Part shown: positions 1 through 64,000 of the stretch, piece by piece | How the letters are laid out: each line of letters opens with the position of its first letter | Position numbering within the stretch: position 1 is the stretch's first letter | Assembly: GCA_001972305.1 (NCBI GenBank) | Contig: BDDD01000273.1 | Span: 369,205 to 433,204 of the forward strand | Source: Cephalotus follicularis | Lineage: Eukaryota; Streptophyta; Magnoliopsida; Oxalidales; Cephalotaceae | DNA: 64,000 nucleotides | Direction of reading: 5' to 3' | The notes under the pieces: model-generated | Told to the model about the DNA's origin: nothing | The model's input: the letters and a program-made list of their open reading frames with translations, nothing else | The model's database searches: none | Program-made: the position numbers and the translations under genes

Positions 1-449
1 GCAAGAGGAGAAAGCTAGAGTTTGAGAAGGGAGATCATGTTTTCCTGAAGATCTCGCCTTCGAAAGGGATACACCGTTTTGGCCTCAAGGGGAAGTTGGC
101 ACTGAGGTATATTGGGCCTTATGAGATACTGGAAAGAGTGGGGGATGTAGCATATCAGATTGCACTACCGCCTAGTTTGTTGGATGTGCACAACGTATTT
201 CATGTCTCCATGTTACGGAAATACGTGTCTGACCCATCTCACATATTGAGCTACGACCCTGGATTCATCAGTCCTAAATTATCATATTAAGAGAAACCAA
301 CAAGGATAGTGGATCGAATGGAGAAGGTGCTGAGGAATAAGACTTTCCCTATGGTAAAAGTTCTATGGCGTTTTCACGGAGCGGACGAAGATACGTGGAA
401 GCGTGAGGACGAAATGATTGAGACATTCCCCCACTTGTCCAGAATGTAA
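1..449 (+). pseudogene. X pol, C-terminal end (integrase tail with chromodomain-like region)
   Basis: This is the last part of a Gypsy pol polyprotein. It reads through the integrase C-terminal GPY/F-type region (GPYEILERVGDVAYQIALPP, then VHNVFHVSMLR) and ends in a chromodomain-like tail (RIVDRMEKVLRNK, MVKVLWRFHG). In this family the region helps integrase bind DNA and steer insertion to heterochromatin. The same tail occurs in E at 24952-25395, F at 29365-29748 and L at 62245-62556, which supports the family call. The reading is broken, so it is a fossil. The start lies before the window. Confidence 0.85.
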
Positions 450-477
450 AGGCTAAATTCGGGGATGAATTTTCTTT

Positions 478-490
478 AAGGAGGGGGGAA
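478..490 (+). promoter_or_regulatory. X polypurine tract
   Basis: A purine run (AAGGAGGGGGGAA) stands directly before the LTR start TGTAATACCC. This is where plus-strand DNA priming begins in LTR elements. The same tract is found before L's LTR on the other strand at 62199-62215. Confidence 0.85.
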
Positions 491-1425
491 TGTAATACCC
501 ACAATTTTAATCCGTGTATATTGTACTCTTAATGAATAAAATATGCACTTATTTGAATTTTAATGTCTAATTTTTATATGGATTGTGGTTGTGAATTTGT
601 TTGAGGGAATAAACCTGAGCAACCAAAATCAGGCAAAACAGCCGACTGTCACAGGGTAACAGTCGACTGCCTGGTTTATGGAGAAACAGCCGACTGTCAC
701 AGCGGAACAGTCGACTGTTTGATGCGTGAGTGGACAGTCGACTGCCAAGTGAAGACAGTCGACTGGAGTGACACAGAACAGGCGTCTGGCATGCGCAGAG
801 ACAGTGATGACAAGTGTTCTAATCGTGGCATGCATGAGGGATGCGTGTCACCAGCTGCCATAACATGCAAGAGGAGTGCCTTGCATGTCCTCTATTCCTT
901 CTGGAAGAATTGCAGACCTGCAACCTGCAAAAACAGAAGAGAAAAGAGTGAGGAAGGGTGCATGTGAGAGAGAGAAGAGAAAGAGAGAAGGCTGAGTTAA
1001 TGGAATCTGGCGAATTCTAAGGCTCCTAAGCCTTTATATCAGCTGTTACATTAGAGTGAGTGTTGGAAACACTTGTGAGAGCAGGAAAACACTCTGGACA
1101 GCAGCTGTTGGCAAGTGGATGCATGTTGAAGGCTTAGAGTGCAAAGGAGGACTGGAACATTGGAGTTCCTGGTAAGCTCCGAATTCTGTTAAGTATTAAA
1201 GTTATAGTTAAACAGTATCCCTTTTCGTCCTATAAAACTACTGAGTAAACATGATCATCAGTAATAAGCTGAAAATTGGAGATTGAACTTGGTTTAGTTG
1301 GGAAATCGAACGTGGAACTAAGAATTTGATTGTAAGCTCCTGGTTCCGATTTTGTTGTTATCATGACTAGATAACTAGATGAACGTACTTGTACTGATAT
1401 CTATATCTGTGTGCACGCAACACTA
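491..1425 (+). repeat. X 3' LTR, first part
   Basis: The LTR starts at TGTAATACCC. At 638-770 it carries six copies of a palindromic word, CAGYCGACTG. A TATA-like CCTTTATATC stands at 1031-1040. The segment 780-960 resembles the L LTR on the opposite strand (61700-61880). The right edge, near 1425, is where minus-strand gag of element A begins and is set only to within about 15 bases. Confidence 0.8.
1031..1040 (+). promoter_or_regulatory. Putative LTR TATA box of X
   Basis: CCTTTATATC lies about 540 bases into the LTR. The equivalent site is kept on the minus strand in A (about 16535-16546) and in L (61673-61683) next to the shared bases CAGCTG, so it probably marks the U3/R promoter of this LTR group. 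Confidence 0.5.
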
Positions 1426-1429
1426 CCAC

Positions 1430-2543
1430 TAGCACCAGCACTTCCTTGTTGGCCGCGTGCTTGATCCCTCATCATTGGGCAACTACTCATCATGTGATCC
1501 TGTGAACCACACCTCAAGCACTTTCCCATCTTCTTCCAGCACTCGGTCTCATCATGGTTCTGTCGACCGCAAAAAGCACATCCACTTGCATTCTGTTGAC
1601 TGTTTCAGCCAGGTGTCCTTGACCGTGAATTTCTGCGTCGAGAACCTCCTTGACCTTTGTTATCAGACTTTGTTGACTTAGCAGGATTATTGCTTCCCTG
1701 CCCCTATGACTGTACGGCCCTCGATTGATTAGTACGAGTCCGTTCTGCCCTTCTCTCATTTGCGTCCGCCTCCAGAATCATCGCTCTCTCAGCAACATCA
1801 ACAAAAGTGGTCAGCTGCAACAACAACAATTTAGACCTGATGTCTGGTCGAAGGCCTTTCAAGAACCTCTGAATCATCCGTGGCTCACCCTCCACAAGAT
1901 AAGGTGTGTGTCTCGCTAGCTCCATGAATCTAGTCTGGTACTGAGCTACCATCATGTCTCCTTGACGTAACTCCATCAATTCAGTCTCCCATCGGTCACG
2001 CTCAATCTGTGGTACATAAGCCTCAAGAAACACGGACTGAAATCTGTCCCAAGTCCTGTCAAGTATACGGGCTTCCCATTTTTCTTCAATCCTTTCCCAC
2101 CAGTAAGTAGCTTCGCCCCACAAGCGGTATACAGCAAAATTAAGCTTCTGCTCATCGGTACACTCCAGAACAGCAAATATCTTCTCGAGGTCCTTAATCC
2201 ATCGTTCGGCTACAGTCGCACTCAGCTCACCATTGAAAGTCGGAGGATTCTGTCTCATGAACCGCTCCAGATCTCGGCCAAAACCACCATCATCACAAGC
2301 ATCAGGCGCTTGCTGATATGTACGGTTAGCCTCGTACATTTGCCGAATCTATTCCATGTTGGCCGCGTTCGCTTGCATCTGCTGTTGAAAGAGATCAGCC
2401 ATGCGGTCAAAGTGACTCCTCTCGTCATACACTGGGGGAACATTAACTCCTTCATTCATTTCCGGGTCATTTCCAGGTACCGGCGGTGCGTTGACACCTT
2501 TGTCAGCTCTACGCCTTCCTCTTCTTCCCCTTCGGAGATCCAT
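1430..2543 (-). pseudogene. A gag (capsid/nucleocapsid)
   Basis: Gag of a Gypsy element, starting at MDLRRGRRGRRR near 2543. A basic, proline-rich N-terminus is followed by the capsid core (FMRQNPPTFNGEL, then AVYRLWGEATYWWE, then MELRQGDMMVAQYQ, then FLKGLRPDIRSKL). Two zinc knuckles close it (CAFCGRQNHDETEC and CLRCGSQDHMMSSC at about 1480-1580). The protein would build the virus-like particle and bind the element's RNA. The order matches the gags of B, D and E, though the sequence is clearly more distant. The reading is broken in a few places. Confidence 0.85.
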
Positions 2544-2632
2544 TCAGTTTCCTATACGGAATGACATAATCATTAGGAAACAACTCACTTAATTTCCAAG
2601 AAACTTATCCCAGCTTAGCATATATGGAATAT

Positions 2633-2644
2633 GCTTTGATACCA
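2633..2644 (-). promoter_or_regulatory. A primer-binding site
   Basis: On the minus strand this reads TGGTATCAAAGC, three bases past the LTR end. That matches the 3' end of plant initiator tRNA-Met apart from one base, the usual primer for this group. Confidence 0.8.
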
Positions 2645-2647
2645 TGC

Positions 2648-3615
2648 TGTCACACCCCGCCTTTCCAAATTTACGTTGGACAAGCATACATGGCGATATC
2701 AGAAATAAGCATAGTAATATTCCAGCAACAATTCATAAAATAAATTTGCGGAAGCATTCGATAAGCCGGAATATAAATACAAGTCATCCGCACGCATCCC
2801 ATACTACGCACGGGTAAAACCATCTCAAATTATCCTTACATAAGGAAAATACTACAAAGTACGGGGTATGATCCGTTCAATACAATACAATACATCGTAA
2901 ATATATATTCCAGTAGGTACGCAATCATGCCAAGTGGCCATAAACAATCCATATGCAAGAATACCGCACAAGGGTACAATCAATTCATCCTGGTTTGGGT
3001 GTCACATGCCGCTATCTCCTAGCTCCGACTGCGCACCACCTAACTATCACCTGCGCTCCGAGGATGATAGAACAGGTAACATTTACTACCGGCCTTGGCG
3101 GGTAGTTTAACAAAAGATCTGCAATGAAGATAAGTTTAGGAGATCTCCTGGCCAACTCCTGGCACCCAGGATCCCTACCGTAGTCGGTGACCACAGCCAT
3201 CACTCGACCACCGGCAACAAGCACAACCAATACAAGCATTCAATAGTAATATTACATATATCAGCAATATGCAATATAAAAGTTGTTTTCTTTAGAAACA
3301 TATAACAATTCATTTATCGTACATCTCCTTAGAGGAAAACGATATCAATTCAATAATGGTTCTTAATTGGAGAACAAAACAGTAACAGTGCCTCTATTAA
3401 GAGGAAAATAACAGTTGGTATGATAATAAGATTTTCAATTAGGAAAACCGTTTACAAATCATTGTTTATGCTTTAAGCATTAGGTTGGTAAAATTCTTGA
3501 ATATGTATTCATAACAGTAACAATTTTACCCAATAACAGTAATAATAGTTACAATATAACATATCAGGGATATTTGCAACCACAAACAACTCAATCGATC
3601 AGTTTACACATTTCT
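2648..3615 (-). repeat. A 5' LTR, third (promoter-distal) part
   Basis: It begins at the LTR edge TGTCACACCCC (minus-strand LTR 3' end) and runs to the B insertion. It matches X 17600-18473 and L 59993-60770 on the appropriate strands. Between about 3285 and 3530 it holds several perfect short inverted repeats: GTTCT/AGAAC at 3359-3375, CCTCT/AGAGG at 3391-3404, TTTTC/GAAAA at 3432-3447 and GGTAAAATT/AATTTTACC at 3487-3530. Confidence 0.82.
3611..3615. repeat. Target site duplication of B (left)
   Basis: TTTCT directly before TGTCACACC. The same five bases follow B's other end at 11302-11306. Removing B and one copy rejoins the LTR of A. Confidence 0.88.
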
Positions 3616-6600
3616 TGTCACACCCCGTTTTCCTTAACGACGTATAAATGGTAGCAATTAACATAAATAATCCGGCTTATCAAAAATTACGATAAATTTA
3701 AACCTTTTTAGACAGATATATCAGTTGCGGAAGCCTTTAGATATAACTCAAACTAGCAATCGTAACACGCATCCCATACTACGTGTTATCACAAAACAAC
3801 ATCATTGTTAACTGCTCGCTAAACGGAGCGTGATGTAATAATCATTTAAACCATAACATCTCCCATAGAGAAGTTCAGATATATAAATCAATTACCAAAG
3901 CATTGTTCCAAAACCCCCAAATACAATATCCAAATTTAACAAGTACAAAACATCATCCTCTCCAACATGAATAGGATTATCATAACACAAAACAGCATAA
4001 ACAACCTTCAGATAGCAGCTCCCAAAATCGCTTTAACTGCACCTCTTCAATTTCCTCCATCAATCTGAAACAGTGGGGGGTTAGCCTTTGTCCTCACTCG
4101 GCTAAGCATAAAATACATCTTGGGATCAAATAATGAATGACATGATATGAATGCATTCATGATGTAGTACATAAATAATACAGGATATACATGATCATAA
4201 TATATATATCCACAAGCAGGTATCACTCGATGTCACAAAAGTACAAGTATGAAATTATCCCCAAAGGGTCCAAATACAACGATCAGGTCACTAAGGACCC
4301 ATCAAGCCAGATCAAAGTTGCTGACACCCAGGCTCAACAACCGGTTACTTGCTCAACAGTGTTTAGTAACCAAATGGGAGTCCCTAGCTACTTGCCCAAC
4401 AGCGCTCAGTAACAATTTCGTGGGAAACCCTAGCCACTTGCCCAACAGAGTTTAGTGGCTACCGTATACGGAACTTGCAACTGCTTCCCAACAGAGCTCA
4501 GTAGCGGAATTCCTGGCTACTTACCCAACAGGGTTCAGCAACCCAAACAAGCCATCACAAGTAATTAGCATATAAGAAATACTTGCAAACAAACATCCCA
4601 TATGAGCATCAGTCCGTTTAAAACATGGTTTACCATTTTAGTTACTCACCCAACAGGGTTTAGTAATTTCACAGTCCTATTCAAGTAATTTATATGTATG
4701 AATTCTTGAAACATTACATATATATATATTGCCCAAAATACAAGGGTCCCTTTTCAATCCTTTTCAAGTAGTTTTAGTGTATCATAAAATACTTGAAAAC
4801 AACACGTTAAAATGTATTCCGATCCTTCGAAAATACTCATGTCCATATAACATAAATTTAATTATGTGAAACCGTTCCGCAATCCTTTTGGAAAACATAT
4901 ATTTCTGTCACAATTCATTTTCCCAAGTAATTTATTATGTATAAAATACTTGACGATATTACATATTTCCGTATACATAATTCCAAGCATTTGAAATCAT
5001 TTGTATAGTCCATTTTAGGAAATATATATTTCCACACTATATCATATACATATTTCTCAAATCTAAAACATTTAAGAAATCATGCGGTATTACAACAATG
5101 CAATTTACAGCAGTAATAAATGCAACCATATGCTCAAACATGCCTAGAGTCATCTCTAGAGTTGTTCCGGAGTCAACGATCCCAAATTGGGTCAACTGTA
5201 CAAACCAGGAGGAAAGACGTCGACGTCTTTCCTCCACGCGTCGATGTCCATTACCCCAAAAGCGTTGAGGTCCATCTTCAAGGTCAGTGCTTTCAACAGT
5301 ACAAATTGCGTCGACATCTTCCCATATACGTCGATGCCTTCAAGCCAAGATCCTTAGGCGTCGATGTTCATCACAATGCATCGACATTTAAGTTAGGAAC
5401 CTTAACACGTCCTTGCGTTATGTGCAAGACTCAATGCACAGTAACTAAAGGCGTCGATGCCTTCCATAGACGTCGATGTCTATGTAGTACCAGCAGGTAT
5501 TACATCGTCTAATCTCCATTTCCAAGGAGGAATTCTCCCTCCATTCGTGTATTCACTTCCCAGATATACCACCTATAGCGTAACACGCACCACAGGTCGT
5601 CCATGCATATAACCAGACCATGAATCCACCAGTAATCTATAAAGTCCAGAAGTCCCAAGAAACATTGCAGTTCTGCAAATGTTTGAAATAGACATCGACG
5701 CTTAACTAAGGCATCGACGTCTATTGCCTCAATGTATAAAGACATCGATGCTTATTACAAAAGCATCGACGTTTGAAAGTCCAGAACACTGTCTCTACCA
5801 TTCTATCCACAACCAGGGGTATTCAACCCACATACACACATAATCAAGCATGGGATTAACGCAGAAATCAACATGCATATATAGTTTTCACCAACAGATG
5901 TTCATGTCATCAATCAATCATTTAGTTCAACTCTCAACAAGCATGCAATTCATGCATTTCATTCATGGCAACACATTAGTTTGAACTCAAAATACACATA
6001 TACTTCTCCTACCTCTGGTTTCAAGTTAGAAACCTTGTAAGTCCACCTCTTTGAGTTCCCAGGTTCTGGCCACAGCAGCTCCAAGATCCTCTTAGCAACT
6101 GCTGCCCACGAGCTCCAAGCCTCCAGCTCCAACAAGCTCGACAATGGTGGCTCTTACTCACCGGTTTCCTCCTCTTGTTTCCTTTGGTGTTTTAAAATGA
6201 GAGAGAGAGGTGGGGAGGGTTGTTCTTATGCAGGTGGCTTCCCCAACCTATTCTCCTTGCATTCAAAGCACTCTCATTCTCTCTCTCCCTTTCCCAGACT
6301 CTGCCCCCTTTTCCTTTTGTTTTCTTCCCTTCTTTCTTTTGCAGGTTGCATGTGAGGGTGGTATATTCCCTTGCATGCACCATGTGAGGGGCACGTTTTG
6401 AGCATGCCTGGCGACTCACTGGCATGATCAACACGTTGCAGTGCACATGTTAAGGCGTCTGGTAAAGCCCCCAAAGATCCCCTATTGCATGTTACTCTGT
6501 CAGTGAAAAAGCGCGACAGATGTTCTTTACAAAGGCGTCGACGTCTTTCCTTAGACGTCGATGTCTTTTACCCTTTTCGTAGGAAGGTGTCGATGCCTTC

Positions 6601-6857
6601 TCTCAATGACGACGTGCATGCCCATGCATTCACGTGCGTCTCGGTTCCAAAAGGCGTCGACGTCTTTCCAAGGACGTCTATGCGTTTACCTCAAAACTGT
6701 AGCGTTTCGGGTTTTAACACACACATTTCTTCCCCCAAGCAATAATTAGGGTTTGTATGCATCTTTGAGGTCGAAATCTCAACCATTCTCATTAACTCAA
6801 AATTAATATTTCAATCAAATCAAAATATTACATTGTACAAAAATCTCGGGCGTTACA
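3616..6857 (-). repeat. B 3' LTR (3242 bases)
   Basis: On the minus strand it reads TGTAACGCCCG to GGTGTGACA. Features inside: the conserved hairpin TTAGCC/GGCTAA at 4081-4105; a hairpin minisatellite at 4343-4668; CAAGTA/TACTTG hairpins at 4558-4585, 4761-4799 and 4924-4952; and palindromic words of the GACGTCGATG type in two clusters, 5215-5775 and 6530-6690. No coding region is supported; the small ORFs across the word clusters are an effect of the repeats. Confidence 0.9.
4343..4668. repeat. Hairpin minisatellite in B LTR
   Basis: Five to six irregular units share a 15-base loop of the form NRCYCAACAGNGYTY between short complementary arms. The clearest are GGTTACT/AGTAACC (4343-4349, 4365-4371) and TAGCCACT/AGTGGCTA (4431-4438, 4454-4461). 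The same array lies in the other B LTR from about 9164. Confidence 0.8.
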
Positions 6858-6870
6858 ATCCACCCCCCTT
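6858..6870 (-). promoter_or_regulatory. B polypurine tract
   Basis: On the minus strand AAGGGGGGTGGAT stands directly before the 3' LTR start TGTAACG. This is the usual plus-strand priming site of LTR elements. Confidence 0.8.
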
Positions 6871-7229
6871 CAAAGAAATTCGTCCTCGAATTTCCTTAAC
6901 ATACTCCGGACGTTTAAGGTACGAATCCTTAGTCTTCTCTCCAGGTTATTGGCACAACTTTCCTCTCGCCTTCATGTCACAAGTGACCCTTTCTTAACGA
7001 TCTTAACTCCTCTCGAAGTTCATTCACGAGATTTGACCCAAGCGATGGTCGCTCATTCTCTGGATCATTCAATCAACCGTTCGATCATTCATTAGACTGT
7101 TACGTCAGCGTTCATTCAATCATGACTTGATCGTCCAGTAAATCAAGAATCATTCAATATATGATAAAACAACGCATCATAGATAACAAAACATACCTCT
7201 CATGATGCCCTTGCCGGTATCTCTCCGCT
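6871..7229 (-). other. B interior between gag and purine tract, pol remnant
   Basis: No usable ORF. The part 7000-7070 resembles the pol segment of E near 25440-25510 (ERPLLGS region), so this is a leftover of the pol end. The stretch 7060-7130 is rich in repeats of TCATTCA/ATCATTC and I recognise nothing else in it. Confidence 0.55.
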
Positions 7230-7350
7230 GTGAAGGTCCAGCTGCAGCACCACCATCACCTGCAGGTCCAGTGGGCTCTGTCACTTGCCTCATCGGACAA
7301 TCCCTTCTTAAATGGTCAGGTGCTCCACACTTCATACATGCTCCATTTTT

Positions 7351-8328
7351 TCACCAGCAATCCTCCGGTTGATGGCCTTTGCCATCACAATGGGGACAGA
7401 CTCCCATCCTAGCATTACTCCTCTGACTAGGAGTGCCCTGATTAGCAGTTTGTTGAGATTCATTCTTTGTTGACTTTGTTGGAGAATCACTACTTTGCCA
7501 CTTAGATGAGGCCGGCCTAGATTGCTTAGAAGTTTGGTTGCTTTGTTGTATACGAGCCCTCTCGGCGCGGTCCTCACTTGCTATGCTTTCCAGCAATCTT
7601 GCTTTTTGGGCAACCTCTACAAAAGTTCCCAACTCCATAGCTCTAATCCTTGACCGAAGGTCCGGTCGTAGACCCCTCAGGAACCTCTGAATTTTCTTTT
7701 CCTCATCCGCCACCAGATAGGCAGAGTGTCTGGCAAGCTCCATAAACCTGGCCTGGTATTCAGCCACGGTCATCTCTCCTTGTCTCAGCTCTAGAAGTTC
7801 TGTCTCTCTTCGTTCTTGCTCAATACGAGGAACATAGGTATCAATAAACTCTCTCTGGAATCTCTCCCATGTACTATCGAGTCTGGTTGACTCCCACTTT
7901 GCCTTGACCATCTCCCACCAGTGGGTGGCCTCGCCCCATAAACGGTAGACAGAAAATTCCAGCTTCTGGTCTTCAGTACAATTCATGACTTCAAAGATCT
8001 TCTCCAGGTCTTGTAACCATCTTTCTGCAATGGTGGCATCTAGCTCTCCTCGGAAGCTAGGAGGATTCTGCCTCATGAATTTCTCTAAGCCTTTCCCAAA
8101 AGAGTTCCCACCTTCATGATCACACTGAGCAGGAGCTCTCTGTCGGGGTTGAGCTTGCATGTAGCATAGGCGCATCTCCTCCACATTAGCCATGTTGAAG
8201 GCCATCTGCTGCTGAAAGTAATCCGCAATACGCGCCAACGGATCTCTGTCGTCATGGGGAACATTTACTCCTCGCGGGGCGTTGGCCTCAGCGGCTTTAG
8301 CTCTTGCACGCGTTCTCCTTCTGTCCAT
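7351..8328 (-). CDS. B gag, long open reading frame (325 codons)
   Basis: The best preserved gag in the window. It starts at MDRRRTRARAKAAEANAPRG about 110 bases downstream of the LTR and primer site. Order: a basic N-terminus (residues 1-30); a helix with DYFQQQMAFNMANVEEMR (about 38-56); the capsid core with FMRQNPPSFRGELDATIAER (about 88-107), FSVYRLWGEATHWWEMVKAK (about 128-147), LELRQGEMTVAEYQARFMEL (about 179-198) and FLRGLRPDLRSRI; and one CCHC zinc knuckle, CPHCDGKGHQPEDC, at the end. A second knuckle, CMKCGAPDHLRRDC, lies just downstream. It would form particles and package RNA. With no pol beside it, the open gag is what sets TR-GAG elements apart. Confidence 0.85.
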   Translation of the reverse strand: MDRRRTRARAKAAEANAPRGVNVPHDDRDPLARIADYFQQQMAFNMANVEEMRLCYMQAQPRQRAPAQCDHEGGNSFGKGLEKFMRQNPPSFRGELDATIAERWLQDLEKIFEVMNCTEDQKLEFSVYRLWGEATHWWEMVKAKWESTRLDSTWERFQREFIDTYVPRIEQERRETELLELRQGEMTVAEYQARFMELARHSAYLVADEEKKIQRFLRGLRPDLRSRIRAMELGTFVEVAQKARLLESIASEDRAERARIQQSNQTSKQSRPASSKWQSSDSPTKSTKNESQQTANQGTPSQRSNARMGVCPHCDGKGHQPEDCW

Positions 8329-8426
8329 TGTTCCTACATGGAAGGGATGTCATTAGTACTCATCTCAAGGAAACAATTCGTTAATTGCCAAGGAACTTAT
8401 CCAACCTAAGCATATAATGGATATAT

Positions 8427-8438
8427 GCTCTGATACCA
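8427..8438 (-). promoter_or_regulatory. B primer-binding site
   Basis: The minus strand reads TGGTATCAGAGC, an exact match to the usual initiator tRNA-Met primer complement, three bases after the 5' LTR edge. Confidence 0.88.
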
Positions 8439-8441
8439 TAT

Positions 8442-11301
8442 TATCACACCCCGTTTTCCTTAACGACGTATAAATGGTAGCAATTAACATAAATAATCTG
8501 GCTTATCAAATATTACGATAAATTTAAACCTTTTTAGACGGATATATCAGTTGCGGAAGCCTTTAGATATAAGCTGAACTAGCAATCGTAACACGCATCC
8601 CATACTACGTGTGATCACAAAACAACATCATTGTTAACTGCTCGCTAAACGGAGCGTGATGTAATCATCATTTAAACCATAACATCTCCCATAGAGAAGT
8701 TTAGATATATAAATCAATTACCAAAGCATTGTTCCAAAACCCCAAAATACAATATCCAAATTTAACAAGTACAAAACATCATCCTCTCCAACATGAGTAG
8801 GATTATCATAACACAAAACAGCTTAAACAACCTTCAGATAGCAGCTCCCAAAATAGCTTTAACTGCACCTGTTCGATTTCCTCCGTCAATCTGAAACAGT
8901 AGGGGGTTAGCCTTTATCCTCACTCGGCTAAGCATAAAATACATCTTGGGATCAAATAATGAATGACATGATATGAATGCATTCATGATGCAGTACATAA
9001 ATAATACAGGATATACATGATCATAATATATATATCCACAAGCAGGTATCACTCGAAGTCACAAAAGTACAAGTACGAAATTATCCCCAAAGGGTCCAAA
9101 TACAACGATCAGGTCACTAAGGACCCATCAAGCCAGATCAAAGTTGCTGACACCCAGGCTCAACAACCGGTTACTTGCTCAACAGTGTTTAGTAACCAAA
9201 TGGGAGTCCCTAGCTACTTGCCCAACAACGCTCAATAACCATTTGGTGGGAAACCCTATCCATTTGCCCAACAGAGTTTAGTGGCTACCGTATACGGAAC
9301 TTCCAACTGCTTCACAACAGAGCTCAGTAGCGGAATTCCTGGCTACTTACCCAACAGGGTTCAGTAACCCAAACAAGCCATCACAAGTAATTAGCATATA
9401 AGAAATACTTGCAAACAAACATCCCATATGAGCATCAGTCCGTTTAAAACATGGTTTACCATTTTAGTTACTCACCCAACAGGGTTTAGTAATTTCACAG
9501 TCCTATTCAAGTAATTTATATGTATGAATTATTGAAACATTACATATATATATATATTGCCCAAAATACAAGGGTCCCTTTTCAATCCTTTTCAAGTAGT
9601 TTTAGTGTATCATAAAATACTTGAAAACAACACGTTAAAATGTATTCCGATCCTTCGAAAATACTCATGTCCATATAACATAAATGTAATTATGTGAAAC
9701 GGTTCCGCAATCCTTTTGGAAAACATATATTTCCGTCACAATTCATTTTCCCAAGTAATTTATTATGTATAAAATACTTGACGATATTACATATTTCCGT
9801 ATACATAATTCCAAGCATTTGAAATCATTTGTACAGTCCATTTTAGGAAATATATATTTCAACACCATATCATATACATATTTCTAAAATCTAAAACATT
9901 TAAGAAATCATGCGGTATTACAACAATGCAATTTACAACAGTAATAAATGCAACCATATGCTCAAACATGCCTAGAGTCATCTCTAGAGTCGTTCCAAAG
10001 TCAATGATCCCAAATTTGGTCAACTGTACAAACCAGGAGGAAAGACGTCGACGCCTTTCCACCAACGCGTCGATGTCCACTACCCCAAAAGCGTCGAGGT
10101 CCATCTTCAAGGTCAGTGCTTTCAACAGTACAAATTGCGTCGACGTCTTCCCATAGACGTCGATTCCTTCAAGACAAAATCCTTAGGCGTCGATGTTCAT
10201 CACAATGCATCGACGTTTAAGGTAGGAACCTTAACACGTCCTCGCATTATGTGCAAGACTCAATGCACAGTAACTAAAGGTGTCGATGCCTTCCATAGAC
10301 GTCGATGTCTATGGAGTACCAGCAGGTATTACATCGTCTAATCTCCATTTCCAAGGAGGAATTCTCCCTCCATTCGTGTATTCACTTCCCATATACACCA
10401 CCTATAGCGTAACACGCACCACAGGTCGTCCATGCATATAAACAGACCATCAATCCACCAGTAATCTATAAAGTCCAGAAGTCCCAAGAAACATTGCAGT
10501 TCTGCAAATGTTTGAAATAGACATCAACGCTTAACTAAGGCATCGACGTCTATTCCCTCAACGTATAAAGACATCGATGCTTATTACAAAAGCATCGACG
10601 TTTAAAAGTCCAGAACACTGTCTCTACCGTTCTATCCACAACCAGGGGTATTCAACCCACATACACACATAATCAAGCATGGGATTCACCCAGAAATCAA
10701 CATGCATATATAGTTTTCACCAACAGCTCTCCCTTTCCCAGACTCTGCCCCTTTTTCCTTTTGTTTTCTTCCCCTCTTTCTTTTGCAGGTTGCATGTAAG
10801 GATGGTATATTCCCTTGCATGCACCATGTGAGGGGCATGTTATGAGCATGCCTGGAAACTCACTGGCATGATCAACACGTTGCAATGCACATGTTAAGGC
10901 ATCTGGTAAAGCCCCCAAAGATCCCCTATTGCATGTTACTCTTTCAGTGAAAAAGCGTGACAGATGTTCTTTACAAAGGCGTCGACGTCTTTCCTTAGAC
11001 GTCGATGTCTTTTACCCTTTTCGTAGGAAGGTGTCAATGCGTTCTCTCAATGTTGACGTGCATGCCCACGCATTCACGTGTGTCTCGGTTCCAGAAGGCG
11101 TCGACGTCTTTCCAAAGACGTCGATGCGTTTACCTCAAAACTGCAGCGTTTCGGGTTTTAACACACACAATTCTTCCCCCAAGCAATAATTAGGGTTTTT
11201 ATGCATCTTTGAGGTCGAAATCTCAACCATTCTCATTAACTCAAAATTAATATTTCAATCAAATTGAAATATTACATTGTACAAAAATCTCGGGGGTTAC
11301 A
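8442..11301 (-). repeat. B 5' LTR (2860 bases)
   Basis: Partner of 3616-6857 and shorter by about 380 bases. It holds the same blocks: conserved hairpin at 8907-8931, hairpin minisatellite from about 9164, CAAGTA/TACTTG hairpins, and palindromic word clusters at about 10045-10600 and 10977-11130. It ends at GGGGGTTACA before the target duplication. Confidence 0.9.
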
Positions 11302-11306
11302 TTTCT
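11302..11306. repeat. Target site duplication of B (right)
   Basis: TTTCT directly after the LTR end GGGGGTTACA; it pairs with 3611-3615. Confidence 0.88.
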
Positions 11307-12175
11307 ACACCTACTGTTTCAAAGCGTCGACAGTTGCTTGGTAAGCGTCGACGGTTAATGACTAGGCGTCGATACTAAACAACTTAAGCGTTGACATTCT
11401 AGACCTTATCATGTCATTTTTGTACCAAAGCGTCGACAGTTGCCTGGTAAGCGTCGACGCTTCTGGGTTTCATATGAATTCCAGGAGCAGTTTCAAAACA
11501 GGGGATGCACAAATTCAAGCTAAACTCAATCCAATTCAACATGCAATCAAGTATCAACCATCGTAACATATTATACATGTTATATGTTCAAAAACATGTC
11601 AAAATCCCCTACCTCAATAGCTTATCCAAGATCAATTTGGAATTGATCTTTCACTTTGAGTTATCCAAGCTTTTCACCAACAAAGCTTCCAAATCCAGCA
11701 AGATTTAATCTATATCATGCATGCATGTAGGTTTAGTCATTGACCAGTAGGTTAGTTAATTATCAGCTAAAATTACTACTTCAACAGTAGCTTATTGCCA
11801 AATCCTTAAGTCTTAACTTCCATTTTACAACTTCCTCTTTTAACTCCTTGTCAACTATCATTCAATTTCAGATTCCTTGATCTTAAACGTGTGAACAGAA
11901 GGTGTGACTATACTTAAGGGAATCAAATCACATTTATCTTGACAACTAACAATAACTACAATCCCAATTAGAGGTTATAATTTCCACTTTCTTGAACCAT
12001 ATGCTACTTTCCCTTTTAATTCTAGAAGATGCCAATCTTTATCCATCTTAACAGAAGGTATTAACATCTTTCTAGTCACACTATCATCACATTAACAGTG
12101 AGTTCGAATGGGAACTTACCAGGAGAAGTCCAAAGCTTCCAAGTCCCCTTTGTACTCTAAGCTTTCAATTCCCAC
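11307..12175 (-). repeat. A 5' LTR, middle part
   Basis: This continues the LTR of A between B and C. It matches L at about 60780-61560. The word cluster at 11327-11466 uses GCGTCGACRG, the same word as A's other cluster at 16819-16966, whereas the corresponding place in L uses CAGTCGACTG. There is no coding sequence. Confidence 0.8.
12171..12175. repeat. Target site duplication of C (left)
   Basis: CCCAC before the LTR edge TGAAATAAAAC; repeated at 16433-16437 after GGTCAACA. Confidence 0.87.
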
Positions 12176-13458
12176 TGAAATAAAACACTCTTGCAATATA
12201 CAAGAGGGGGGTGAATTGAATATTGAAGTAAATATCGAAAATTTAAAAACTTTAAATGTAAAGAGTCAAGGAAAGAAAAACTTCTCCGAATTTAGAAGTG
12301 TTAGGCTAACTCTTGCCTACGTCCACTTTTCCCAATGGAGCTCCTTGAATTTCCACTATCTCGAATTGATTAAGGCAGCAATTCGTTACACCTTACAAAT
12401 TCGTGATTGACCTCAATCACAAGACCTTGACCTCAAGACCTTAGAGGATTCTCCTCTTTTACAAGTAATTGAAAGTGTTTACAAAATAACCTCTCAAATA
12501 GGTTGATATGAATAATACAGCACACAATGTGAAACACTCAGAAAATATCAAAGGATAGAGCTTAGAATCTCTTTAGAACACAATTGAGCACTTTGAGCTT
12601 TTTGGCAATAGAATGCTTGAAATTGATATCTCTCTTGATTCTTGTTGAATTGATGTAGTTCAGTATGAATTGTTCTTATTCTTCTGAGGTTTCAGTATTC
12701 CTTTTATAGCCATAAAAGATTTGTAGCCGTTGCATAATTCATGGAAGAATTGATTAATAAATGTGTAGTTGCAAACTTTGAATGTTGTCTCTGCTGACTT
12801 AAAGACGTTGATGTCTTTTGGAAAGGTGTCGATGTCTTTGTAGTTGATAGCCGTTGGAAGTGCGCGTACTAGCCGTTCCATGTTTCCTGGGTCAAACCAT
12901 TTAAAAAGATGTCGATGTCTTTTTAAAGGTGTCGATGTCATTTCTGGGAAATCTCCAGGTATCGAAACTTTGAGCATCACATCGACTTCTTCTGTAGGGG
13001 TCGATGTATTTTCTGGGAAATGCAGGTAGCTCTAGAAAGGCGTCGATGTCTATGTAAAGGCGTCGATGTCTTTTGTACTGACGTCGATGTCTTTGCATGT
13101 AGGGATCGATGTCTTCAATTGCAAATTTGAACAGTAGCTTCTGGCACTAAAGATGTCGATGTCTTTTTGAAAAGAGTCGATGTCTTTCTGTACGGACGTC
13201 GATGTCATTACTGGAAGAACGATGTCTTCATTATAATTTGATCTTGTAACTTCTGACACTAAAGACGTCGACGTCTTTTTGGAAGGGATCGATGTCTTCC
13301 TATACGGATGTCGATGTTATTTCTTGAAGGTCGATGTCTTCTTCTGCAGATGGTATTTGCCTTGGTATTTGAACTTTGTAATTTCTTGCACATCAAGTAA
13401 ACTTCTCAAATGCAAATATGTTATCATCAAAACAAGGATTGGGACTAAATCGTCAACA
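12176..13458 (-). repeat. C 3' LTR (1283 bases)
   Basis: Bounded by TGAAATAAAAC and CGTCAACA (plus-strand view). It contains a strong TATA box on the minus strand at 12701-12710 and, upstream of that in element orientation, a dense cluster of GACGTCGATGTCTTT words at 12800-13345. The promoter-side 340 bases are repeated at 16092-16432. Confidence 0.85.
12701..12710 (-). promoter_or_regulatory. Putative TATA box in C LTR
   Basis: The minus strand reads GCTATAAAAG, close to the plant consensus. It lies about 750 bases into the LTR and directly downstream of the palindromic-word cluster, as expected for a U3 enhancer followed by a core promoter. Confidence 0.6.
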
Positions 13459-13472
13459 ATCTCCCCTTTTTT
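13459..13472 (-). promoter_or_regulatory. C polypurine tract
   Basis: The minus strand reads AAAAAAGGGGAGAT immediately before TGTTGACG, the LTR start. It fixes the element's orientation. Confidence 0.75.
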
Positions 13473-14131
13473 GATGATGACAAAAATTTGCTCAAAAGGC
13501 ATAAATTAAAGTAATACCAATTTAAAACATAAGTAAATACCAATAGAGATATCTTATAATGTAAGCAATGGCAATGTTAATAAGAAAGTTCCTGTACAAT
13601 ATCAATAAGCAATGAGTTATGCTGTTGAGAGTTCTATCTCCCATATCAATCAAAAAACTTTAGCATTTTAGCCTTAATCTCCCATATTGAGCCTTTTCTC
13701 CCAAAATTCATAAACTCAAGCATTTTGAGCCTATTCTCCCCCTTTTTTGTATAGCATCAAAAAGTTCTACAAAAGGAAGAAATCATTAGCTCCCCCTTAA
13801 TAACAGCAAGGGTAAAAAGAATATGAACATGGGCATTATGCACAAAATATCAAAATATCAGCAATGAACATAATTATCGGCAATAATTGAGAAAACACAA
13901 TCATACAACACAATTATATCATAAATCAAAAACACATTCATACAATCATATCATAACCACAATTCATTATAACAGAAAATATATAAACATCATTTCATAA
14001 TCACAATCATAATTTCATTAATAAAACTTTGTCCTTACACAAAATAAAAAAAATACAAATGAACATCATGGTTCATTACAGCAAACGACACAAAATAGCA
14101 ACAAAAAACAAATCAAAAAACAGAATCAAAA
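13473..14131 (-). other. C 3' interior, non-coding
   Basis: AT-rich sequence with several extra C-runs (for example 13735-13745 and 13791-13797) that would read as purine tracts on the minus strand. No ORF with recognisable content. Confidence 0.5.
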
Positions 14132-14407
14132 TCAAGCAGCAGCAGGAGGAGCATCGAAGTCGGAGTTATCGCCCGAAGTCTCTTCGCAACCATCAATAGT
14201 CTTGGAATCGGTGAGTTTTCGTTCCATTCTTTTGAGACGCCTCCTTACGACTTTTAGGTCGTAGTAGATAGTGTCATCAATGTTATCGAAATCGGAGCGA
14301 ATTGTCACATGATCTTTTTCCAAGCTAGTGAGCCGCAAATTGACTTGCTCAAATTTCTCTTCAAGTGAAGCTTGCATAGAATCAAAACTTGAGCGCATAA
14401 ACTCCAT
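14132..14407 (-). CDS. C coiled-coil ORF (91 codons)
   Basis: Downstream of the long ORF of C on the same strand. It is predicted helical with heptad-like spacing (SLEEKFEQVNLRLTSLEKDH, then a basic run RRRLKRMERKL) and an acidic tail. PF20167-type proteins in plants often end in such a coiled coil, so this is probably the distal part of that gene's coding capacity. I list it as seen and claim no separate function. Confidence 0.5.
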   Translation of the reverse strand: MEFMRSSFDSMQASLEEKFEQVNLRLTSLEKDHVTIRSDFDNIDDTIYYDLKVVRRRLKRMERKLTDSKTIDGCEETSGDNSDFDAPPAAA

Positions 14408-14497
14408 TATCTTGTCAAAATCAGTAGAGGAAGAGGTTCCTTGAGCTTGAGCCTGAGCAGGTGCAGATTCTTCGTGAGCTACCCAATGAGGGTTCTC

Positions 14498-15484
14498 TTA
14501 TTGCTCTTCTCTTGCCATCCTTGGCCCTTGATCAACTTTGGGGTAATAGGTCCAAATGCCTTCTTGCTTTTTCCACCCCATCCGATTCATAGTGCTCTTG
14601 TTGTAAGTGTCCTCTTTCTTCAATTTTGTTGCAATTTCTCCTTCTAGCTGAATTTGGTGATGTTGGAAGACTTTGGTGAGGATTGATCCGAATGGTAGAA
14701 CCGATTTCTTTTGAGAGAAAGCTCTCACCATAGTCTTGAGCATGAGAAGGGGAAAACATAAATCAATTTTGGAGAGGATGCACCACATGAGAAAAACTTG
14801 CATCCGAGACAACTTTGCATACCCTCCACCGGTGGGTAGAAATTGGTGCACAATGAGATGGTGGAGTAGCCTATGGTCAACTGATAATATATTGGTGGTC
14901 AGTGCCATATTGGGATGAATATTTGGATCATTTGGGTACAAAATTGACAAAATTTGGTTAGGGTGAAAACCCTCAACCTCCGGCCATTTTTTGTGTTCAA
15001 AAACACATAAACCGGTATGTGGAATGTGTAGAATAGAGGCTAGAACCCTAGCATCTAGATAAATTCTCTGCCCTTTGACAGAAGAGGAGAGTGAAAATTC
15101 CTCATTTGGGCTAGAAACAATCCGTAGGTGCATGTAAAATTCCTTGACCAGTTTTATGTAAAAAGGGTCCTGGATTTGTACAAGAGGAAGTAGATGGAGG
15201 TCATCTAACCAAGAAACAAAAGAAAATTCGGAAGAATAGAAATCCAAGTCTATGTTTCTGCCTCCCATAACCCTTTTATCAACAAAAACCACATTTCTCA
15301 ATGGAACTTGCTCTTCAGATTCGGAATCCGATTGGAGAGCAGGGTCGGGGGAAGTCTCTCTAATCTCAAGCCTCTGCCTTTTAGCAGATTTCTTAGGCTT
15401 AGAGGAAGATGCAGCCTTCTTTTTGGCAGGTTGTTTTGTCCTCGGCATTCTATCAAACAGTTGGTGAGTACAAAATACAAACAC
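14498..15484 (-). CDS. PF20167-like plant transposon protein ORF in C
   Basis: An ORF of 328 codons. A second methionine at 15448 (MPRTKQPAKKKAASS) is the likelier start because a lysine-rich stretch, which could be a nuclear signal, follows at once. The middle matches what I know of the Putative plant transposon protein domain (PF20167): a folded block with IYLDARVLASILHIPHTGL, then LLHHLIVHQFLPTGGGYAKL, SRMQVFLMWCILSKIDLCFP and LPFGSILTKVFQHHQIQLEG. The biochemical role of the family is unknown; it is spread with transposable elements across dicots and monocots. Here it sits in sense orientation between the leader and purine tract of an LTR element that lacks gag and pol. It is not similar to gag. 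The family call is from memory of its sequence pattern. Confidence 0.65.
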   Translation of the reverse strand: MFVFCTHQLFDRMPRTKQPAKKKAASSSKPKKSAKRQRLEIRETSPDPALQSDSESEEQVPLRNVVFVDKRVMGGRNIDLDFYSSEFSFVSWLDDLHLLPLVQIQDPFYIKLVKEFYMHLRIVSSPNEEFSLSSSVKGQRIYLDARVLASILHIPHTGLCVFEHKKWPEVEGFHPNQILSILYPNDPNIHPNMALTTNILSVDHRLLHHLIVHQFLPTGGGYAKLSRMQVFLMWCILSKIDLCFPLLMLKTMVRAFSQKKSVLPFGSILTKVFQHHQIQLEGEIATKLKKEDTYNKSTMNRMGWKKQEGIWTYYPKVDQGPRMAREEQ

Positions 15485-16091
15485 AAAGAGTGATAAAAAC
15501 AGATGGATTGGAGAAGACGAAAATGATATTTGATGTAGGAGAAGGATTCAGAGAATTGTTTTTGAACAAATAGAATGATTTTTGAAAGAAAAATAAGGAG
15601 AGTAGAAATTTTTGAAAAGATTCAGAATAGGGTTACAGTGTATAATGAGCATGAGATCGACATTTTATGAAGGAGTCGATTTCAGAGTGAAAGACGTCGA
15701 CGTGATTAAAAAGAAGTCGACGGGTTCTTTAAAAGAATGGAAGAAATCGATTGAGAAAACGCTGCGTTTTGAAAAGCATCGACGCATTTAAAAAGAGGTC
15801 GACATGTTTCAGGGAAACACAAAGAGATCGATGTTTTAAGAAGAGATCGACGTGATTTTCATAAGGCATAAAGTTTTGCAGAAAAGAAGTCGACGTGTTT
15901 TTGTAAAGCATGGAATTTCCAGAAAAGAAGTCGACATTTTTGTAAAACTGAACAGAAAATCAAGCAAAAACAGAACAATAACCAAAAACAATCATCACAT
16001 CAATTATGCATTCAAATAAAACAATCATTCAAACAAAATAAACATCACTCAAGCTCACACAAACCTAATTCTCTTCTAAACTTAGAAAAAA
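15485..16091 (-). other. C leader with palindromic-word cluster
   Basis: Non-coding stretch upstream of the long ORF. Between 15657 and 15945 it carries about ten AGTCGACGTG or ATCGACG words with regular spacing. It is the second word cluster of C, here outside the LTR. The rest is AT-rich. Confidence 0.6.
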
Positions 16092-16432
16092 ATGTCTTCA
16101 ATTGCAAATTTGAACAGTAGCTTCTGTCACTAAAGACGTCGATGTCTTTTTGAAAAGAGTCGATGTCTTTCTGTACGGACGTCGATGTCATTACTGGAAG
16201 AACGATGTCTTCATTATAATTTGATCTTGTAACTTCTGACACTAAAGACGTAAATGTCTTTTTGGAAGGGATCGATGTCTTCCTGTACGGATATTTCTTG
16301 AAGGTCGATGTCTTCTTCTGCAGATGGTATTTGCCTTGGTATTTGAACTTTGTAATTTCTTGCACATCAAGTAAACTTGTCAAATGCAAATATGTTATCA
16401 TCAAAACAAGGATTGGGACTAAATGGTCAACA
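16092..16432 (-). repeat. C 5' LTR, partial
   Basis: Matches 13109-13458 with few changes and ends at GGTCAACA. Only the promoter-distal start of the LTR is present. Confidence 0.85.
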
Positions 16433-16437
16433 CCCAC
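16433..16437. repeat. Target site duplication of C (right)
   Basis: CCCAC after the LTR edge GGTCAACA; pairs with 12171-12175. Removing C and one copy restores the LTR of A. Confidence 0.87.
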
Positions 16438-17180
16438 ATTGAGCTCACCAAATCCTCAAATGCAAGCTCCAATAATCCTCCAGCAATTTCCTCCTCTCTC
16501 AGTGTTTTCTAACTCACATTCAGCTCTTGGACAGCTGATATAAAGGTCTGGGCTTTAGAATTCGCCAGGCTCATTAGTCACTCTTCTCTCATTTCCTTCT
16601 CTCTCTCACATGCATCTCTTTCTTACCTTTTCTCTTCTATTTTGCAGGATGTGTAGGTGAAAGGAGGCATGCAAGGCTCTTAGTCTGGGGTTAACAACAG
16701 TTGTCAAGGTCCATTTTTGCATGGCCAACACGTCTATGGACGCATGCCCCTGTCCCCATCATGTCAGCTCTACCTTTTCCTTCCAACGGACACCTATTTT
16801 TGCGCCAGAACATGACTAAAGTGTCGACGGTTAAACTTGGGCGTCAACGGTTATACGCCTCTAAGTGTCTATGCTGGGCGTTTAAAGGTCGACGGTTGGT
16901 GCCTTCGTATTGTGCACGTGTCCAGCTTAAGCGTCGACAGTGTGTATCTAGGCGTCGGCGGTTTAATAACAAAATTCAATTTTTTAATCTTTCATTTAAA
17001 AATTCTATTCCAACTTCAATCATTTAAAAAGTAATCCCACATAACATCTCAAAAGGTATATTTATTCATTCCAAGCAATTACCAATCACAATTTATAATA
17101 ATTGGACATTAAATTCAAATGAGTGCACATTTTAATAATCAATATTACAATGTACACGAATTTAATTTGCGGTTATTACA
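16438..17180 (-). repeat. A 5' LTR, first part (U3 side)
   Basis: On the minus strand this starts at TGTAATAACCGC (17180) as in L. The word cluster at 16819-16966 uses GCGTCGACRG. A TATA-like site on the minus strand lies at about 16535-16546. The segment 16480-16640 is closely similar to L 61600-61770. Confidence 0.82.
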
Positions 17181-18473
17181 AAATTTCTGATATAAGTGCT
17201 GATTAGACCTTAAACTGAATGGAATTGACCTGGCCTTCATATGTGATGACTGTAACAGTCAATCTTTGTCTTATACAAGTACATTTCAGAATTTAAATGA
17301 CATATCTACTCTTGTGAGAATTTTACAAGAATGACCATGGTACACCATAACCTTATGGAACCCTTGGATTGCTACTGTACTTACTGCTTTGCTATATATG
17401 CTACTCTTACAATTAGTATATACTATTTTGGGTGTTCATTAACACTACTGTCCCTTATTTTCAAATGATTGAACCAACTAGTGCTTTAAGCACAAATGCG
17501 AGTTCCTCACGGTTTTCAAAATTGAAATGTATATTGTCAAATGACTATTGTTTTCCCTCCAATGAGAGGTATTTTTACTGTACCGAATATCGTTTTCCTC
17601 CTACGAGATGTACGATTACTGAATTGTTAAATGTTTCTAAAGAAAACAACCTTTATATTGCATACTATTGATATATGTAATATTACTATTGAATTGACTG
17701 AATTGATTGTCTATGTTATTGCCGTTAGTCGAGTGATACGAGACATCACTGGCTATGGAGGTGGTCCTATGTGCCAGGAGTTGGCTAGAGTACCCACCGA
17801 ACTGTCTGCAATGGAGATCTTGATTGTTAAACTACCCGCTAATGCCGGTAGTAACTGACCTGATCTATCATTTTTGGAGTGAAGGGTGATAGATAGGTGG
17901 TGCACAGTTGGTGTTAGGAGTTAGCGATATGTGACACCCAAACCACTGGATTGATTGATTGTACCCTTGTGTGGTATTCTTGTATTGTATTTTCTATGGC
18001 CACTTGGCATGATTGCTTATATATTGGAATACTTAATTATGTTATTTTCAATATAAAATGTCATACATGTTGCATTTATATATTCCTTAGCATGCATTAT
18101 CTTCCTACTTAGCCAAGTGAGGACAACGGCTAACCCCTACAATTTCAAATTAAGCGAAGACGTACGGGAAGTGCCGCTGAAGCTTGGAGAGCTGCTATTC
18201 TGCTTAAGGTGGTTATTTATGTTGTACTGTATTTGTATTGAACGGTTCACACTCCGTTGTTGTTATCGTTGTACTCTCCTTATGTAAAAGGATATTGTTG
18301 GTTATGTATAAGCGCGTAGTATGGGCTACGTGCAGATGACTTTTACATTATAATCCGGCTTATGGAATGCTTCCACTTATATATATTTGAATTGTTGAAT
18401 GAAATGCTGGATTATTTACTTATTCCTGATATCTACATGTTGTCTAAATAGGATTGAAAGTCGGGGTGTGACA
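17181..18473 (+). repeat. X 3' LTR, second part
   Basis: Resumes X after element A. It carries hairpins (GTGCTTTAAGCAC near 17486, ATCGT/ACGAT around 17588-17615) and the conserved block TTAGCC/GGCTAA at 18109-18133, and ends GGGGTGTGACA at 18473. It resembles L 59993-61000 on the opposite strand. No coding sequence. Confidence 0.82.
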
Positions 18474-18650
18474 GCATGCCTTTAAAAACGGTAGAAGGAC
18501 GTCGATGTCTTTGAAAGACATCGATGTCCTTCAAAATTCACATACCTAATTTACCAAAGAGTGCTAGGTACTCTCTGTTGATAACTTTTCATCATAAATT
18601 TTGGTTAAATAATGAAAATTTCCTTTGAACTACTTTATCTTCAACATATT
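18474..18650. other. Short spacer between X and D
   Basis: It contains one long near-perfect palindrome at about 18496-18534 built from two GACGTCGATGTCTTT-like words facing each other. It may be a scrap of a further LTR. Its continuation beyond D starts at 37020. Confidence 0.4.
18646..18650. repeat. Target site duplication of D (left)
   Basis: ATATT directly before TGTAACGCCCG; repeated at 37015-37019 after GGTGTGACA. It links the two D LTR ends across 18 kb. Confidence 0.85.
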
Positions 18651-21068
18651 TGTAACGCCCGGGATTTTTGTTAAGGTGTAACGTTGCATTTCTAATGTAA
18701 TTTTACACGTGGAATTATTGAGGATCGTGTTTTTTCCCTTTGGTGTGTTGAAAGTTGCAACAAAAAGTGTGTTAGTGTGTTTTTGTACAAGGGGCAGCCG
18801 ACTGCCACAGGGAGGCAGCCGACTGGACTCCCCTGGCGAAGGTGGCAGCCAGCTGCTGTGAGGAAGCAGCCGGCTGGTGGGAGTGTCGGCAGAAACAGTC
18901 GACTGCCAAGGCATGGCAGCCGACTGCCGGGCGCCAGACAGCCATGTGCTGTCAGCCTTAAAATGATAAAAAGTGGGAGTTTTGGCATTTTGGGAATAAG
19001 ACAGAGAGAGGGGCCGGGTTTCCTCCATAAAAACACAAGCTTCCCTTCTCAAATCTCCATCTTTCTCAGTGGATTCAAGAGTGTTTGGGAGTAGAGAAAG
19101 TGGAGTGAAAGTGTGTGTGTTGTGGATATACGGAGCTTGGTGTTGAACCGTGAGCTTGGAAGCCGGACCAGTAGAGGAACCGGAACAGTGGAGGCCGCTG
19201 GACGAATTCGGGAGTGCAAGGACCTCGGATTCGGGACTTAAAGAGGTGGATTGCAACTCCTAACTCGGAGTTCTAAGGTTGGGGAAAGCTATAATTGTTA
19301 TTCAAAGTCATTTATAATGATGTTCATGAGTGAAATGCATGTGTTATACTGTGATAAGGCATGAATGTATGTTGTGGTGATAGTGCTTTGTGGTTTGTTG
19401 GGTTTAAATGTGGATTTGGAATGTGTGAATGCTGTTGTTTTTGGGCACTGCCCGCAGGGGCAGTCGACTGTCCAGGGAGGACAACCGACTGTCCGAGGCC
19501 AGCAGTCGACTGTTCGTGAGGAACAGTCGACTACCCATGGAGACCAGCCGACTGTGCATTGGATCTAGTAGACTGTTCATGCCTGGAATTGCAGGTTGCT
19601 TCCTGTTGTTTGAGTAGGCGCCTGCCAGAGGAAGCAGCTGACTGTGGGTGGGGCAGCCGACTATTTTGGGTAACAGCCGACTGTCCACGTGTCACTCTAC
19701 CCGGGCTTGCTGAGGTGGCATGCTGGGACAAGTGGCGACAAAGGAAAGTGTATTGTACATGGACCAGCCGGCTGCCTGGAGAGGGCAGCCGACTGCTAAC
19801 TGAGGGACCAGTCGACTGCCAAGGAGGGCAGCCCACTGTTGGTCAAGGACAACCGATTGCCAAGGAGGGCAGCCGACTGTTGGTTAAGGGCAGCCGACTG
19901 CCAAGTGGGAGGCAGCCGACTGTTGGAGGAAAACAGCCGACTGCCAGAGAGAGACAGCCGACTGTTTGGGACTGTTTTGCATTGTGAGCATATGTGTGCA
20001 TCTTGTACTGTGATAAACTATTTTTTGAATTGGTTATCGATGATTGTGAAGCATTTTACCTCTTTTGGAAGTGTAAACATGATTTATATAAATCATTACC
20101 TTATGTGAAATGTAAGTTTTGAGATATATATTTATTCTCAAAAGATTGTGAAAATGGCTTCCACAACATTGTGAAAAGGTGTTTAGTTAATTGAATGGTT
20201 TAGTAAAATCATTTGTTGCTTGGAAAAGTATGTTTTCCAAAAGGATTGTGAAAATGTGTTTGGTTAATTGAATGGTTTAATAAAATCATTTTTGTTTGGA
20301 AAAGTATGTTTTCCAAAAGGATTGCGAGATGGCTTTCAAGAGATTGCGAAATTGTTATACGAAATACGTATTTTGAGGTATTTGAATGTAGTTCAAATAA
20401 TCGGGTATTACGGAAAGTGTATGATTCCAAGTACTTTTGATACTTGAGTTTTCGGGAAAAGTATTGTTATATATATTTTGACAAATATATATGTTGCAAG
20501 TATTTATATCTATAAATTACTTGAAATGTTTGAAAGAAAATGTGTTGTTGCAAGTATTTTATGAAGCATAATTTACTTGGGAAATGGAGTGTTTGATATA
20601 TGCATCGAGATATTGTATGTACTGCATCATTGTGCAATCATGTCATGACATGTTTTATCCTTGACCCTGGATCGCTTTTATGGCTTTGCCGAGTGAGGAC
20701 AAAGGCTAACCCCCTACAACTTCAGTGTGTTTCAGGTTGGTGCAGCCGTTGGTTACCGTTGGGCTCCGAGGAGCAAAGTGAAGTTTTATGCTGTTACTTT
20801 GAGAAATGTTGATGGATCATTGTAATAAATAAATGGTTGTAATAATGAATATGTTCACGCTCCGTTTGAGGGCGGTTAACTGTGATGATGTTTACTGTTG
20901 TAACATGTAGTATGGGAAGCATGTTGCGTTATGTTTCGGCTTATATTTTATGCTTCCGCAGGTTGTTAATGGATATGGAAAGTTTTAAATCTATGGTATT
21001 TTTGTATAAGCCGGATTTATATGTTAATTGCCACCACTTTATATGTTGTTGACAAACGGAGTGTGACA
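18651..21068 (+). repeat. D 5' LTR (2418 bases)
   Basis: TGTAACGCCCGGG to GAGTGTGACA. CAGYCGACTG words lie in two clusters: 18795-18930 ahead of a TATA-like CATAAAAA at 19026-19033, and about nineteen copies in 19461-19975. Downstream are perfect hairpins: TTTTGAGA/TCTCAAAA at 20117-20143, TTGGAAAA/TTTTCCAA at 20220-20240 and 20296-20316, CAAGTA/TACTTG at 20428-20446 and 20497-20523. A degenerate form of the conserved block is at 20685-20709. Small ORFs here are effects of the repeats. Confidence 0.88.
19026..19033 (+). promoter_or_regulatory. Putative TATA box of D LTR
   Basis: CATAAAAA between the two word clusters, followed by a pyrimidine-rich stretch suited to a start site. The other LTR has CATCAAAA at the same place. 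Confidence 0.4.
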
Positions 21069-21072
21069 ACAG

Positions 21073-21084
21073 TGGTATCAGAGC
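21073..21084 (+). promoter_or_regulatory. D primer-binding site
   Basis: TGGTATCAGAGC four bases after the LTR, the standard initiator tRNA-Met complement. Confidence 0.9.
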
Positions 21085-21284
21085 TTATATTACTTTTATA
21101 AGCTATCGCTGGGATACTATCCTTGGCAACCAAGATGATTGATACTACAATAGTGGTAATCGAGCATATTCCATGTATGTTTAAATTGAATAAGGAACTT
21201 ATCCAAGCTAATATTTTCCTTGGCAATTAACGAATTGTTTCATTGAGATGACTACTAAAGACATCTTTTCCATATAGGAACAAG

Positions 21285-22460
21285 ATGGACGGTCGGAGGA
21301 GACGCGGAAGGTGTGGGTTTGTTAACGAGAATGTTCCCAAGGGAATGAATGTTGGAGGAGACCCTATGGATAATGTTCCACAAGGAGCTGCTAATGTGAA
21401 TGTGCCGGGGGCAGCGCCCGGAGGGAGAGATCCGTTGGACCGCATCGCTGATTTCTTTCAGCAGCACATGGCTGCTAACGCAGCGAATATGGAGGAAATG
21501 CGGCGACTGTACGCCCAAGCTCAGCCTCAGTACATGGCTCCTGCTAAGGGTGCATGTGATGACGGTAATCAGTTTGGGAGGGACCTTGAAGGGTTTATGA
21601 GACAGAGTCCACCCAGTTTCAGAGGAGAGTTGGATGCTACCATTGCTGAGAGGTGGTTGCAGGATCTAGAAAAGATCTTTGATGTGATGAACTATACAGA
21701 TAACCAGAAACTAAAGTTTGCTGTCTACCGTCTATGGGGTGAGGCCATCCACTGGTGGGAGATGGTCAAGGCAAAGTGGGGGTCGACTGGACTCGGTTGT
21801 ACTTAGGAGGGGTTCCGGAAGGAGTTCCTCGATGCTTATGTGTGTCGACTTGAGCAAGAACGAAGGGAGACAGAGCTCCTTGAGCTACGTCAAGGAGAAA
21901 TGACTGTGGCGGAGTATACAGCAATGTTTATGGAGCTAGCCAGGCGTTCCCCCTATCTGGTAGCTGATGATGGTAAAAAGATACGGAGGTTTTTGAAAGG
22001 TCTGCGATCGGATCTTCGGTCAAGGATCAGGGCTATGCAACTGGGGACTTTTGTGGAAGTCACCCAGAAGGCAAGGTTATTAGAGAGCATCTCAAATGAA
22101 GACCGTGCTGAAAGGGCTCGTAAGCAGCGGAGCCAACAGGGCTCTACTCAGTTTAGGCTAGCGTCATCACAATGGCAAGGCAGTGATTCTCCGCCCAGAT
22201 CATCTGAGAACCAACCTCAGCAGACTGCCACCCAAGGAACTCCTAGTCAGGGGAGTAATGTAAGCTCTGGGGTCGTACCGGTCATCAAGTGAAAGATTGT
22301 CAGGTAAAGAAAGGGTTGTGTTTGAAATGTGGAGCACCTGGTCACTTGGTGAGGGATTGTCCAGAGATTTCAATGGCAGTACCCACAAGATCTGCGGGTG
22401 ATAGTGGCACTGCAGCTGAGCCTTCGCAGCGAAGGGACACCGACAAAGGCATCATGTGAG
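21285..22460 (+). pseudogene. D gag
   Basis: Gag closely related to those of B and E, starting at MDGRRRRGRCG about 215 bases after the LTR. Visible in order: an arginine-rich N-terminus; a helix with ADFFQQHMAANAANMEEMR; the capsid core (SPPSFRGELDATIAERWLQD, AVYRLWGEAIHWWEMVKAK, LELRQGEMTVAEY, FLKGLRSDLRSRIRAMQL); and zinc knuckles near 22270-22360 (one reads CLKCGAPGHLVRDC). It would form the particle and bind RNA. It is broken in one or two places. It is the only coding content of D. Confidence 0.82.
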
Positions 22461-22734
22461 GTAAAAGTCCTTACTTTTGTTTTAAGCATGAGTTTGTTTT
22501 CTTTTGCTTTTGTAAGTGACTTGTTATTACCAATCAGAGTTGTTTTGGGTTTACGAACCGTCTGGGTTGTAAGTAAACTGTTTAGGATGACCAACTCCTT
22601 GTAAGGGTTGTAAGCGAAAATGAACCATACGCGGCTGTGGGCCGTGAACATACGGGGGATCGTGAAAGAGAAAATGCGAGAGCTTTGTTCTCACTTGCCC
22701 TGGGGTTGTTTTAATTTCTAGGACGAAATTCCTT
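22461..22734 (+). other. D interior between gag and purine tract
   Basis: No ORF of interest. The sequence is T-rich, then a conserved GGACGAAATTCC-type block that precedes the purine tract in B, D, E and F. Confidence 0.5.
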
Positions 22735-22748
22735 GAAGGAGGGGTGGA
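22735..22748 (+). promoter_or_regulatory. D polypurine tract
   Basis: GAAGGAGGGGTGGA directly before TGTAACGCCCGGG. Confidence 0.82.
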
Positions 22749-23921
22749 TGTAACGCCCGGGATTTTCATTAAGGTGTAACGTTGCATTTCTAATGTAATT
22801 TTACACGTGGAATTAATGAGGATCGTGTTTTGCCCCTTTGGTGTGTTGAAAGTTGCAAGAAAAAGTGTGTTAGTGTGTTTTTGTATAGGGGGCAGCCGAC
22901 TGCCACAGGGAGGCAGCCGACTGGACTCCCCTGGCGAAGGTGGCAGCCAGCTGCTGTGAGGAAGCAGCCGGCTGGTGGGAGTGTCGGCAGAAACAGTCGA
23001 CTACCAAGTCATGGCAACCGACTGCCGGGCGCCAGACAGCCACGTGCTGTCAGCCTTAAAGTGATAAAAAGTGGGAGTTTTGGCATTTTGGGAATAAGAC
23101 AGAGAGAGGGGCCGGGTTTCCTCCATCAAAACACAAGCTTCCCTTCTCAAATATCCATCTTTCTCAGTGGATTCAAGAGTGTTTGGGAGTAGAGAGAGTG
23201 GAGTGAAAGTGTGTGTGTTGTGGATATACGGAGCTTGGTGTTGAACCGTGAGCTTGGAGGCCGGACCAGTGGAGGAACCGGACCAGTGGAGGCCGCTGGA
23301 CGAATTCGGGAGTGCAAGGACCTCGAATCCGGGACTTAAAGAGGTGGATTGCAACTCCTAACTTTGAGTTCTAAGGTTGGGGAAAGCTATAATTGTGATT
23401 CAAAGTCATTTATAATGATGTTCATGAGTGAAATGCATGTGTTATACTGTGATAAGGCATGAATGTGTGTTGTGGTGATAGTGCTTTGTGGTTTGTTGGG
23501 TTTAAATGTGGATTTGGAATGTGTGAATGCTGTTGTTTTTGGGCACTGCCCGCAGGGGTAGTCGACTGTCCAGGGAGGACAGCCGACTGTCCGAGGCCAG
23601 CAGTCGACTGTTCGTGAGGAACAGTCGACTACCCATGGAGACCAGCCGACTGTGCATTGGAGCCAGTCGACTGTTCATGCCTGGAATTGCAGGTTGCTTC
23701 TGTTGTTTGAGTAGGCGACTGCCAGAGGAAGCAGCCGACTGTGGGTGGGGCAGCCGACTGTTTTTGGTAACAGCCGACTGTCCACGTGTCACTCTACCCG
23801 GGGTTGCTGAGGTGGCATGCTGGGAGAAGTGGCGACAAAGGAAAGTGTATTGTACATGGACCAGCCGACTGCCTGGAGAGGGCAGCCGACTGCTAAGTGA
23901 GGGACCAGTCGACTGCCAAGG
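22749..23921 (+). repeat. D 3' LTR, first part
   Basis: Matches 18651-19830 at about 97 percent by eye, including both word clusters. It is cut at the N at 23922. Confidence 0.88.
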
Positions 23922-23922
23922 N
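23922..23922. other. Ambiguous base N, probable assembly join
   Basis: The only N in the window. Left of it is plus-strand D LTR, in the middle of the word cluster; right of it is minus-strand E-type LTR, also in its middle. A true insertion would show an LTR edge here, so the N probably marks a collapsed gap or a join between two contigs. Confidence 0.75.
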
Positions 23923-24906
23923 TACATGCATGATTAACTCAGTGTATCACAGTAACATCACAACAAGTCCAGAATCACAATTTAACCATTAACATGCAAT
24001 TCATCATGTTATTCATTAACTTAAAACCCAAAATGCATGTATAAATCCATCACTTTCCCCTACCTTATTGTTCCAAGTTAGGAACTCGAAAGTCCACCTC
24101 TTTAAGTTCCCAAGTTCTGGCTACCAGCAGCTCCAAGATCCCTTAACAACTTCTACCCACGAGCTCCAGCCTCTAGCTCCAAGCAAACTCAATAATGGTG
24201 GCTCTCACACTTACTGTTTTCTTTCCTCTCTTTCTTCTGGTGTTTTAAAACCAGAGAGATAAGTGGGGAGGGGTATTATTATGCAGATGGCTTCCCCCCA
24301 ACAGCCTTCTGCTGACATTTAACAGGCCACCATTGTGCTCTCTCCCACTTTCCAGGTCTCTGCATTTACTTTTTGTTTTCTATTCTTCCTTTTGCAGGTT
24401 GCATGTTAGGCTGTATATTCCTTGTATGTTCCAGGTGATGGGCATGTTTTAGTATTCCCGGCAATACACCGACATGCCCAACACGTCATAATGCACTTGT
24501 AAAGGCATCAGGTAAGGCCCCCCAAAAAATCCCCTTGCATGTTACTCTGCCAGCGAAAAAGCACGACAGACGTTCATACAAACGCGTCGACGTCCTTCCT
24601 TGGACGTCGATGTCTTTTCTCCTTTTGTAAGAAGGTGTTGATGCCTTCTCGAAATGTCGATGTGCATGCCCATGCATTCACGTGTACCTCGGTTCCAATA
24701 GGCGTCGACGTCTTTATAAAGACGTCGATGTCTTTGTCCCAAAACAGCGTCGTTTTAAGCTTTGATACACACATTCCATTTCCATAACCATAACTAGGGT
24801 TTGTAAGCATCTTTTGAGTTTGAAACTTCAACATTCACATTAAATCAAGTTTAATGATTACATCATAAATCGAAATATTACATTCAGGAAAATACCGGGC
24901 GTTACA
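23923..24906 (-). repeat. E 3' LTR, partial
   Basis: Ends at GGGCGTTACA. The segments 24030-24300 and 24330-24540 match 33560-33830 and 33860-34080 of F's outer LTR. Word cluster at 24583-24735 of the GCGTCGACGTC type. No coding sequence. Confidence 0.82.
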
Positions 24907-24921
24907 TTCACCCCTCCTTCA
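24907..24921 (-). promoter_or_regulatory. E polypurine tract
   Basis: The minus strand reads GAAGGAGGGGTGAA ahead of TGTAACGCCCGG, as in D. Confidence 0.78.
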
Positions 24922-24951
24922 AGAAATTTCGTCCTCGAAATTTACACAATA

Positions 24952-25395
24952 CTAGAACAAGTACGGGTAACGTTCTCGGATGTCATCCTCACGTTCCCAA
25001 GTCGCTTCATCCGGCCGTTGAAATTGCCACTGAACCTTTACCATCGGAATGGACCAGTTCCTCAACACTTGTGTCTTCCAATCCAAGATTCTCACGGGTG
25101 ACTCCTCGCAAGAAAGGTCACCCCTCACCATGACCGAGTCATAATCCAGGACATGTGACGGGTCTCGGATATAACCTCGTAGCATCGATACATGAAAGAC
25201 ATCATGCACACTCGACAATGTAGGAGGCAAGGCTAGCTGATATGCTACCTCCCCAACCCTCTCCAGAATCTCGAAAGGACAAATATAGCGTGGCGCTAAC
25301 TTGCCCTTTTTCCCGAATCTTTGCACTCCTTTCCATGGAGATACTTTCAAAAACACGTAATCCCCAACATTGAAGGTTAGTGGCCTTCTCTTCAC
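24952..25395 (-). pseudogene. E pol C-terminus (integrase tail and chromodomain-like region)
   Basis: 148 codons, ending in a natural stop close to the LTR. It shows KRRPLTFNVGDYVFLKVSPW and GPY/F-like PFEILERVGEVAYQLALPP (residues 1-60), then VHDVFHVSMLRGYIRDPSH, then a chromodomain-like end with RILDWKTQVLRNW, IPMVKVQW and EATWERED. In chromoviruses this tail binds chromatin. It supports a Tekay/Del-like chromovirus placement for E. Confidence 0.8.
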
Positions 25396-25422
25396 ACTGT
25401 CGACATAGCTCTTTTGCCGACT

Positions 25423-26756
25423 CTACGCTACAAGCAACTTCTCTTTGATGAACTTGACTTTCTCCGAAGTCTCCTCCACCAAATCCGACCCAAGCAATGG
25501 TCGTTCACCAACCTCGTCCCAACAGACAGGTGATCTACACTTTCTCCCATACAGTGCCTCGTATGGAGCCATACCAATACTCGAGTGATAGCTGTTGTTA
25601 TATGAAAACTCTATCAGAGGAATATGGTCCTCCCAGGTTCGCCAAAATCGATCACACAAGCCCGAAGCATATCCTCGAAGGTTTGGATGGTACGCTCCGA
25701 CTGTCCGTCTGTCTGAGGATGGAAAGAAGTACTGAGATTCAATCTAGTTCCGAAGGCTGTCTGGAATCTCTTCCAGAAGTTGGAAGTGAAGATCGAATCC
25801 CTATCACAAACGATGCTCACCGGAACACCGTGCAATCTCATAATCTCCTTTACATATAACCGAGCCAACTTGCTCGGAGAATCAGTGACATGTGTGGGCA
25901 AGAAGTGTGCTGATTTGGTGAGTCTATCAACAATAACCCACACGGCATTATGTCGATGCCTAGTCAGTGGAAATCCAGAAACAAAGTCCATCGTGATGTG
26001 TTCCCATTTCCACTCTGCCACTGGTAATGACTGTAACAGTCCTACAGGTCTCTGGTGCTCGGCCTTGACCCTCTGGCAAGTCAAACACTTTGCGACATAT
26101 TCTGCAATCTCGCGTTTCATGCCGGGCCACCAGTAAGTCTTCTTCATATCTTGGTACATCTTGGTGCTACCAGGATGAATACTGTACAGGGATTTATGAG
26201 CCCCGCAGAGTAGCTCATCCTTCACTCTCGGTTCATTCGGAAGACATACACGTCCCTGATATCTCATAATACCATCATCAAAGTCGCGGATAGGTAATAC
26301 TATCAAGTCCGCGAACAAGGAAATGCCTGCCATAGATATCTCACAACCCTTATATACAGCATCTGTATACATGGAAACTCCGACAGGTGTGCTCACATCC
26401 AAAGTATATGGCATGCAGTCAGGTGTTACATTTAAACATGAAGCAAAATGTGATAAAATGAAAGAGTGTGATGCTCCAGGGTCCATCAATACTCTAGCAG
26501 CAAAACCATAAATATACAATGTACCTCCAATGACAGAGGTAGACTCCGGAACCTCTGTCTGTGAAAGGGTAAAAACTCTACCTTTTGCAATGCCTTTGCC
26601 GGTGTCCCTATGCTGTGACGGCCCCGCTGCGGCCCTGCTGCTGCTAGCTGGTTCGATAGGTGTTGTAGCCTGACCCTTCGGGCAATCTTTCATCAAATGG
26701 CCAGATGCCCCACACCTCAAACATAGCCCGTTCATCCTCCAACAGTCCTTCTGCAA
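25423..26756 (-). pseudogene. E zinc knuckle, protease and integrase region
   Basis: Read from 26756 leftward: a CCHC knuckle [14 protein letters not shown]; a linker; an aspartic-protease-like segment ending in [17 protein letters not shown]; then the integrase zinc domain ([10 protein letters not shown], then CLTC), and the integrase core with [39 protein letters not shown] and [12 protein letters not shown], which carry the expected D, D and E. Integrase inserts element DNA and protease matures the polyprotein. Between protease and integrase, where reverse transcriptase and RNase H should lie, there is nothing recognisable. The reading is broken. Confidence 0.82.
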
Positions 26757-26859
26757 ATGGCCCTTTCGACCACAGTGATAACAAGTTCCGGTTCCCGCAT
26801 TACTGCCTTGACTAGGAGTCCCTAGTATGGCAGTCTGCCCTGGTCTGTTCTTCAGTGAT

Positions 26860-27707
26860 TTAACCGGAGAACCGCTACCATGCCATTTGGAAGAAGCCGG
26901 TCTTGTCAGGTTCTGTTTAACTTGTTGTGCCCGGGCCCTCTCTACTCAGTCCTCACTGGATATGCTCTCCAGCAGTCTCGCCTTTTGAGCGACCTCAGTA
27001 AAAGTGCCCAGCTCCATAGCCCTGATCATCGACCGAAGATCCGGTCGCAAACCCTTCAAAAACCTCCTTATCTTTTTCACATCATCAGCTACCAGATATG
27101 GTGAATGTCTGGATAGCTCCATAAATCTGGCCTGGTACTCGGCCACAGACATCTCTCCCTGTCGTAGCTCTAGAAGCTCCGTCTCCCTTCGCTCTTGCTC
27201 GATCCCGGGTACATATGAATCGAGGAACTCTGTTTGGAATCTCTCCCATGTGGCATCGAGCCCAGTTGACTCCCACTTTGCTTTGACCATCTCCCACCAG
27301 TGAGTGGCCTCTCCCTATAGACGGTACACGGCAAATTTCAGCTTCTGAGCATCAGTACAGTCCATCACTGCAAAAATATTCTCTAAATCTTGAAGCCATC
27401 TTTCAGCAATCGTGGCGTCAAGCTCTCCCCGGAAACTAGGTGGGTTTTGTCTCATGAATCTCTCAATGTCCCTCCCGAATTGACTACCATCCTCTCCCGG
27501 GCAGTGATCGGGAGCTCTAGGTTGCGGTCGAGCTTGCGCGTAGTACTGGCGCATCTCCTCCGCATTGGCCATATTAAAGGCCATATGCTGTTGGAAGTAG
27601 TCAGCAATCCGGGTCATCAGGTCTCTACTGTCTTGCGGAACATTCCCTCCTTCAGGGGCATTGGCTCCAGCGGCCCTAGCCCTACCATGCGTTCTCCTTC
27701 GGTCCAT
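26860..27707 (-). pseudogene. E gag
   Basis: Starts at MDRRRTHGRARAAGANAPEG near 27707. Same order as B gag: a helix ADYFQQHMAFNMANAEEMRQ, a capsid core with FMRQNPPSFRGELDATIAER, LELRQGEMSVAEYQARFMEL and FLKGLRPDLRSMIRAMELGT. A zinc knuckle follows toward 26750-26800. It is about as close to B gag as to D gag by eye. Broken in a few places. Confidence 0.82.
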
Positions 27708-27805
27708 ATGTTCCTATAAGAAGGACGATGGTTAGTCACGACTATAGGAAAACAATTTATTGATTGCCAAGGAACTTATCCAAGCTAAGCATATAATTCA
27801 TATAT

Positions 27806-27817
27806 GCTCTGATACCA
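27806..27817 (-). promoter_or_regulatory. E primer-binding site
   Basis: The minus strand reads TGGTATCAGAGC, three bases from the LTR edge at 27821. Confidence 0.88.
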
Positions 27818-27820
27818 CGT

Positions 27821-29329
27821 TGTCACACCCCGTTTTCCACAACATAGATAAAAACATGAATGGTAAGACAATCAACATGAAATAATCCAGCTCATGCAAA
27901 AATACCAACAAATAAAAACCTTCAATAGCGGAAGCAACATCATAAAGAGCCGAATTAAAACACGCATCACGCATCCCATACTACGTGATGCCCAACCGGT
28001 TTATAAAATAAACCCAACATAACAGTCGATCGCCCAAAACGGAGCGTGAGATAAAAATACAGATAACAAAAAATATCCAATGTTACAAATTCCGAACAAC
28101 ATGATCGATGTTTAATAACCAAATACATAAATAAGAGATATAACAAATCTTCTCTCTAGGTCTCCATGCATGCTCCATATCCTGTCCACTCCGTCAATCT
28201 GTTACAGTAGGGGTTAGCCTTTGTCCTCACTCGGCTAAGTGAATAAACCCATAAATGCAGTCCGAGTCATGAGTATAATGAATGTATAATGATGGGACAT
28301 GACATGTATTTTTCCAAGTAAATATACTACCATATGTACATATAAAAATATATGTATCCTCACAGTACAAGTATAACTCATAAGTTATATCAACACAAGC
28401 AAGAAATATGTCCCCCAAAAAGGAACAAGACAATCCAATCGTCATGACCGTCGCCACCTCCTGGCCCCAACGTGATGCACTCTTACTCCACCCCCGGGAG
28501 CAAGTCTCAGTAAGTTGTTTAGCACGGCGGCTAAACCAACAGCAAGTTACTAGCACAGTGGCTAAGTAATCAACAAGTTATTAGCACGGTGGCTAATAAT
28601 CAACAAGTTATTAGCACGACGGCTAATAATCAACAAATTACTAGCACGGTGGCTAATAATCAACAAGCACAAGCATTTCACAGATAAGTGGGGAGGGTTG
28701 TTCTTATGCAGATGGATCCTTCCTAACCTCCTTCTTCTTCCGTTTAAGAGGCCCCCTCGTGCTCTCTCCCACTTTCTAGGTTTTCTGCATTCCCTTTTTG
28801 TTTTCTAATCTCCCTTTTGCAGGTTGCATGTTAGGCTGCATATTCCTTGTATGATCGAGGTGATGGGCATGTTTTAGTATTCCTGGCAATACACCGACAT
28901 GCTCAACACGTCATAAAGCACTTGAAAAGGCATCAGGTAAAGCCTCCAAACAAATCCCATTGCATGTTACTCTGCCAGCGAAAAGGCTCGACAGACGTTC
29001 TTACAAAGGCGTCGACGTCTTTCCTTAGACGTCGATGTCTTTTCCATTTTTGTAAGAAGGTGTCGATGCCTTCTCTCAATGTCTACGCGCATGCCTATGC
29101 ACTCACATGTACCCTGGTTCCCAAAGCCGCCGACGTCTTTACAAAGACGTCGATGTCTTTGTCCCAAAACAGCGTCGTTTGAGTTTTTACATACACACAT
29201 CCTTCCTAAATCAATATTTAGGGTTTAGGGACCTCTTTTGAGTTTGAAACTTCAACATTCTCATTAAATCAAGTTCAAGCTTACATCATAAATCGAAATA
29301 TTACATTCAGGAAAATACCGGGCGTTACA
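27821..29329 (-). repeat. Shared LTR: 5' LTR of E and 3' LTR of F
   Basis: Bounded by TGTCACACCCC and GGGCGTTACA. On its left it abuts a primer site (E) and on its right a purine tract (F). Contains the conserved hairpin TTAGCC/GGCTAA at 28214-28238, a hairpin minisatellite at 28536-28670 (units like TTATTAGC/GCTAATAA), and words at 29005-29180. At 1509 bases it is shorter than other LTRs of the group. Confidence 0.85.
28536..28670. repeat. 28 to 30 base hairpin minisatellite
   Basis: Four to five units of CAACAAGTTATTAGCACGG plus GGCTAATAAT. Each folds, the clearest as TTATTAGC/GCTAATAA with a six-base loop. A reverse-strand cognate of the unit, with GCCGCCGTGCTAGTA, repeats in D's LTR at 36065-36260. 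Confidence 0.75.
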
Positions 29330-29345
29330 TCCACCCCTCATTCAA
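29330..29345 (-). promoter_or_regulatory. F polypurine tract
   Basis: The minus strand reads GAATGAGGGGTGGA before TGTAACGCCCGG. Confidence 0.72.
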
Positions 29346-29364
29346 GAAATTTCGTCCTCGAAAT

Positions 29365-30675
29365 TTACATAATATGGGATGGGTCTCGGATATAACCTCG
29401 TAGCATCGATACATGGAAGACAACATGTACATTCGACAATGTAGGAGGCAAGGCTAGCTGATATGCTACCTCCCCAACCCTTTCCAGAATCTCAAAAGGA
29501 CCAATGTAGCATGGCGCTAGCTTGCCCTTTTTCCCGAATCTTTGCACTCCTTTCCACGGAGATACTTTCAAAAACACGTGATCCCCAACATTGAAGGTTA
29601 AAGGCCTTCTCTTCACACTGTCGATATAGCTCCTCTGCCGACTCCGTGCTACAAGCAACTTCTTCTTGATCGTCCTGATCTTCTCCGAAGTTTCCTCCAC
29701 TAGTTCTATCCCGAGTAAAGGTCGCTCCCCGACCTCATCCCAACACACAGGTTATCTGCACTTCCTCCCATACAGTACCTCAAACGGTGCCATGCCAATA
29801 CTGGAATGATAGCTGTTATTGTAAGAAAACTCTATCAGAGGAATATGGTCCTCCCAAGTCCCGCCAAAATCGATCACACAAGCCTGAAGCATATCTTCCA
29901 AGGTTTGGATGGTACGCTCTGACTGTCCGTCTGTCTGAGGGTGGAAAGCAGTACTGAGATTCAATCTTGTCCCGAAGGCTGTCTGGAATCTCTTCCAGAA
30001 GTTGGAAGTGAAGATCGAATCCTTATCACAAACAATGCTCACCGGAAAACCGTGCAGTCTCACAATCTCCTTCACATACAACCGAGCCAACTTGCTTGCA
30101 GAATCTGTGACATGTGTGGGCAAGAAGTGTGCTGACTTGGTGAGTCTACCCACGATGACCCACACAGCATTATGACGGTTCCGAGTCAAAGGAAATCCCG
30201 AGATGAAATCCATCGTAACATGTTCCCACTTCCACTCTGGAATTGGCAAAGGTTGTAGCAAACCTGCCAGTCTCTGGTGCTCGGCTTTAACTATCTGGCA
30301 AGTCCAACACTTCGCCACATACTCAGCAATCTCCCTCTTCATGCCGGGCCACCAATAACACTTCTTCATGTCTTGATACATCTTCGTGTTACCCGGATGA
30401 ACGCTGTACATAGATTTATGAGCCCCGCAGAGTAGCTCATCCTTCACTCTAGGCTCATTCGGAAGACATACACGTCCCCGATATCTCATAATACCGTCTT
30501 CGTGTACTCTAAAATCAGACTCCGAATCCAGATTCTCTCGAATCCTCTGTAATTCAGGATCATGTGGTTGTGCATCTTTGATGTGATGCAGTAACACTGG
30601 TTCTACTCGCATGTGGGCTAGAAAGATCCTCGGTGACTGATTGAATGGAGACCATTCTTGGAAGTCTTCCAACAT
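29365..30675 (-). pseudogene. F integrase and C-terminal tail
   Basis: Begins upstream at 30675 with the linker, then the zinc domain ([14 protein letters not shown]), then the integrase core with [45 protein letters not shown] and [16 protein letters not shown], then [20 protein letters not shown], and the GPY/F region GPFEILERVGEVAYQLALPP. It is about 90 percent identical to the matching part of E by eye, so the two are close relatives. The function would be insertion of element DNA. Broken in at least one place. Confidence 0.85.
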
Positions 30676-30678
30676 CTT

Positions 30679-31239
30679 CTAGTGTGACACCATCGTACTG
30701 GCAACCATAGCCTTGCGGCTCAAGGCATCAGCGACTACATTCGCTTTCCCCGGGTGGTACTGGATACTGCAGTCATAATCATTAAAGAACTCTACCCACC
30801 TGCGCTGTCTCATGTTCAGCGTGTCCTGGCAGAACAGGTACCTTAAACCTTTATGATCGGTGAAGATCTCAAACTGCGCCCCGTAAAGATAGTGCCTCCA
30901 CTTCTGAAGGGCGAAGATAATAGCTGCAAGTTCAAGGCCATGAGTCGGGTAGTTTTCTTCATACGGCATCAGCTTCCCAGAAGCATAAGCAATCACCTTT
31001 CCACGTTGCATTAGCACGTAGCCCAAGCCTTTACCTGATGCATCACTATAGACTGCAAAGCCCTCATTGCCCTCAGGTAATGTCAAGATAGGAGCGGAAA
31101 CCAACCGGTCCTTCAGTTGACAGAAACTTGCTTCGCAATCATCGTCCCAGACAAACAGAGTCTTCTTCTGGGTTAGTCTGGTCAAAGGCTCGGCTATTCT
31201 TGAAAAGTTCTGCATAAACCTTCTGTAATATCCCGCCAA
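30679..31239 (-). pseudogene. F reverse transcriptase end and RNase H
   Basis: The RT thumb ([20 protein letters not shown], then [15 protein letters not shown]) is followed by RNase H with [40 protein letters not shown] and [13 protein letters not shown], which hold the D, E and D of that fold. It closes with [17 protein letters not shown], the usual Gypsy RNase H to integrase connection. It would degrade RNA in the RNA-DNA hybrid. This is the only well-kept RNase H in the window. Confidence 0.85.
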
Positions 31240-31745
31240 GCCAAGAAAACTGTGTAACTCCGTTATATTCCTCGGTTGTGGCCAATCTCATACCACCTCC
31301 GCCTTTGACAGATCCACCGTCAAATCTTCTCCGGATATAATGTGACCAAGAAAGATCACATGGTCTAGTCAGAATTTACACTTACTGAATTTGGCACACA
31401 GTCGGTGCTCTCGAAGAATCTGTCAGGCCAACCTCAGGTGGTAAGCATGCTCCTCCTCACTCCTCGAGTATACAAGTACGTCGTCAATAAACACTACGAC
31501 GAATTGGTCCAAGTACGGTCGAAACACATCGTTCATCAACGACATGAACGCAGTCGGTGCATTGGTAACACCAAAAAGGCATCACCAGGAACTCATAGTG
31601 ACCATATGTTGTTCGGAAAGCAGTCTTCTCAACACCTCCTTCCCTCACCCTCAACTGGTGATAGCCGATTTAAAATCGAGCTTGGGAAACATCCTCGAAT
31701 CATTATCGTGAATTGTTATCCAAGCGATACAACTCATGTTCTCTG
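31240..31745 (-). pseudogene. F reverse transcriptase core remnant
   Basis: On the minus strand around 31455-31565 the palm motif region is clear: [20 protein letters not shown] followed by [12 protein letters not shown], the YxDD-type box of Gypsy reverse transcriptase (here FIDD). The upstream part toward 31745 is worn. The region is a broken fossil. Confidence 0.78.
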
Positions 31746-31889
31746 ATTATATTATCCGGATCCTAGAAGTCCAATAAGTATGTGTGTGATCCCATACTAG
31801 CCTACGCATGTGTATAACCATCCTTTAATATGGTACAGAGAATCATTATTTTCTTACTCATTAGTTGTCCCCAACGTCCAACTTAACAT
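31746..31889 (-). other. F interior between gag and RT remnant
   Basis: I recognise no protease here; the sequence is AT-rich and unassigned. Confidence 0.4.
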
Positions 31890-32390
31890 TCACTTAATTA
31901 CGGCTATAATAAGGTCAACCCAGTTAACATCATTATGGCCAAACATGATGCAAATAAGAGTGAAAATCGTACCTCTTATGATGCCCTTGCCCTTGCGTCC
32001 CCGCTGCGAAGGTCTAGTTGCGGTATTGCTAATGCTCATAGGCCCCATAGGAGGACTCTTCGGACAGTCCTTCACTGCATGACCAGGTGTCCCGCACCTC
32101 AAACACAGTCCATTCTTCTTCCAGCAATCCTTCTGTAAGTGGCCCTTACGACCACAGTGATAGCAAGCTCCAGTTTCTGCATTACTCCCCTGACCAGGAG
32201 TTCCACAGTTAGTAGTTTGTTGAGGTGGATCCCCAGTACAATTCTTCATCACATGACCAGTCACCCCACATCTCATGCATAACTTATTCTTTAACCAGCA
32301 GTCTTTCACTTGATGGCCTGCACGACCGCAGTGGAAGCAAGCCCCAGGCCTTATATCACCTTCTTGACTCGGAGTTCCCTTAGCGGCCAT
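31890..32390 (-). pseudogene. F gag C-terminus with four zinc knuckles
   Basis: Four CCHC boxes stand in a row: [42 protein letters not shown] and CLRCGTPGHAVKDC. The first and third resemble each other, as do the second and fourth, with linkers of the GTPSQ/GTPGQ kind before each pair. Relatives in this window have one such pair, so this looks like a tandem doubling of the nucleocapsid segment. The knuckles bind the element's RNA. The 3' portion runs into unrelated sequence. Confidence 0.82.
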
Positions 32391-32444
32391 TTGCTGAGAA
32401 CTATTCTTTGATGACTTGGTTGAGGAGCCACCATGTTGCCATTC

Positions 32445-32723
32445 TTAGGGACCTGGTCTAGTCCGCTTATTTTGTTGAGTTAGAACACACAACTGCCGCA
32501 ATTCCTCTAAGTGAGCTGTATTAGCAGCTATCTGTTGCTGGAAATATTCAGCAATGCGATCCGTGTATGACCACTTCATATCTTGCAGATGAATCATGCA
32601 AGCAGCTATCTGCTGTTGGAAATATTCATTTATGCGGTCCTCAGGATTTCTTCCTTTATTCACATTTTGGGGAATGTTATCCGCAATGGTTCGCAACCTC
32701 AAATGTCTTCCCCTTCCGTCCAT
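32445..32723 (-). pseudogene. F gag N-terminus with duplicated helix
   Basis: Starts at MDGRGRHLRLRTIADNIPQN about 90 bases inside the expected leader. A segment with INEYFQQQIAACMIHLQDMK is repeated as IAEYFQQQIAANTAHLEELR. The capsid core found in B, D and E (NPPSFRGEL onward) is not present. Together with the four knuckles this makes F's gag the most rearranged one here. Confidence 0.75.
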
Positions 32724-32821
32724 TCTGTCTCCTATAAGGAATGATATAAAGAATCATCAGGAAACGTTCATTAATTGCCGAGAAACTTATCCAAGCTAAG
32801 CATATATGGAATATGCATATA

Positions 32822-34100
32822 TATACATTTTCGTACAAAACGATTATAATAATCATACAAGCCTTTCAAAATGGATAACACTTTTAGAAAGCAACCATAA
32901 TGCAAATCACAGTGACAATGCAAACATATGCTCAGAATGCATCTAGGTTCGTTCCTAGAGTCGTTTCGGGTCTAACGGGTCCCCTTCGAGTGAAATTCTA
33001 CTGATCAGGGAAAAGGCGTCGATGTCAATCCTTAAGGCATCGACGTCTTTATCTTACCAGAGAGTATCAATACGCGAGTCTTGGTTTGGGAGGGTGAAAT
33101 CCGACCTATTAATCCCTCATGAAATCGAATATCACTCTCTAAACGTGTAAGGAATGCTACTGGTTAACAGCAACATATCTAGAACATCAAATCGAAATCA
33201 AACAGGTGATCCCAAGTGGCTTAAATGGCCATCTGAAATGAACACTGCAGTTCAACGATTTTTCCAGAAAAGGCGTCGATGACAATCAAAAGACATCGAT
33301 GTCTTTCACATATTCATACGAAGGCATCGACGTCTTTACATAGGCGTCGATGTCTTCACAACCCAGAACGTCATTTCCACAATTTAACATACCAAGCCAT
33401 TAACAGATCCATACTTTATACAACAGATTCACGTATTCATGTAAACGTACATGCATGATCAACTCAGTGTATCATAGTAACACTACAACAAGTCCAGAGT
33501 CTCAATTCAATCATTACCATGCAATTCACCATGCTATTTATTAACTTAGAACTCAAAATGCATATATAAATCCATCACTTTCCCCTACCTTATTGTTCCA
33601 AGTTAGGAACTGGAAAGTCCACCTCTTTAAGTTCCCAAGTTCTGGCTACCAGCAGCTCCAAGGTCCCTAAGCAACTGCTACCCACGAGCTCCAATCTCAA
33701 GCTCCAAGCAAACTCAAAAATGGTGACTCTCACACTCACTGTTTCTCCCCTCTCTTTCTTCTGGTGTTTTAAAACAAGAGAGATAAGTGGGGAGGGTTGT
33801 TCTTATGCAGATGGATCCTTCCTAACCTCCTTCTTCTTCCGTTTAAGAGGCCCCCTCGTGCTCTCTCCCACTTTCCAGGTTTTCTGAATTCCCTTTTTGT
33901 TTTCTAATCTCCCTTTTTGCAGGTTGCATGTTAGGCTGCATATTCCTTGTATGATCCAGGTGATGGGCATGTTTTAGTATTCCTGGCAATACACCGACAT
34001 GCTCAACACGTCATAAAGCACTTGAAAAGGCATCAAGTAAAGCCTCCAAACAAATCACCTTGCATGTTACTCTGCCAGCGAAAAAGCTCGACAGACGTTC
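32822..34100 (-). repeat. F 5' LTR, first segment
   Basis: Homologous to B LTR from about 5030 onward and to E LTR; the promoter-distal part and the primer site are missing. Words at 33012-33362. The segment 33560-33830 (pyrimidine-rich, TTTGCAGGTTGCATG near 33914) matches E and the shared LTR. Cut by H at 34100. Confidence 0.78.
34096..34100. repeat. Target site duplication of H (left)
   Basis: CGTTC before TGTAAGGACCC; repeated at 35427-35431. Confidence 0.88.
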
Positions 34101-35426
34101 TGTAAGGACCCAAATTTCCATGTAAGATGTTAATTATATTTTCTATTTTATATTTTGGCAGATAGTTTAAGGGACCCGTAGTATGACCCTACGCTCGGGG
34201 AGTACGGGGGTTCCGCTCATAATGTGCCATCTCTCTATTTATTTGGGGACACGTGGCAGGCCAGGGGAGAATGTTAAAAGGTATTATCTGGGGATCCAAC
34301 AAGTGCAACACTTGGATTGGTTAAAATTAAGTCACATGGGCTGCCAAGATAAGAGATTGAAAGTGTGAGAGAGAGGAAGAAAACTTACCCAAGAAGCCAT
34401 CTCTCTATTTAATAGCAAAGGGTGATGAACTCAGTCATTTTGAGCTGAGAAAGAGAGTAATCCTGCAGAATGTGAAGTGTAAAACTTGTAGAAAGCAAAA
34501 GAGAAAGGAATTATAAAGCTAAGGTAAGGAAATTCTTTACCCATTCTTTACAAACATCCCCTGTTTTGACAGCAGCTTCTTTTATTGATAACTTCTTCAA
34601 TTCTCAATGGATTTTCGAATGGTTGGATGTTATGGAAACTTTAGAATGTCCTCTTTAACTGTTATTCTTTGGGTGTTTCACGATTCTATCGTTTTCTTGA
34701 TGTAATTCCAAGTTTAAAATTTCTGTTCAGGCACTGTTTTATTCCAGATTATGCAGTAGTTTAATTAAATCATATCTCACTCGTTTCTTGATGAAAAATT
34801 AAATGGATGGATGTTTTGAAAACTTTCAGATGTCCTCTTTAACTTTCATGTTTTATTCATCTCGAAATTATGTCTAATTCTTGATGAGAATCAAGGATAC
34901 ATTTTACTGGTCAGGCCCTGTTTCCTTAAGAAATCAGCCACTTTCAAAAATTCGTAGAGGATTCAATTCTCAATCAATTGCTGTGATTTTGAGTTTTCTA
35001 AACTCATAATGATGTCTACTTTAATGTTCATGTTTTAAGTTTTTACTGAAAATGCCTAATTCTATATGAATTACTAGCTTCCGCAAAGTGATGCAAAACG
35101 GATTTCTTTATGAATCATTTGAGTCAATACTCAAATGAAGAGAAAAGTTTACGAAATGTAAAGGAAATGTTATGAAATGATTTTTATGAATACTTTGAGC
35201 TGATCACTCAAAGTATATGATTATGGTTAAGACACCTTCATGTGGAATGATTATGTATAAAGTTTGAAATTTAAGGTTATGTACGATTTTGCAAGAAGTG
35301 AATTTATGATGTTATGTACTTTTAGAAAAGAGTACCAAAGGATGTAACGTTTCACACCCAACGTAGCGCAACCGATCTTCGGAGTTCGCTTTGAGCATAA
35401 GGTGGACTCGGGTCGGGGTCGCTACA
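34101..35426 (+). mobile_element. H: solo LTR (1326 bases)
   Basis: TGTAAGGACCC to GGGTCGCTACA, flanked by CGTTC on both sides, with no interior, primer site or purine tract. A solo LTR left by recombination between the LTRs of an element. A TATA-like TATTTAATAG is at 34406-34415. Its start is repeated at 42728-42850 and its end (reverse strand) at 62559-62640, so this is a separate LTR family with several relics here. It lies inside F's LTR and is younger than F. No coding sequence. Confidence 0.88.
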
Positions 35427-35431
35427 CGTTC
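35427..35431. repeat. Target site duplication of H (right)
   Basis: CGTTC after GGGTCGCTACA; pairs with 34096-34100. Confidence 0.88.
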
Positions 35432-35740
35432 TTACAAAGGCGTCGACGTCTTTCCTTAGACGTCGATGTCTTGTCCATTTTTGTAAGAAGGTGTCGATGC
35501 CTTCTCTCAATGTCTACGCGCATGCCTATGCACTCACATGTACCCTGGTTCCCAAAGACGTCGATGTCTTTGTCCCAAAACAGCGTCGTTTGAGTTTTGA
35601 CATACACACTTCCTTCCTAAATAAATATTTAGGGTTTAGGGACCTCTTTTGAGTTTGAAACTTCAACATTCTCACTAAATCAAGTTCTAGCTTACATCAT
35701 AAATTGAAATATTACATTCAGGAAAATACCGGGCGTTACA
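35432..35740 (-). repeat. F 5' LTR, second segment
   Basis: Continues F's LTR after H and ends at GGGCGTTACA. Words at 35437-35570. Confidence 0.82.
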
Positions 35741-35915
35741 CTTTGTCCCAAAACAGCGCCATTTCAAGATTTGATACTCACATTCCATTTCAAAAACCAT
35801 AACTAGGGTTTGTAAGCATCTTTTGAGTTTGAAACTTCAACATTCACATTAAATCAAGTTTAATGATTACATCATCAATCGAAATATTACATTCAGGAAA
35901 ATACCGGGCGTTATA
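35741..35915 (-). repeat. End fragment of another E-type LTR
   Basis: Starts CTTTGTCCC and ends GGGCGTTATA, matching the last 175 bases of E's LTR (24732-24906). It is likely the host LTR into which the E/F block went; the other half would lie left of the N. Confidence 0.7.
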
Positions 35916-37014
35916 GTGTTGTAAGTATTTATACTTTTAAACATTTTGGAAACGAACTGCAATGTTTTGAACGGGATGTTTTGATCAAGTATTTATTTTA
36001 TAAATTACTTGAGTGGTATTGTGTGTGCTGTGATTGCACTGTTATCATGACTGTGTTGAGTGTTGGTACTTAGCCGCCATGCTAGTATCGTTTACCGTGT
36101 ATTGATTATTGTTACTTAGCCGCCGTACTAGTAACGTGGATGTTATTGTATTGATTGTGATTGAGTGTTGTCGCTAGCGGGGTAATGTTGGTACTTAGAC
36201 GTCGTGCTAGTATCGTGAGTGTTGCCGTTAGCGGGGAAGTGTTGGTACTTGCCGCCGTGCTTGTATCGTAGTGTGTTCCGAGTGTTGTCCACGCTGTCGT
36301 GCCTGTGACAGGAACAATTGTTTGTGTTGAGTGTATTGATTGTCTGCTATGACATGCCTGATTGAGTATAGTGTTGTCCTTTGGGACGTGATGGATCGTT
36401 ACTGTGGAGTGATGGGTCCTTAGAGACCTGAGACTTTGTGGCTACTTGTGCTGTTGTGCTATTGTGAACCGTGTACTGGGTTGATGTGTCCTAGTGACAT
36501 CGTGGGCTGTGCCCTTGCGGTCGTGGCATGTATATATATATATGTATGCATCGAGATATAGTATGTACTGCATCATTGTGCATTCATGTCATGACATGTT
36601 TTATACTTGACCCTGGATCGCTTTTCTGGCTTTGCCGAGTGAGGACAAAGACTAACCCCCTACAACTTCAGTGTGTTTCAGGTTGGTGCAGCCGTTGGTT
36701 ACCGTTGGGCTCCGAGGAGCAAAGTGAAGTTTTATGCTGTTACTTTGAGAAATGTTGATGGATCATTATAATAAATAAATGGTTGTAATAATGAATATGT
36801 TCACGCTCCGTTTGAGGGCGGTTAACTGTGATGATGTTTACTGTTGTAACATGTAGTATGGGATGCATGTTGCGTTATGTTACGGCTTATATTTTATGCT
36901 TCCGCAGGTTGTTAATGGATATGGAAAGTTTTAAATTTAGGGTATTTTTGTAAAAGCCAGATTTATATGTTAATTGCCACCACTTTATATGTTGTTGAGA
37001 AACGGGGTGTGACA
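35916..37014 (+). repeat. D 3' LTR, second part
   Basis: The last part, from 36530, matches 20585-21068 of D's 5' LTR closely. It also holds about 500 bases (36000-36500) not present in the 5' copy, with repeated GCCGCCGTGCTAGTA-like units. Ends at GGTGTGACA and the duplication ATATT. Confidence 0.82.
36065..36260. repeat. Repeated CTTAGCCGCCGTGCTAGT units
   Basis: Four to five irregular units with a short hairpin (TAGC/GCTA), spaced by 40-70 bases. They are the opposite-strand cognates of the minisatellite at 28536-28670. Confidence 0.65.
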
Positions 37015-37019
37015 ATATT
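37015..37019. repeat. Target site duplication of D (right)
   Basis: ATATT after GGTGTGACA; pairs with 18646-18650. Confidence 0.85.
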
Positions 37020-37410
37020 CGTCTGTCAACATCAAATACTTAATTTAATCTCCCTAACGTATCGTTTTTTTAATATCAAAACTCGTCATCACTTCAACGA
37101 ATCAACTTAAGCTATATTCTCTTTCTTACATCTCCACAAGGCCATACACTCTGGTGTCTCTAGACACACTCCAGAATTTGTCTAACCCTTTGCTAACGGT
37201 CTGTCACGGTCAATAATTTATCACTATCATATTTGCAGAAACACATGTAAGAACCTCAAAACATTTTCTCTGATACATTATAGATATTCTAGTTCATACC
37301 TCATATCTTGTGGGCTCATATCATTTAGAATAATTAGGTTATGGACTCTTAATACTCTAGTTCAGACACATAATCAATAAAAATAATAATCTTTACGTTT
37401 TTTTTTTACC
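37020..37410. other. Unassigned stretch before element G
   Basis: AT-rich, with a T9 run near 37400. No ORF or repeat that I recognise. It joins 18474-18650 once D is removed, and is probably worn element sequence. Confidence 0.35.
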
Positions 37411-37443
37411 GTACCTTCTACCACGTCAGGAGCTATTGCGGCA

Positions 37444-38836
37444 TCATCTTGGGTCATTGCATAACTCTGGGGGTCGCCAAAGATCTACTCGGCTGCCGAC
37501 GCTGCCAGCTCTTGATGTACTAACCTGTTGTGCCGCAGTTCCGCTCCTCGGCATGCCTGTCTGTTGCTCCACACGAACTGTCCCTCTACCCGCAGGCTGT
37601 CTATCCATATGAACTGGTTCCGATGCCGCCACCATACTCTGTGGTGCAAGTTGCGGATAATCTCTTCTAACATGCCCGGGTTGACCACATCTATAGGATC
37701 CTGGTATCCCAAAACAACACTCCCCATAATGAAGACGACCACACCTTTTCCATTGGGGTAGCTGTAAGGAAACTGCTACACTCTGAATACGTGTTGGCCT
37801 ACCATCCCGATAATACTCCTCTCGCCTACCACTGATAACGAAGGACTGCGTCCGCTGCTGGGAGACCGCCCTCTACCCCTTAGACCTAATTGGTCTATGG
37901 CTCTCCTCACTAGCCGATTCACTAGAAAACGGGGGTCCCCGTCGTCTCTGTCCCCCGAAGGAACTCTCTCCCTGCTCAAATCGTGATGCAGGTCGTTTCC
38001 GACCCTGATCCTGCCGAAGTCTCTGATCAGCTATCCCCAACTCTATCCTCTTGGTAGCCTCTACCAAGTCACCAAAGTGTCCACTGGGTGACTGCTGCTG
38101 GAATCTGAATTTCTGGTCTCAAACCCTCCAAATATTTTTGGCACCGCTCGGCCTGGTCAGCTACCACGGCAGGAGCATAGTGGGGAAGCTCAATAAATTT
38201 GAACTCATAATGTGCCACTGACATATTACCCTGGCGTAGCTGAAGAAATTCTCTTCTCTTCTCTTGAATATATGTGGGAGGAAAGAAATACTGACGAAAC
38301 TCTCGTCGAAACATCTCCCAGGTGATGTCTACTGGATTTTCATATCATGCCCTGAGGGTTTCCCACCAGCGATGGGCTCCTTTCTTCAAAAAGAAGGATG
38401 CATGCCAAACCCTAGTATTATCGGCAATCTCAATATGTTCAAATACTCATTCCATGTCATTCAACCATGCATCTGTGTCTGCAGGATCACCTGTCCCTTC
38501 AAAAGTTATAGCCCCCAAGCGCCGCATACGCTCTATCGGTAAAGGCTGAGATCTGGTAGTCCCCAAAGTCTGAGCTAATAATTTAACTACCTGCATCAAC
38601 TCTGTCTGAGAACCTACAGCTACTTGAGGAGGTGGTGATATACGAGTAGCAGACTGCGCTGCTGGAATATTGTCAGCTACCACCGACTAAGCCTCCTGTC
38701 TCTGTATTCCAGGGTCTGCCTGCCTCTCAGGCTCCCTAGGAGGTATACCCTGATCCACGCGTGGCTGGGAGGCTATTCTACCTCCTCCTTGGCCACGTAC
38801 TCTACCACGACCACGGCCACGACCACGAGGCACCAT
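37444..38836 (-). pseudogene. G gag
   Basis: Starts at MVPRGRGRGRGRVRGQGGGR (38836), preferred to an upstream methionine because an RG-rich start is usual. Then PIERMRRLGAITFEGTGDPA with DAWLNDMERVF, a retrotransposon gag core (MFRREFRQYFFPPTYIQEKR, FLQLRQGNMSVAHYEFKF, KYLEGLRPEIQ). At about 37650-37740 two knuckle-like motifs appear (CGRLHYGECC and CGQPGHVRRDYP). It would form the particle. The sequence is from a different Gypsy branch than B gag. Broken in several places. Confidence 0.82.
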
Positions 38837-38928
38837 ATCCTTCACATGCAATAACAATATATCACTATTCATTATATAATCTATATGCAATGCATTCTAT
38901 GCATAACCCCAAAGAATCCCAAACCTAC

Positions 38929-38939
38929 GCTCTGATACC
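38929..38939 (-). promoter_or_regulatory. G primer-binding site
   Basis: The minus strand reads GGTATCAGAGC, five bases from the LTR edge TGACACGACCC; initiator tRNA-Met type. Confidence 0.78.
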
Positions 38940-38944
38940 GAAAC

Positions 38945-41900
38945 TGACACGACCCATCCCGCAGACCATAACACTTACCGACGGGCCGTGCCCTGCTAAA
39001 GACTAACTACTCACAACACAACCTAACGTTTTATCCTTATCACATAACATGTGAACAAAGCTTTTATAACCTAGCACCCACCAATTTATTTCATTCTTGA
39101 CCTCCTTAGCCCTCTTATTACCATTTCAAATAAAGATCCATAACAATTATCTAATTTATTTGTCCATTAAATAGGGTGGAAATCCTGCAGAGAAACTGCA
39201 AGAGTTCCCCCTAAAAATGGACATTTCCCAAAATTTTCACCTATATAAAATCATAGTTTATAATATCCCCACTCCCGAAGGAGGAATCAACAATTTATTC
39301 TAATTCTATTCTATCACAGGATCATAACAATCATGCTTGTCTCATTATATTCACTATACGATCATAACTTATTAAATGAATCAACAAATTAATATATATT
39401 GACTATTAGATATACACATAGCCAAAATATCCCAAATGCCCCAATGTATGCATGTGAGGTTGGCCATAACTGCCAACGTGAGGTGCCTGACTCTCGTGGT
39501 CTACCTTAACTACTCCAACAGCTACTGTACTAGTGGATCAGATAGATTATCCTTTGCTCTTTCAACTGCAAAATAAACTGGAAGGGGGTTAGTCCAAATG
39601 ACTAAGTGAGTTGGGACAAGCCATTCCCTGATACATCCATCCAAGACAGGATGTGTTGAATAACAACGATATAACAAGATGAAGAATATATAGAACAATA
39701 AATAGAGTGAATTAAAGAATATCAACAAGACTCAAATAAAAAGAAACTCATAACTCAAAATGAAAGTATACTGAACATACCTCAAAACTTAAGCTGGTAC
39801 TCCACGAGTACAAAAGAATCACAATAAAATTAGAGTGCAATTCAAATATCCAGAATTATGAATACGATCAGAAATCAGAAAATAAGAAATGTGTCCATAT
39901 AATATAATATCTGAAATAATGGCTCATCTATACTGTCTGGAATATTGATACAACAATGTTGTCTGAAATACTGGATCTACTGTGCTATATGGGATGCTGA
40001 ATGCTGGTACAGCTATGCTATCATCAACATATATCCGTCAATTCCATATTTTCGTCAATTCCATATTTTCGTCAATTCCATTTGGCCATATCTAATGGCA
40101 ATACTGCATCTGGCTGCAGCAATAGTATCTGATCCATAGGCTACAGGACTGTACATATCCCTCATACACCGGTGCAGAGTGCGTAAGGATAAATCTGGTG
40201 CACGAATGGGTGCATAATATCTGAATCCGGTGCACAATATCTAGTGCACAATATCTGGTACACCATCACTGGTGCACAATATCTGGTACACCATAATTGG
40301 TGCACAAAATCTGAAACTGGGTCCAAGGGGTAGGCGACAGAGCAGCTCTGCTGCACTCACACTCATCGTACCATCATAGACAATAGTATGCTGCAGGTCC
40401 AGGTATGGAACCCGGGGGCAGATCCCACATAACACCCCATCATAGACCAATGGGCCTGCTAAGGAGAATTGAGCGTCGAATATACACCTCACCCTGGACC
40501 GATATCATATATGACATATCACTGGTACCAGCATCAGAGTACAAATACGATATCACAAAAACAATGATACATAATATAGGAAGGCATTCTAGTCACCCAT
40601 AATCTGTGTCATCCATATATACTCATGAATAACTTTCTAAACAATGAACATACTCAACATAAGACTTGGGATCTCAAGTCCCGCTCAAGAAATCAATAAC
40701 TCTATATAATTCAAGAAATATGTTTAACAAAGGACATACAGGCATACAAATCCCGACCGAATCATAATATAAAACAAACAACAGGGCACATGCAATAAAC
40801 AAGAATCTCAAAGTAAAACAAAGTAAGGGGATGTCCCACTCACTGATTTACTAAACTCAGCTAGCGCTGACTATCCCCGTGATGCTCCGGATCGGATACA
40901 GGATTCTCGTCTACAATAGCATAATATAGATATCTCATTAATTACATATCCTACGCTTACACATATAGAATGCATGAAATGTACGTATGAGCTGCTATAA
41001 ACATTAATATGTTGTATCGAAATGAAACTTTTTAGATCATAATTAAAAGATCATAGTAGTATGTCATTCGAAAATCAAGGGAAACCGACAAGCTCAACTT
41101 TAGTCTCCTTTGTAAAGTCATTGCTAAACGAGTTTTCCACAAAAACAAAAGTTAACACCCTTTTACCATTTTTAAAGATCCAATGGAATTAAAACTTTGT
41201 TAAAGGTGTTTATTACAACGCAAGAGTCTACCACTGAAAAATAAAGTCAAACTGATGACCGGAGCTATGAGCTACTTTGAAAAACTAAGGTTTCAACTAT
41301 TTTTCGGTAAAAACTACAAAAAATGGGGCCTTTTGGCCAAAACCATATCCGCTTGATACCAAACTTTCAGGAATGTGTTTAAACATATCTAAGAGTGTAC
41401 CACTCAAAAATCAATTCAAACGGATAAGCAGAGCTACATGCTCCTTTGTAAAACCACTGTTTCAAAACGATTTTAGCGTAACTTCGCACTTTTCAGTCCA
41501 AACCAAGTCTGTTTAGTACAAAACTTTACAGGTAATATTTAAACCTATTCTAAGGTCTACCATTAAAATTTCAAGTGAATCGGACGACTCTAGGTCCCAA
41601 AAGTGACTAAAACGTCATTACGGCATCATGACGGCTATAGATGCCGTTATCAACCAATAACTCAATCTAATACATTCACTCAAGTAAACCATCATTCAGT
41701 ATACAATTACACCATAAATCTGAATTTTTAGGGAAACAAAAGGTGATGATTTCTTATGAAAAATACTTCAATTCAAGCGTAGAAACATCCTACGTGCAAT
41801 TTCCATCCATTATCTTCCTCCAACCCGAAACTAGGAGGAGTAAAAGGAAGACTAAACCTTGCAAACCTACATCAATCTCTATCACACTTTTCTCCATAAT

Positions 41901-42727
41901 TCATAACAAATCAACTCCTTCCTTAACATTCATAAAATCTGAAAATTTAAGGAAGGTAGAGATAAGTTCAAATCCTACAATAAAGCTTCATTTCTATCAT
42001 AACCATGTCTATAATTCATTTAGAAATAAATTCCTCCCTGAAATTCCCTAAACCAGAAAATTTAAAGGAATGGAGATAGTGATAAATCTTTATTAATATG
42101 CATCAATTCTAACACAATTACAACATAATTCCATATAGAAAATAAATTTCTCCTTCATAAGCAATAAACCCGAAATTAATTGATAAAACACCAACATGTT
42201 AACTAAATTTTTAACAAGAAGGAGATGATATTTACCTAAATCACTTGAAGAATGGAAGAAGAATCAATCTCTAGCTTGTTCCTTGAAGAAATGAAGAAGA
42301 CAGTGAAGGTTGCAGGAGGTGTAGGTGTCGGGGTAGCAAGGAGAATGAGTAAAATGTCGTTGTCTTCTAAGTAGGATTTAATAAGTTGTCAAGTATAGAA
42401 AACTCTTTGAGAACAATGGAGAAAAAAATGAGGAGAAGGCATCAGTGGCTTGGAGAATGAAGTTGCCGTTTCTTTAGCTCCGTTTGTAAGCCTTGGAAAT
42501 GCGTAGAAGGTTTGAGAATAAGGAGAACACTGGGCCGGCAATGAAGGAGAAGAAATGAAACAATTTTTGGGTCCTTCTCAAGTAAAAAGTCGGTTGCATA
42601 AGGAAGGAGTAATCTTGTGTTGTCTGGGCCGAAATTTAACTTACAATTAAATGTTCTTGGGCCTTAATACATTAAAATTTCGGCTGGCTTAAGGGTCAAG
42701 GCATTTGGGATATAATCCAAAGTTAAA
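38945..42727 (-). repeat. G 5' LTR (about 3.8 kb)
   Basis: Starts (plus view) at TGACACGACCC. Contains the conserved hairpin TTAGTC/GACTAA at 39589-39605, a short TGCAG/CTGCA hairpin near 39190, a few units of the 26-base repeat near 39930-40020, and irregular repeats of CACAATATCTGGTGCACC type at 40190-40310. The part 40740-41640 matches M at 53230-54120. The right edge is where the H-like fragment begins. The small ORFs are not conserved between copies. Confidence 0.78.
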
Positions 42728-43204
42728 TGTAAGGATCCATATTTCCATGTAAGATATTAATTATGGAAACGATTTCTTTTGTGTTTTGGCAGATATTTCA
42801 GGGGACCCGTAGTATGACCCTACGCTCGGGGAGTACGGGGGTTCCGCTCCCCGGTTCAGGGGGCAGCGCCCCTAGAAGAAATTTTTTTTTAGCTATGAGA
42901 TGAGAAGGAAAACTGTCTAAAGCGCCGACAGTCCCACTTAAAGCGCCGACGCTTTGGTAGTGACGGTCGACGCCTAGAAGCCTTCTATCTGCGTTTTAAA
43001 CCAGTGCAAGCAGTCGACGCTTAGGGCTAAAGAGTCGACGCTTTGGGTAACGGTCGATGCTTTGAAGTAAATGTCGACGCTTTAGGGTCTGGTAGGTCTG
43101 TTGACGTTGACGTTGACGTTGACGCTGACGAAGACTTGAAAGCGTCGACGCTTTGTAAGAAAGCGTCAGCGCTTTAGTCGGGATTGAGGTGAAAAATTCG
43201 GGAC
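42728..43204 (+). repeat. H-like LTR fragment with GCGTCGACGCTT words
   Basis: TGTAAGGATCCA start and the following 120 bases match H at 34101-34220 (for example GTATGACCCTACGCTCGGGG). At 42918-43175 there are about nine words of the GCGTCGACGCTT type. The end is missing; it runs directly into K3. Confidence 0.7.
43098..43130. repeat. Short (GTTGAC)n microsatellite
   Basis: About five copies of a six-base unit, TTGACG, lying inside the word cluster and differing from the word core by single bases. Confidence 0.75.
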
Positions 43205-45261
43205 AGCATACCATCATAGACAATAGTATGTCGCAGATCCAGGTATGGAACCCGGGGGCAGTTTCCACATGACCCCCCATCATAGACCAATGGGCCTGCT
43301 AAGTAGAGTTGAGCGTCGAACATATACCACTCCTTGGACCGGTAATACATATCAGAAACCCGGTACCCAGCATCAGAATATAACATAGTATAGCCATATA
43401 ACAAGTCACAATGTCACAAGTGTGAGAAGGTGACCAAGTCACCAAGAGCATCGAGCACATACACGCTCGGAATCACATCACAAAAATGAATACGACAACA
43501 TAAGACAAATGGAATACAAATCCCAACCAAGATCACATATCACAAGAAAATAGGGCACATATGAAAACAACAGGACTCTCAAATAATGAATTGCTCAACG
43601 ATATCAACAACAAGGCTCAAGTATAACAATACGGAAACCAATCCAAATCAACAAATCTGGCCCTCAATAGCCATCTCATGACAGAACCACAAAAGAGCAC
43701 ATATCCCACAACAAAACTCAAACATGACAATACAAAGCTAGAATTAATATAACAGTAGTAATAGAATAAGATAGATCCTCGTAGAAGTTAAACAGATATA
43801 ACAACAGGAACAGAAACAATATATGCCTGCAGGAGCCAATACGGATACGACATCACGAGGCAAAATGAATATACGATCACAAAGGTCTCATATCAATGTG
43901 AAAGTTCAAACAAGTATACTAAAAAGACTCCCGAAAAACCAATGATGAAATTGTCATATGACAAGTCAAATCACGTGGTGGAGTCGACAATAAGGTCTAT
44001 TAACAATTATATGACATTTAAGAAGCACAATCAAAGCATGATCAATGATGGAAACATCAAGAAACAAGTCATATCATAAGATGAAATCCAATAACAAAGG
44101 CTATCAATAAGTCATGCCATCAACAAACATGGCATTTAAGAATTTCAATAGAAGTATCAAACTCATCATCAATGAATAGCAATAACAAATAAGGTAAAGG
44201 AAGGAGATGTTCTACTCACAATATCAGTGCCGATTACTACCACAGACTAACCCCTCAAAGCTTGAATCGGTTATCAAGTTCTCGTCATAAATTGGAAACT
44301 CTACCATCCTTAACACTACATAAACAACACATATCCGTTACATCCTACACACTAAAAGTATAACACTATCGTAATCGGAACCCCGGCCAACCTGCCGAAG
44401 TTTCGGCGACACCCAAAACTGACCCTCCATAACCGTTGATCAACACATTACTGATCAAAACTCATTGTGACTCGCCCTGGAACGAGCAGCCACCACCGGC
44501 AGTGAGTTTGACTCACTGAGTCAACTCGCTGGTCATCCAACAATTAAGGTCACTTCAGAAAAAGGTGTCCTCGAGGCCCGTACTACGCGTCTCTGCTCGT
44601 AACTCGCAGAGAATCGGCGGCTGTCGCCACGTCGGACCTCCGGCCGAGACACCATTGCTCTAGTCTCGCCACCACTGGCCTCCACAACCTTTAGGCTACT
44701 CATTGGTGACTGAGACTCGCCGGAAATCGACGCCAAATGTGGCGTCACAGCCGGCAGCGAGCCAAGGTGACTGAGTTAACTCAGCGCCTAGAATTCGGTC
44801 GATTTCGGCCAAATGACGCCTCAGCCACCATCGAAATGGGTGTAGGTGATCCCCACGATGAAGACTAGCCCCACCAGCGATGGTATCGAACGACAGTGGC
44901 TGTTTGGCGCGGAAGAGAAGAAAAGATAAGGGAGAAGAAAGAGGAAGAAGAAAGGGGTAGGGTTACCTAGCAGTGGAAGCTCGCCAGTTCCTCTTGGTGT
45001 CGATCTCCAATCGCCGGTGCTCCTGTTTCAGGCGTCTCTCTCTCTATCTCTCCTTCCCACTCTCTGCTCTATCCCATTCTCTCTTGTATTCTTTCTTCAT
45101 TCACGGGCGCTATGCGCCCGAGCCCCTTTCTTTTTAATTGCCTGGCGCGTCTAGCGCCTTCTAGACGCACCGACGTGTTTTTTTAAATATATAAATATAT
45201 AATATCAACATAATAATACACTAACGTCTTGTACACGTGACCTCGTAAAAGTGACACGGGG
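43205..45261 (-). repeat. K3: partial K-type LTR
   Basis: Reverse-strand match of K1 from 49529 to about 51485, ending at GTGACACGGGG with the family's start palindrome. It includes the GACTCA/TGAGTC-rich block (44460-44780) and the CGCGTCTAGCGCC-type block near 45140. Its other half is missing, with the H-like fragment joined in its place. Confidence 0.75.
44533..44748 (-). CDS. Small LTR-borne ORF in K3 (71 codons), doubtful
   Basis: It shares SPMSSLKVVEA, GGET, RRGDS, FSASY and VRAS with a 67-codon ORF at 50050-50253 in K1. DNA similarity of the two LTRs may explain this fully; the third copy (K2) has not kept the frame. No function is known. Confidence 0.2.
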   Translation of the reverse strand: MTPHLASISGESQSPMSSLKVVEASGGETRAMVSRPEVRRGDSRRFSASYEQRRVVRASRTPFSEVTLIVG

Positions 45262-46837
45262 TGTCAGACCCTTTACCTGAATCCAGTCCGACAAGTCGTG
45301 CCTTGATAAAGACTAACTTATGCATAACACAACCTAACTTCTCAGGAGGTCACCCATTTTAATATTTCTCTCGCCCTAGCACGCTTAACTGTGGAGTTTA
45401 TATAGTATTCTAACCATTAATCTACTCCTATCATGTTTAACCATACTTTCAACATTTGTTCTTATAACATATTACTTCAAGATTCATTATTTAATTCCAT
45501 TCCCGACCTCCTTAATCCTATTAACCTCAATTCAATTTAATGATTTTTTTTATACTCATAATCATGATGATATATCTATTTATTTATCCATTTTAGTAGG
45601 GTGGAATTTCTGCAGAAAAACTGCAAGAGTTTCCCCTAAAAATGGACAGTTCCCAAATTTTTCACCTGTAAGAAATCACAGTTTATAATTTCTACACTCC
45701 CGAAGGAGGAATCAGCAGTTCATTCTAATTCTATTTTTATCACAGGATCATCAAATCATGTTTGTCTCATTATATTCACTATATAATTATAACTCATCAA
45801 ATAAAACAATAACTCAACATATCATATATGCACATAACCAGAATATCCCAAATGTCCCAAATGCATGTATGTGAGGTTGGCTAAAACTGGCAACATGAGG
45901 TGCCTGACTCTTGTTGTCTACCTTTAACTACTTCAATGCTGGTGGATCAGGTGGATCATCCTCTGCTGTCACATCTGAAAACAAATCACTGTGAGGGGGT
46001 TAGTCCAAGTGACTAAGTGAGTGAGGACAAAACATTCCCTGTTGCATTCATAGAAAATTGAATGCGCTGAAAGAATTATGCCATGATCGAGAATATAAAC
46101 CCATACTGGGTAGAATCAATAAATAAAATAAATGAAAGACTATCATGGCTCCATAAAAGAACGCTCAAACAATAACATAGGAATCAATGGAACAATGTCA
46201 ATGATCAAATCAATACAATACCAAGCGATAGGCTAATAATAAAATTAGTACACAAGAATGTCAAGAATTAAGACAAGATCATCAATGATAAATCAAGGTA
46301 TGTGCCCAGAAAAATAGTAAAATATCCATGGAATACTGGTACATCTGTCATAGTCTCATATCACCGCCAAATCACATGGTGTCATAACATATCCCCGCCA
46401 AATCACATGGCGTCATAACATATCCCCGCCAAATCACATGGCGTCATAATATATCCGCTGCAGCAATAATACTAGGTAAGGCTACAGGATGTGATCATCA
46501 TCCATCATACACCGGTGTAGAGTGCCTACCTCTGCCTCGAACGAGGGGCCGACATGATCAGTGCATAGACCCAGCCATCGTCCAAAAAACCCGCACGCAC
46601 ACTCAACCTCATCCGAGGGACCGCGTGCAATATATATATATATCAGTAACCAAACACAGTCCGATAGTATGCCGCAGATCTAGGTATGGAACCCGGGGGT
46701 AGTTTCCATATAACACCCCATCATAGACCAATGGGCCTGCTAAGTAGAGTTGAGCGTCTAACATACACCTCTCCTTGGACCGGTAGAATCATATATGACG
46801 TATCACAAAGTACCAGTATCAGATTACAAAGACTATA
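45262..46837 (-). repeat. N: G/M-type LTR, partial
   Basis: Starts at TGTCAGACCC and follows G's LTR order: AACTTATGCATAACAC block, TGCAG/CTGCA hairpin near 45613, conserved hairpin TTAGTC/GACTAA at 46000-46016, a 31-base minisatellite at 46366-46455, and the block near 46680-46800 that matches 43230-43350. It is cut off at P. Confidence 0.72.
46366..46455. repeat. 31-base minisatellite, about 3 copies
   Basis: Unit CCCCGCCAAATCACATGGCG plus TCATAACATAT. The same unit, on the other strand, is present about five times in K1 (51694-51835) and twice in K2 (57630-57690). Confidence 0.82.
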
Positions 46838-47499
46838 TGTTGGCTTTTGCCACCCCTTTAAATGTGTTAAAGAGTTATATTTTGATGATTAACAAACATG
46901 AAATACTTGTATGCATATTTTGATATCTTACAAACTCATTTACTCACTTAATTTTATGTCCAAAGTGTTACAAAGTTTAAAGTTGCAGATACATGCAAAA
47001 ATAGCCGACTGCCTATGATGAACAGCCGACTGTTTAGGTTGAGTAGCCAACTGGCTAGGTTGAACAACTGACTGTAATTTCAAAGAATCCCAGAATCTGG
47101 AATTGCACTCCATCCAGCCGACTGTATCAGGGGTCCAGCCGACTGCCAAGACAAATCAGTCGATTGCCAAGGATCTCCAGCCGACTATCAAGAAGTGCAC
47201 ATTTAGACCAGTAGCTTTTGGGAAATCCAATTTTCACACAACAGCCAACTAAAGCAAGGAAACAGCTAACTGTTTGGGTAAACAGTCAACTGTCAAGTTC
47301 ATCCAGCCGACTGCCTTCACCAACGGCTGTAATCATAAATGCACAACAACTTTTCCAGCCGACTGGATTTGGTCTGAAGTTTAAAAATAGATCCGTTGGA
47401 GCATCTCTACATAAGCGAAAGTGAGGTATCATTACAAAATAGTGATAACAAGACAATACACATTTCTTCCAAGCAACTCGAGCAATCCTACACCTTTCA
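46838..47499 (+). repeat. P: LTR-like fragment with CAGCCGACTG words
   Basis: Begins TGTTGGCTTTTGCC and has TTTTGATGATTAACAAACATG-like sequence shortly after (a pattern common at Copia LTR starts). About ten CAGYCGACTG-like words lie in 47003-47362. No interior, purine tract or target duplication seen, and it ends where M begins, so it is a truncated piece. Confidence 0.55.
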
Positions 47500-48399
47500 T
47501 GTGTCACACCCAACCCAACCGAGACGGATGTGACCATCACGTGGCAAGTCTCCTTTCGGAAACCTCCACGTGATAACTTAACAACCTGTTTTGAAATTTC
47601 TTTAAAAAAACCATCATAAAGTTGAACTTTTTGCAAAAACTTGAAAATTTTTCTAACTCTTAAATTTTTACAAAAATCGGGCATAATGTATTGGTTTATC
47701 AGACTATGCCCCCTGGAAAGAAAAACACATTTTATAAACGGGCTCAGCCATCAGCAAAACACACTCGCGAAGGAGGAATCAACAGTTTAAACTAATAAAA
47801 ATGCATGGATTGGGCTATGCCTTAACCATATCAACAAGCATGAATCATAAATATATTTAGCTCTGCCCTTTAAAAAAAAAACCATAAGGAAAAACATTTA
47901 TTTAAACACATAAATAATGCATAATTAAAATGTTGATGTAGTGAAACTATGCATGTGTTGAACTCTGGTAGGCATGCCTTGCTCTCATGGTCCATCCTCT
48001 ACTGAATCTGTCTTAGCAACTGCTCATCGTCATCTGATATAGAAAACTGGGAGGGGGTTAGTCCAAATGACTAAGTGAGCTGGGACAAGTCATTCCCTGT
48101 TACATCCATGAATAATTGGATGTGCTGAAAGAAAATGATATAGAAATGATCAAGAATATAGAGAGCAATAATTAAGGCGGAACTAATCAACAAGACTTCA
48201 ATAAAAGCAACTCAACAATGAAAGGTACTGAACAAATCTCAAACTTAAACTGGTACTACATGAGTACAATAGAGTCACAATAAGGACAGAGTGCAAATCA
48301 ATATCAAGAATTACGAATATGATCATAAATCATAAAACAAGAAATGTGCCCATATGATATAATATCTAGAATGCTGGCTCATCGATACTGTTTGAGATA

Positions 48400-48790
48400 C
48401 TGACACAACTATGCTATCTGGGATGCTGACATAACTGTGCGATCTAGGATGCAAACACAACTGCGCTATCTGGATGCTGACACAACTGTACTATCTGGAA
48501 TATAAACACAACTGTGATATCTGAATGCGGACACAACTGTGCTATCTGAAATATAAACACAACTGTGATATCAAAATGCTGACACAATTGTGCTATCTGG
48601 AATACAGACACAAACACGCTATCTGGAATACTGGCACAAATGTGCTATCTGGAATACAAACTCAAACATGCTATATGGAATACTGGCACAATTGTGCTAT
48701 CTGGAATACAAACACAAACATGCTATCTGGGATACTGGCACAACTATGCTATCTGGGATCCTGGATGCTGGTACAGCTATGCTGTCATCA
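48400..48790. repeat. 26-base minisatellite, about 15 copies
   Basis: Unit ACACAACTGTGCTATCTGG plus AATACTG. Since 26 is not a multiple of three, it leaves long overlapping ORFs in all three forward frames (48525-48887, 48590-48880, 48640-48843) with repetitive peptides such as QLCYLEYRHKHAIWNTGT; these are not genes. G's LTR has only a few units at the same place. Confidence 0.85.
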
Positions 48791-49523
48791 ACATATATCC
48801 ATCAATTCCAAATATCCGTCAATTCCCATATGTCCATATCTAATGGCAATATTGAATCTGTCTGCAGTAATACTATCTGATCCATAGGCTACAGGACTGT
48901 ACATATCCCTCATACACTGGTATAGAGTGCCTAAGGATAAATCTGGTGCACGAACTGGTGCACAATATCTGAATATGGTGCACAATATCCAGTGTACAAA
49001 ATCTGGTACACCATCACTGGTGCACAAAATCTGGTACACAATAATTGGAGCACAATATCTGGGTCCAAGGGGTAGGTGACAGAGTAGCTCTACTGCACTC
49101 ACACTCAGAATACCATCATAGACAATAGTATGCTGTAGATCCAGGTATGGAACCCGGGAGCAGATACCACATAACACCACATCATAGACCAATGGACCTT
49201 CTAAGGAGAGTTGAGCGTCGAATGTACACCTAACCCTGGACCAATAGCTGATTTGACATATCACTAGTACCAGCATCAGAGTACAAATACGATATCACAA
49301 GTCACAATGATACATAAATTGGAAGGTGACCTAGGCACCCAGAGCTAGAGCACTTGTATGCTCAGAACTGTATCTCAATCACATGACATGCTCAACATAA
49401 AACATGCGGGATACAAATCCCAACCGAGTCATGGTATAAAACAGACAACAAATGCAATATCACAACATGACAACGATAACAGGAAGGTGAACTAATTCTC
49501 CCAAAACTCGAGCCTTACATACT

Positions 49524-49528
49524 CATGC
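49524..49528. repeat. Target site duplication of K1 (left)
   Basis: CATGC before TGTGACACCCC; repeated at 53184-53188. Confidence 0.87.
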
Positions 49529-50049
49529 TGTGACACCCCGTGTCACTTTTTCGTGGTTAACGTGCTAGATGTGAGTGTATTGTATTAGTTATTGTTAATT
49601 ATTTAAAAAAGAAGAAGAAAACGTTGGGCGCGTCTAGAAGGCGCTAGACGCACCAAAAAAATAAAAGACATGAGACACGGGCGCTAAGCGCCCTTGTGAG
49701 AGACTAGAGACGAGACAGAGAGGTGAGCACGAGAGAGAAGGAAAGATGCCAGAGAAGACGTCGGGTGAGGCACCGAGGGTCGGGAAAAGATGGCGGACGG
49801 TGTCACCTCCACTCCAGGTATCCTTCTTCCCCCTCTTTCTTCTCCTTTCTTCCCCGTTATTTCTCCTCTGTTGTCACTGTCGGTGTGTATTCGTTGCCGT
49901 TGTCGTCACGGATGGAGCTGGTCTTCATTTAGAAGATTAGCTCTCCCCATTGTGACGGTGGCTAAGGCGTCATTCGACCGAAATCGGCCAGATTTAGGCG
50001 AGTGAGTCAACTCTGACATTTTGACTCACAGCTGCCTCTGACGCCATAT

Positions 50050-50253
50050 TTGGCACCAATTCCCGACGAGTCTCGGTCACCAATGAGTAGCCTGAAAGTT
50101 GTGGAAGCCAATGGTGGCGAGACCGGAGCATTGGCATCTCGGCTGGAGGGTCGCCGCGGTGATAGCTGCCCATTCTCGGCGAGTTACGGGCGGAGACGCA
50201 TAGTACGGGCCTCGATGACACCTTTTTGTGAAGTGACCATAATTGTTGGATGA
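50050..50253 (+). CDS. Small LTR-borne ORF in K1 (67 codons), doubtful
   Basis: Counterpart of the ORF at 44533-44748. It lies in the GC-rich, TGACTCA-bearing block. Frame kept in two of three K-type LTRs. It could simply reflect LTR similarity; I know no homologue. Confidence 0.2.
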   Translation: MAPIPDESRSPMSSLKVVEANGGETGALASRLEGRRGDSCPFSASYGRRRIVRASMTPFCEVTIIVG

Positions 50254-51693
50254 TCGACGAGTTGACTCAGTGAGTCAAACTCACTGCCGATAGTGGCTGC
50301 CCGTTCCCGGGCGAGTCACAGTGAGTTTCGATCAGTAATGTGTTGATCAACGGTTATGGAGGGTTGTTTTGGGTGTTGCCAAAACTCTTGTGGGTTGGCC
50401 AGAAACTGGCCAGAGTTTCGATTACGACAAATTATGCTTCCTATGCATAGGATGTAACGGATATGTATTGTTTATGCAGTGTGAATGATGGTACAGTTTC
50501 CAATTATGACGAGGACTTGATAGCCGATTCAAAGCTTCGAGGGGTTAGTTCGTGGTAGAATTGGTATTGTATTTGTGAGTAGAACATCTCCTTCCCTTAT
50601 CTTATTATTCAAGAAATTCTTTGATGATGGATATGTATACTTATTTGTTATTCTTACGTTTGTGATTCATTTGACTTGTTGATAGCCCTTGTTATATGAT
50701 GATTCCATTATTGTTTCGATTGAACCCATTATTGGTATTTCGATTGAATGTTCATGTTAATATGACTTGTTGATAGTTGATTTGAAATCAATTCCTTAAT
50801 CGTTTGCTTTGAGCCCTCTGTTGGTATTCCGATTGAATGTTCACATTGGTATGAGACCTTGCGATCGCATATTTATTTCACCTCGTGATGTCGTATCCGC
50901 ATTGGCTCCTGCGGACATATATTGTTTTTGTTGCTACTGTTATATTCATTCTAGATTCGTATCGTCATGTTTGAGTTTTGTTGTTGGGTATGTGCCCTTT
51001 TGTGGTTCTATTATTAAATGTCTATTGAGGGTCGGATTTGTTGATTTGGATTAGTTTTCATATTGTTATACTTGAGCTCTGTTGTTGATATCATTGAGCG
51101 ATTCATTATTTGAGAGTCCTGTTATTTTCATATGTGCCCTGTTTTATTATGATTGTGATATTGTTCGGGAATCGTATCCCGTTGTCTTTTCTATTCATGA
51201 TTTGTGATATGATTCTGAGTGGGGATATGCTCGATGCTCTGGGTGACTTGGTCACCTTCTCACATTTGTGATATCGTGACTTGTCATATTGTTATACTAT
51301 GTTATACTCTGATGCTGGGTTCCGGGTTTCTGATATGTATTATCGGTCCAAGGAGAGGTATATTTTCGACGCTCAATTCTACTTAGCAGGCCCATTGGTC
51401 TATGATGGGGTGTTATGTGGAAACTACCCCCGGGTTCCATACCTGGATATGCGGCATACTATTGTCTATGATGGTATGCCGAGTGTGAGTGCAGCAGAGC
51501 TGCTCCACTACCCTCCTATTGGACTGTGTTTCGTTACTGGATGTATATATGATTTTTGGACAAGGGCTGGGTCCGTGCACTGATCATGCCGGCCCCTCGG
51601 ACGAGGCAGAGGCATAGGCACTCTATACCGGTATATGAAGGATGTGTACAGTCCTGTAGCCTATGGCCTAGATATTTATATTATTGCTACAGC

Positions 51694-51835
51694 GGTTGTG
51701 ATATGACACCATGTGATTTGGCGGGGTTGTGATATGACGCCATGTGATTTGGCAGGGTTGTGATATGATGCCATGTGATTTGGTGGGGTTTTGATATGAC
51801 GCCATGTGTTTTGGCGGGGTTGTGATATGAGGCAG
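51694..51835. repeat. 31-base minisatellite, about 5 copies
   Basis: Unit GACGCCATGTGATTTGGCGG plus GGTTGTGATAT. See 46366-46455 and 57630-57690 for the other copy numbers. Confidence 0.85.
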
Positions 51836-53183
51836 TGACATGATTTGTACCAACATCCTCTTATATTTTGTTTGTTTATGATTCTTTGGGCACATATTAC
51901 ATTCTTGATATTCATATTTGTCATTTGAGTTATGACCGTATATTTAGACTTGATATCCAGATACTTGTTATTATCGTGACTCTCATGTATTTGAGTATTG
52001 CCTTGAGTTTGATATTCGTTCAGTGGACTTGTTGAGTCACTGGTTATTTCATTGGAGTCTTCCCATTGTGCTTTTCATGATTATTGATCATATCCGTGAT
52101 TCTTGATATTTTATTGTACTCGTGAGTCTTGAGCTTTGAGTTTGTTCAGCGGAACATTTATTTTTGGCTTTCGAGTTTCATTTATGGAGCCTTGTTAATG
52201 TGTATGGTAACTATTGTGGATCTCTTTTGATAATCTTGTTTACATTCCCCACTCATGTTATATTGTGGTGCCATTTGTCGAGTATCGAGATCCCTTTTCC
52301 TGATTTCTTTTACATTTGTGATTCTCATTTACATCGTGGACTTCATTTATATTGTGGATTTCGTTTACACATCGAGAATCTCGATATCCCTTTGTGATCT
52401 CGATATCACTTGTGATCTCGATATCCCTTGTGGATCATGATTTGTTATGGATCTTGATATCTTCGGTTTATTTTGACTATCCTTTTGGATCTTGATTTCA
52501 TTTCTTGCTGTAGATTTACATTGCATTCTACTTTGAGCTTATATCATTTCTCTTTTATTCGGTATATAGTTATGGGAGATGTATTTATTGTTTCTACTCA
52601 CTTAGTCATTTGGACTAACCCCCTCCTTTTTCTTTCCCCTTCCAGATAGATGCAAGATGATTGTTAGATCTGTTCAGTGGATGATGGACCACGAGGGCAT
52701 GGCATGCTACCAGGGTTTCAACACATGCATAGCATAACTACATCAACATTTAATTTCGCATTTACTTATATTTTTATATAACGGTTTATTCTTTTATGGT
52801 TTTGCTTTTAAAAGGCCGAGCCCTATATATTTATTCTTCTTGCTTTGATGATATGGTTGAGGCTGAGCCCAACCCATGTTTATTGTTTTAAATTGTGGAT
52901 TTCTGAGGGCTGAGCCCATTTAAAATAAGCTGATTCCTCCTTTGAGAATATGGATATAAAATGTGTTTTTATTTACAGGGGGTATAGTCTGATAAACGGA
53001 TGCTACATGCCCGATTTTCGTAAAAATTTAAGAGTTATAAAATTTTTCAAGGTTTTAAGAAAAGTTCAAGTTTAAAGCGAGTTTTATAAAAACCATGTGG
53101 TGACTTCCGAAAGGAAGTTGTCATGTGGAATGTCATATCCGTTCTCGATAGGATGTCGGTTGTTGTTGAGAACGGGTGTGACA

Positions 53184-53188
53184 CATGC
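53184..53188. repeat. Target site duplication of K1 (right)
   Basis: CATGC after GGGTGTGACA; pairs with 49524-49528. Confidence 0.87.
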
Positions 53189-54738
53189 CAGGCCAAGAAA
53201 TATGGTTTATAGAGGACATTCTGGGCATGCAAAACCCATCCAAAACATGATATAAAACGAACAACATGGCACATGCAATAAACAAGAATCTCAAATAATA
53301 AGGAAGCGAATGTCCCACTCGCTGTATCAATGTCATAACCCCCGCAAACTAGCCCCTCAATGCTCTGGATCATCCACAGGATCCGCGTCTCACCGGATGC
53401 TGAAAACTAGTTCGGCTATCAAATTCTACGTCATGGACTAGAAGCTCCACTATCGTCGATCAAATCCTTAACTCTGCATGAATACACGTATGAGCTACTT
53501 TATGCATCAAGACGTTGTATCGAAGTGAAACTTTACATATCATAATTAAAAGATCCTAGTAGTTTGTCATTCGAAAATTGAGTGAAATCGACAGGCTATG
53601 GTCTAGTCTCCTTTGTAAAGTCATTGTTAAATGACCTTTTCGCAAAAGCAAAATTAACACCCTTTTTACCATTTTTAAAGATCCAATGGAGTTGAAACTT
53701 TGGTAAAGGTGTTTATTCCTACCCAAGAGTCTACCACTGAAAAATAAGGCAAACTGATGACCGAAGCTATGAGCTGCTTTGAAAAACTAAGGTTTGAACG
53801 ATTTTTTGTAAAAACTGCAAAACGAAAATTTTTGGCCAAATTCATATCCGTTTGACACCAAACTTTCAGAAATGTGTTTAAACATATCTAGAAATCTACT
53901 GTTCAAAAAATCAATTTAAACGAATAAGCAGAGCTATATGCTCGTTTGTAAAATCACCGATTCAAAACGGTTTTAGCGTAACTTCGCACTTTTCGGTCTA
54001 AACCAAGCCTGTTTGGCACGAAACTTTACAGGTAATATTTAAAGCTATCACAAGGTATACCATTAAAATTTCAAGTCAAACAGACCACTGTAGGTCTTAA
54101 AAGTGACTAAAACGCCATTTCGGCAACTTGACGGCTATAGATGCTGATTTTAACTAATAACTTAATTCCTTTAATTTCTTAATCCCCATTTTTACTAACA
54201 TCCTACTAAATATATTAAACAAATTCAATTGTCCATAAATCTTACCATGACCGAATTCTTCACACATAAGTAATGGTTAATTTGACATAAATTTCTTACA
54301 TTCACCCATATCTCTTAGTATCTCACTTACTAATAATATCTAATCCATTACTACTAAAGGAAATTCTAATCATTTATCATTACCATGGAGACCAAATTTC
54401 AAATACCTAAAGTAATTAAATTGATTTCTATTTTCTTGAATCCCTCACTATATATAATTATCAACTTACTATTACCATATAATATCCTTAAATAAATAAT
54501 CAATTCTCCTCACTTACTAAGATGCCAAAATAATAAACCATCAAAGTAGTGATCTCAATGATAAAATACTACCATATTCTTAAGCTATATGATTACCAAC
54601 ATTCATTAAAATGTCTTACCATTACCATTTATCATTTAACACTTTTAGGATTCAATTTCCTCAATATGCATATTAAACCATTTCAGACAATCCATATACC
54701 ATTCAAAATAAAATTCAAAGCGTAAGTATATTATATTG
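53189..54738 (-). repeat. M LTR, second part
   Basis: Matches G's LTR from about 40740 on (ATGAAACTTT, TAGTCTCCTTTGTAAAGTCA blocks). From about 54200 it becomes AT-rich without recognisable content. The natural LTR edge is not clear. Confidence 0.72.
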
Positions 54739-55242
54739 TACCAGTTAACAGCAGCTTGCGAAATGGAGGACTTGTTGCAGAGCCATTGTACTGCTACCAG
54801 CTCAGCACTATCGATTCATCAGCTTCCACTCAGCCCGCGCACCACAGCCCCCTTCTGGCATCAATTTCAAGCTCCTCTCCTCTTTCTCTTTCTTACTTCC
54901 TTCCTCTCTCCCTGTTTCCCATTTCTTCTCTCTTTCTCTGTGAAACTGAAGCGTGCAGAGCGGCCATGGAGGAAGAAGAGGACAGGGAGGAAGGAGGAGG
55001 CTTAAGGAACTCACCTACTCACTTGGCGCAAACAGGGAGAAGACGATAGAGAGAAGAAACCAGAAACAGGGAGAGAGGAAAGAAGGAAGAAAGAGAAAGA
55101 GGAGAGGAGCTTGAAATTGATGCCATAAGGGGGCTGTGGTACCCAGGCTGAGTGGAAGCTGATGAATAGACAGTGCTGAGCTGGTAGCAGTACAACGGCT
55201 CTGCAATAAGTCCTCCATTTCGTAAGCTGCTATTAACTGGTA
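54739..55242. repeat. Long inverted repeat (arms about 200 bases, spacer about 104)
   Basis: Left arm 54739-54938, right arm 55043-55242, complementary at roughly 93 percent by eye. The outer tips are TACCAGTTAACAGCAGC and its reverse complement with one change. Both arms can be translated to a similar peptide (CTATSSALSIHQLPLS), which is just a result of the inversion. It stands between M (minus) and K2 (plus). It could be a foldback/MITE-like element, or a palindrome formed when two LTRs met head to head; no clear target duplication beyond TA. Confidence 0.85.
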
Positions 55243-55247
55243 TAATA

Positions 55248-58200
55248 TGTGACAACCTGTGTCACTTTTACGAGGTCGACGTGCAAAATACGTGAGCGTA
55301 TTATTAATGCGGTTATTATAAATATATATTATTATTATCATTTTATTATTATGTAAAAAAAAGGAGGCTCGGCGCGTCTAGAAGGCGCTAGACGCGCTAG
55401 GCAAAATTTTAAAAGGGACTAAGGCATGGGTGAATAGCGCCCGTGCCATTGAAGAAAACAGAGAGAGGCGAGAGATGGCGAGAGAGATAGCGAGAGAGAG
55501 ATGCTGAGAACAGGATGGAGACGTTGGGCGAGGCGCCGGAAGCCGGGAAAGATGGTGACAGCGTGACCTCCACTGTAGGGTATCCTTCTTCTCCCTCATT
55601 TCTTTTTCTTTCCTTATTTTCTCCCCACGCTGAATGGCCACTGTCACAGCGCGTTCGCCGCCTTTGTCATCGCCGTTTGGGCTGGTCTTGGTCTAGAAGA
55701 CCAGCTCTCCCTATTTTGACGGTGGCTGAGGCGTAATTTGGTCAGAATCTGCCAGATTCTAACAGTTGAGTCAACTAAACGACTTGACTCACTACCGCCT
55801 CTGTCGCCACTTTTGGCCTCGATTCCCGGTGAGTCTCGGCCACCTATAAGTAGCCTGGATGCGGTAGAGGCTAGTGGTGGCGTGACAGGTGCAATGGCGA
55901 CTCGGCAGGAGATCTGATGCGGCTACAGCCGCCGATTTTCGGCGAGTCTTGGGCGGAGACGTGTAGACCAGGTTGTCCTGTGACTTATTTTTGAAGTGGC
56001 CATAATTGTTGGATGACCGGCGAGTTGACTCAGTAAGTCAAACTCACTGCCGGCGGTGGCTGCCTATTTTCGGGTGAGTCACAGTGAGTTTCGATCAATA
56101 ATGCGTTGACCAGCAATTTTGGGGGGGTTGTTTTGGGTGTCGCCAGAACATTGGCAAGTTAGTTGGAATCTGGCCGGAGTTATGATTTCGATAAATTATG
56201 TTTCTTGTATGTATGTCGTAACGATACGTGCTATGTTTATGCACAGTGCGAAGGATGATAAAGTTTCTAAAAGACAACGGGAATAGATAGTCGATTCAAA
56301 GCTTAACAGGGTTAGTCCGTGGTGGTAATTGGCATTGAATTTGTGAGTAGAACATCTCCTTCCTTATCTTTTCTTATTTGTTCTTGAATTTTTGACGATG
56401 GATGTTTATTCTTATTGTTGTTATTCGTATGACTTGTTGATATCCTATATTGCCGATTCCCAAGCTTGTTGATAGCCTTTGTTATTCGATTTCATCATAT
56501 GATATGACTTGTTTCCTGATATTTCCGTCGTTGATTATACTTCGATTTTACTTCTTCAATGTTATATATATATATATATATATATTTGTTGATAGACCTT
56601 ATTATTGACTTGTGATAAGACGATTTCATCGTTGGTTATTCGGGAATCCTTTGAGTATTCTTATTTGAACTTCTACTTTGATATGAGACCTTGTGATCGT
56701 ATATTCATTTCACCTCTTGATGTAGTATCCGTATTGGCTCCTGCGGACATATATTATTTCTGTTCTTGTTGTTATATCTACTGACTTCTACTCAGATCTA
56801 TTTCGTTCTATTGCTATTGTTATATTCATTCTAGCTTCGTATTGTCATGTTTGAGTTGTGTTGTTAGCTATGTGCTCTTTTGTGGTTCTTTTATGAGATG
56901 GCTATTGAGGGCCTGATTTGTTGAGTTTGATTGGTTTCCGCATTCTTATACTTGAGCTTTGTTGTTGATGCCATTGAGCAATTCTTTATTTGAGAGTTTT
57001 GTTGTTGTCATATGTGCCCGGTTTCTTGTGATATGTGATCTTGGTTGGGATTTGTATCCCGGTTGTCTTCTATTAACGTATTCATGATTGTGATGTGATT
57101 CTGAGCGGTTATATGCTCGATTTTCTGGGTGACTTGGTCACCTTCTCACATATGTGATTTCGTGACTTGTTATATTGTTATACTATGATATACTCTAATG
57201 CTGGGTACCGAGTTTCTGATATGTATTACCGGTCCAAGGAGTGGTATATGTTCGACGCTCAACTCTACTTAGTAGGCCCATTGGTCTATGATGGAGTGTT
57301 ATGTGGAAACTGCCCATGGGTTCCATACCTGGATCTGCGGCATACTATTGTCTACGATGGTATGTTGAGTTTGAGTGCAGCAGAGCTGCTCCATTACCCT
57401 CCTATTGGACTGTATTTGGTTGTTGATATATATTGCACGTAGGTCTCTCAGATGAGGTTGAGTGTGCATGCGGGTTTTCTTGGTGAGGGCTAGGGTCTGT
57501 GCGGTATATGCTGGCCCCTCATGCGAGGTATGGATGTTATGCTTACCATAAGCACTCTGCACCGGTGTTTGATGGATGATGATCACATCATGTAGCCTAT
57601 TGGCCTATATTATTGCTGCATCGGTTATGTTACGACGCCATGTGATTTGGCGGGGATATGATATGACGCCATGTGATTTGGCGGGGATATGAGGCAGTGA
57701 CATGATTGGTACCAGCATCCTCTTATATTTTTGTTGTTTATGATTCTTTGGGCACATATTACATTTTTGATATTGATATTGTCATGATCATATCTTTTAG
57801 CTTTGATATCCAGATACTTGATATTGTTGTGACCTTCATGTATTTGATTATTGTTTTGAGTGTGATATTTGTTCAGCAAACTTGTTGAGTCATTGGTTAT
57901 TTCATTGAAGTCTTGCTATTGGGCTATTCGTGATTGTTGGTCACATCCGTGATTCTTGATATGTTTATGTACTCGGATTTTATTGTACTTGGAAAGTCTT
58001 GAGCCTGAGTTTGTTCAACATAACTTTTATCGTTGACATCCGAGTTTCATTTATGAAGCCTTTTTAATGTCTATGGTAACAATTGTGGATATCTTTTGAT
58101 AATCTTGTTTGCATTCTTAACTTATGCTATATTGTGGAGCCATTTGTTGAGTATCGAGAACCCTTTTCCTGATTTGTTTTACATTTGTGATTCTCATTTA

Positions 58201-59014
58201 CATCGTGGACTTCAGTATATTGTCGATTTCATTTACACTTCAAGAATCTCGATATCCCTTTGTGATCTCGATATCTCTTTTTGAATTTGACTATCCTTTT
58301 GGATCTTGATTTCATTTCTTGTTGTAGATTTACATTGCATTCTACCTTGAGTTTATATCATTTCTCTTTTTATTCGGTATATAGTTATGGGAGATGTATT
58401 ATTTGTTTCTACTCACTTAGTCATTTGGACTAACCCCTTCTCTTTTTCTTTCCCCTCCCAGATAAAGGCAAGATGGTAAGCAATTGCCGAGTTTATTTTT
58501 CGGTAGATGATGGACCACGAGGGCAGGGCATGCTACCAGGATTTCAACAGATGCGTAATATCACGACATAAAAATTTAAATTTCGCATTTACTTATGCTT
58601 TTTTTTATATAAACGGTTTTCTTTTATGGTTTTGCTATTTAAAGGGCTGAGCTCTATATATTTATGTTTCTTACTTTGATGATATGGTTGAGGCTGAGCC
58701 CAACCCATGTTTATTGCTTAAAAATTGTGGTTTGCTGAGGGCTGAGCCCATTTTAAAACTGCTGGTTCCTCCTTCGGGAGTGTGAATATAAACTGTGTTT
58801 TTCTTTACAGGGGCATAGTCCGATAAACGGATACTACATGCTCGATTTTCATAAAAATTTAAGAGTTAGAAAAATTTTCATGGTTTTAAGAAAAGTTCAA
58901 GTTTAAAGTGAGTTTTATAAAAACCATGTGGTGACTTCCTAAAGGAAGTTGTCATGTGGAATTTCATATCCGTTCTTGGTAGGATATCGGTTGTTGTCGG
59001 GAACGGGTGTGACC
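55248..59014 (+). repeat. K2 5' LTR (3767 bases)
   Basis: TGTGACAACC to GGGTGTGACC, followed by a primer site. Same block order as K1 including the conserved hairpin at 58417-58433 and a two-copy 31-base repeat at 57630-57690. A (TA)n run stands at 56563-56585. Confidence 0.85.
56563..56585. repeat. (TA)n microsatellite
   Basis: About 11 TA dinucleotides inside K2's LTR; K1 lacks it. Confidence 0.9.
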
Positions 59015-59018
59015 GTTT

Positions 59019-59030
59019 TGGTATCAGAGC
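59019..59030 (+). promoter_or_regulatory. K2 primer-binding site
   Basis: TGGTATCAGAGC four bases past the LTR, initiator tRNA-Met type. It confirms orientation and that 55248-59014 is a 5' LTR. Confidence 0.85.
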
Positions 59031-59992
59031 TTTTGGTTTTAGATTCTCTAGACTTATAAAGTAAAATGTTTTTCAGAAAAGTTTTTTTTTAACTCATGCA
59101 TTGCATGTCATGTGCTCGGTAGCATGCCCTATGGTCGGTAAGATGGGTCCCGTCGTGGACATAAATAGTAAGACCTTTTAAGGTAATCAGATAGATGGCT
59201 TATGTAGAGATAGAGTAAGATATAAGAGTAAAGATTCTAAGGCCAGAGATATTTTAGGACGTTATCTATGTTTTGGCTAACGGTCGAGTTACCCGCGAGG
59301 ACGTTATCTTCTCTATAGCCCTTTATTAATCGATATATCTGAGTCAGAGTTCTAGCGGGCTATAGCCTAGCTACTCGAGACTTTGTAAGCTATTAAGGCA
59401 CGATGTGCATGACAGAGCACCTTAAATGCATTAGCGAAACTACTCTATGGTTTTTGTATATGTTCCAGTACTGCTTCGCAATGATGAATAGTTAACAGTG
59501 GCGAATTGTCAGGAGAGGTTCGAGCAACCAGTATAGTACGTTCTGCCTGAGTATTTGGTGGAAACGTTAGTGGAGTACAATGAAGGAATTAGTTTATAAG
59601 GTCTATGTCTAGAAGACATTATCTATTGTGAATGAATGTCGGCCTTACGCAGATCTTCATAGACAAGGATTCGAACCTCGAGCAGAGCTCGGTGGAGACG
59701 ATTAAAGATTACGATTACGATAACGAATACCCAAGGCAAACGTGATTACAGATGCTTTGAGTAATAAGTTTTCCATTCTCTGGCTTATCTTTGGATGAGT
59801 TTCCAAATCGTTGCACGTGATCCTGTTAGCCTTATGAATGGGAGCTCTATTGTTTACTCTTCGGGAAAGATCGATATTGCAGGACCGGATCAGTGATGCT
59901 CAGTGAAAGAATTGTAACTGCACTGACTGCTCGCTTTGAGACAATGAAACGTTGATGTATGGGGACAGGTTATGTCCGTCGCATAATGAAGC
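59031..59992 (+). pseudogene. K2 interior, worn pol remnants
   Basis: Mostly unreadable. Near 59725-59775 a short stretch resembles the Gypsy RNase H end (GKANVITDALS), so parts of pol are present, much rearranged. No gag was recognised. It ends where L's LTR begins at 59993. Confidence 0.5.
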
Positions 59993-62198
59993 TGTCACAC
60001 CCCGTTATTCAATACATTGGACAAGCATATATGGTGATATCAGGAATAAGTATAAATATTCATCATTCCAGTAATAGTTCAAAAACATAAGCGGAAGCAT
60101 TCATCTTTGAATTAATTAAAACGTAATCATCCGCACGCAGCCCATACTACGTGCAGGTACAATCCAACAATATCCTTAAACAAAAGGAAAATACAACAAG
60201 TACGGGGTATGAACCGTTCATTACAATACAGTACAACATCATGAGATAACAACCTTAAATCGAAAATAGAAGCTCTCCAAGCTTCAGCAGCAAACTCCGA
60301 TCGTCTTCGCTTAATCTGAAATTGTAGGGGTTAGCCGTTGTCCTCACTTGGCTAAGTAGGAAGATAATGCATGCTAAGGAATATATGAATGCAACATGTA
60401 TGACAGTTTATATTTATCTAATATGCAATATAGTATTGTTTTCTTTAGAAACATCAACAATTCATTTATCGTACATCTCGTAGGAGGAAAACGACATCAA
60501 TTCAATAGGGGTTCCCAGTTTGGGAAACAAAACAGTAAGTACCTCTCATTGGAGGAAAATCAATAGTTCGCTTAGCAATAAACTTTCATTTGAAAATGAT
60601 AGTTAATATCATAAATTGTGCATATAGCACATAGTCTGTTCAATCTTTGGAATATATGGAACAATAGGTTTTTTAACAATCATTAGCATATACTAATTAA
60701 CATTAGCATATACAGAAACAATAGTATAACAGTAACATTTCAATTTAAAGCCAAGCAGGTATTATATCAGAACTTTAACCCAGGACAGTCGGCTGTTTTG
60801 GTTGAGCAGTCGATTGTTTTCTCTTAACAGTTGACTGGATGCATTGAGTACTCGACTGTCATGAAGAACAGTCGACTGCTTCTGCCCAGAAATGCAGGCA
60901 GTAGCAGTTTATGTGTATTTCAAAATCTAATGCCAATCCAATCAATGCATGCAACAAGCAGAAAATAACATACATGATATGTATAATATATCTTCCATAA
61001 ACATGTCATTACCCCTACCTCAATTTCTATCCCAAAATCAATTGGGGTAGATCTTTCTCTTTGAGTTTCCAAGCTCTTTCACCAAACAATCCTTTCAAAT
61101 CCAGCAGAATCAGTCTATACAATGCATGTTTAGAGGTTTAGTCACCTAATCAGTAGGTTAACTAATCTATCCAGATGTAATTACTACATCAACAATAGCC
61201 TAATATCAATTCCTTAAGTCTTAAACTTCCATTTTACAACTTCCTCTTGGACTCTTGGTCAATACATCTTTCGATTCCAGATTCTTTGATCTTAAACATG
61301 TGGACAGTAGGTATACTTAAGGAAATCAGTAAGTTTATAACATGGCAACTAACAACAACTACAATTCGAATTAGTGTTGTTAAAACCTCTAAGCTTCATG
61401 TTCATATTTCTTATTCTCTTAGATTACCATTCCAATTCAATTCTAGAGGTTGTTATCCTTTAACCATGCTAAAGAAGACATTAACATCCTCCTAGTTACA
61501 TTATCACCACTTTAGCAGTGAACTCGGATGGAGAACTTACCAAGAAAACCAAAGCTTCAATTCCCTTCCTTTGAGCTCTAATCCATCAACATGCATCCAC
61601 TTGCCAACAATTCTCCAGCAACTCTCCTCTTCTCTCAGTGTTTTTCTAACACACAGTCAGCTCATGGACAGCTGATATAAAGGTTCAAGAACTTTAGAAT
61701 TCGCCAGGCTCCATCACTCATTTTTCTCTCATTTCCTTCTCTCTCTCACATGCACTTGGCTTACATTTACTTTCTGTTTTTTTGCAGGTTACAGGTCTGC
61801 AAATCTTGCAGAAGGAATGGAGGACATGCAAGGCACTCCCCTTGCATGTTATGGCAGCTGGTGACACGCATTTCGCATGCATGCCACATTTAGAACACTT
61901 GTCATCACTGTTTATGCGGCTGCCAGACGCCTGTTCTGTACCAATCCAGTCGACTGTCTTCAATTGGCAGTCGACTGTCACTCCACGCATCAGACAGTCA
62001 ACTGTTGCCCTATGATAGTCGGCTGTTTGAGCTGGTTTAGGGTTTCTTAAGTTTGATACTTCACCAATTGTACATCCATTCATGTCAAGCATTTACCAAA
62101 GACATAAATTATTAAAATTGGACAAATAACTCAATTAAAAAGTATATTTTATTTTAAAATTGGATCAATATACATTAATTGAATTTGCGGTTATTACA
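59993..62198 (-). repeat. L 3' LTR (2206 bases, uninterrupted)
   Basis: TGTCACACCCC to TTATTACA in plus view. It is the reference copy that let me place X and A. Conserved hairpin TTAGCC/GGCTAA at 60331-60355. CAGTCGACTG words in two clusters, 60783-60880 and 61947-62030, either side of the TATA-like site at 61673-61683 (minus strand). The ORF on 61718-62092 is also seen in X at 780-960 but is not convincing as a gene. Confidence 0.87.
61673..61683 (-). promoter_or_regulatory. Putative LTR TATA box of L
   Basis: The minus strand reads CCTTTATATCAGC, the same as in X (1031) and A (about 16535). Confidence 0.5.
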
Positions 62199-62215
62199 TT
62201 CCCCCCTCCTTAAAG
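62199..62215 (-). promoter_or_regulatory. L polypurine tract
   Basis: The minus strand reads TAAGGAGGGGGGAA before TGTAATAACCG, as in X. Confidence 0.82.
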
Positions 62216-62244
62216 GAAATTCATCCTCGAATTTAGCCCTTACA

Positions 62245-62556
62245 TTACATTCCGAACAAGTGGGGAAATGTCTCCCTCATTTCGTCTTCACGCTCCCACG
62301 TAGCTTCCTCCGCTCCGTGAAAACGCCACAGCACCTTTACCATAGGGATGGTCTTGTTCCTTAGAACCTTTTCCATTCGATCCACTATCCTCGTCGGCCT
62401 TTCCTCATATGTCAATCTAGGGCTGATGAATCCAGGGTCGTAGCTCAAAATGTGAGATGGGTCGGGTACGTATTTCTGGAGCATTGAAAGATGGAATACG
62501 TTATGCATATCCGACAAACTAGGTGGCAGTGCAATTTGATATGCTACCTCACCCAA
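62245..62556 (-). pseudogene. L pol C-terminal tail
   Basis: About 104 codons with GEVAYQIALPPSLSDMHNVF, then DRMEKVLRNKTIPMVKVLW and EEATWEREDEMRETFPHLF. This is the integrase tail with a chromodomain-like end, almost the same as X at 1-449, so L and X are close relatives. It ends in a natural stop 45 bases from the purine tract. Upstream it runs into Q. Confidence 0.82.
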
Positions 62557-62558
62557 TC

Positions 62559-63838
62559 TGTAGTGCCCCCGACCCGAGTCCGCTTTAAGCTCAAAGCGAG
62601 CTCCGAAGATCGGTGCGTTACGTGGGTGTAACCTTTGACCGTCAAATTATTTAATCATTCAACGATCCATTTCATACCATTTAATCTTGACTTAGATTTA
62701 AAATCTAACATTATTACTTAATAACTTCACAGGATCGCATGTCTATCTGCTGCAAAATTTTGATTCAAAACAGAGGAATACTTTGATAAAATGGGTATAG
62801 AATTTCCTTACCAACATAAGTACTTTTGGGAAGCGATTTAAGATCCTTACTGACATAAAGTACTTTTAGAAAAAGATTAGGAATCCTTACAACGTAAAAT
62901 ACTTTTAGAAAAAAAATAGGAGTCCTTACAACATAAAATACTTTTTAGAATAAGAATCGGAATCCTTACCTCGTTTTAATCTCCTTCTCTCCCATGATTC
63001 ATCCTAGCCAATACTCAACAGAACTAACCCCAGCAATAAAAACCAACACAACAATATATACGATTCAGTCCAAATACACATGCATAGCATTTATCAACTA
63101 CAAAATGCATGCGAAATGCTCCTAAACATGTCATACAACTCACCTATTAACCATAGCAATTGTACGGTTGAGCCGCAGTTTCACTTCCGACATATTCAAG
63201 TTGTTGCCAATTATTGATCATCACTTCCTTTCATGGTTGAACCAAATTCCAACTCGCTCACTGCATACACAATATATTTCAATTACGATCGACGCATAGA
63301 AACCGACATTGCCGTCGTCGACACGCCGGCCGGATTTCGACCGACACAACTAGGTTGTGAAACACACATCAACGGGTTCCGCATTGAACGGCGTACACAG
63401 AACCGCTCAAAACCCACCGTGAATCGGTGCCGAACGCCGCGCCACGGCCGGTAGCGAGTCGTGACTCACTAAGTCAACTCGCCGGACCTCAACAGGTCCG
63501 ATCAACACCCAAAAATGGCACACAATCACCTGGTCAACACATCCCTGCCCTTGACTCGCCAACACTCGGCGCCAAACGCCGTGTCTTAGGCGACAGTGAG
63601 TCAACTCGCTGAGTCGACTCATTCAACTGATTCTGACCGTTTCTGGCCAAATCACGCCTCACTGGTGGTCGAAATGGGAAGACCCGGCCCTCTAGATGAA
63701 AACCCACCCCACCCGCGACTCTAACGGCGCCGGGAAACGCATGGAGGAGGCGCGCACAGTGACGACCCGGGAGAAGAAAAAGAAGAAAAAGAGAAGAAAG
63801 GAGAAGAGGTTACCGGTCGGTGGCGTGCCTGGGTTGAC
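62559..63838 (-). repeat. Q: H-like LTR segment with K-like interior
   Basis: Starts TGTAGTGCCCC; its first 80 bases are the reverse complement of H's end (CCGATCTTCGGAG block). From about 63290 it is GC-rich with many GACTCA/AACTCG sites, like K1 at 49995-50340. It ends without a clear edge in L's integrase. Probably a truncated LTR of a family that mixes parts known from H and K. No coding sequence accepted. Confidence 0.6.
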
Positions 63839-64000
63839 CGCCGGATATATAATCGAGCAAGCTTCTCGATAGAATACGTCATGTTCATCGGAAGAAAGTG
63901 AGCAGACTTAGTAAGTCTGTCCACCACTACCCACACTGCTTCGTGCTGATTCCGTGACCTCGGTAATCCTAACACGAAGTCCATGGTCACATGCTCCCAT
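63839..64000 (-). pseudogene. L integrase core fragment
   Basis: It shows TMDFVLGLPRSRNQHEAVWV, then [20 protein letters not shown] and LARLYI, the first part of a Gypsy integrase core with its first catalytic D. It continues past the window edge. Assigned to L by strand and position only. Confidence 0.72.

Follow-up and report, generated by a model that had tools for sequence, protein, structure and literature searches.

Arrays of TCGA-centred near-palindromes in the long terminal repeats of several Ty3/gypsy lineages within a 64-kb window

The window analysed in the present study (the whole stretch of DNA, 64 kb in length) contains arrays of TCGA-centred near-palindromic words in the long terminal repeats (LTRs) of several Ty3/gypsy lineages. 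These comprise an array upstream of the core promoter and, downstream of it, a second one in L, A, B, D, and F5; the second array of C is located in the leader. Upstream arrays hold 3–11 words each, and nearly every listed word has TCGA or CCGA as its core. B has Retrotrans_gag and Ty3_capsid matches above the cut-off, and E/F matches RVP_2, Integrase_H2C2, RNase H, and Tf2-1 SH3. The SH3_Tf2-1 match exceeded the Pfam cut-off, and Chromo matches were under it (E 1.1e-4 in E and 7.6e-4 adjoining L). L, K, A, and D were assigned to Ty3/gypsy through backbone similarity and the tree, and L, K, A, B, D, and E/F may be Tekay chromoviruses. A primer-binding-site motif follows five LTR ends; when two mismatches are allowed, the motif is not more frequent than by chance. 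C encodes a PF20167 protein, and its single-sequence fold (mean pLDDT 43.4) was too poor for use. The RNase H stretch of F had no matches in viral_contigs and no confirmed relative in genome_contigs, in which 12 stretches matched a pattern and none was confirmed. An 18-bp word had four exact matches in viral_contigs, which we take for chance.

In L (minus strand), CAGYCGACTG words form the upstream (61942–62031) and downstream (60781–60884) arrays, and the core promoter candidate TTTATATCAGCTG (61669–61681) is also present in K and A. The upstream array of K (634–770, plus strand) has six CAGYCGACTG words with a spacing of 21/27; a downstream array was not found in K, the middle of which is interrupted and the joint of which is assumed. 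A (minus strand) has GTCGAC-cored words upstream (16816–16967), which are not significantly palindromic, and GCGTCGACGC-like words downstream (11319–11466). In B (minus strand), the 3' LTR carries GACRTCGACGYC upstream (6530–6669) and a downstream array at 5212–5778; the arrays of the 5' LTR are at 10974–11113 and 10040–10607, respectively. In D (plus strand), both arrays of the 5' LTR consist of CAGYCGACTG (18790–18931 upstream and 19456–19969 downstream), and those of the 3' LTR are located at 22888–23029 and 23554–23920, the latter being cut at 23921. Two further words are present at 18494–18532.

The E/F LTRs are on the minus strand. M, the middle one, has an upstream array of GACRTCGACGYC (29004–29162). 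A downstream array of this word was not found in M; a different 30-bp repeat (TTAGC...GCTAA, three full units, 28519–28667) lies 3' of its promoter, at the place of the downstream array of other LTRs. E3 has an upstream array (24579–24737) and is cut before the downstream position, while F5 has both arrays (35435–35573 and 33011–33359). The PF20167-bearing element C (minus strand) carries GACRTCGACGYC in its LTR (12904–13301) and looser TCGACKTCTTTT words in its leader (15649–15943). Two other arrays, with no strand assigned, consist of GCGTCGACGC-like words (42917–43189) and CAGCCGACTG words (46997–47370). The former is at the edge of a stretch that is 75% similar to the LTR at 49529–53183, to which it probably belongs. 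L, A, B, F5, and D5 have core promoter candidates between their two arrays; C has only one unaligned TATA-like box, after the LTR array. A splice-donor-like site also falls between the promoter and the downstream array. The arrays listed in the initial annotation of this DNA agree with ours in position to within tens of bases, and the K array, the two strandless arrays, and the word pair at 18494–18532 are additional. Its description of two clusters per LTR applies to L, A, B, D, and F5, but not to K or M, and E3 is cut. It gave the words of B, E/F, and C as read on the other strand; in transcript orientation they read GACATCGACGTC, GACGTCGACGCC, and similar.

Perfect 10-bp CG-centred palindromes numbered 31 in the window, against a mean of 8.0 and a maximum of 15 in 20 dinucleotide shuffles. 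When each of 14 arrays was compared with 500 shuffles, with 4/5 dyad pairs required, the observed count was reached by 12 shuffles or fewer in 10 arrays. In the other four, it was reached by 500 of the 500 shuffles (A upstream), 152 (F5 downstream, not significant), 69 (A downstream), and 30 (C upstream). Since both A arrays fail this test, the GTCGAC-cored word of A is better described as a repeat than as a complete palindrome. In five of the seven word sets, the left and right arms differed in information by 1.5 bits or less out of about 8; the words had been pre-filtered for 3/5 dyad pairs, which favours symmetry. A neighbour was found 19–22 bp away, namely, at two helical turns, for 72 of the 91 words, and 42 of 78 successive spacings fell in this range (random placement: mean 7.6, maximum 17 in 2000 trials). 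Three-turn spacings (30–32 bp; 7/78) are suggestive only. Spacings of 27 and 67 bp also recur, and the R values of the spacing periodogram include 0.33 (7 bp) and 0.37 (21 bp). CpG observed/expected ratios in the arrays versus the rest were 1.42/0.53 in A, 1.18/0.52 in B, 1.23/0.52 in F, 1.33/0.64 in C, 1.45/0.91 in the C leader, 0.77/0.53 in K, 0.56/0.45 in L, and 0.51/0.77 in D.

The two arrays of one LTR share their word, a result supported within this window. Upstream words were on average 3.50 of 14 bp distant from the downstream words of their own LTR, versus 5.69 over all pairings. When arrays were re-paired, 2 of 120 pairings were as good, the other one swapping B and F; the corresponding counts were 1/24 without F, 2/720 with C, and 2/12 within backbone clades. 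Since only four or five lineages of this window were usable, this is not a genome-wide test. The claim that both clusters keep the same word is borne out to this extent.

Word type does not follow the backbone, which is also supported within this window. Trees constructed from LTR parts outside the arrays separated L, K, and A from B, E/F, and D. Nevertheless, the A word differs from the L/K word despite their common clade, and the D word differs from that of B and E/F despite theirs and resembles the L/K word. L and A align at 72–85% in five stretches, and the gaps take in both arrays. These results agree with the proposal that L and A, as well as B and D, share a backbone and differ in word. 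However, E/F is not separate from B, contrary to the initial annotation: the backbones are 73–79% identical and the word is the same. The same word type also occurs on backbones without other similarity at E 1e-4. Neither independence between the clusters nor an exact following of the backbone was observed among the four or five lineages of the window. Word types are graded, with no sharp boundaries; many of the B and F words score equally for the GCG and GAC types when classified by their arms, and A words are closer to B words (4.5–5.3) than to L words (5.3–6.3).

Between lineages, identity in word columns exceeded that outside in B versus M (0.906 and 0.743, p 0.003) and in B versus E3 (0.875 and 0.764, p 0.044), but not significantly in L-K (p 0.52) or M-E3 (p 0.44). 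Against neighbouring array columns only, the difference was not significant (B-M p 0.059, B-E3 p 0.26). Since only two of seven comparisons were significant and word columns had been chosen as palindromic in either sequence, word conservation was rejected as proof of selection and provides weak support for it.

The positions of the arrays, the spacing of their words, dyad symmetry (except in A), words cutting across backbones, and matched arrays are all direct observations. On balance, and judging from sequence, we consider it somewhat probable that the words are binding sites for dimeric sequence-specific proteins, matched in both arrays and exchangeable in specificity. Two-turn spacing and dyad symmetry make binding sites the best fit among the causes proposed in the initial annotation. 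This reading is also favoured by the downstream arrays of B and F, between which the eight best matches (16–49 bp) lie on words, yet the word type is the same. The sites would be read in double-stranded DNA by one or more dimeric proteins, with regulators of the host as the most likely candidates. Dyads usually come in doublets separated by two helical turns, so that two dimers would bind the helix from the same side. Besides the array upstream of the core promoter, most of the complete LTRs have another downstream, in the predicted transcribed leader. If both arrays serve the same protein, both would therefore change their word when a lineage changes its protein partner. From the patterns above, we infer protein binding, cooperation, an influence on transcription, and that the matching is due to selection. 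Several points count against binding sites: the 21-bp spacing and its multiples may come from tandem duplication, one known core fitting all words was not found, neither A array is significantly palindromic, K and M are without a downstream array, and word types intergrade.

A possible but rather unlikely alternative is that the arrays are neutral minisatellites generated by slippage, with gene conversion or template switching within or between LTRs homogenising the word; matching would therefore reflect copying and not a shared protein. TRF identified tandem repeats in the arrays with periods of 20–21, 41, 48, and 84 bp, and other LTRs in the window hold unrelated repeats at comparable places. 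Moreover, when the two LTRs of a single insertion were compared, words were no better conserved than the remainder in D (0.961 vs 0.969) and B (0.969 for both), and less conserved in C (0.906 vs 0.984, p 0.03). However, the downstream words of B are equally distant from the upstream words of F and of B (3.1 and 3.1), as are those of F from their own and B upstream words (3.8 and 3.8), which argues against homogenisation private to one LTR. Furthermore, dyad symmetry is not expected from a neutral repeat, and the sharing of word types between otherwise dissimilar backbones also stands against this explanation. Gene conversion, as previously suggested, could have moved words at the switches, whereas its private form was not seen in B or F.

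It is improbable that one known regulator class, either DREB/CBF (CCGAC-like) or bZIP (ACGT), accounts for the words and that the LTRs are stress-responsive promoters. Some CBFs accept RYCGAC, which is present in sense orientation in 73 of 94 words, and CCGAC occurs in 14 of the 20 D words. Plant LTRs have been associated with DREB1D sites in the part of PMC11656987 consulted. However, CCGAC and ACGT are each found in only 19 of 91 words, CCGAC in none of 49 in B, F, and C and ACGT in none of 42 in L, K, A, and D; therefore, neither DREB nor bZIP fits as a factor common to all words. Neither core predicts the longer dyad.

That the words act in RNA, by base pairing between the 5' leader and the transcript's 3' U3 or by dimerisation of two genomic RNAs, is very improbable because sense-strand mismatches are mostly A-C/C-A (106, versus 39 for G-T/T-G), even though palindromes pair with their own copies, which would force one word in both arrays, and sense RNA folded below the shuffle mean in 10 of 10 segments (z -1.3 to -6.6, 40 shuffles each). 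The antisense folding energy was lower in nine of 10 segments, the exception being the first downstream segment of B. The mismatch background leans towards G-T in L, K, A, B, and D and towards A-C in C, with neither prevailing in F; the A downstream array has the opposite polarity (2 to 3). Since the CG-centred background itself favours A-C in C (24 to 7) and its leader (18 to 4), word polarity in C says little.

If both arrays serve one factor, as the binding-site reading holds, LTR promoters would be modular in specificity. Related elements would change their regulator by replacing the word at two places, and unrelated elements would share a word. This would offer a direct route to the host factors that retrotransposons need and to competition between families, and would extend the Sirevirus-like LTR palindrome to Ty3/gypsy elements. 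We tentatively speculate further, with considerably less confidence, that unrelated LTR lineages of one genome use a small shared set of dyad words in matched arrays exchanged between backbones. Each element would be linked through its word to a single activator or anti-silencing factor, perhaps the product of a C-like element, and families would split or share factors in the manner of VANDAL elements.

In the portion of the open-licence literature covered, we found no description of Ty3/gypsy LTRs with palindrome arrays that are paired and swapped in word. Drosophila gypsy, a Ty3/gypsy element of an insect, carries an array of Su(Hw) sites in its leader and thus resembles the present elements, with their putative sites, in having the array downstream of the start. 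According to the parts of Bousios 2010 (PMC2829016) consulted, which also apply to the Sirevirus comparisons below, Sirevirus LTRs contain a short palindromic word in at least eight copies, with a single word for each element, which forms a cluster 5' of the TATA box; ENV-bearing Sireviruses have a second cluster of the same word upstream of ENV, and most have CpG islands. The core is mostly CGG-CCG, but Tnd-1 is without it and the Vitis word CGGTCGACCG is TCGA-centred. The motif was called Sirevirus-specific, as judged against other Ty1/copia elements. The present arrays similarly place a multi-copy palindrome upstream of the core promoter (A, not significantly palindromic, excepted), repeat the word in a second cluster, and have the TCGA centre of the Vitis element. 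In contrast, they belong to Ty3/gypsy and not Ty1/copia elements, have a TCGA/CCGA core, hold fewer words in some upstream arrays (3–11 versus at least eight copies per Sirevirus), and have the second array downstream of the promoter; a word switch between related backbones is not described in those parts of PMC2829016. Host regulator sites, putative in the present elements, are likewise known from plant LTRs, among them the heat-shock elements of ONSEN and further stress sites (PMC11656987, in part), whereas no known core accounts for all of the present words. In the consulted parts of PMC5735166, VANDAL elements have non-coding tandem arrays of a short VANC-target word that differs between related elements, and the VANC6 word occurs in the unrelated element AT9TSD1. 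VANDALs are DNA transposons encoding their binding protein, whereas the elements here are LTR retrotransposons, and "palindrom" is absent from the main text of PMC5735166. As in VANDALs, short non-coding word arrays differ between related elements in this window.

Several LTRs in this window carry short TCGA-centered near-palindromes (words) in arrays upstream and, in L, A, B, D, and F5, also downstream of a core promoter candidate; in element C, the second array lies in the leader. The surrounding DNA is plant-like and crowded with nested LTR retrotransposons. Nine of the ten ORF stretches scanned matched Pfam models, including Retrotrans_gag, Ty3_capsid, RVP_2, Integrase_H2C2, RNase H, and Tf2-1 SH3, and two Chromo matches both fell under the Pfam cut-off. 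Elements L, K, A, B, D, and E/F are tentatively called Tekay-like. A primer-binding-site motif follows five LTR ends; its count was not above chance (7 with up to two mismatches vs 4.6 expected).

LTR ends were mapped to within two bases. The L LTR occupies 59993–62199 (about 2.2 kb). The K LTR is interrupted, starting near 491 and ending at 18473 with an assumed inner joint, and that of A is split by the insertions of B and C. The B LTRs (3616–6858 and 8442–11302) are flanked by TTTCT on both sides. ATATT lies on either side of D, with its 5′ LTR (D5) at 18651–21068 and its 3′ LTR (D3) at 22749–23921 plus 36542–37014; a single N at 23922, the junction with the D LTR, may mark an assembly join. 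E/F, at 23923–35914, is a row of three LTRs (F5 from ~35914 downwards, M at 29329–27821, and E3 from ~24904 downwards) and two internal regions, the pattern expected from inter-LTR recombination. The B interior (6859–8441) contains one ORF of at least 120 aa, a gag, and coding-direction ORFs of at least 120 aa in the D interior (21069–22748) look gag only, as judged by similarity to B and not by a model scan. Since only gag-like ORFs were found, B and D may both be non-autonomous. C has a PF20167 ORF, and its protein (14498–15547) has a lysine-rich N-terminal part and the PF20167 (Transposase_32) domain. The C LTR showed no similarity to the other LTRs outside the words at E 1e-4.

Every CG-centered site with a TCGA, CCGA, or TCGG core in the array regions was listed, and a palindrome outside the core was not required. 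Most counts used words with at least three of five dyad pairs. This left 91 words, spread over 13 arrays from L, K, A, B3, D5, F5, and C; D3, M, E3, and B5 were omitted as homologous copies. Symmetry and polarity were assessed on 94 words, after adding those only in D3. The initial annotation regarded the words as palindromic. This was supported across the window by 31 perfect 10-bp CG-centered palindromes, against 8.0 in shuffles. However, in a strict test of 14 arrays, both A arrays, the F5 downstream array, and the C upstream array failed or were weak, and the description does not hold at significance for either A array. In five of the seven sets, the information in the two arms was within 1.5 bits; the gap was wider in the C leader (5.6 bits on the left, 8.0 on the right) and in the C upstream set (8.7 and 7.1). 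RYCGAC was read on the sense strand in 73 of 94 words.

Word type and backbone (LTR sequence outside the arrays) did not coincide. The last 460 bp grouped L, K, and A (89/93) and M, B, and D (86/93), with moderate support and long A and M branches; the first 135 bp separated L, K, and A from M, E3, B, and D at 100/100. Words were of the CAG type (CAGYCGACTG) in L, K, and D, of the GCG type (GCGTCGACRG-like) in eight of nine A words, and GAC-like in B, E/F, and C. On this tree, at least two word changes would be needed: A vs L/K, and D vs B and E/F. D and B words differed by 7.6–8.3 of 14 bp. Since A words are closer to B (4.5–5.3) than to L (5.3–6.3), the A and B types intergrade; in arm scoring, many B and F words tied GCG with GAC.

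Upstream and downstream arrays agreed in word in A, D, B, F, and L. When these arrays were re-paired among L, A, B, F, and D, the observed mean distance was 3.50 against a pairing mean of 5.69, and 2 of 120 pairings were as low (2 of 12 within backbone clades), a comparison resting on four or five lineages in the window. Within this window and for these elements, the proposal that both clusters of one LTR keep the same word, despite the backbone, is supported. The L and A LTRs aligned in five stretches at 72–85%, with gaps including both arrays and one further stretch. The best matches of a sensitive search (E 0.02 over the downstream arrays, 0.004 over the upstream region) were both outside the words.

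We lean slightly toward the arrays being binding sites for dimeric regulators. These would bind on either side of the promoter, and selection would hold the two arrays to one word. The intergrading of word types, together with the lack of significant palindromes in both A arrays, slightly lowers our confidence in this reading. TTTATATCAGCTG, a core promoter candidate, is common to L, K, and A at LTR positions 519, 542, and 637, and a CATAA-type box to B, M, E3, F5, and D5 at 628, 621, 621, 2107, and 375. The first upstream word lies at 149 to 352, excluding an other-kind site at 150 in B. Beyond the promoter candidate, a splice-donor-like GGTAAG or GGTAGG is present in L, K, A, B, E3, and F5 and is not intact in D; the conserved GGTAAG of L, K, and A is at 61533–61543, 1169–1179, and 12112–12122. 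Because the downstream arrays follow this site, they may lie within a leader intron.

Successive spacings were 19–22 bp in 42 of 78 cases (random placement within the same spans: mean 7.6, maximum 17, 2000 trials), and 72 of 91 words had such a neighbor. Of the periods tested on the 195 distances no longer than 130 bp, 10 bp was the strongest (R 0.42), followed by 10.5 (0.38), 21 (0.37), and 7 bp (0.33). The spacing may reflect helical turns, although much of this pattern would also arise if a 21-bp unit were duplicated in tandem. Array change in the window is broader than the TCGA words, since a third LTR lineage and M carry other differing repeats. In M, about five 30-bp repeats (28519–28667) directly follow the promoter candidate, three with the full TTAGC...GCTAA dyad; a similar TTAGCCGCC...CTAGTAA repeat was seen by eye at 36052–36140. 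Members of the third lineage (about 3.65 kb; 49529–53183, 55248–59014, and 43206–45266) have differing short repeats in one LTR part: a 31-bp repeat at 46357–46456, 51694–51830, and 57626–57692, and a 14-bp repeat at 40225–40313 and 48972–49062. The member at 49529–53183, a solo LTR, is flanked by CATGC on either side. At 43 kb, a GCG-type array borders a stretch with 75% similarity to this solo LTR, in the part where other members have the 31-bp or the 14-bp repeat. An inverted repeat at 54733–55248 has 204-bp arms, 92% complementary and 108 bp apart.

The main rival, neutral array turnover with copying, is less likely. DREB or bZIP alone, both raised as candidates in the initial annotation, is unlikely to read the words because the CCGAC and ACGT cores each occur in 19 of 91. 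Pairing between clusters, also suggested there, is as RNA the least likely reading. RNA pairing preserves G-U, and A-C disrupts the pair. On the sense strand, imperfect dyads were A-C/C-A in 106 cases and G-T/T-G in 39, and each of the seven sets leaned the same way, although these counts are non-independent because words are related by duplication. Without D3, the ratio was 102 to 36 (upstream 44 to 5, downstream 58 to 31), and one of 13 arrays, A downstream, had the opposite polarity (2 to 3). Outside the words, mirrored positions on the sense strand leaned toward G-T in five elements (L, K, A, B, and D) and toward A-C in C, and were roughly balanced in F and in the C leader. Folding energy was lower for the antisense strand in nine of ten segments. 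Mismatch polarity and folding speak for a DNA-level role, or a site with direction.

According to PMC2829016, Sireviruses carry palindromic words that are broadly comparable. Each element has a single word, placed upstream of the TATA box, and ENV-bearing members repeat it upstream of ENV as well. VANDAL elements, according to PMC5735166, have arrays with words that differ between relatives and are read by their own VANC proteins. On the features described there, the present arrays resemble Sireviruses in the palindromic word upstream of the promoter and VANDALs in the word changing between relatives. Judged by the features compared, the words do not qualify as a Sirevirus motif, and the likeness to VANDAL covers the arrays alone, a self-encoded binding protein being a VANDAL feature. 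By analogy, the system in this window would work like both Sirevirus and VANDAL arrays.
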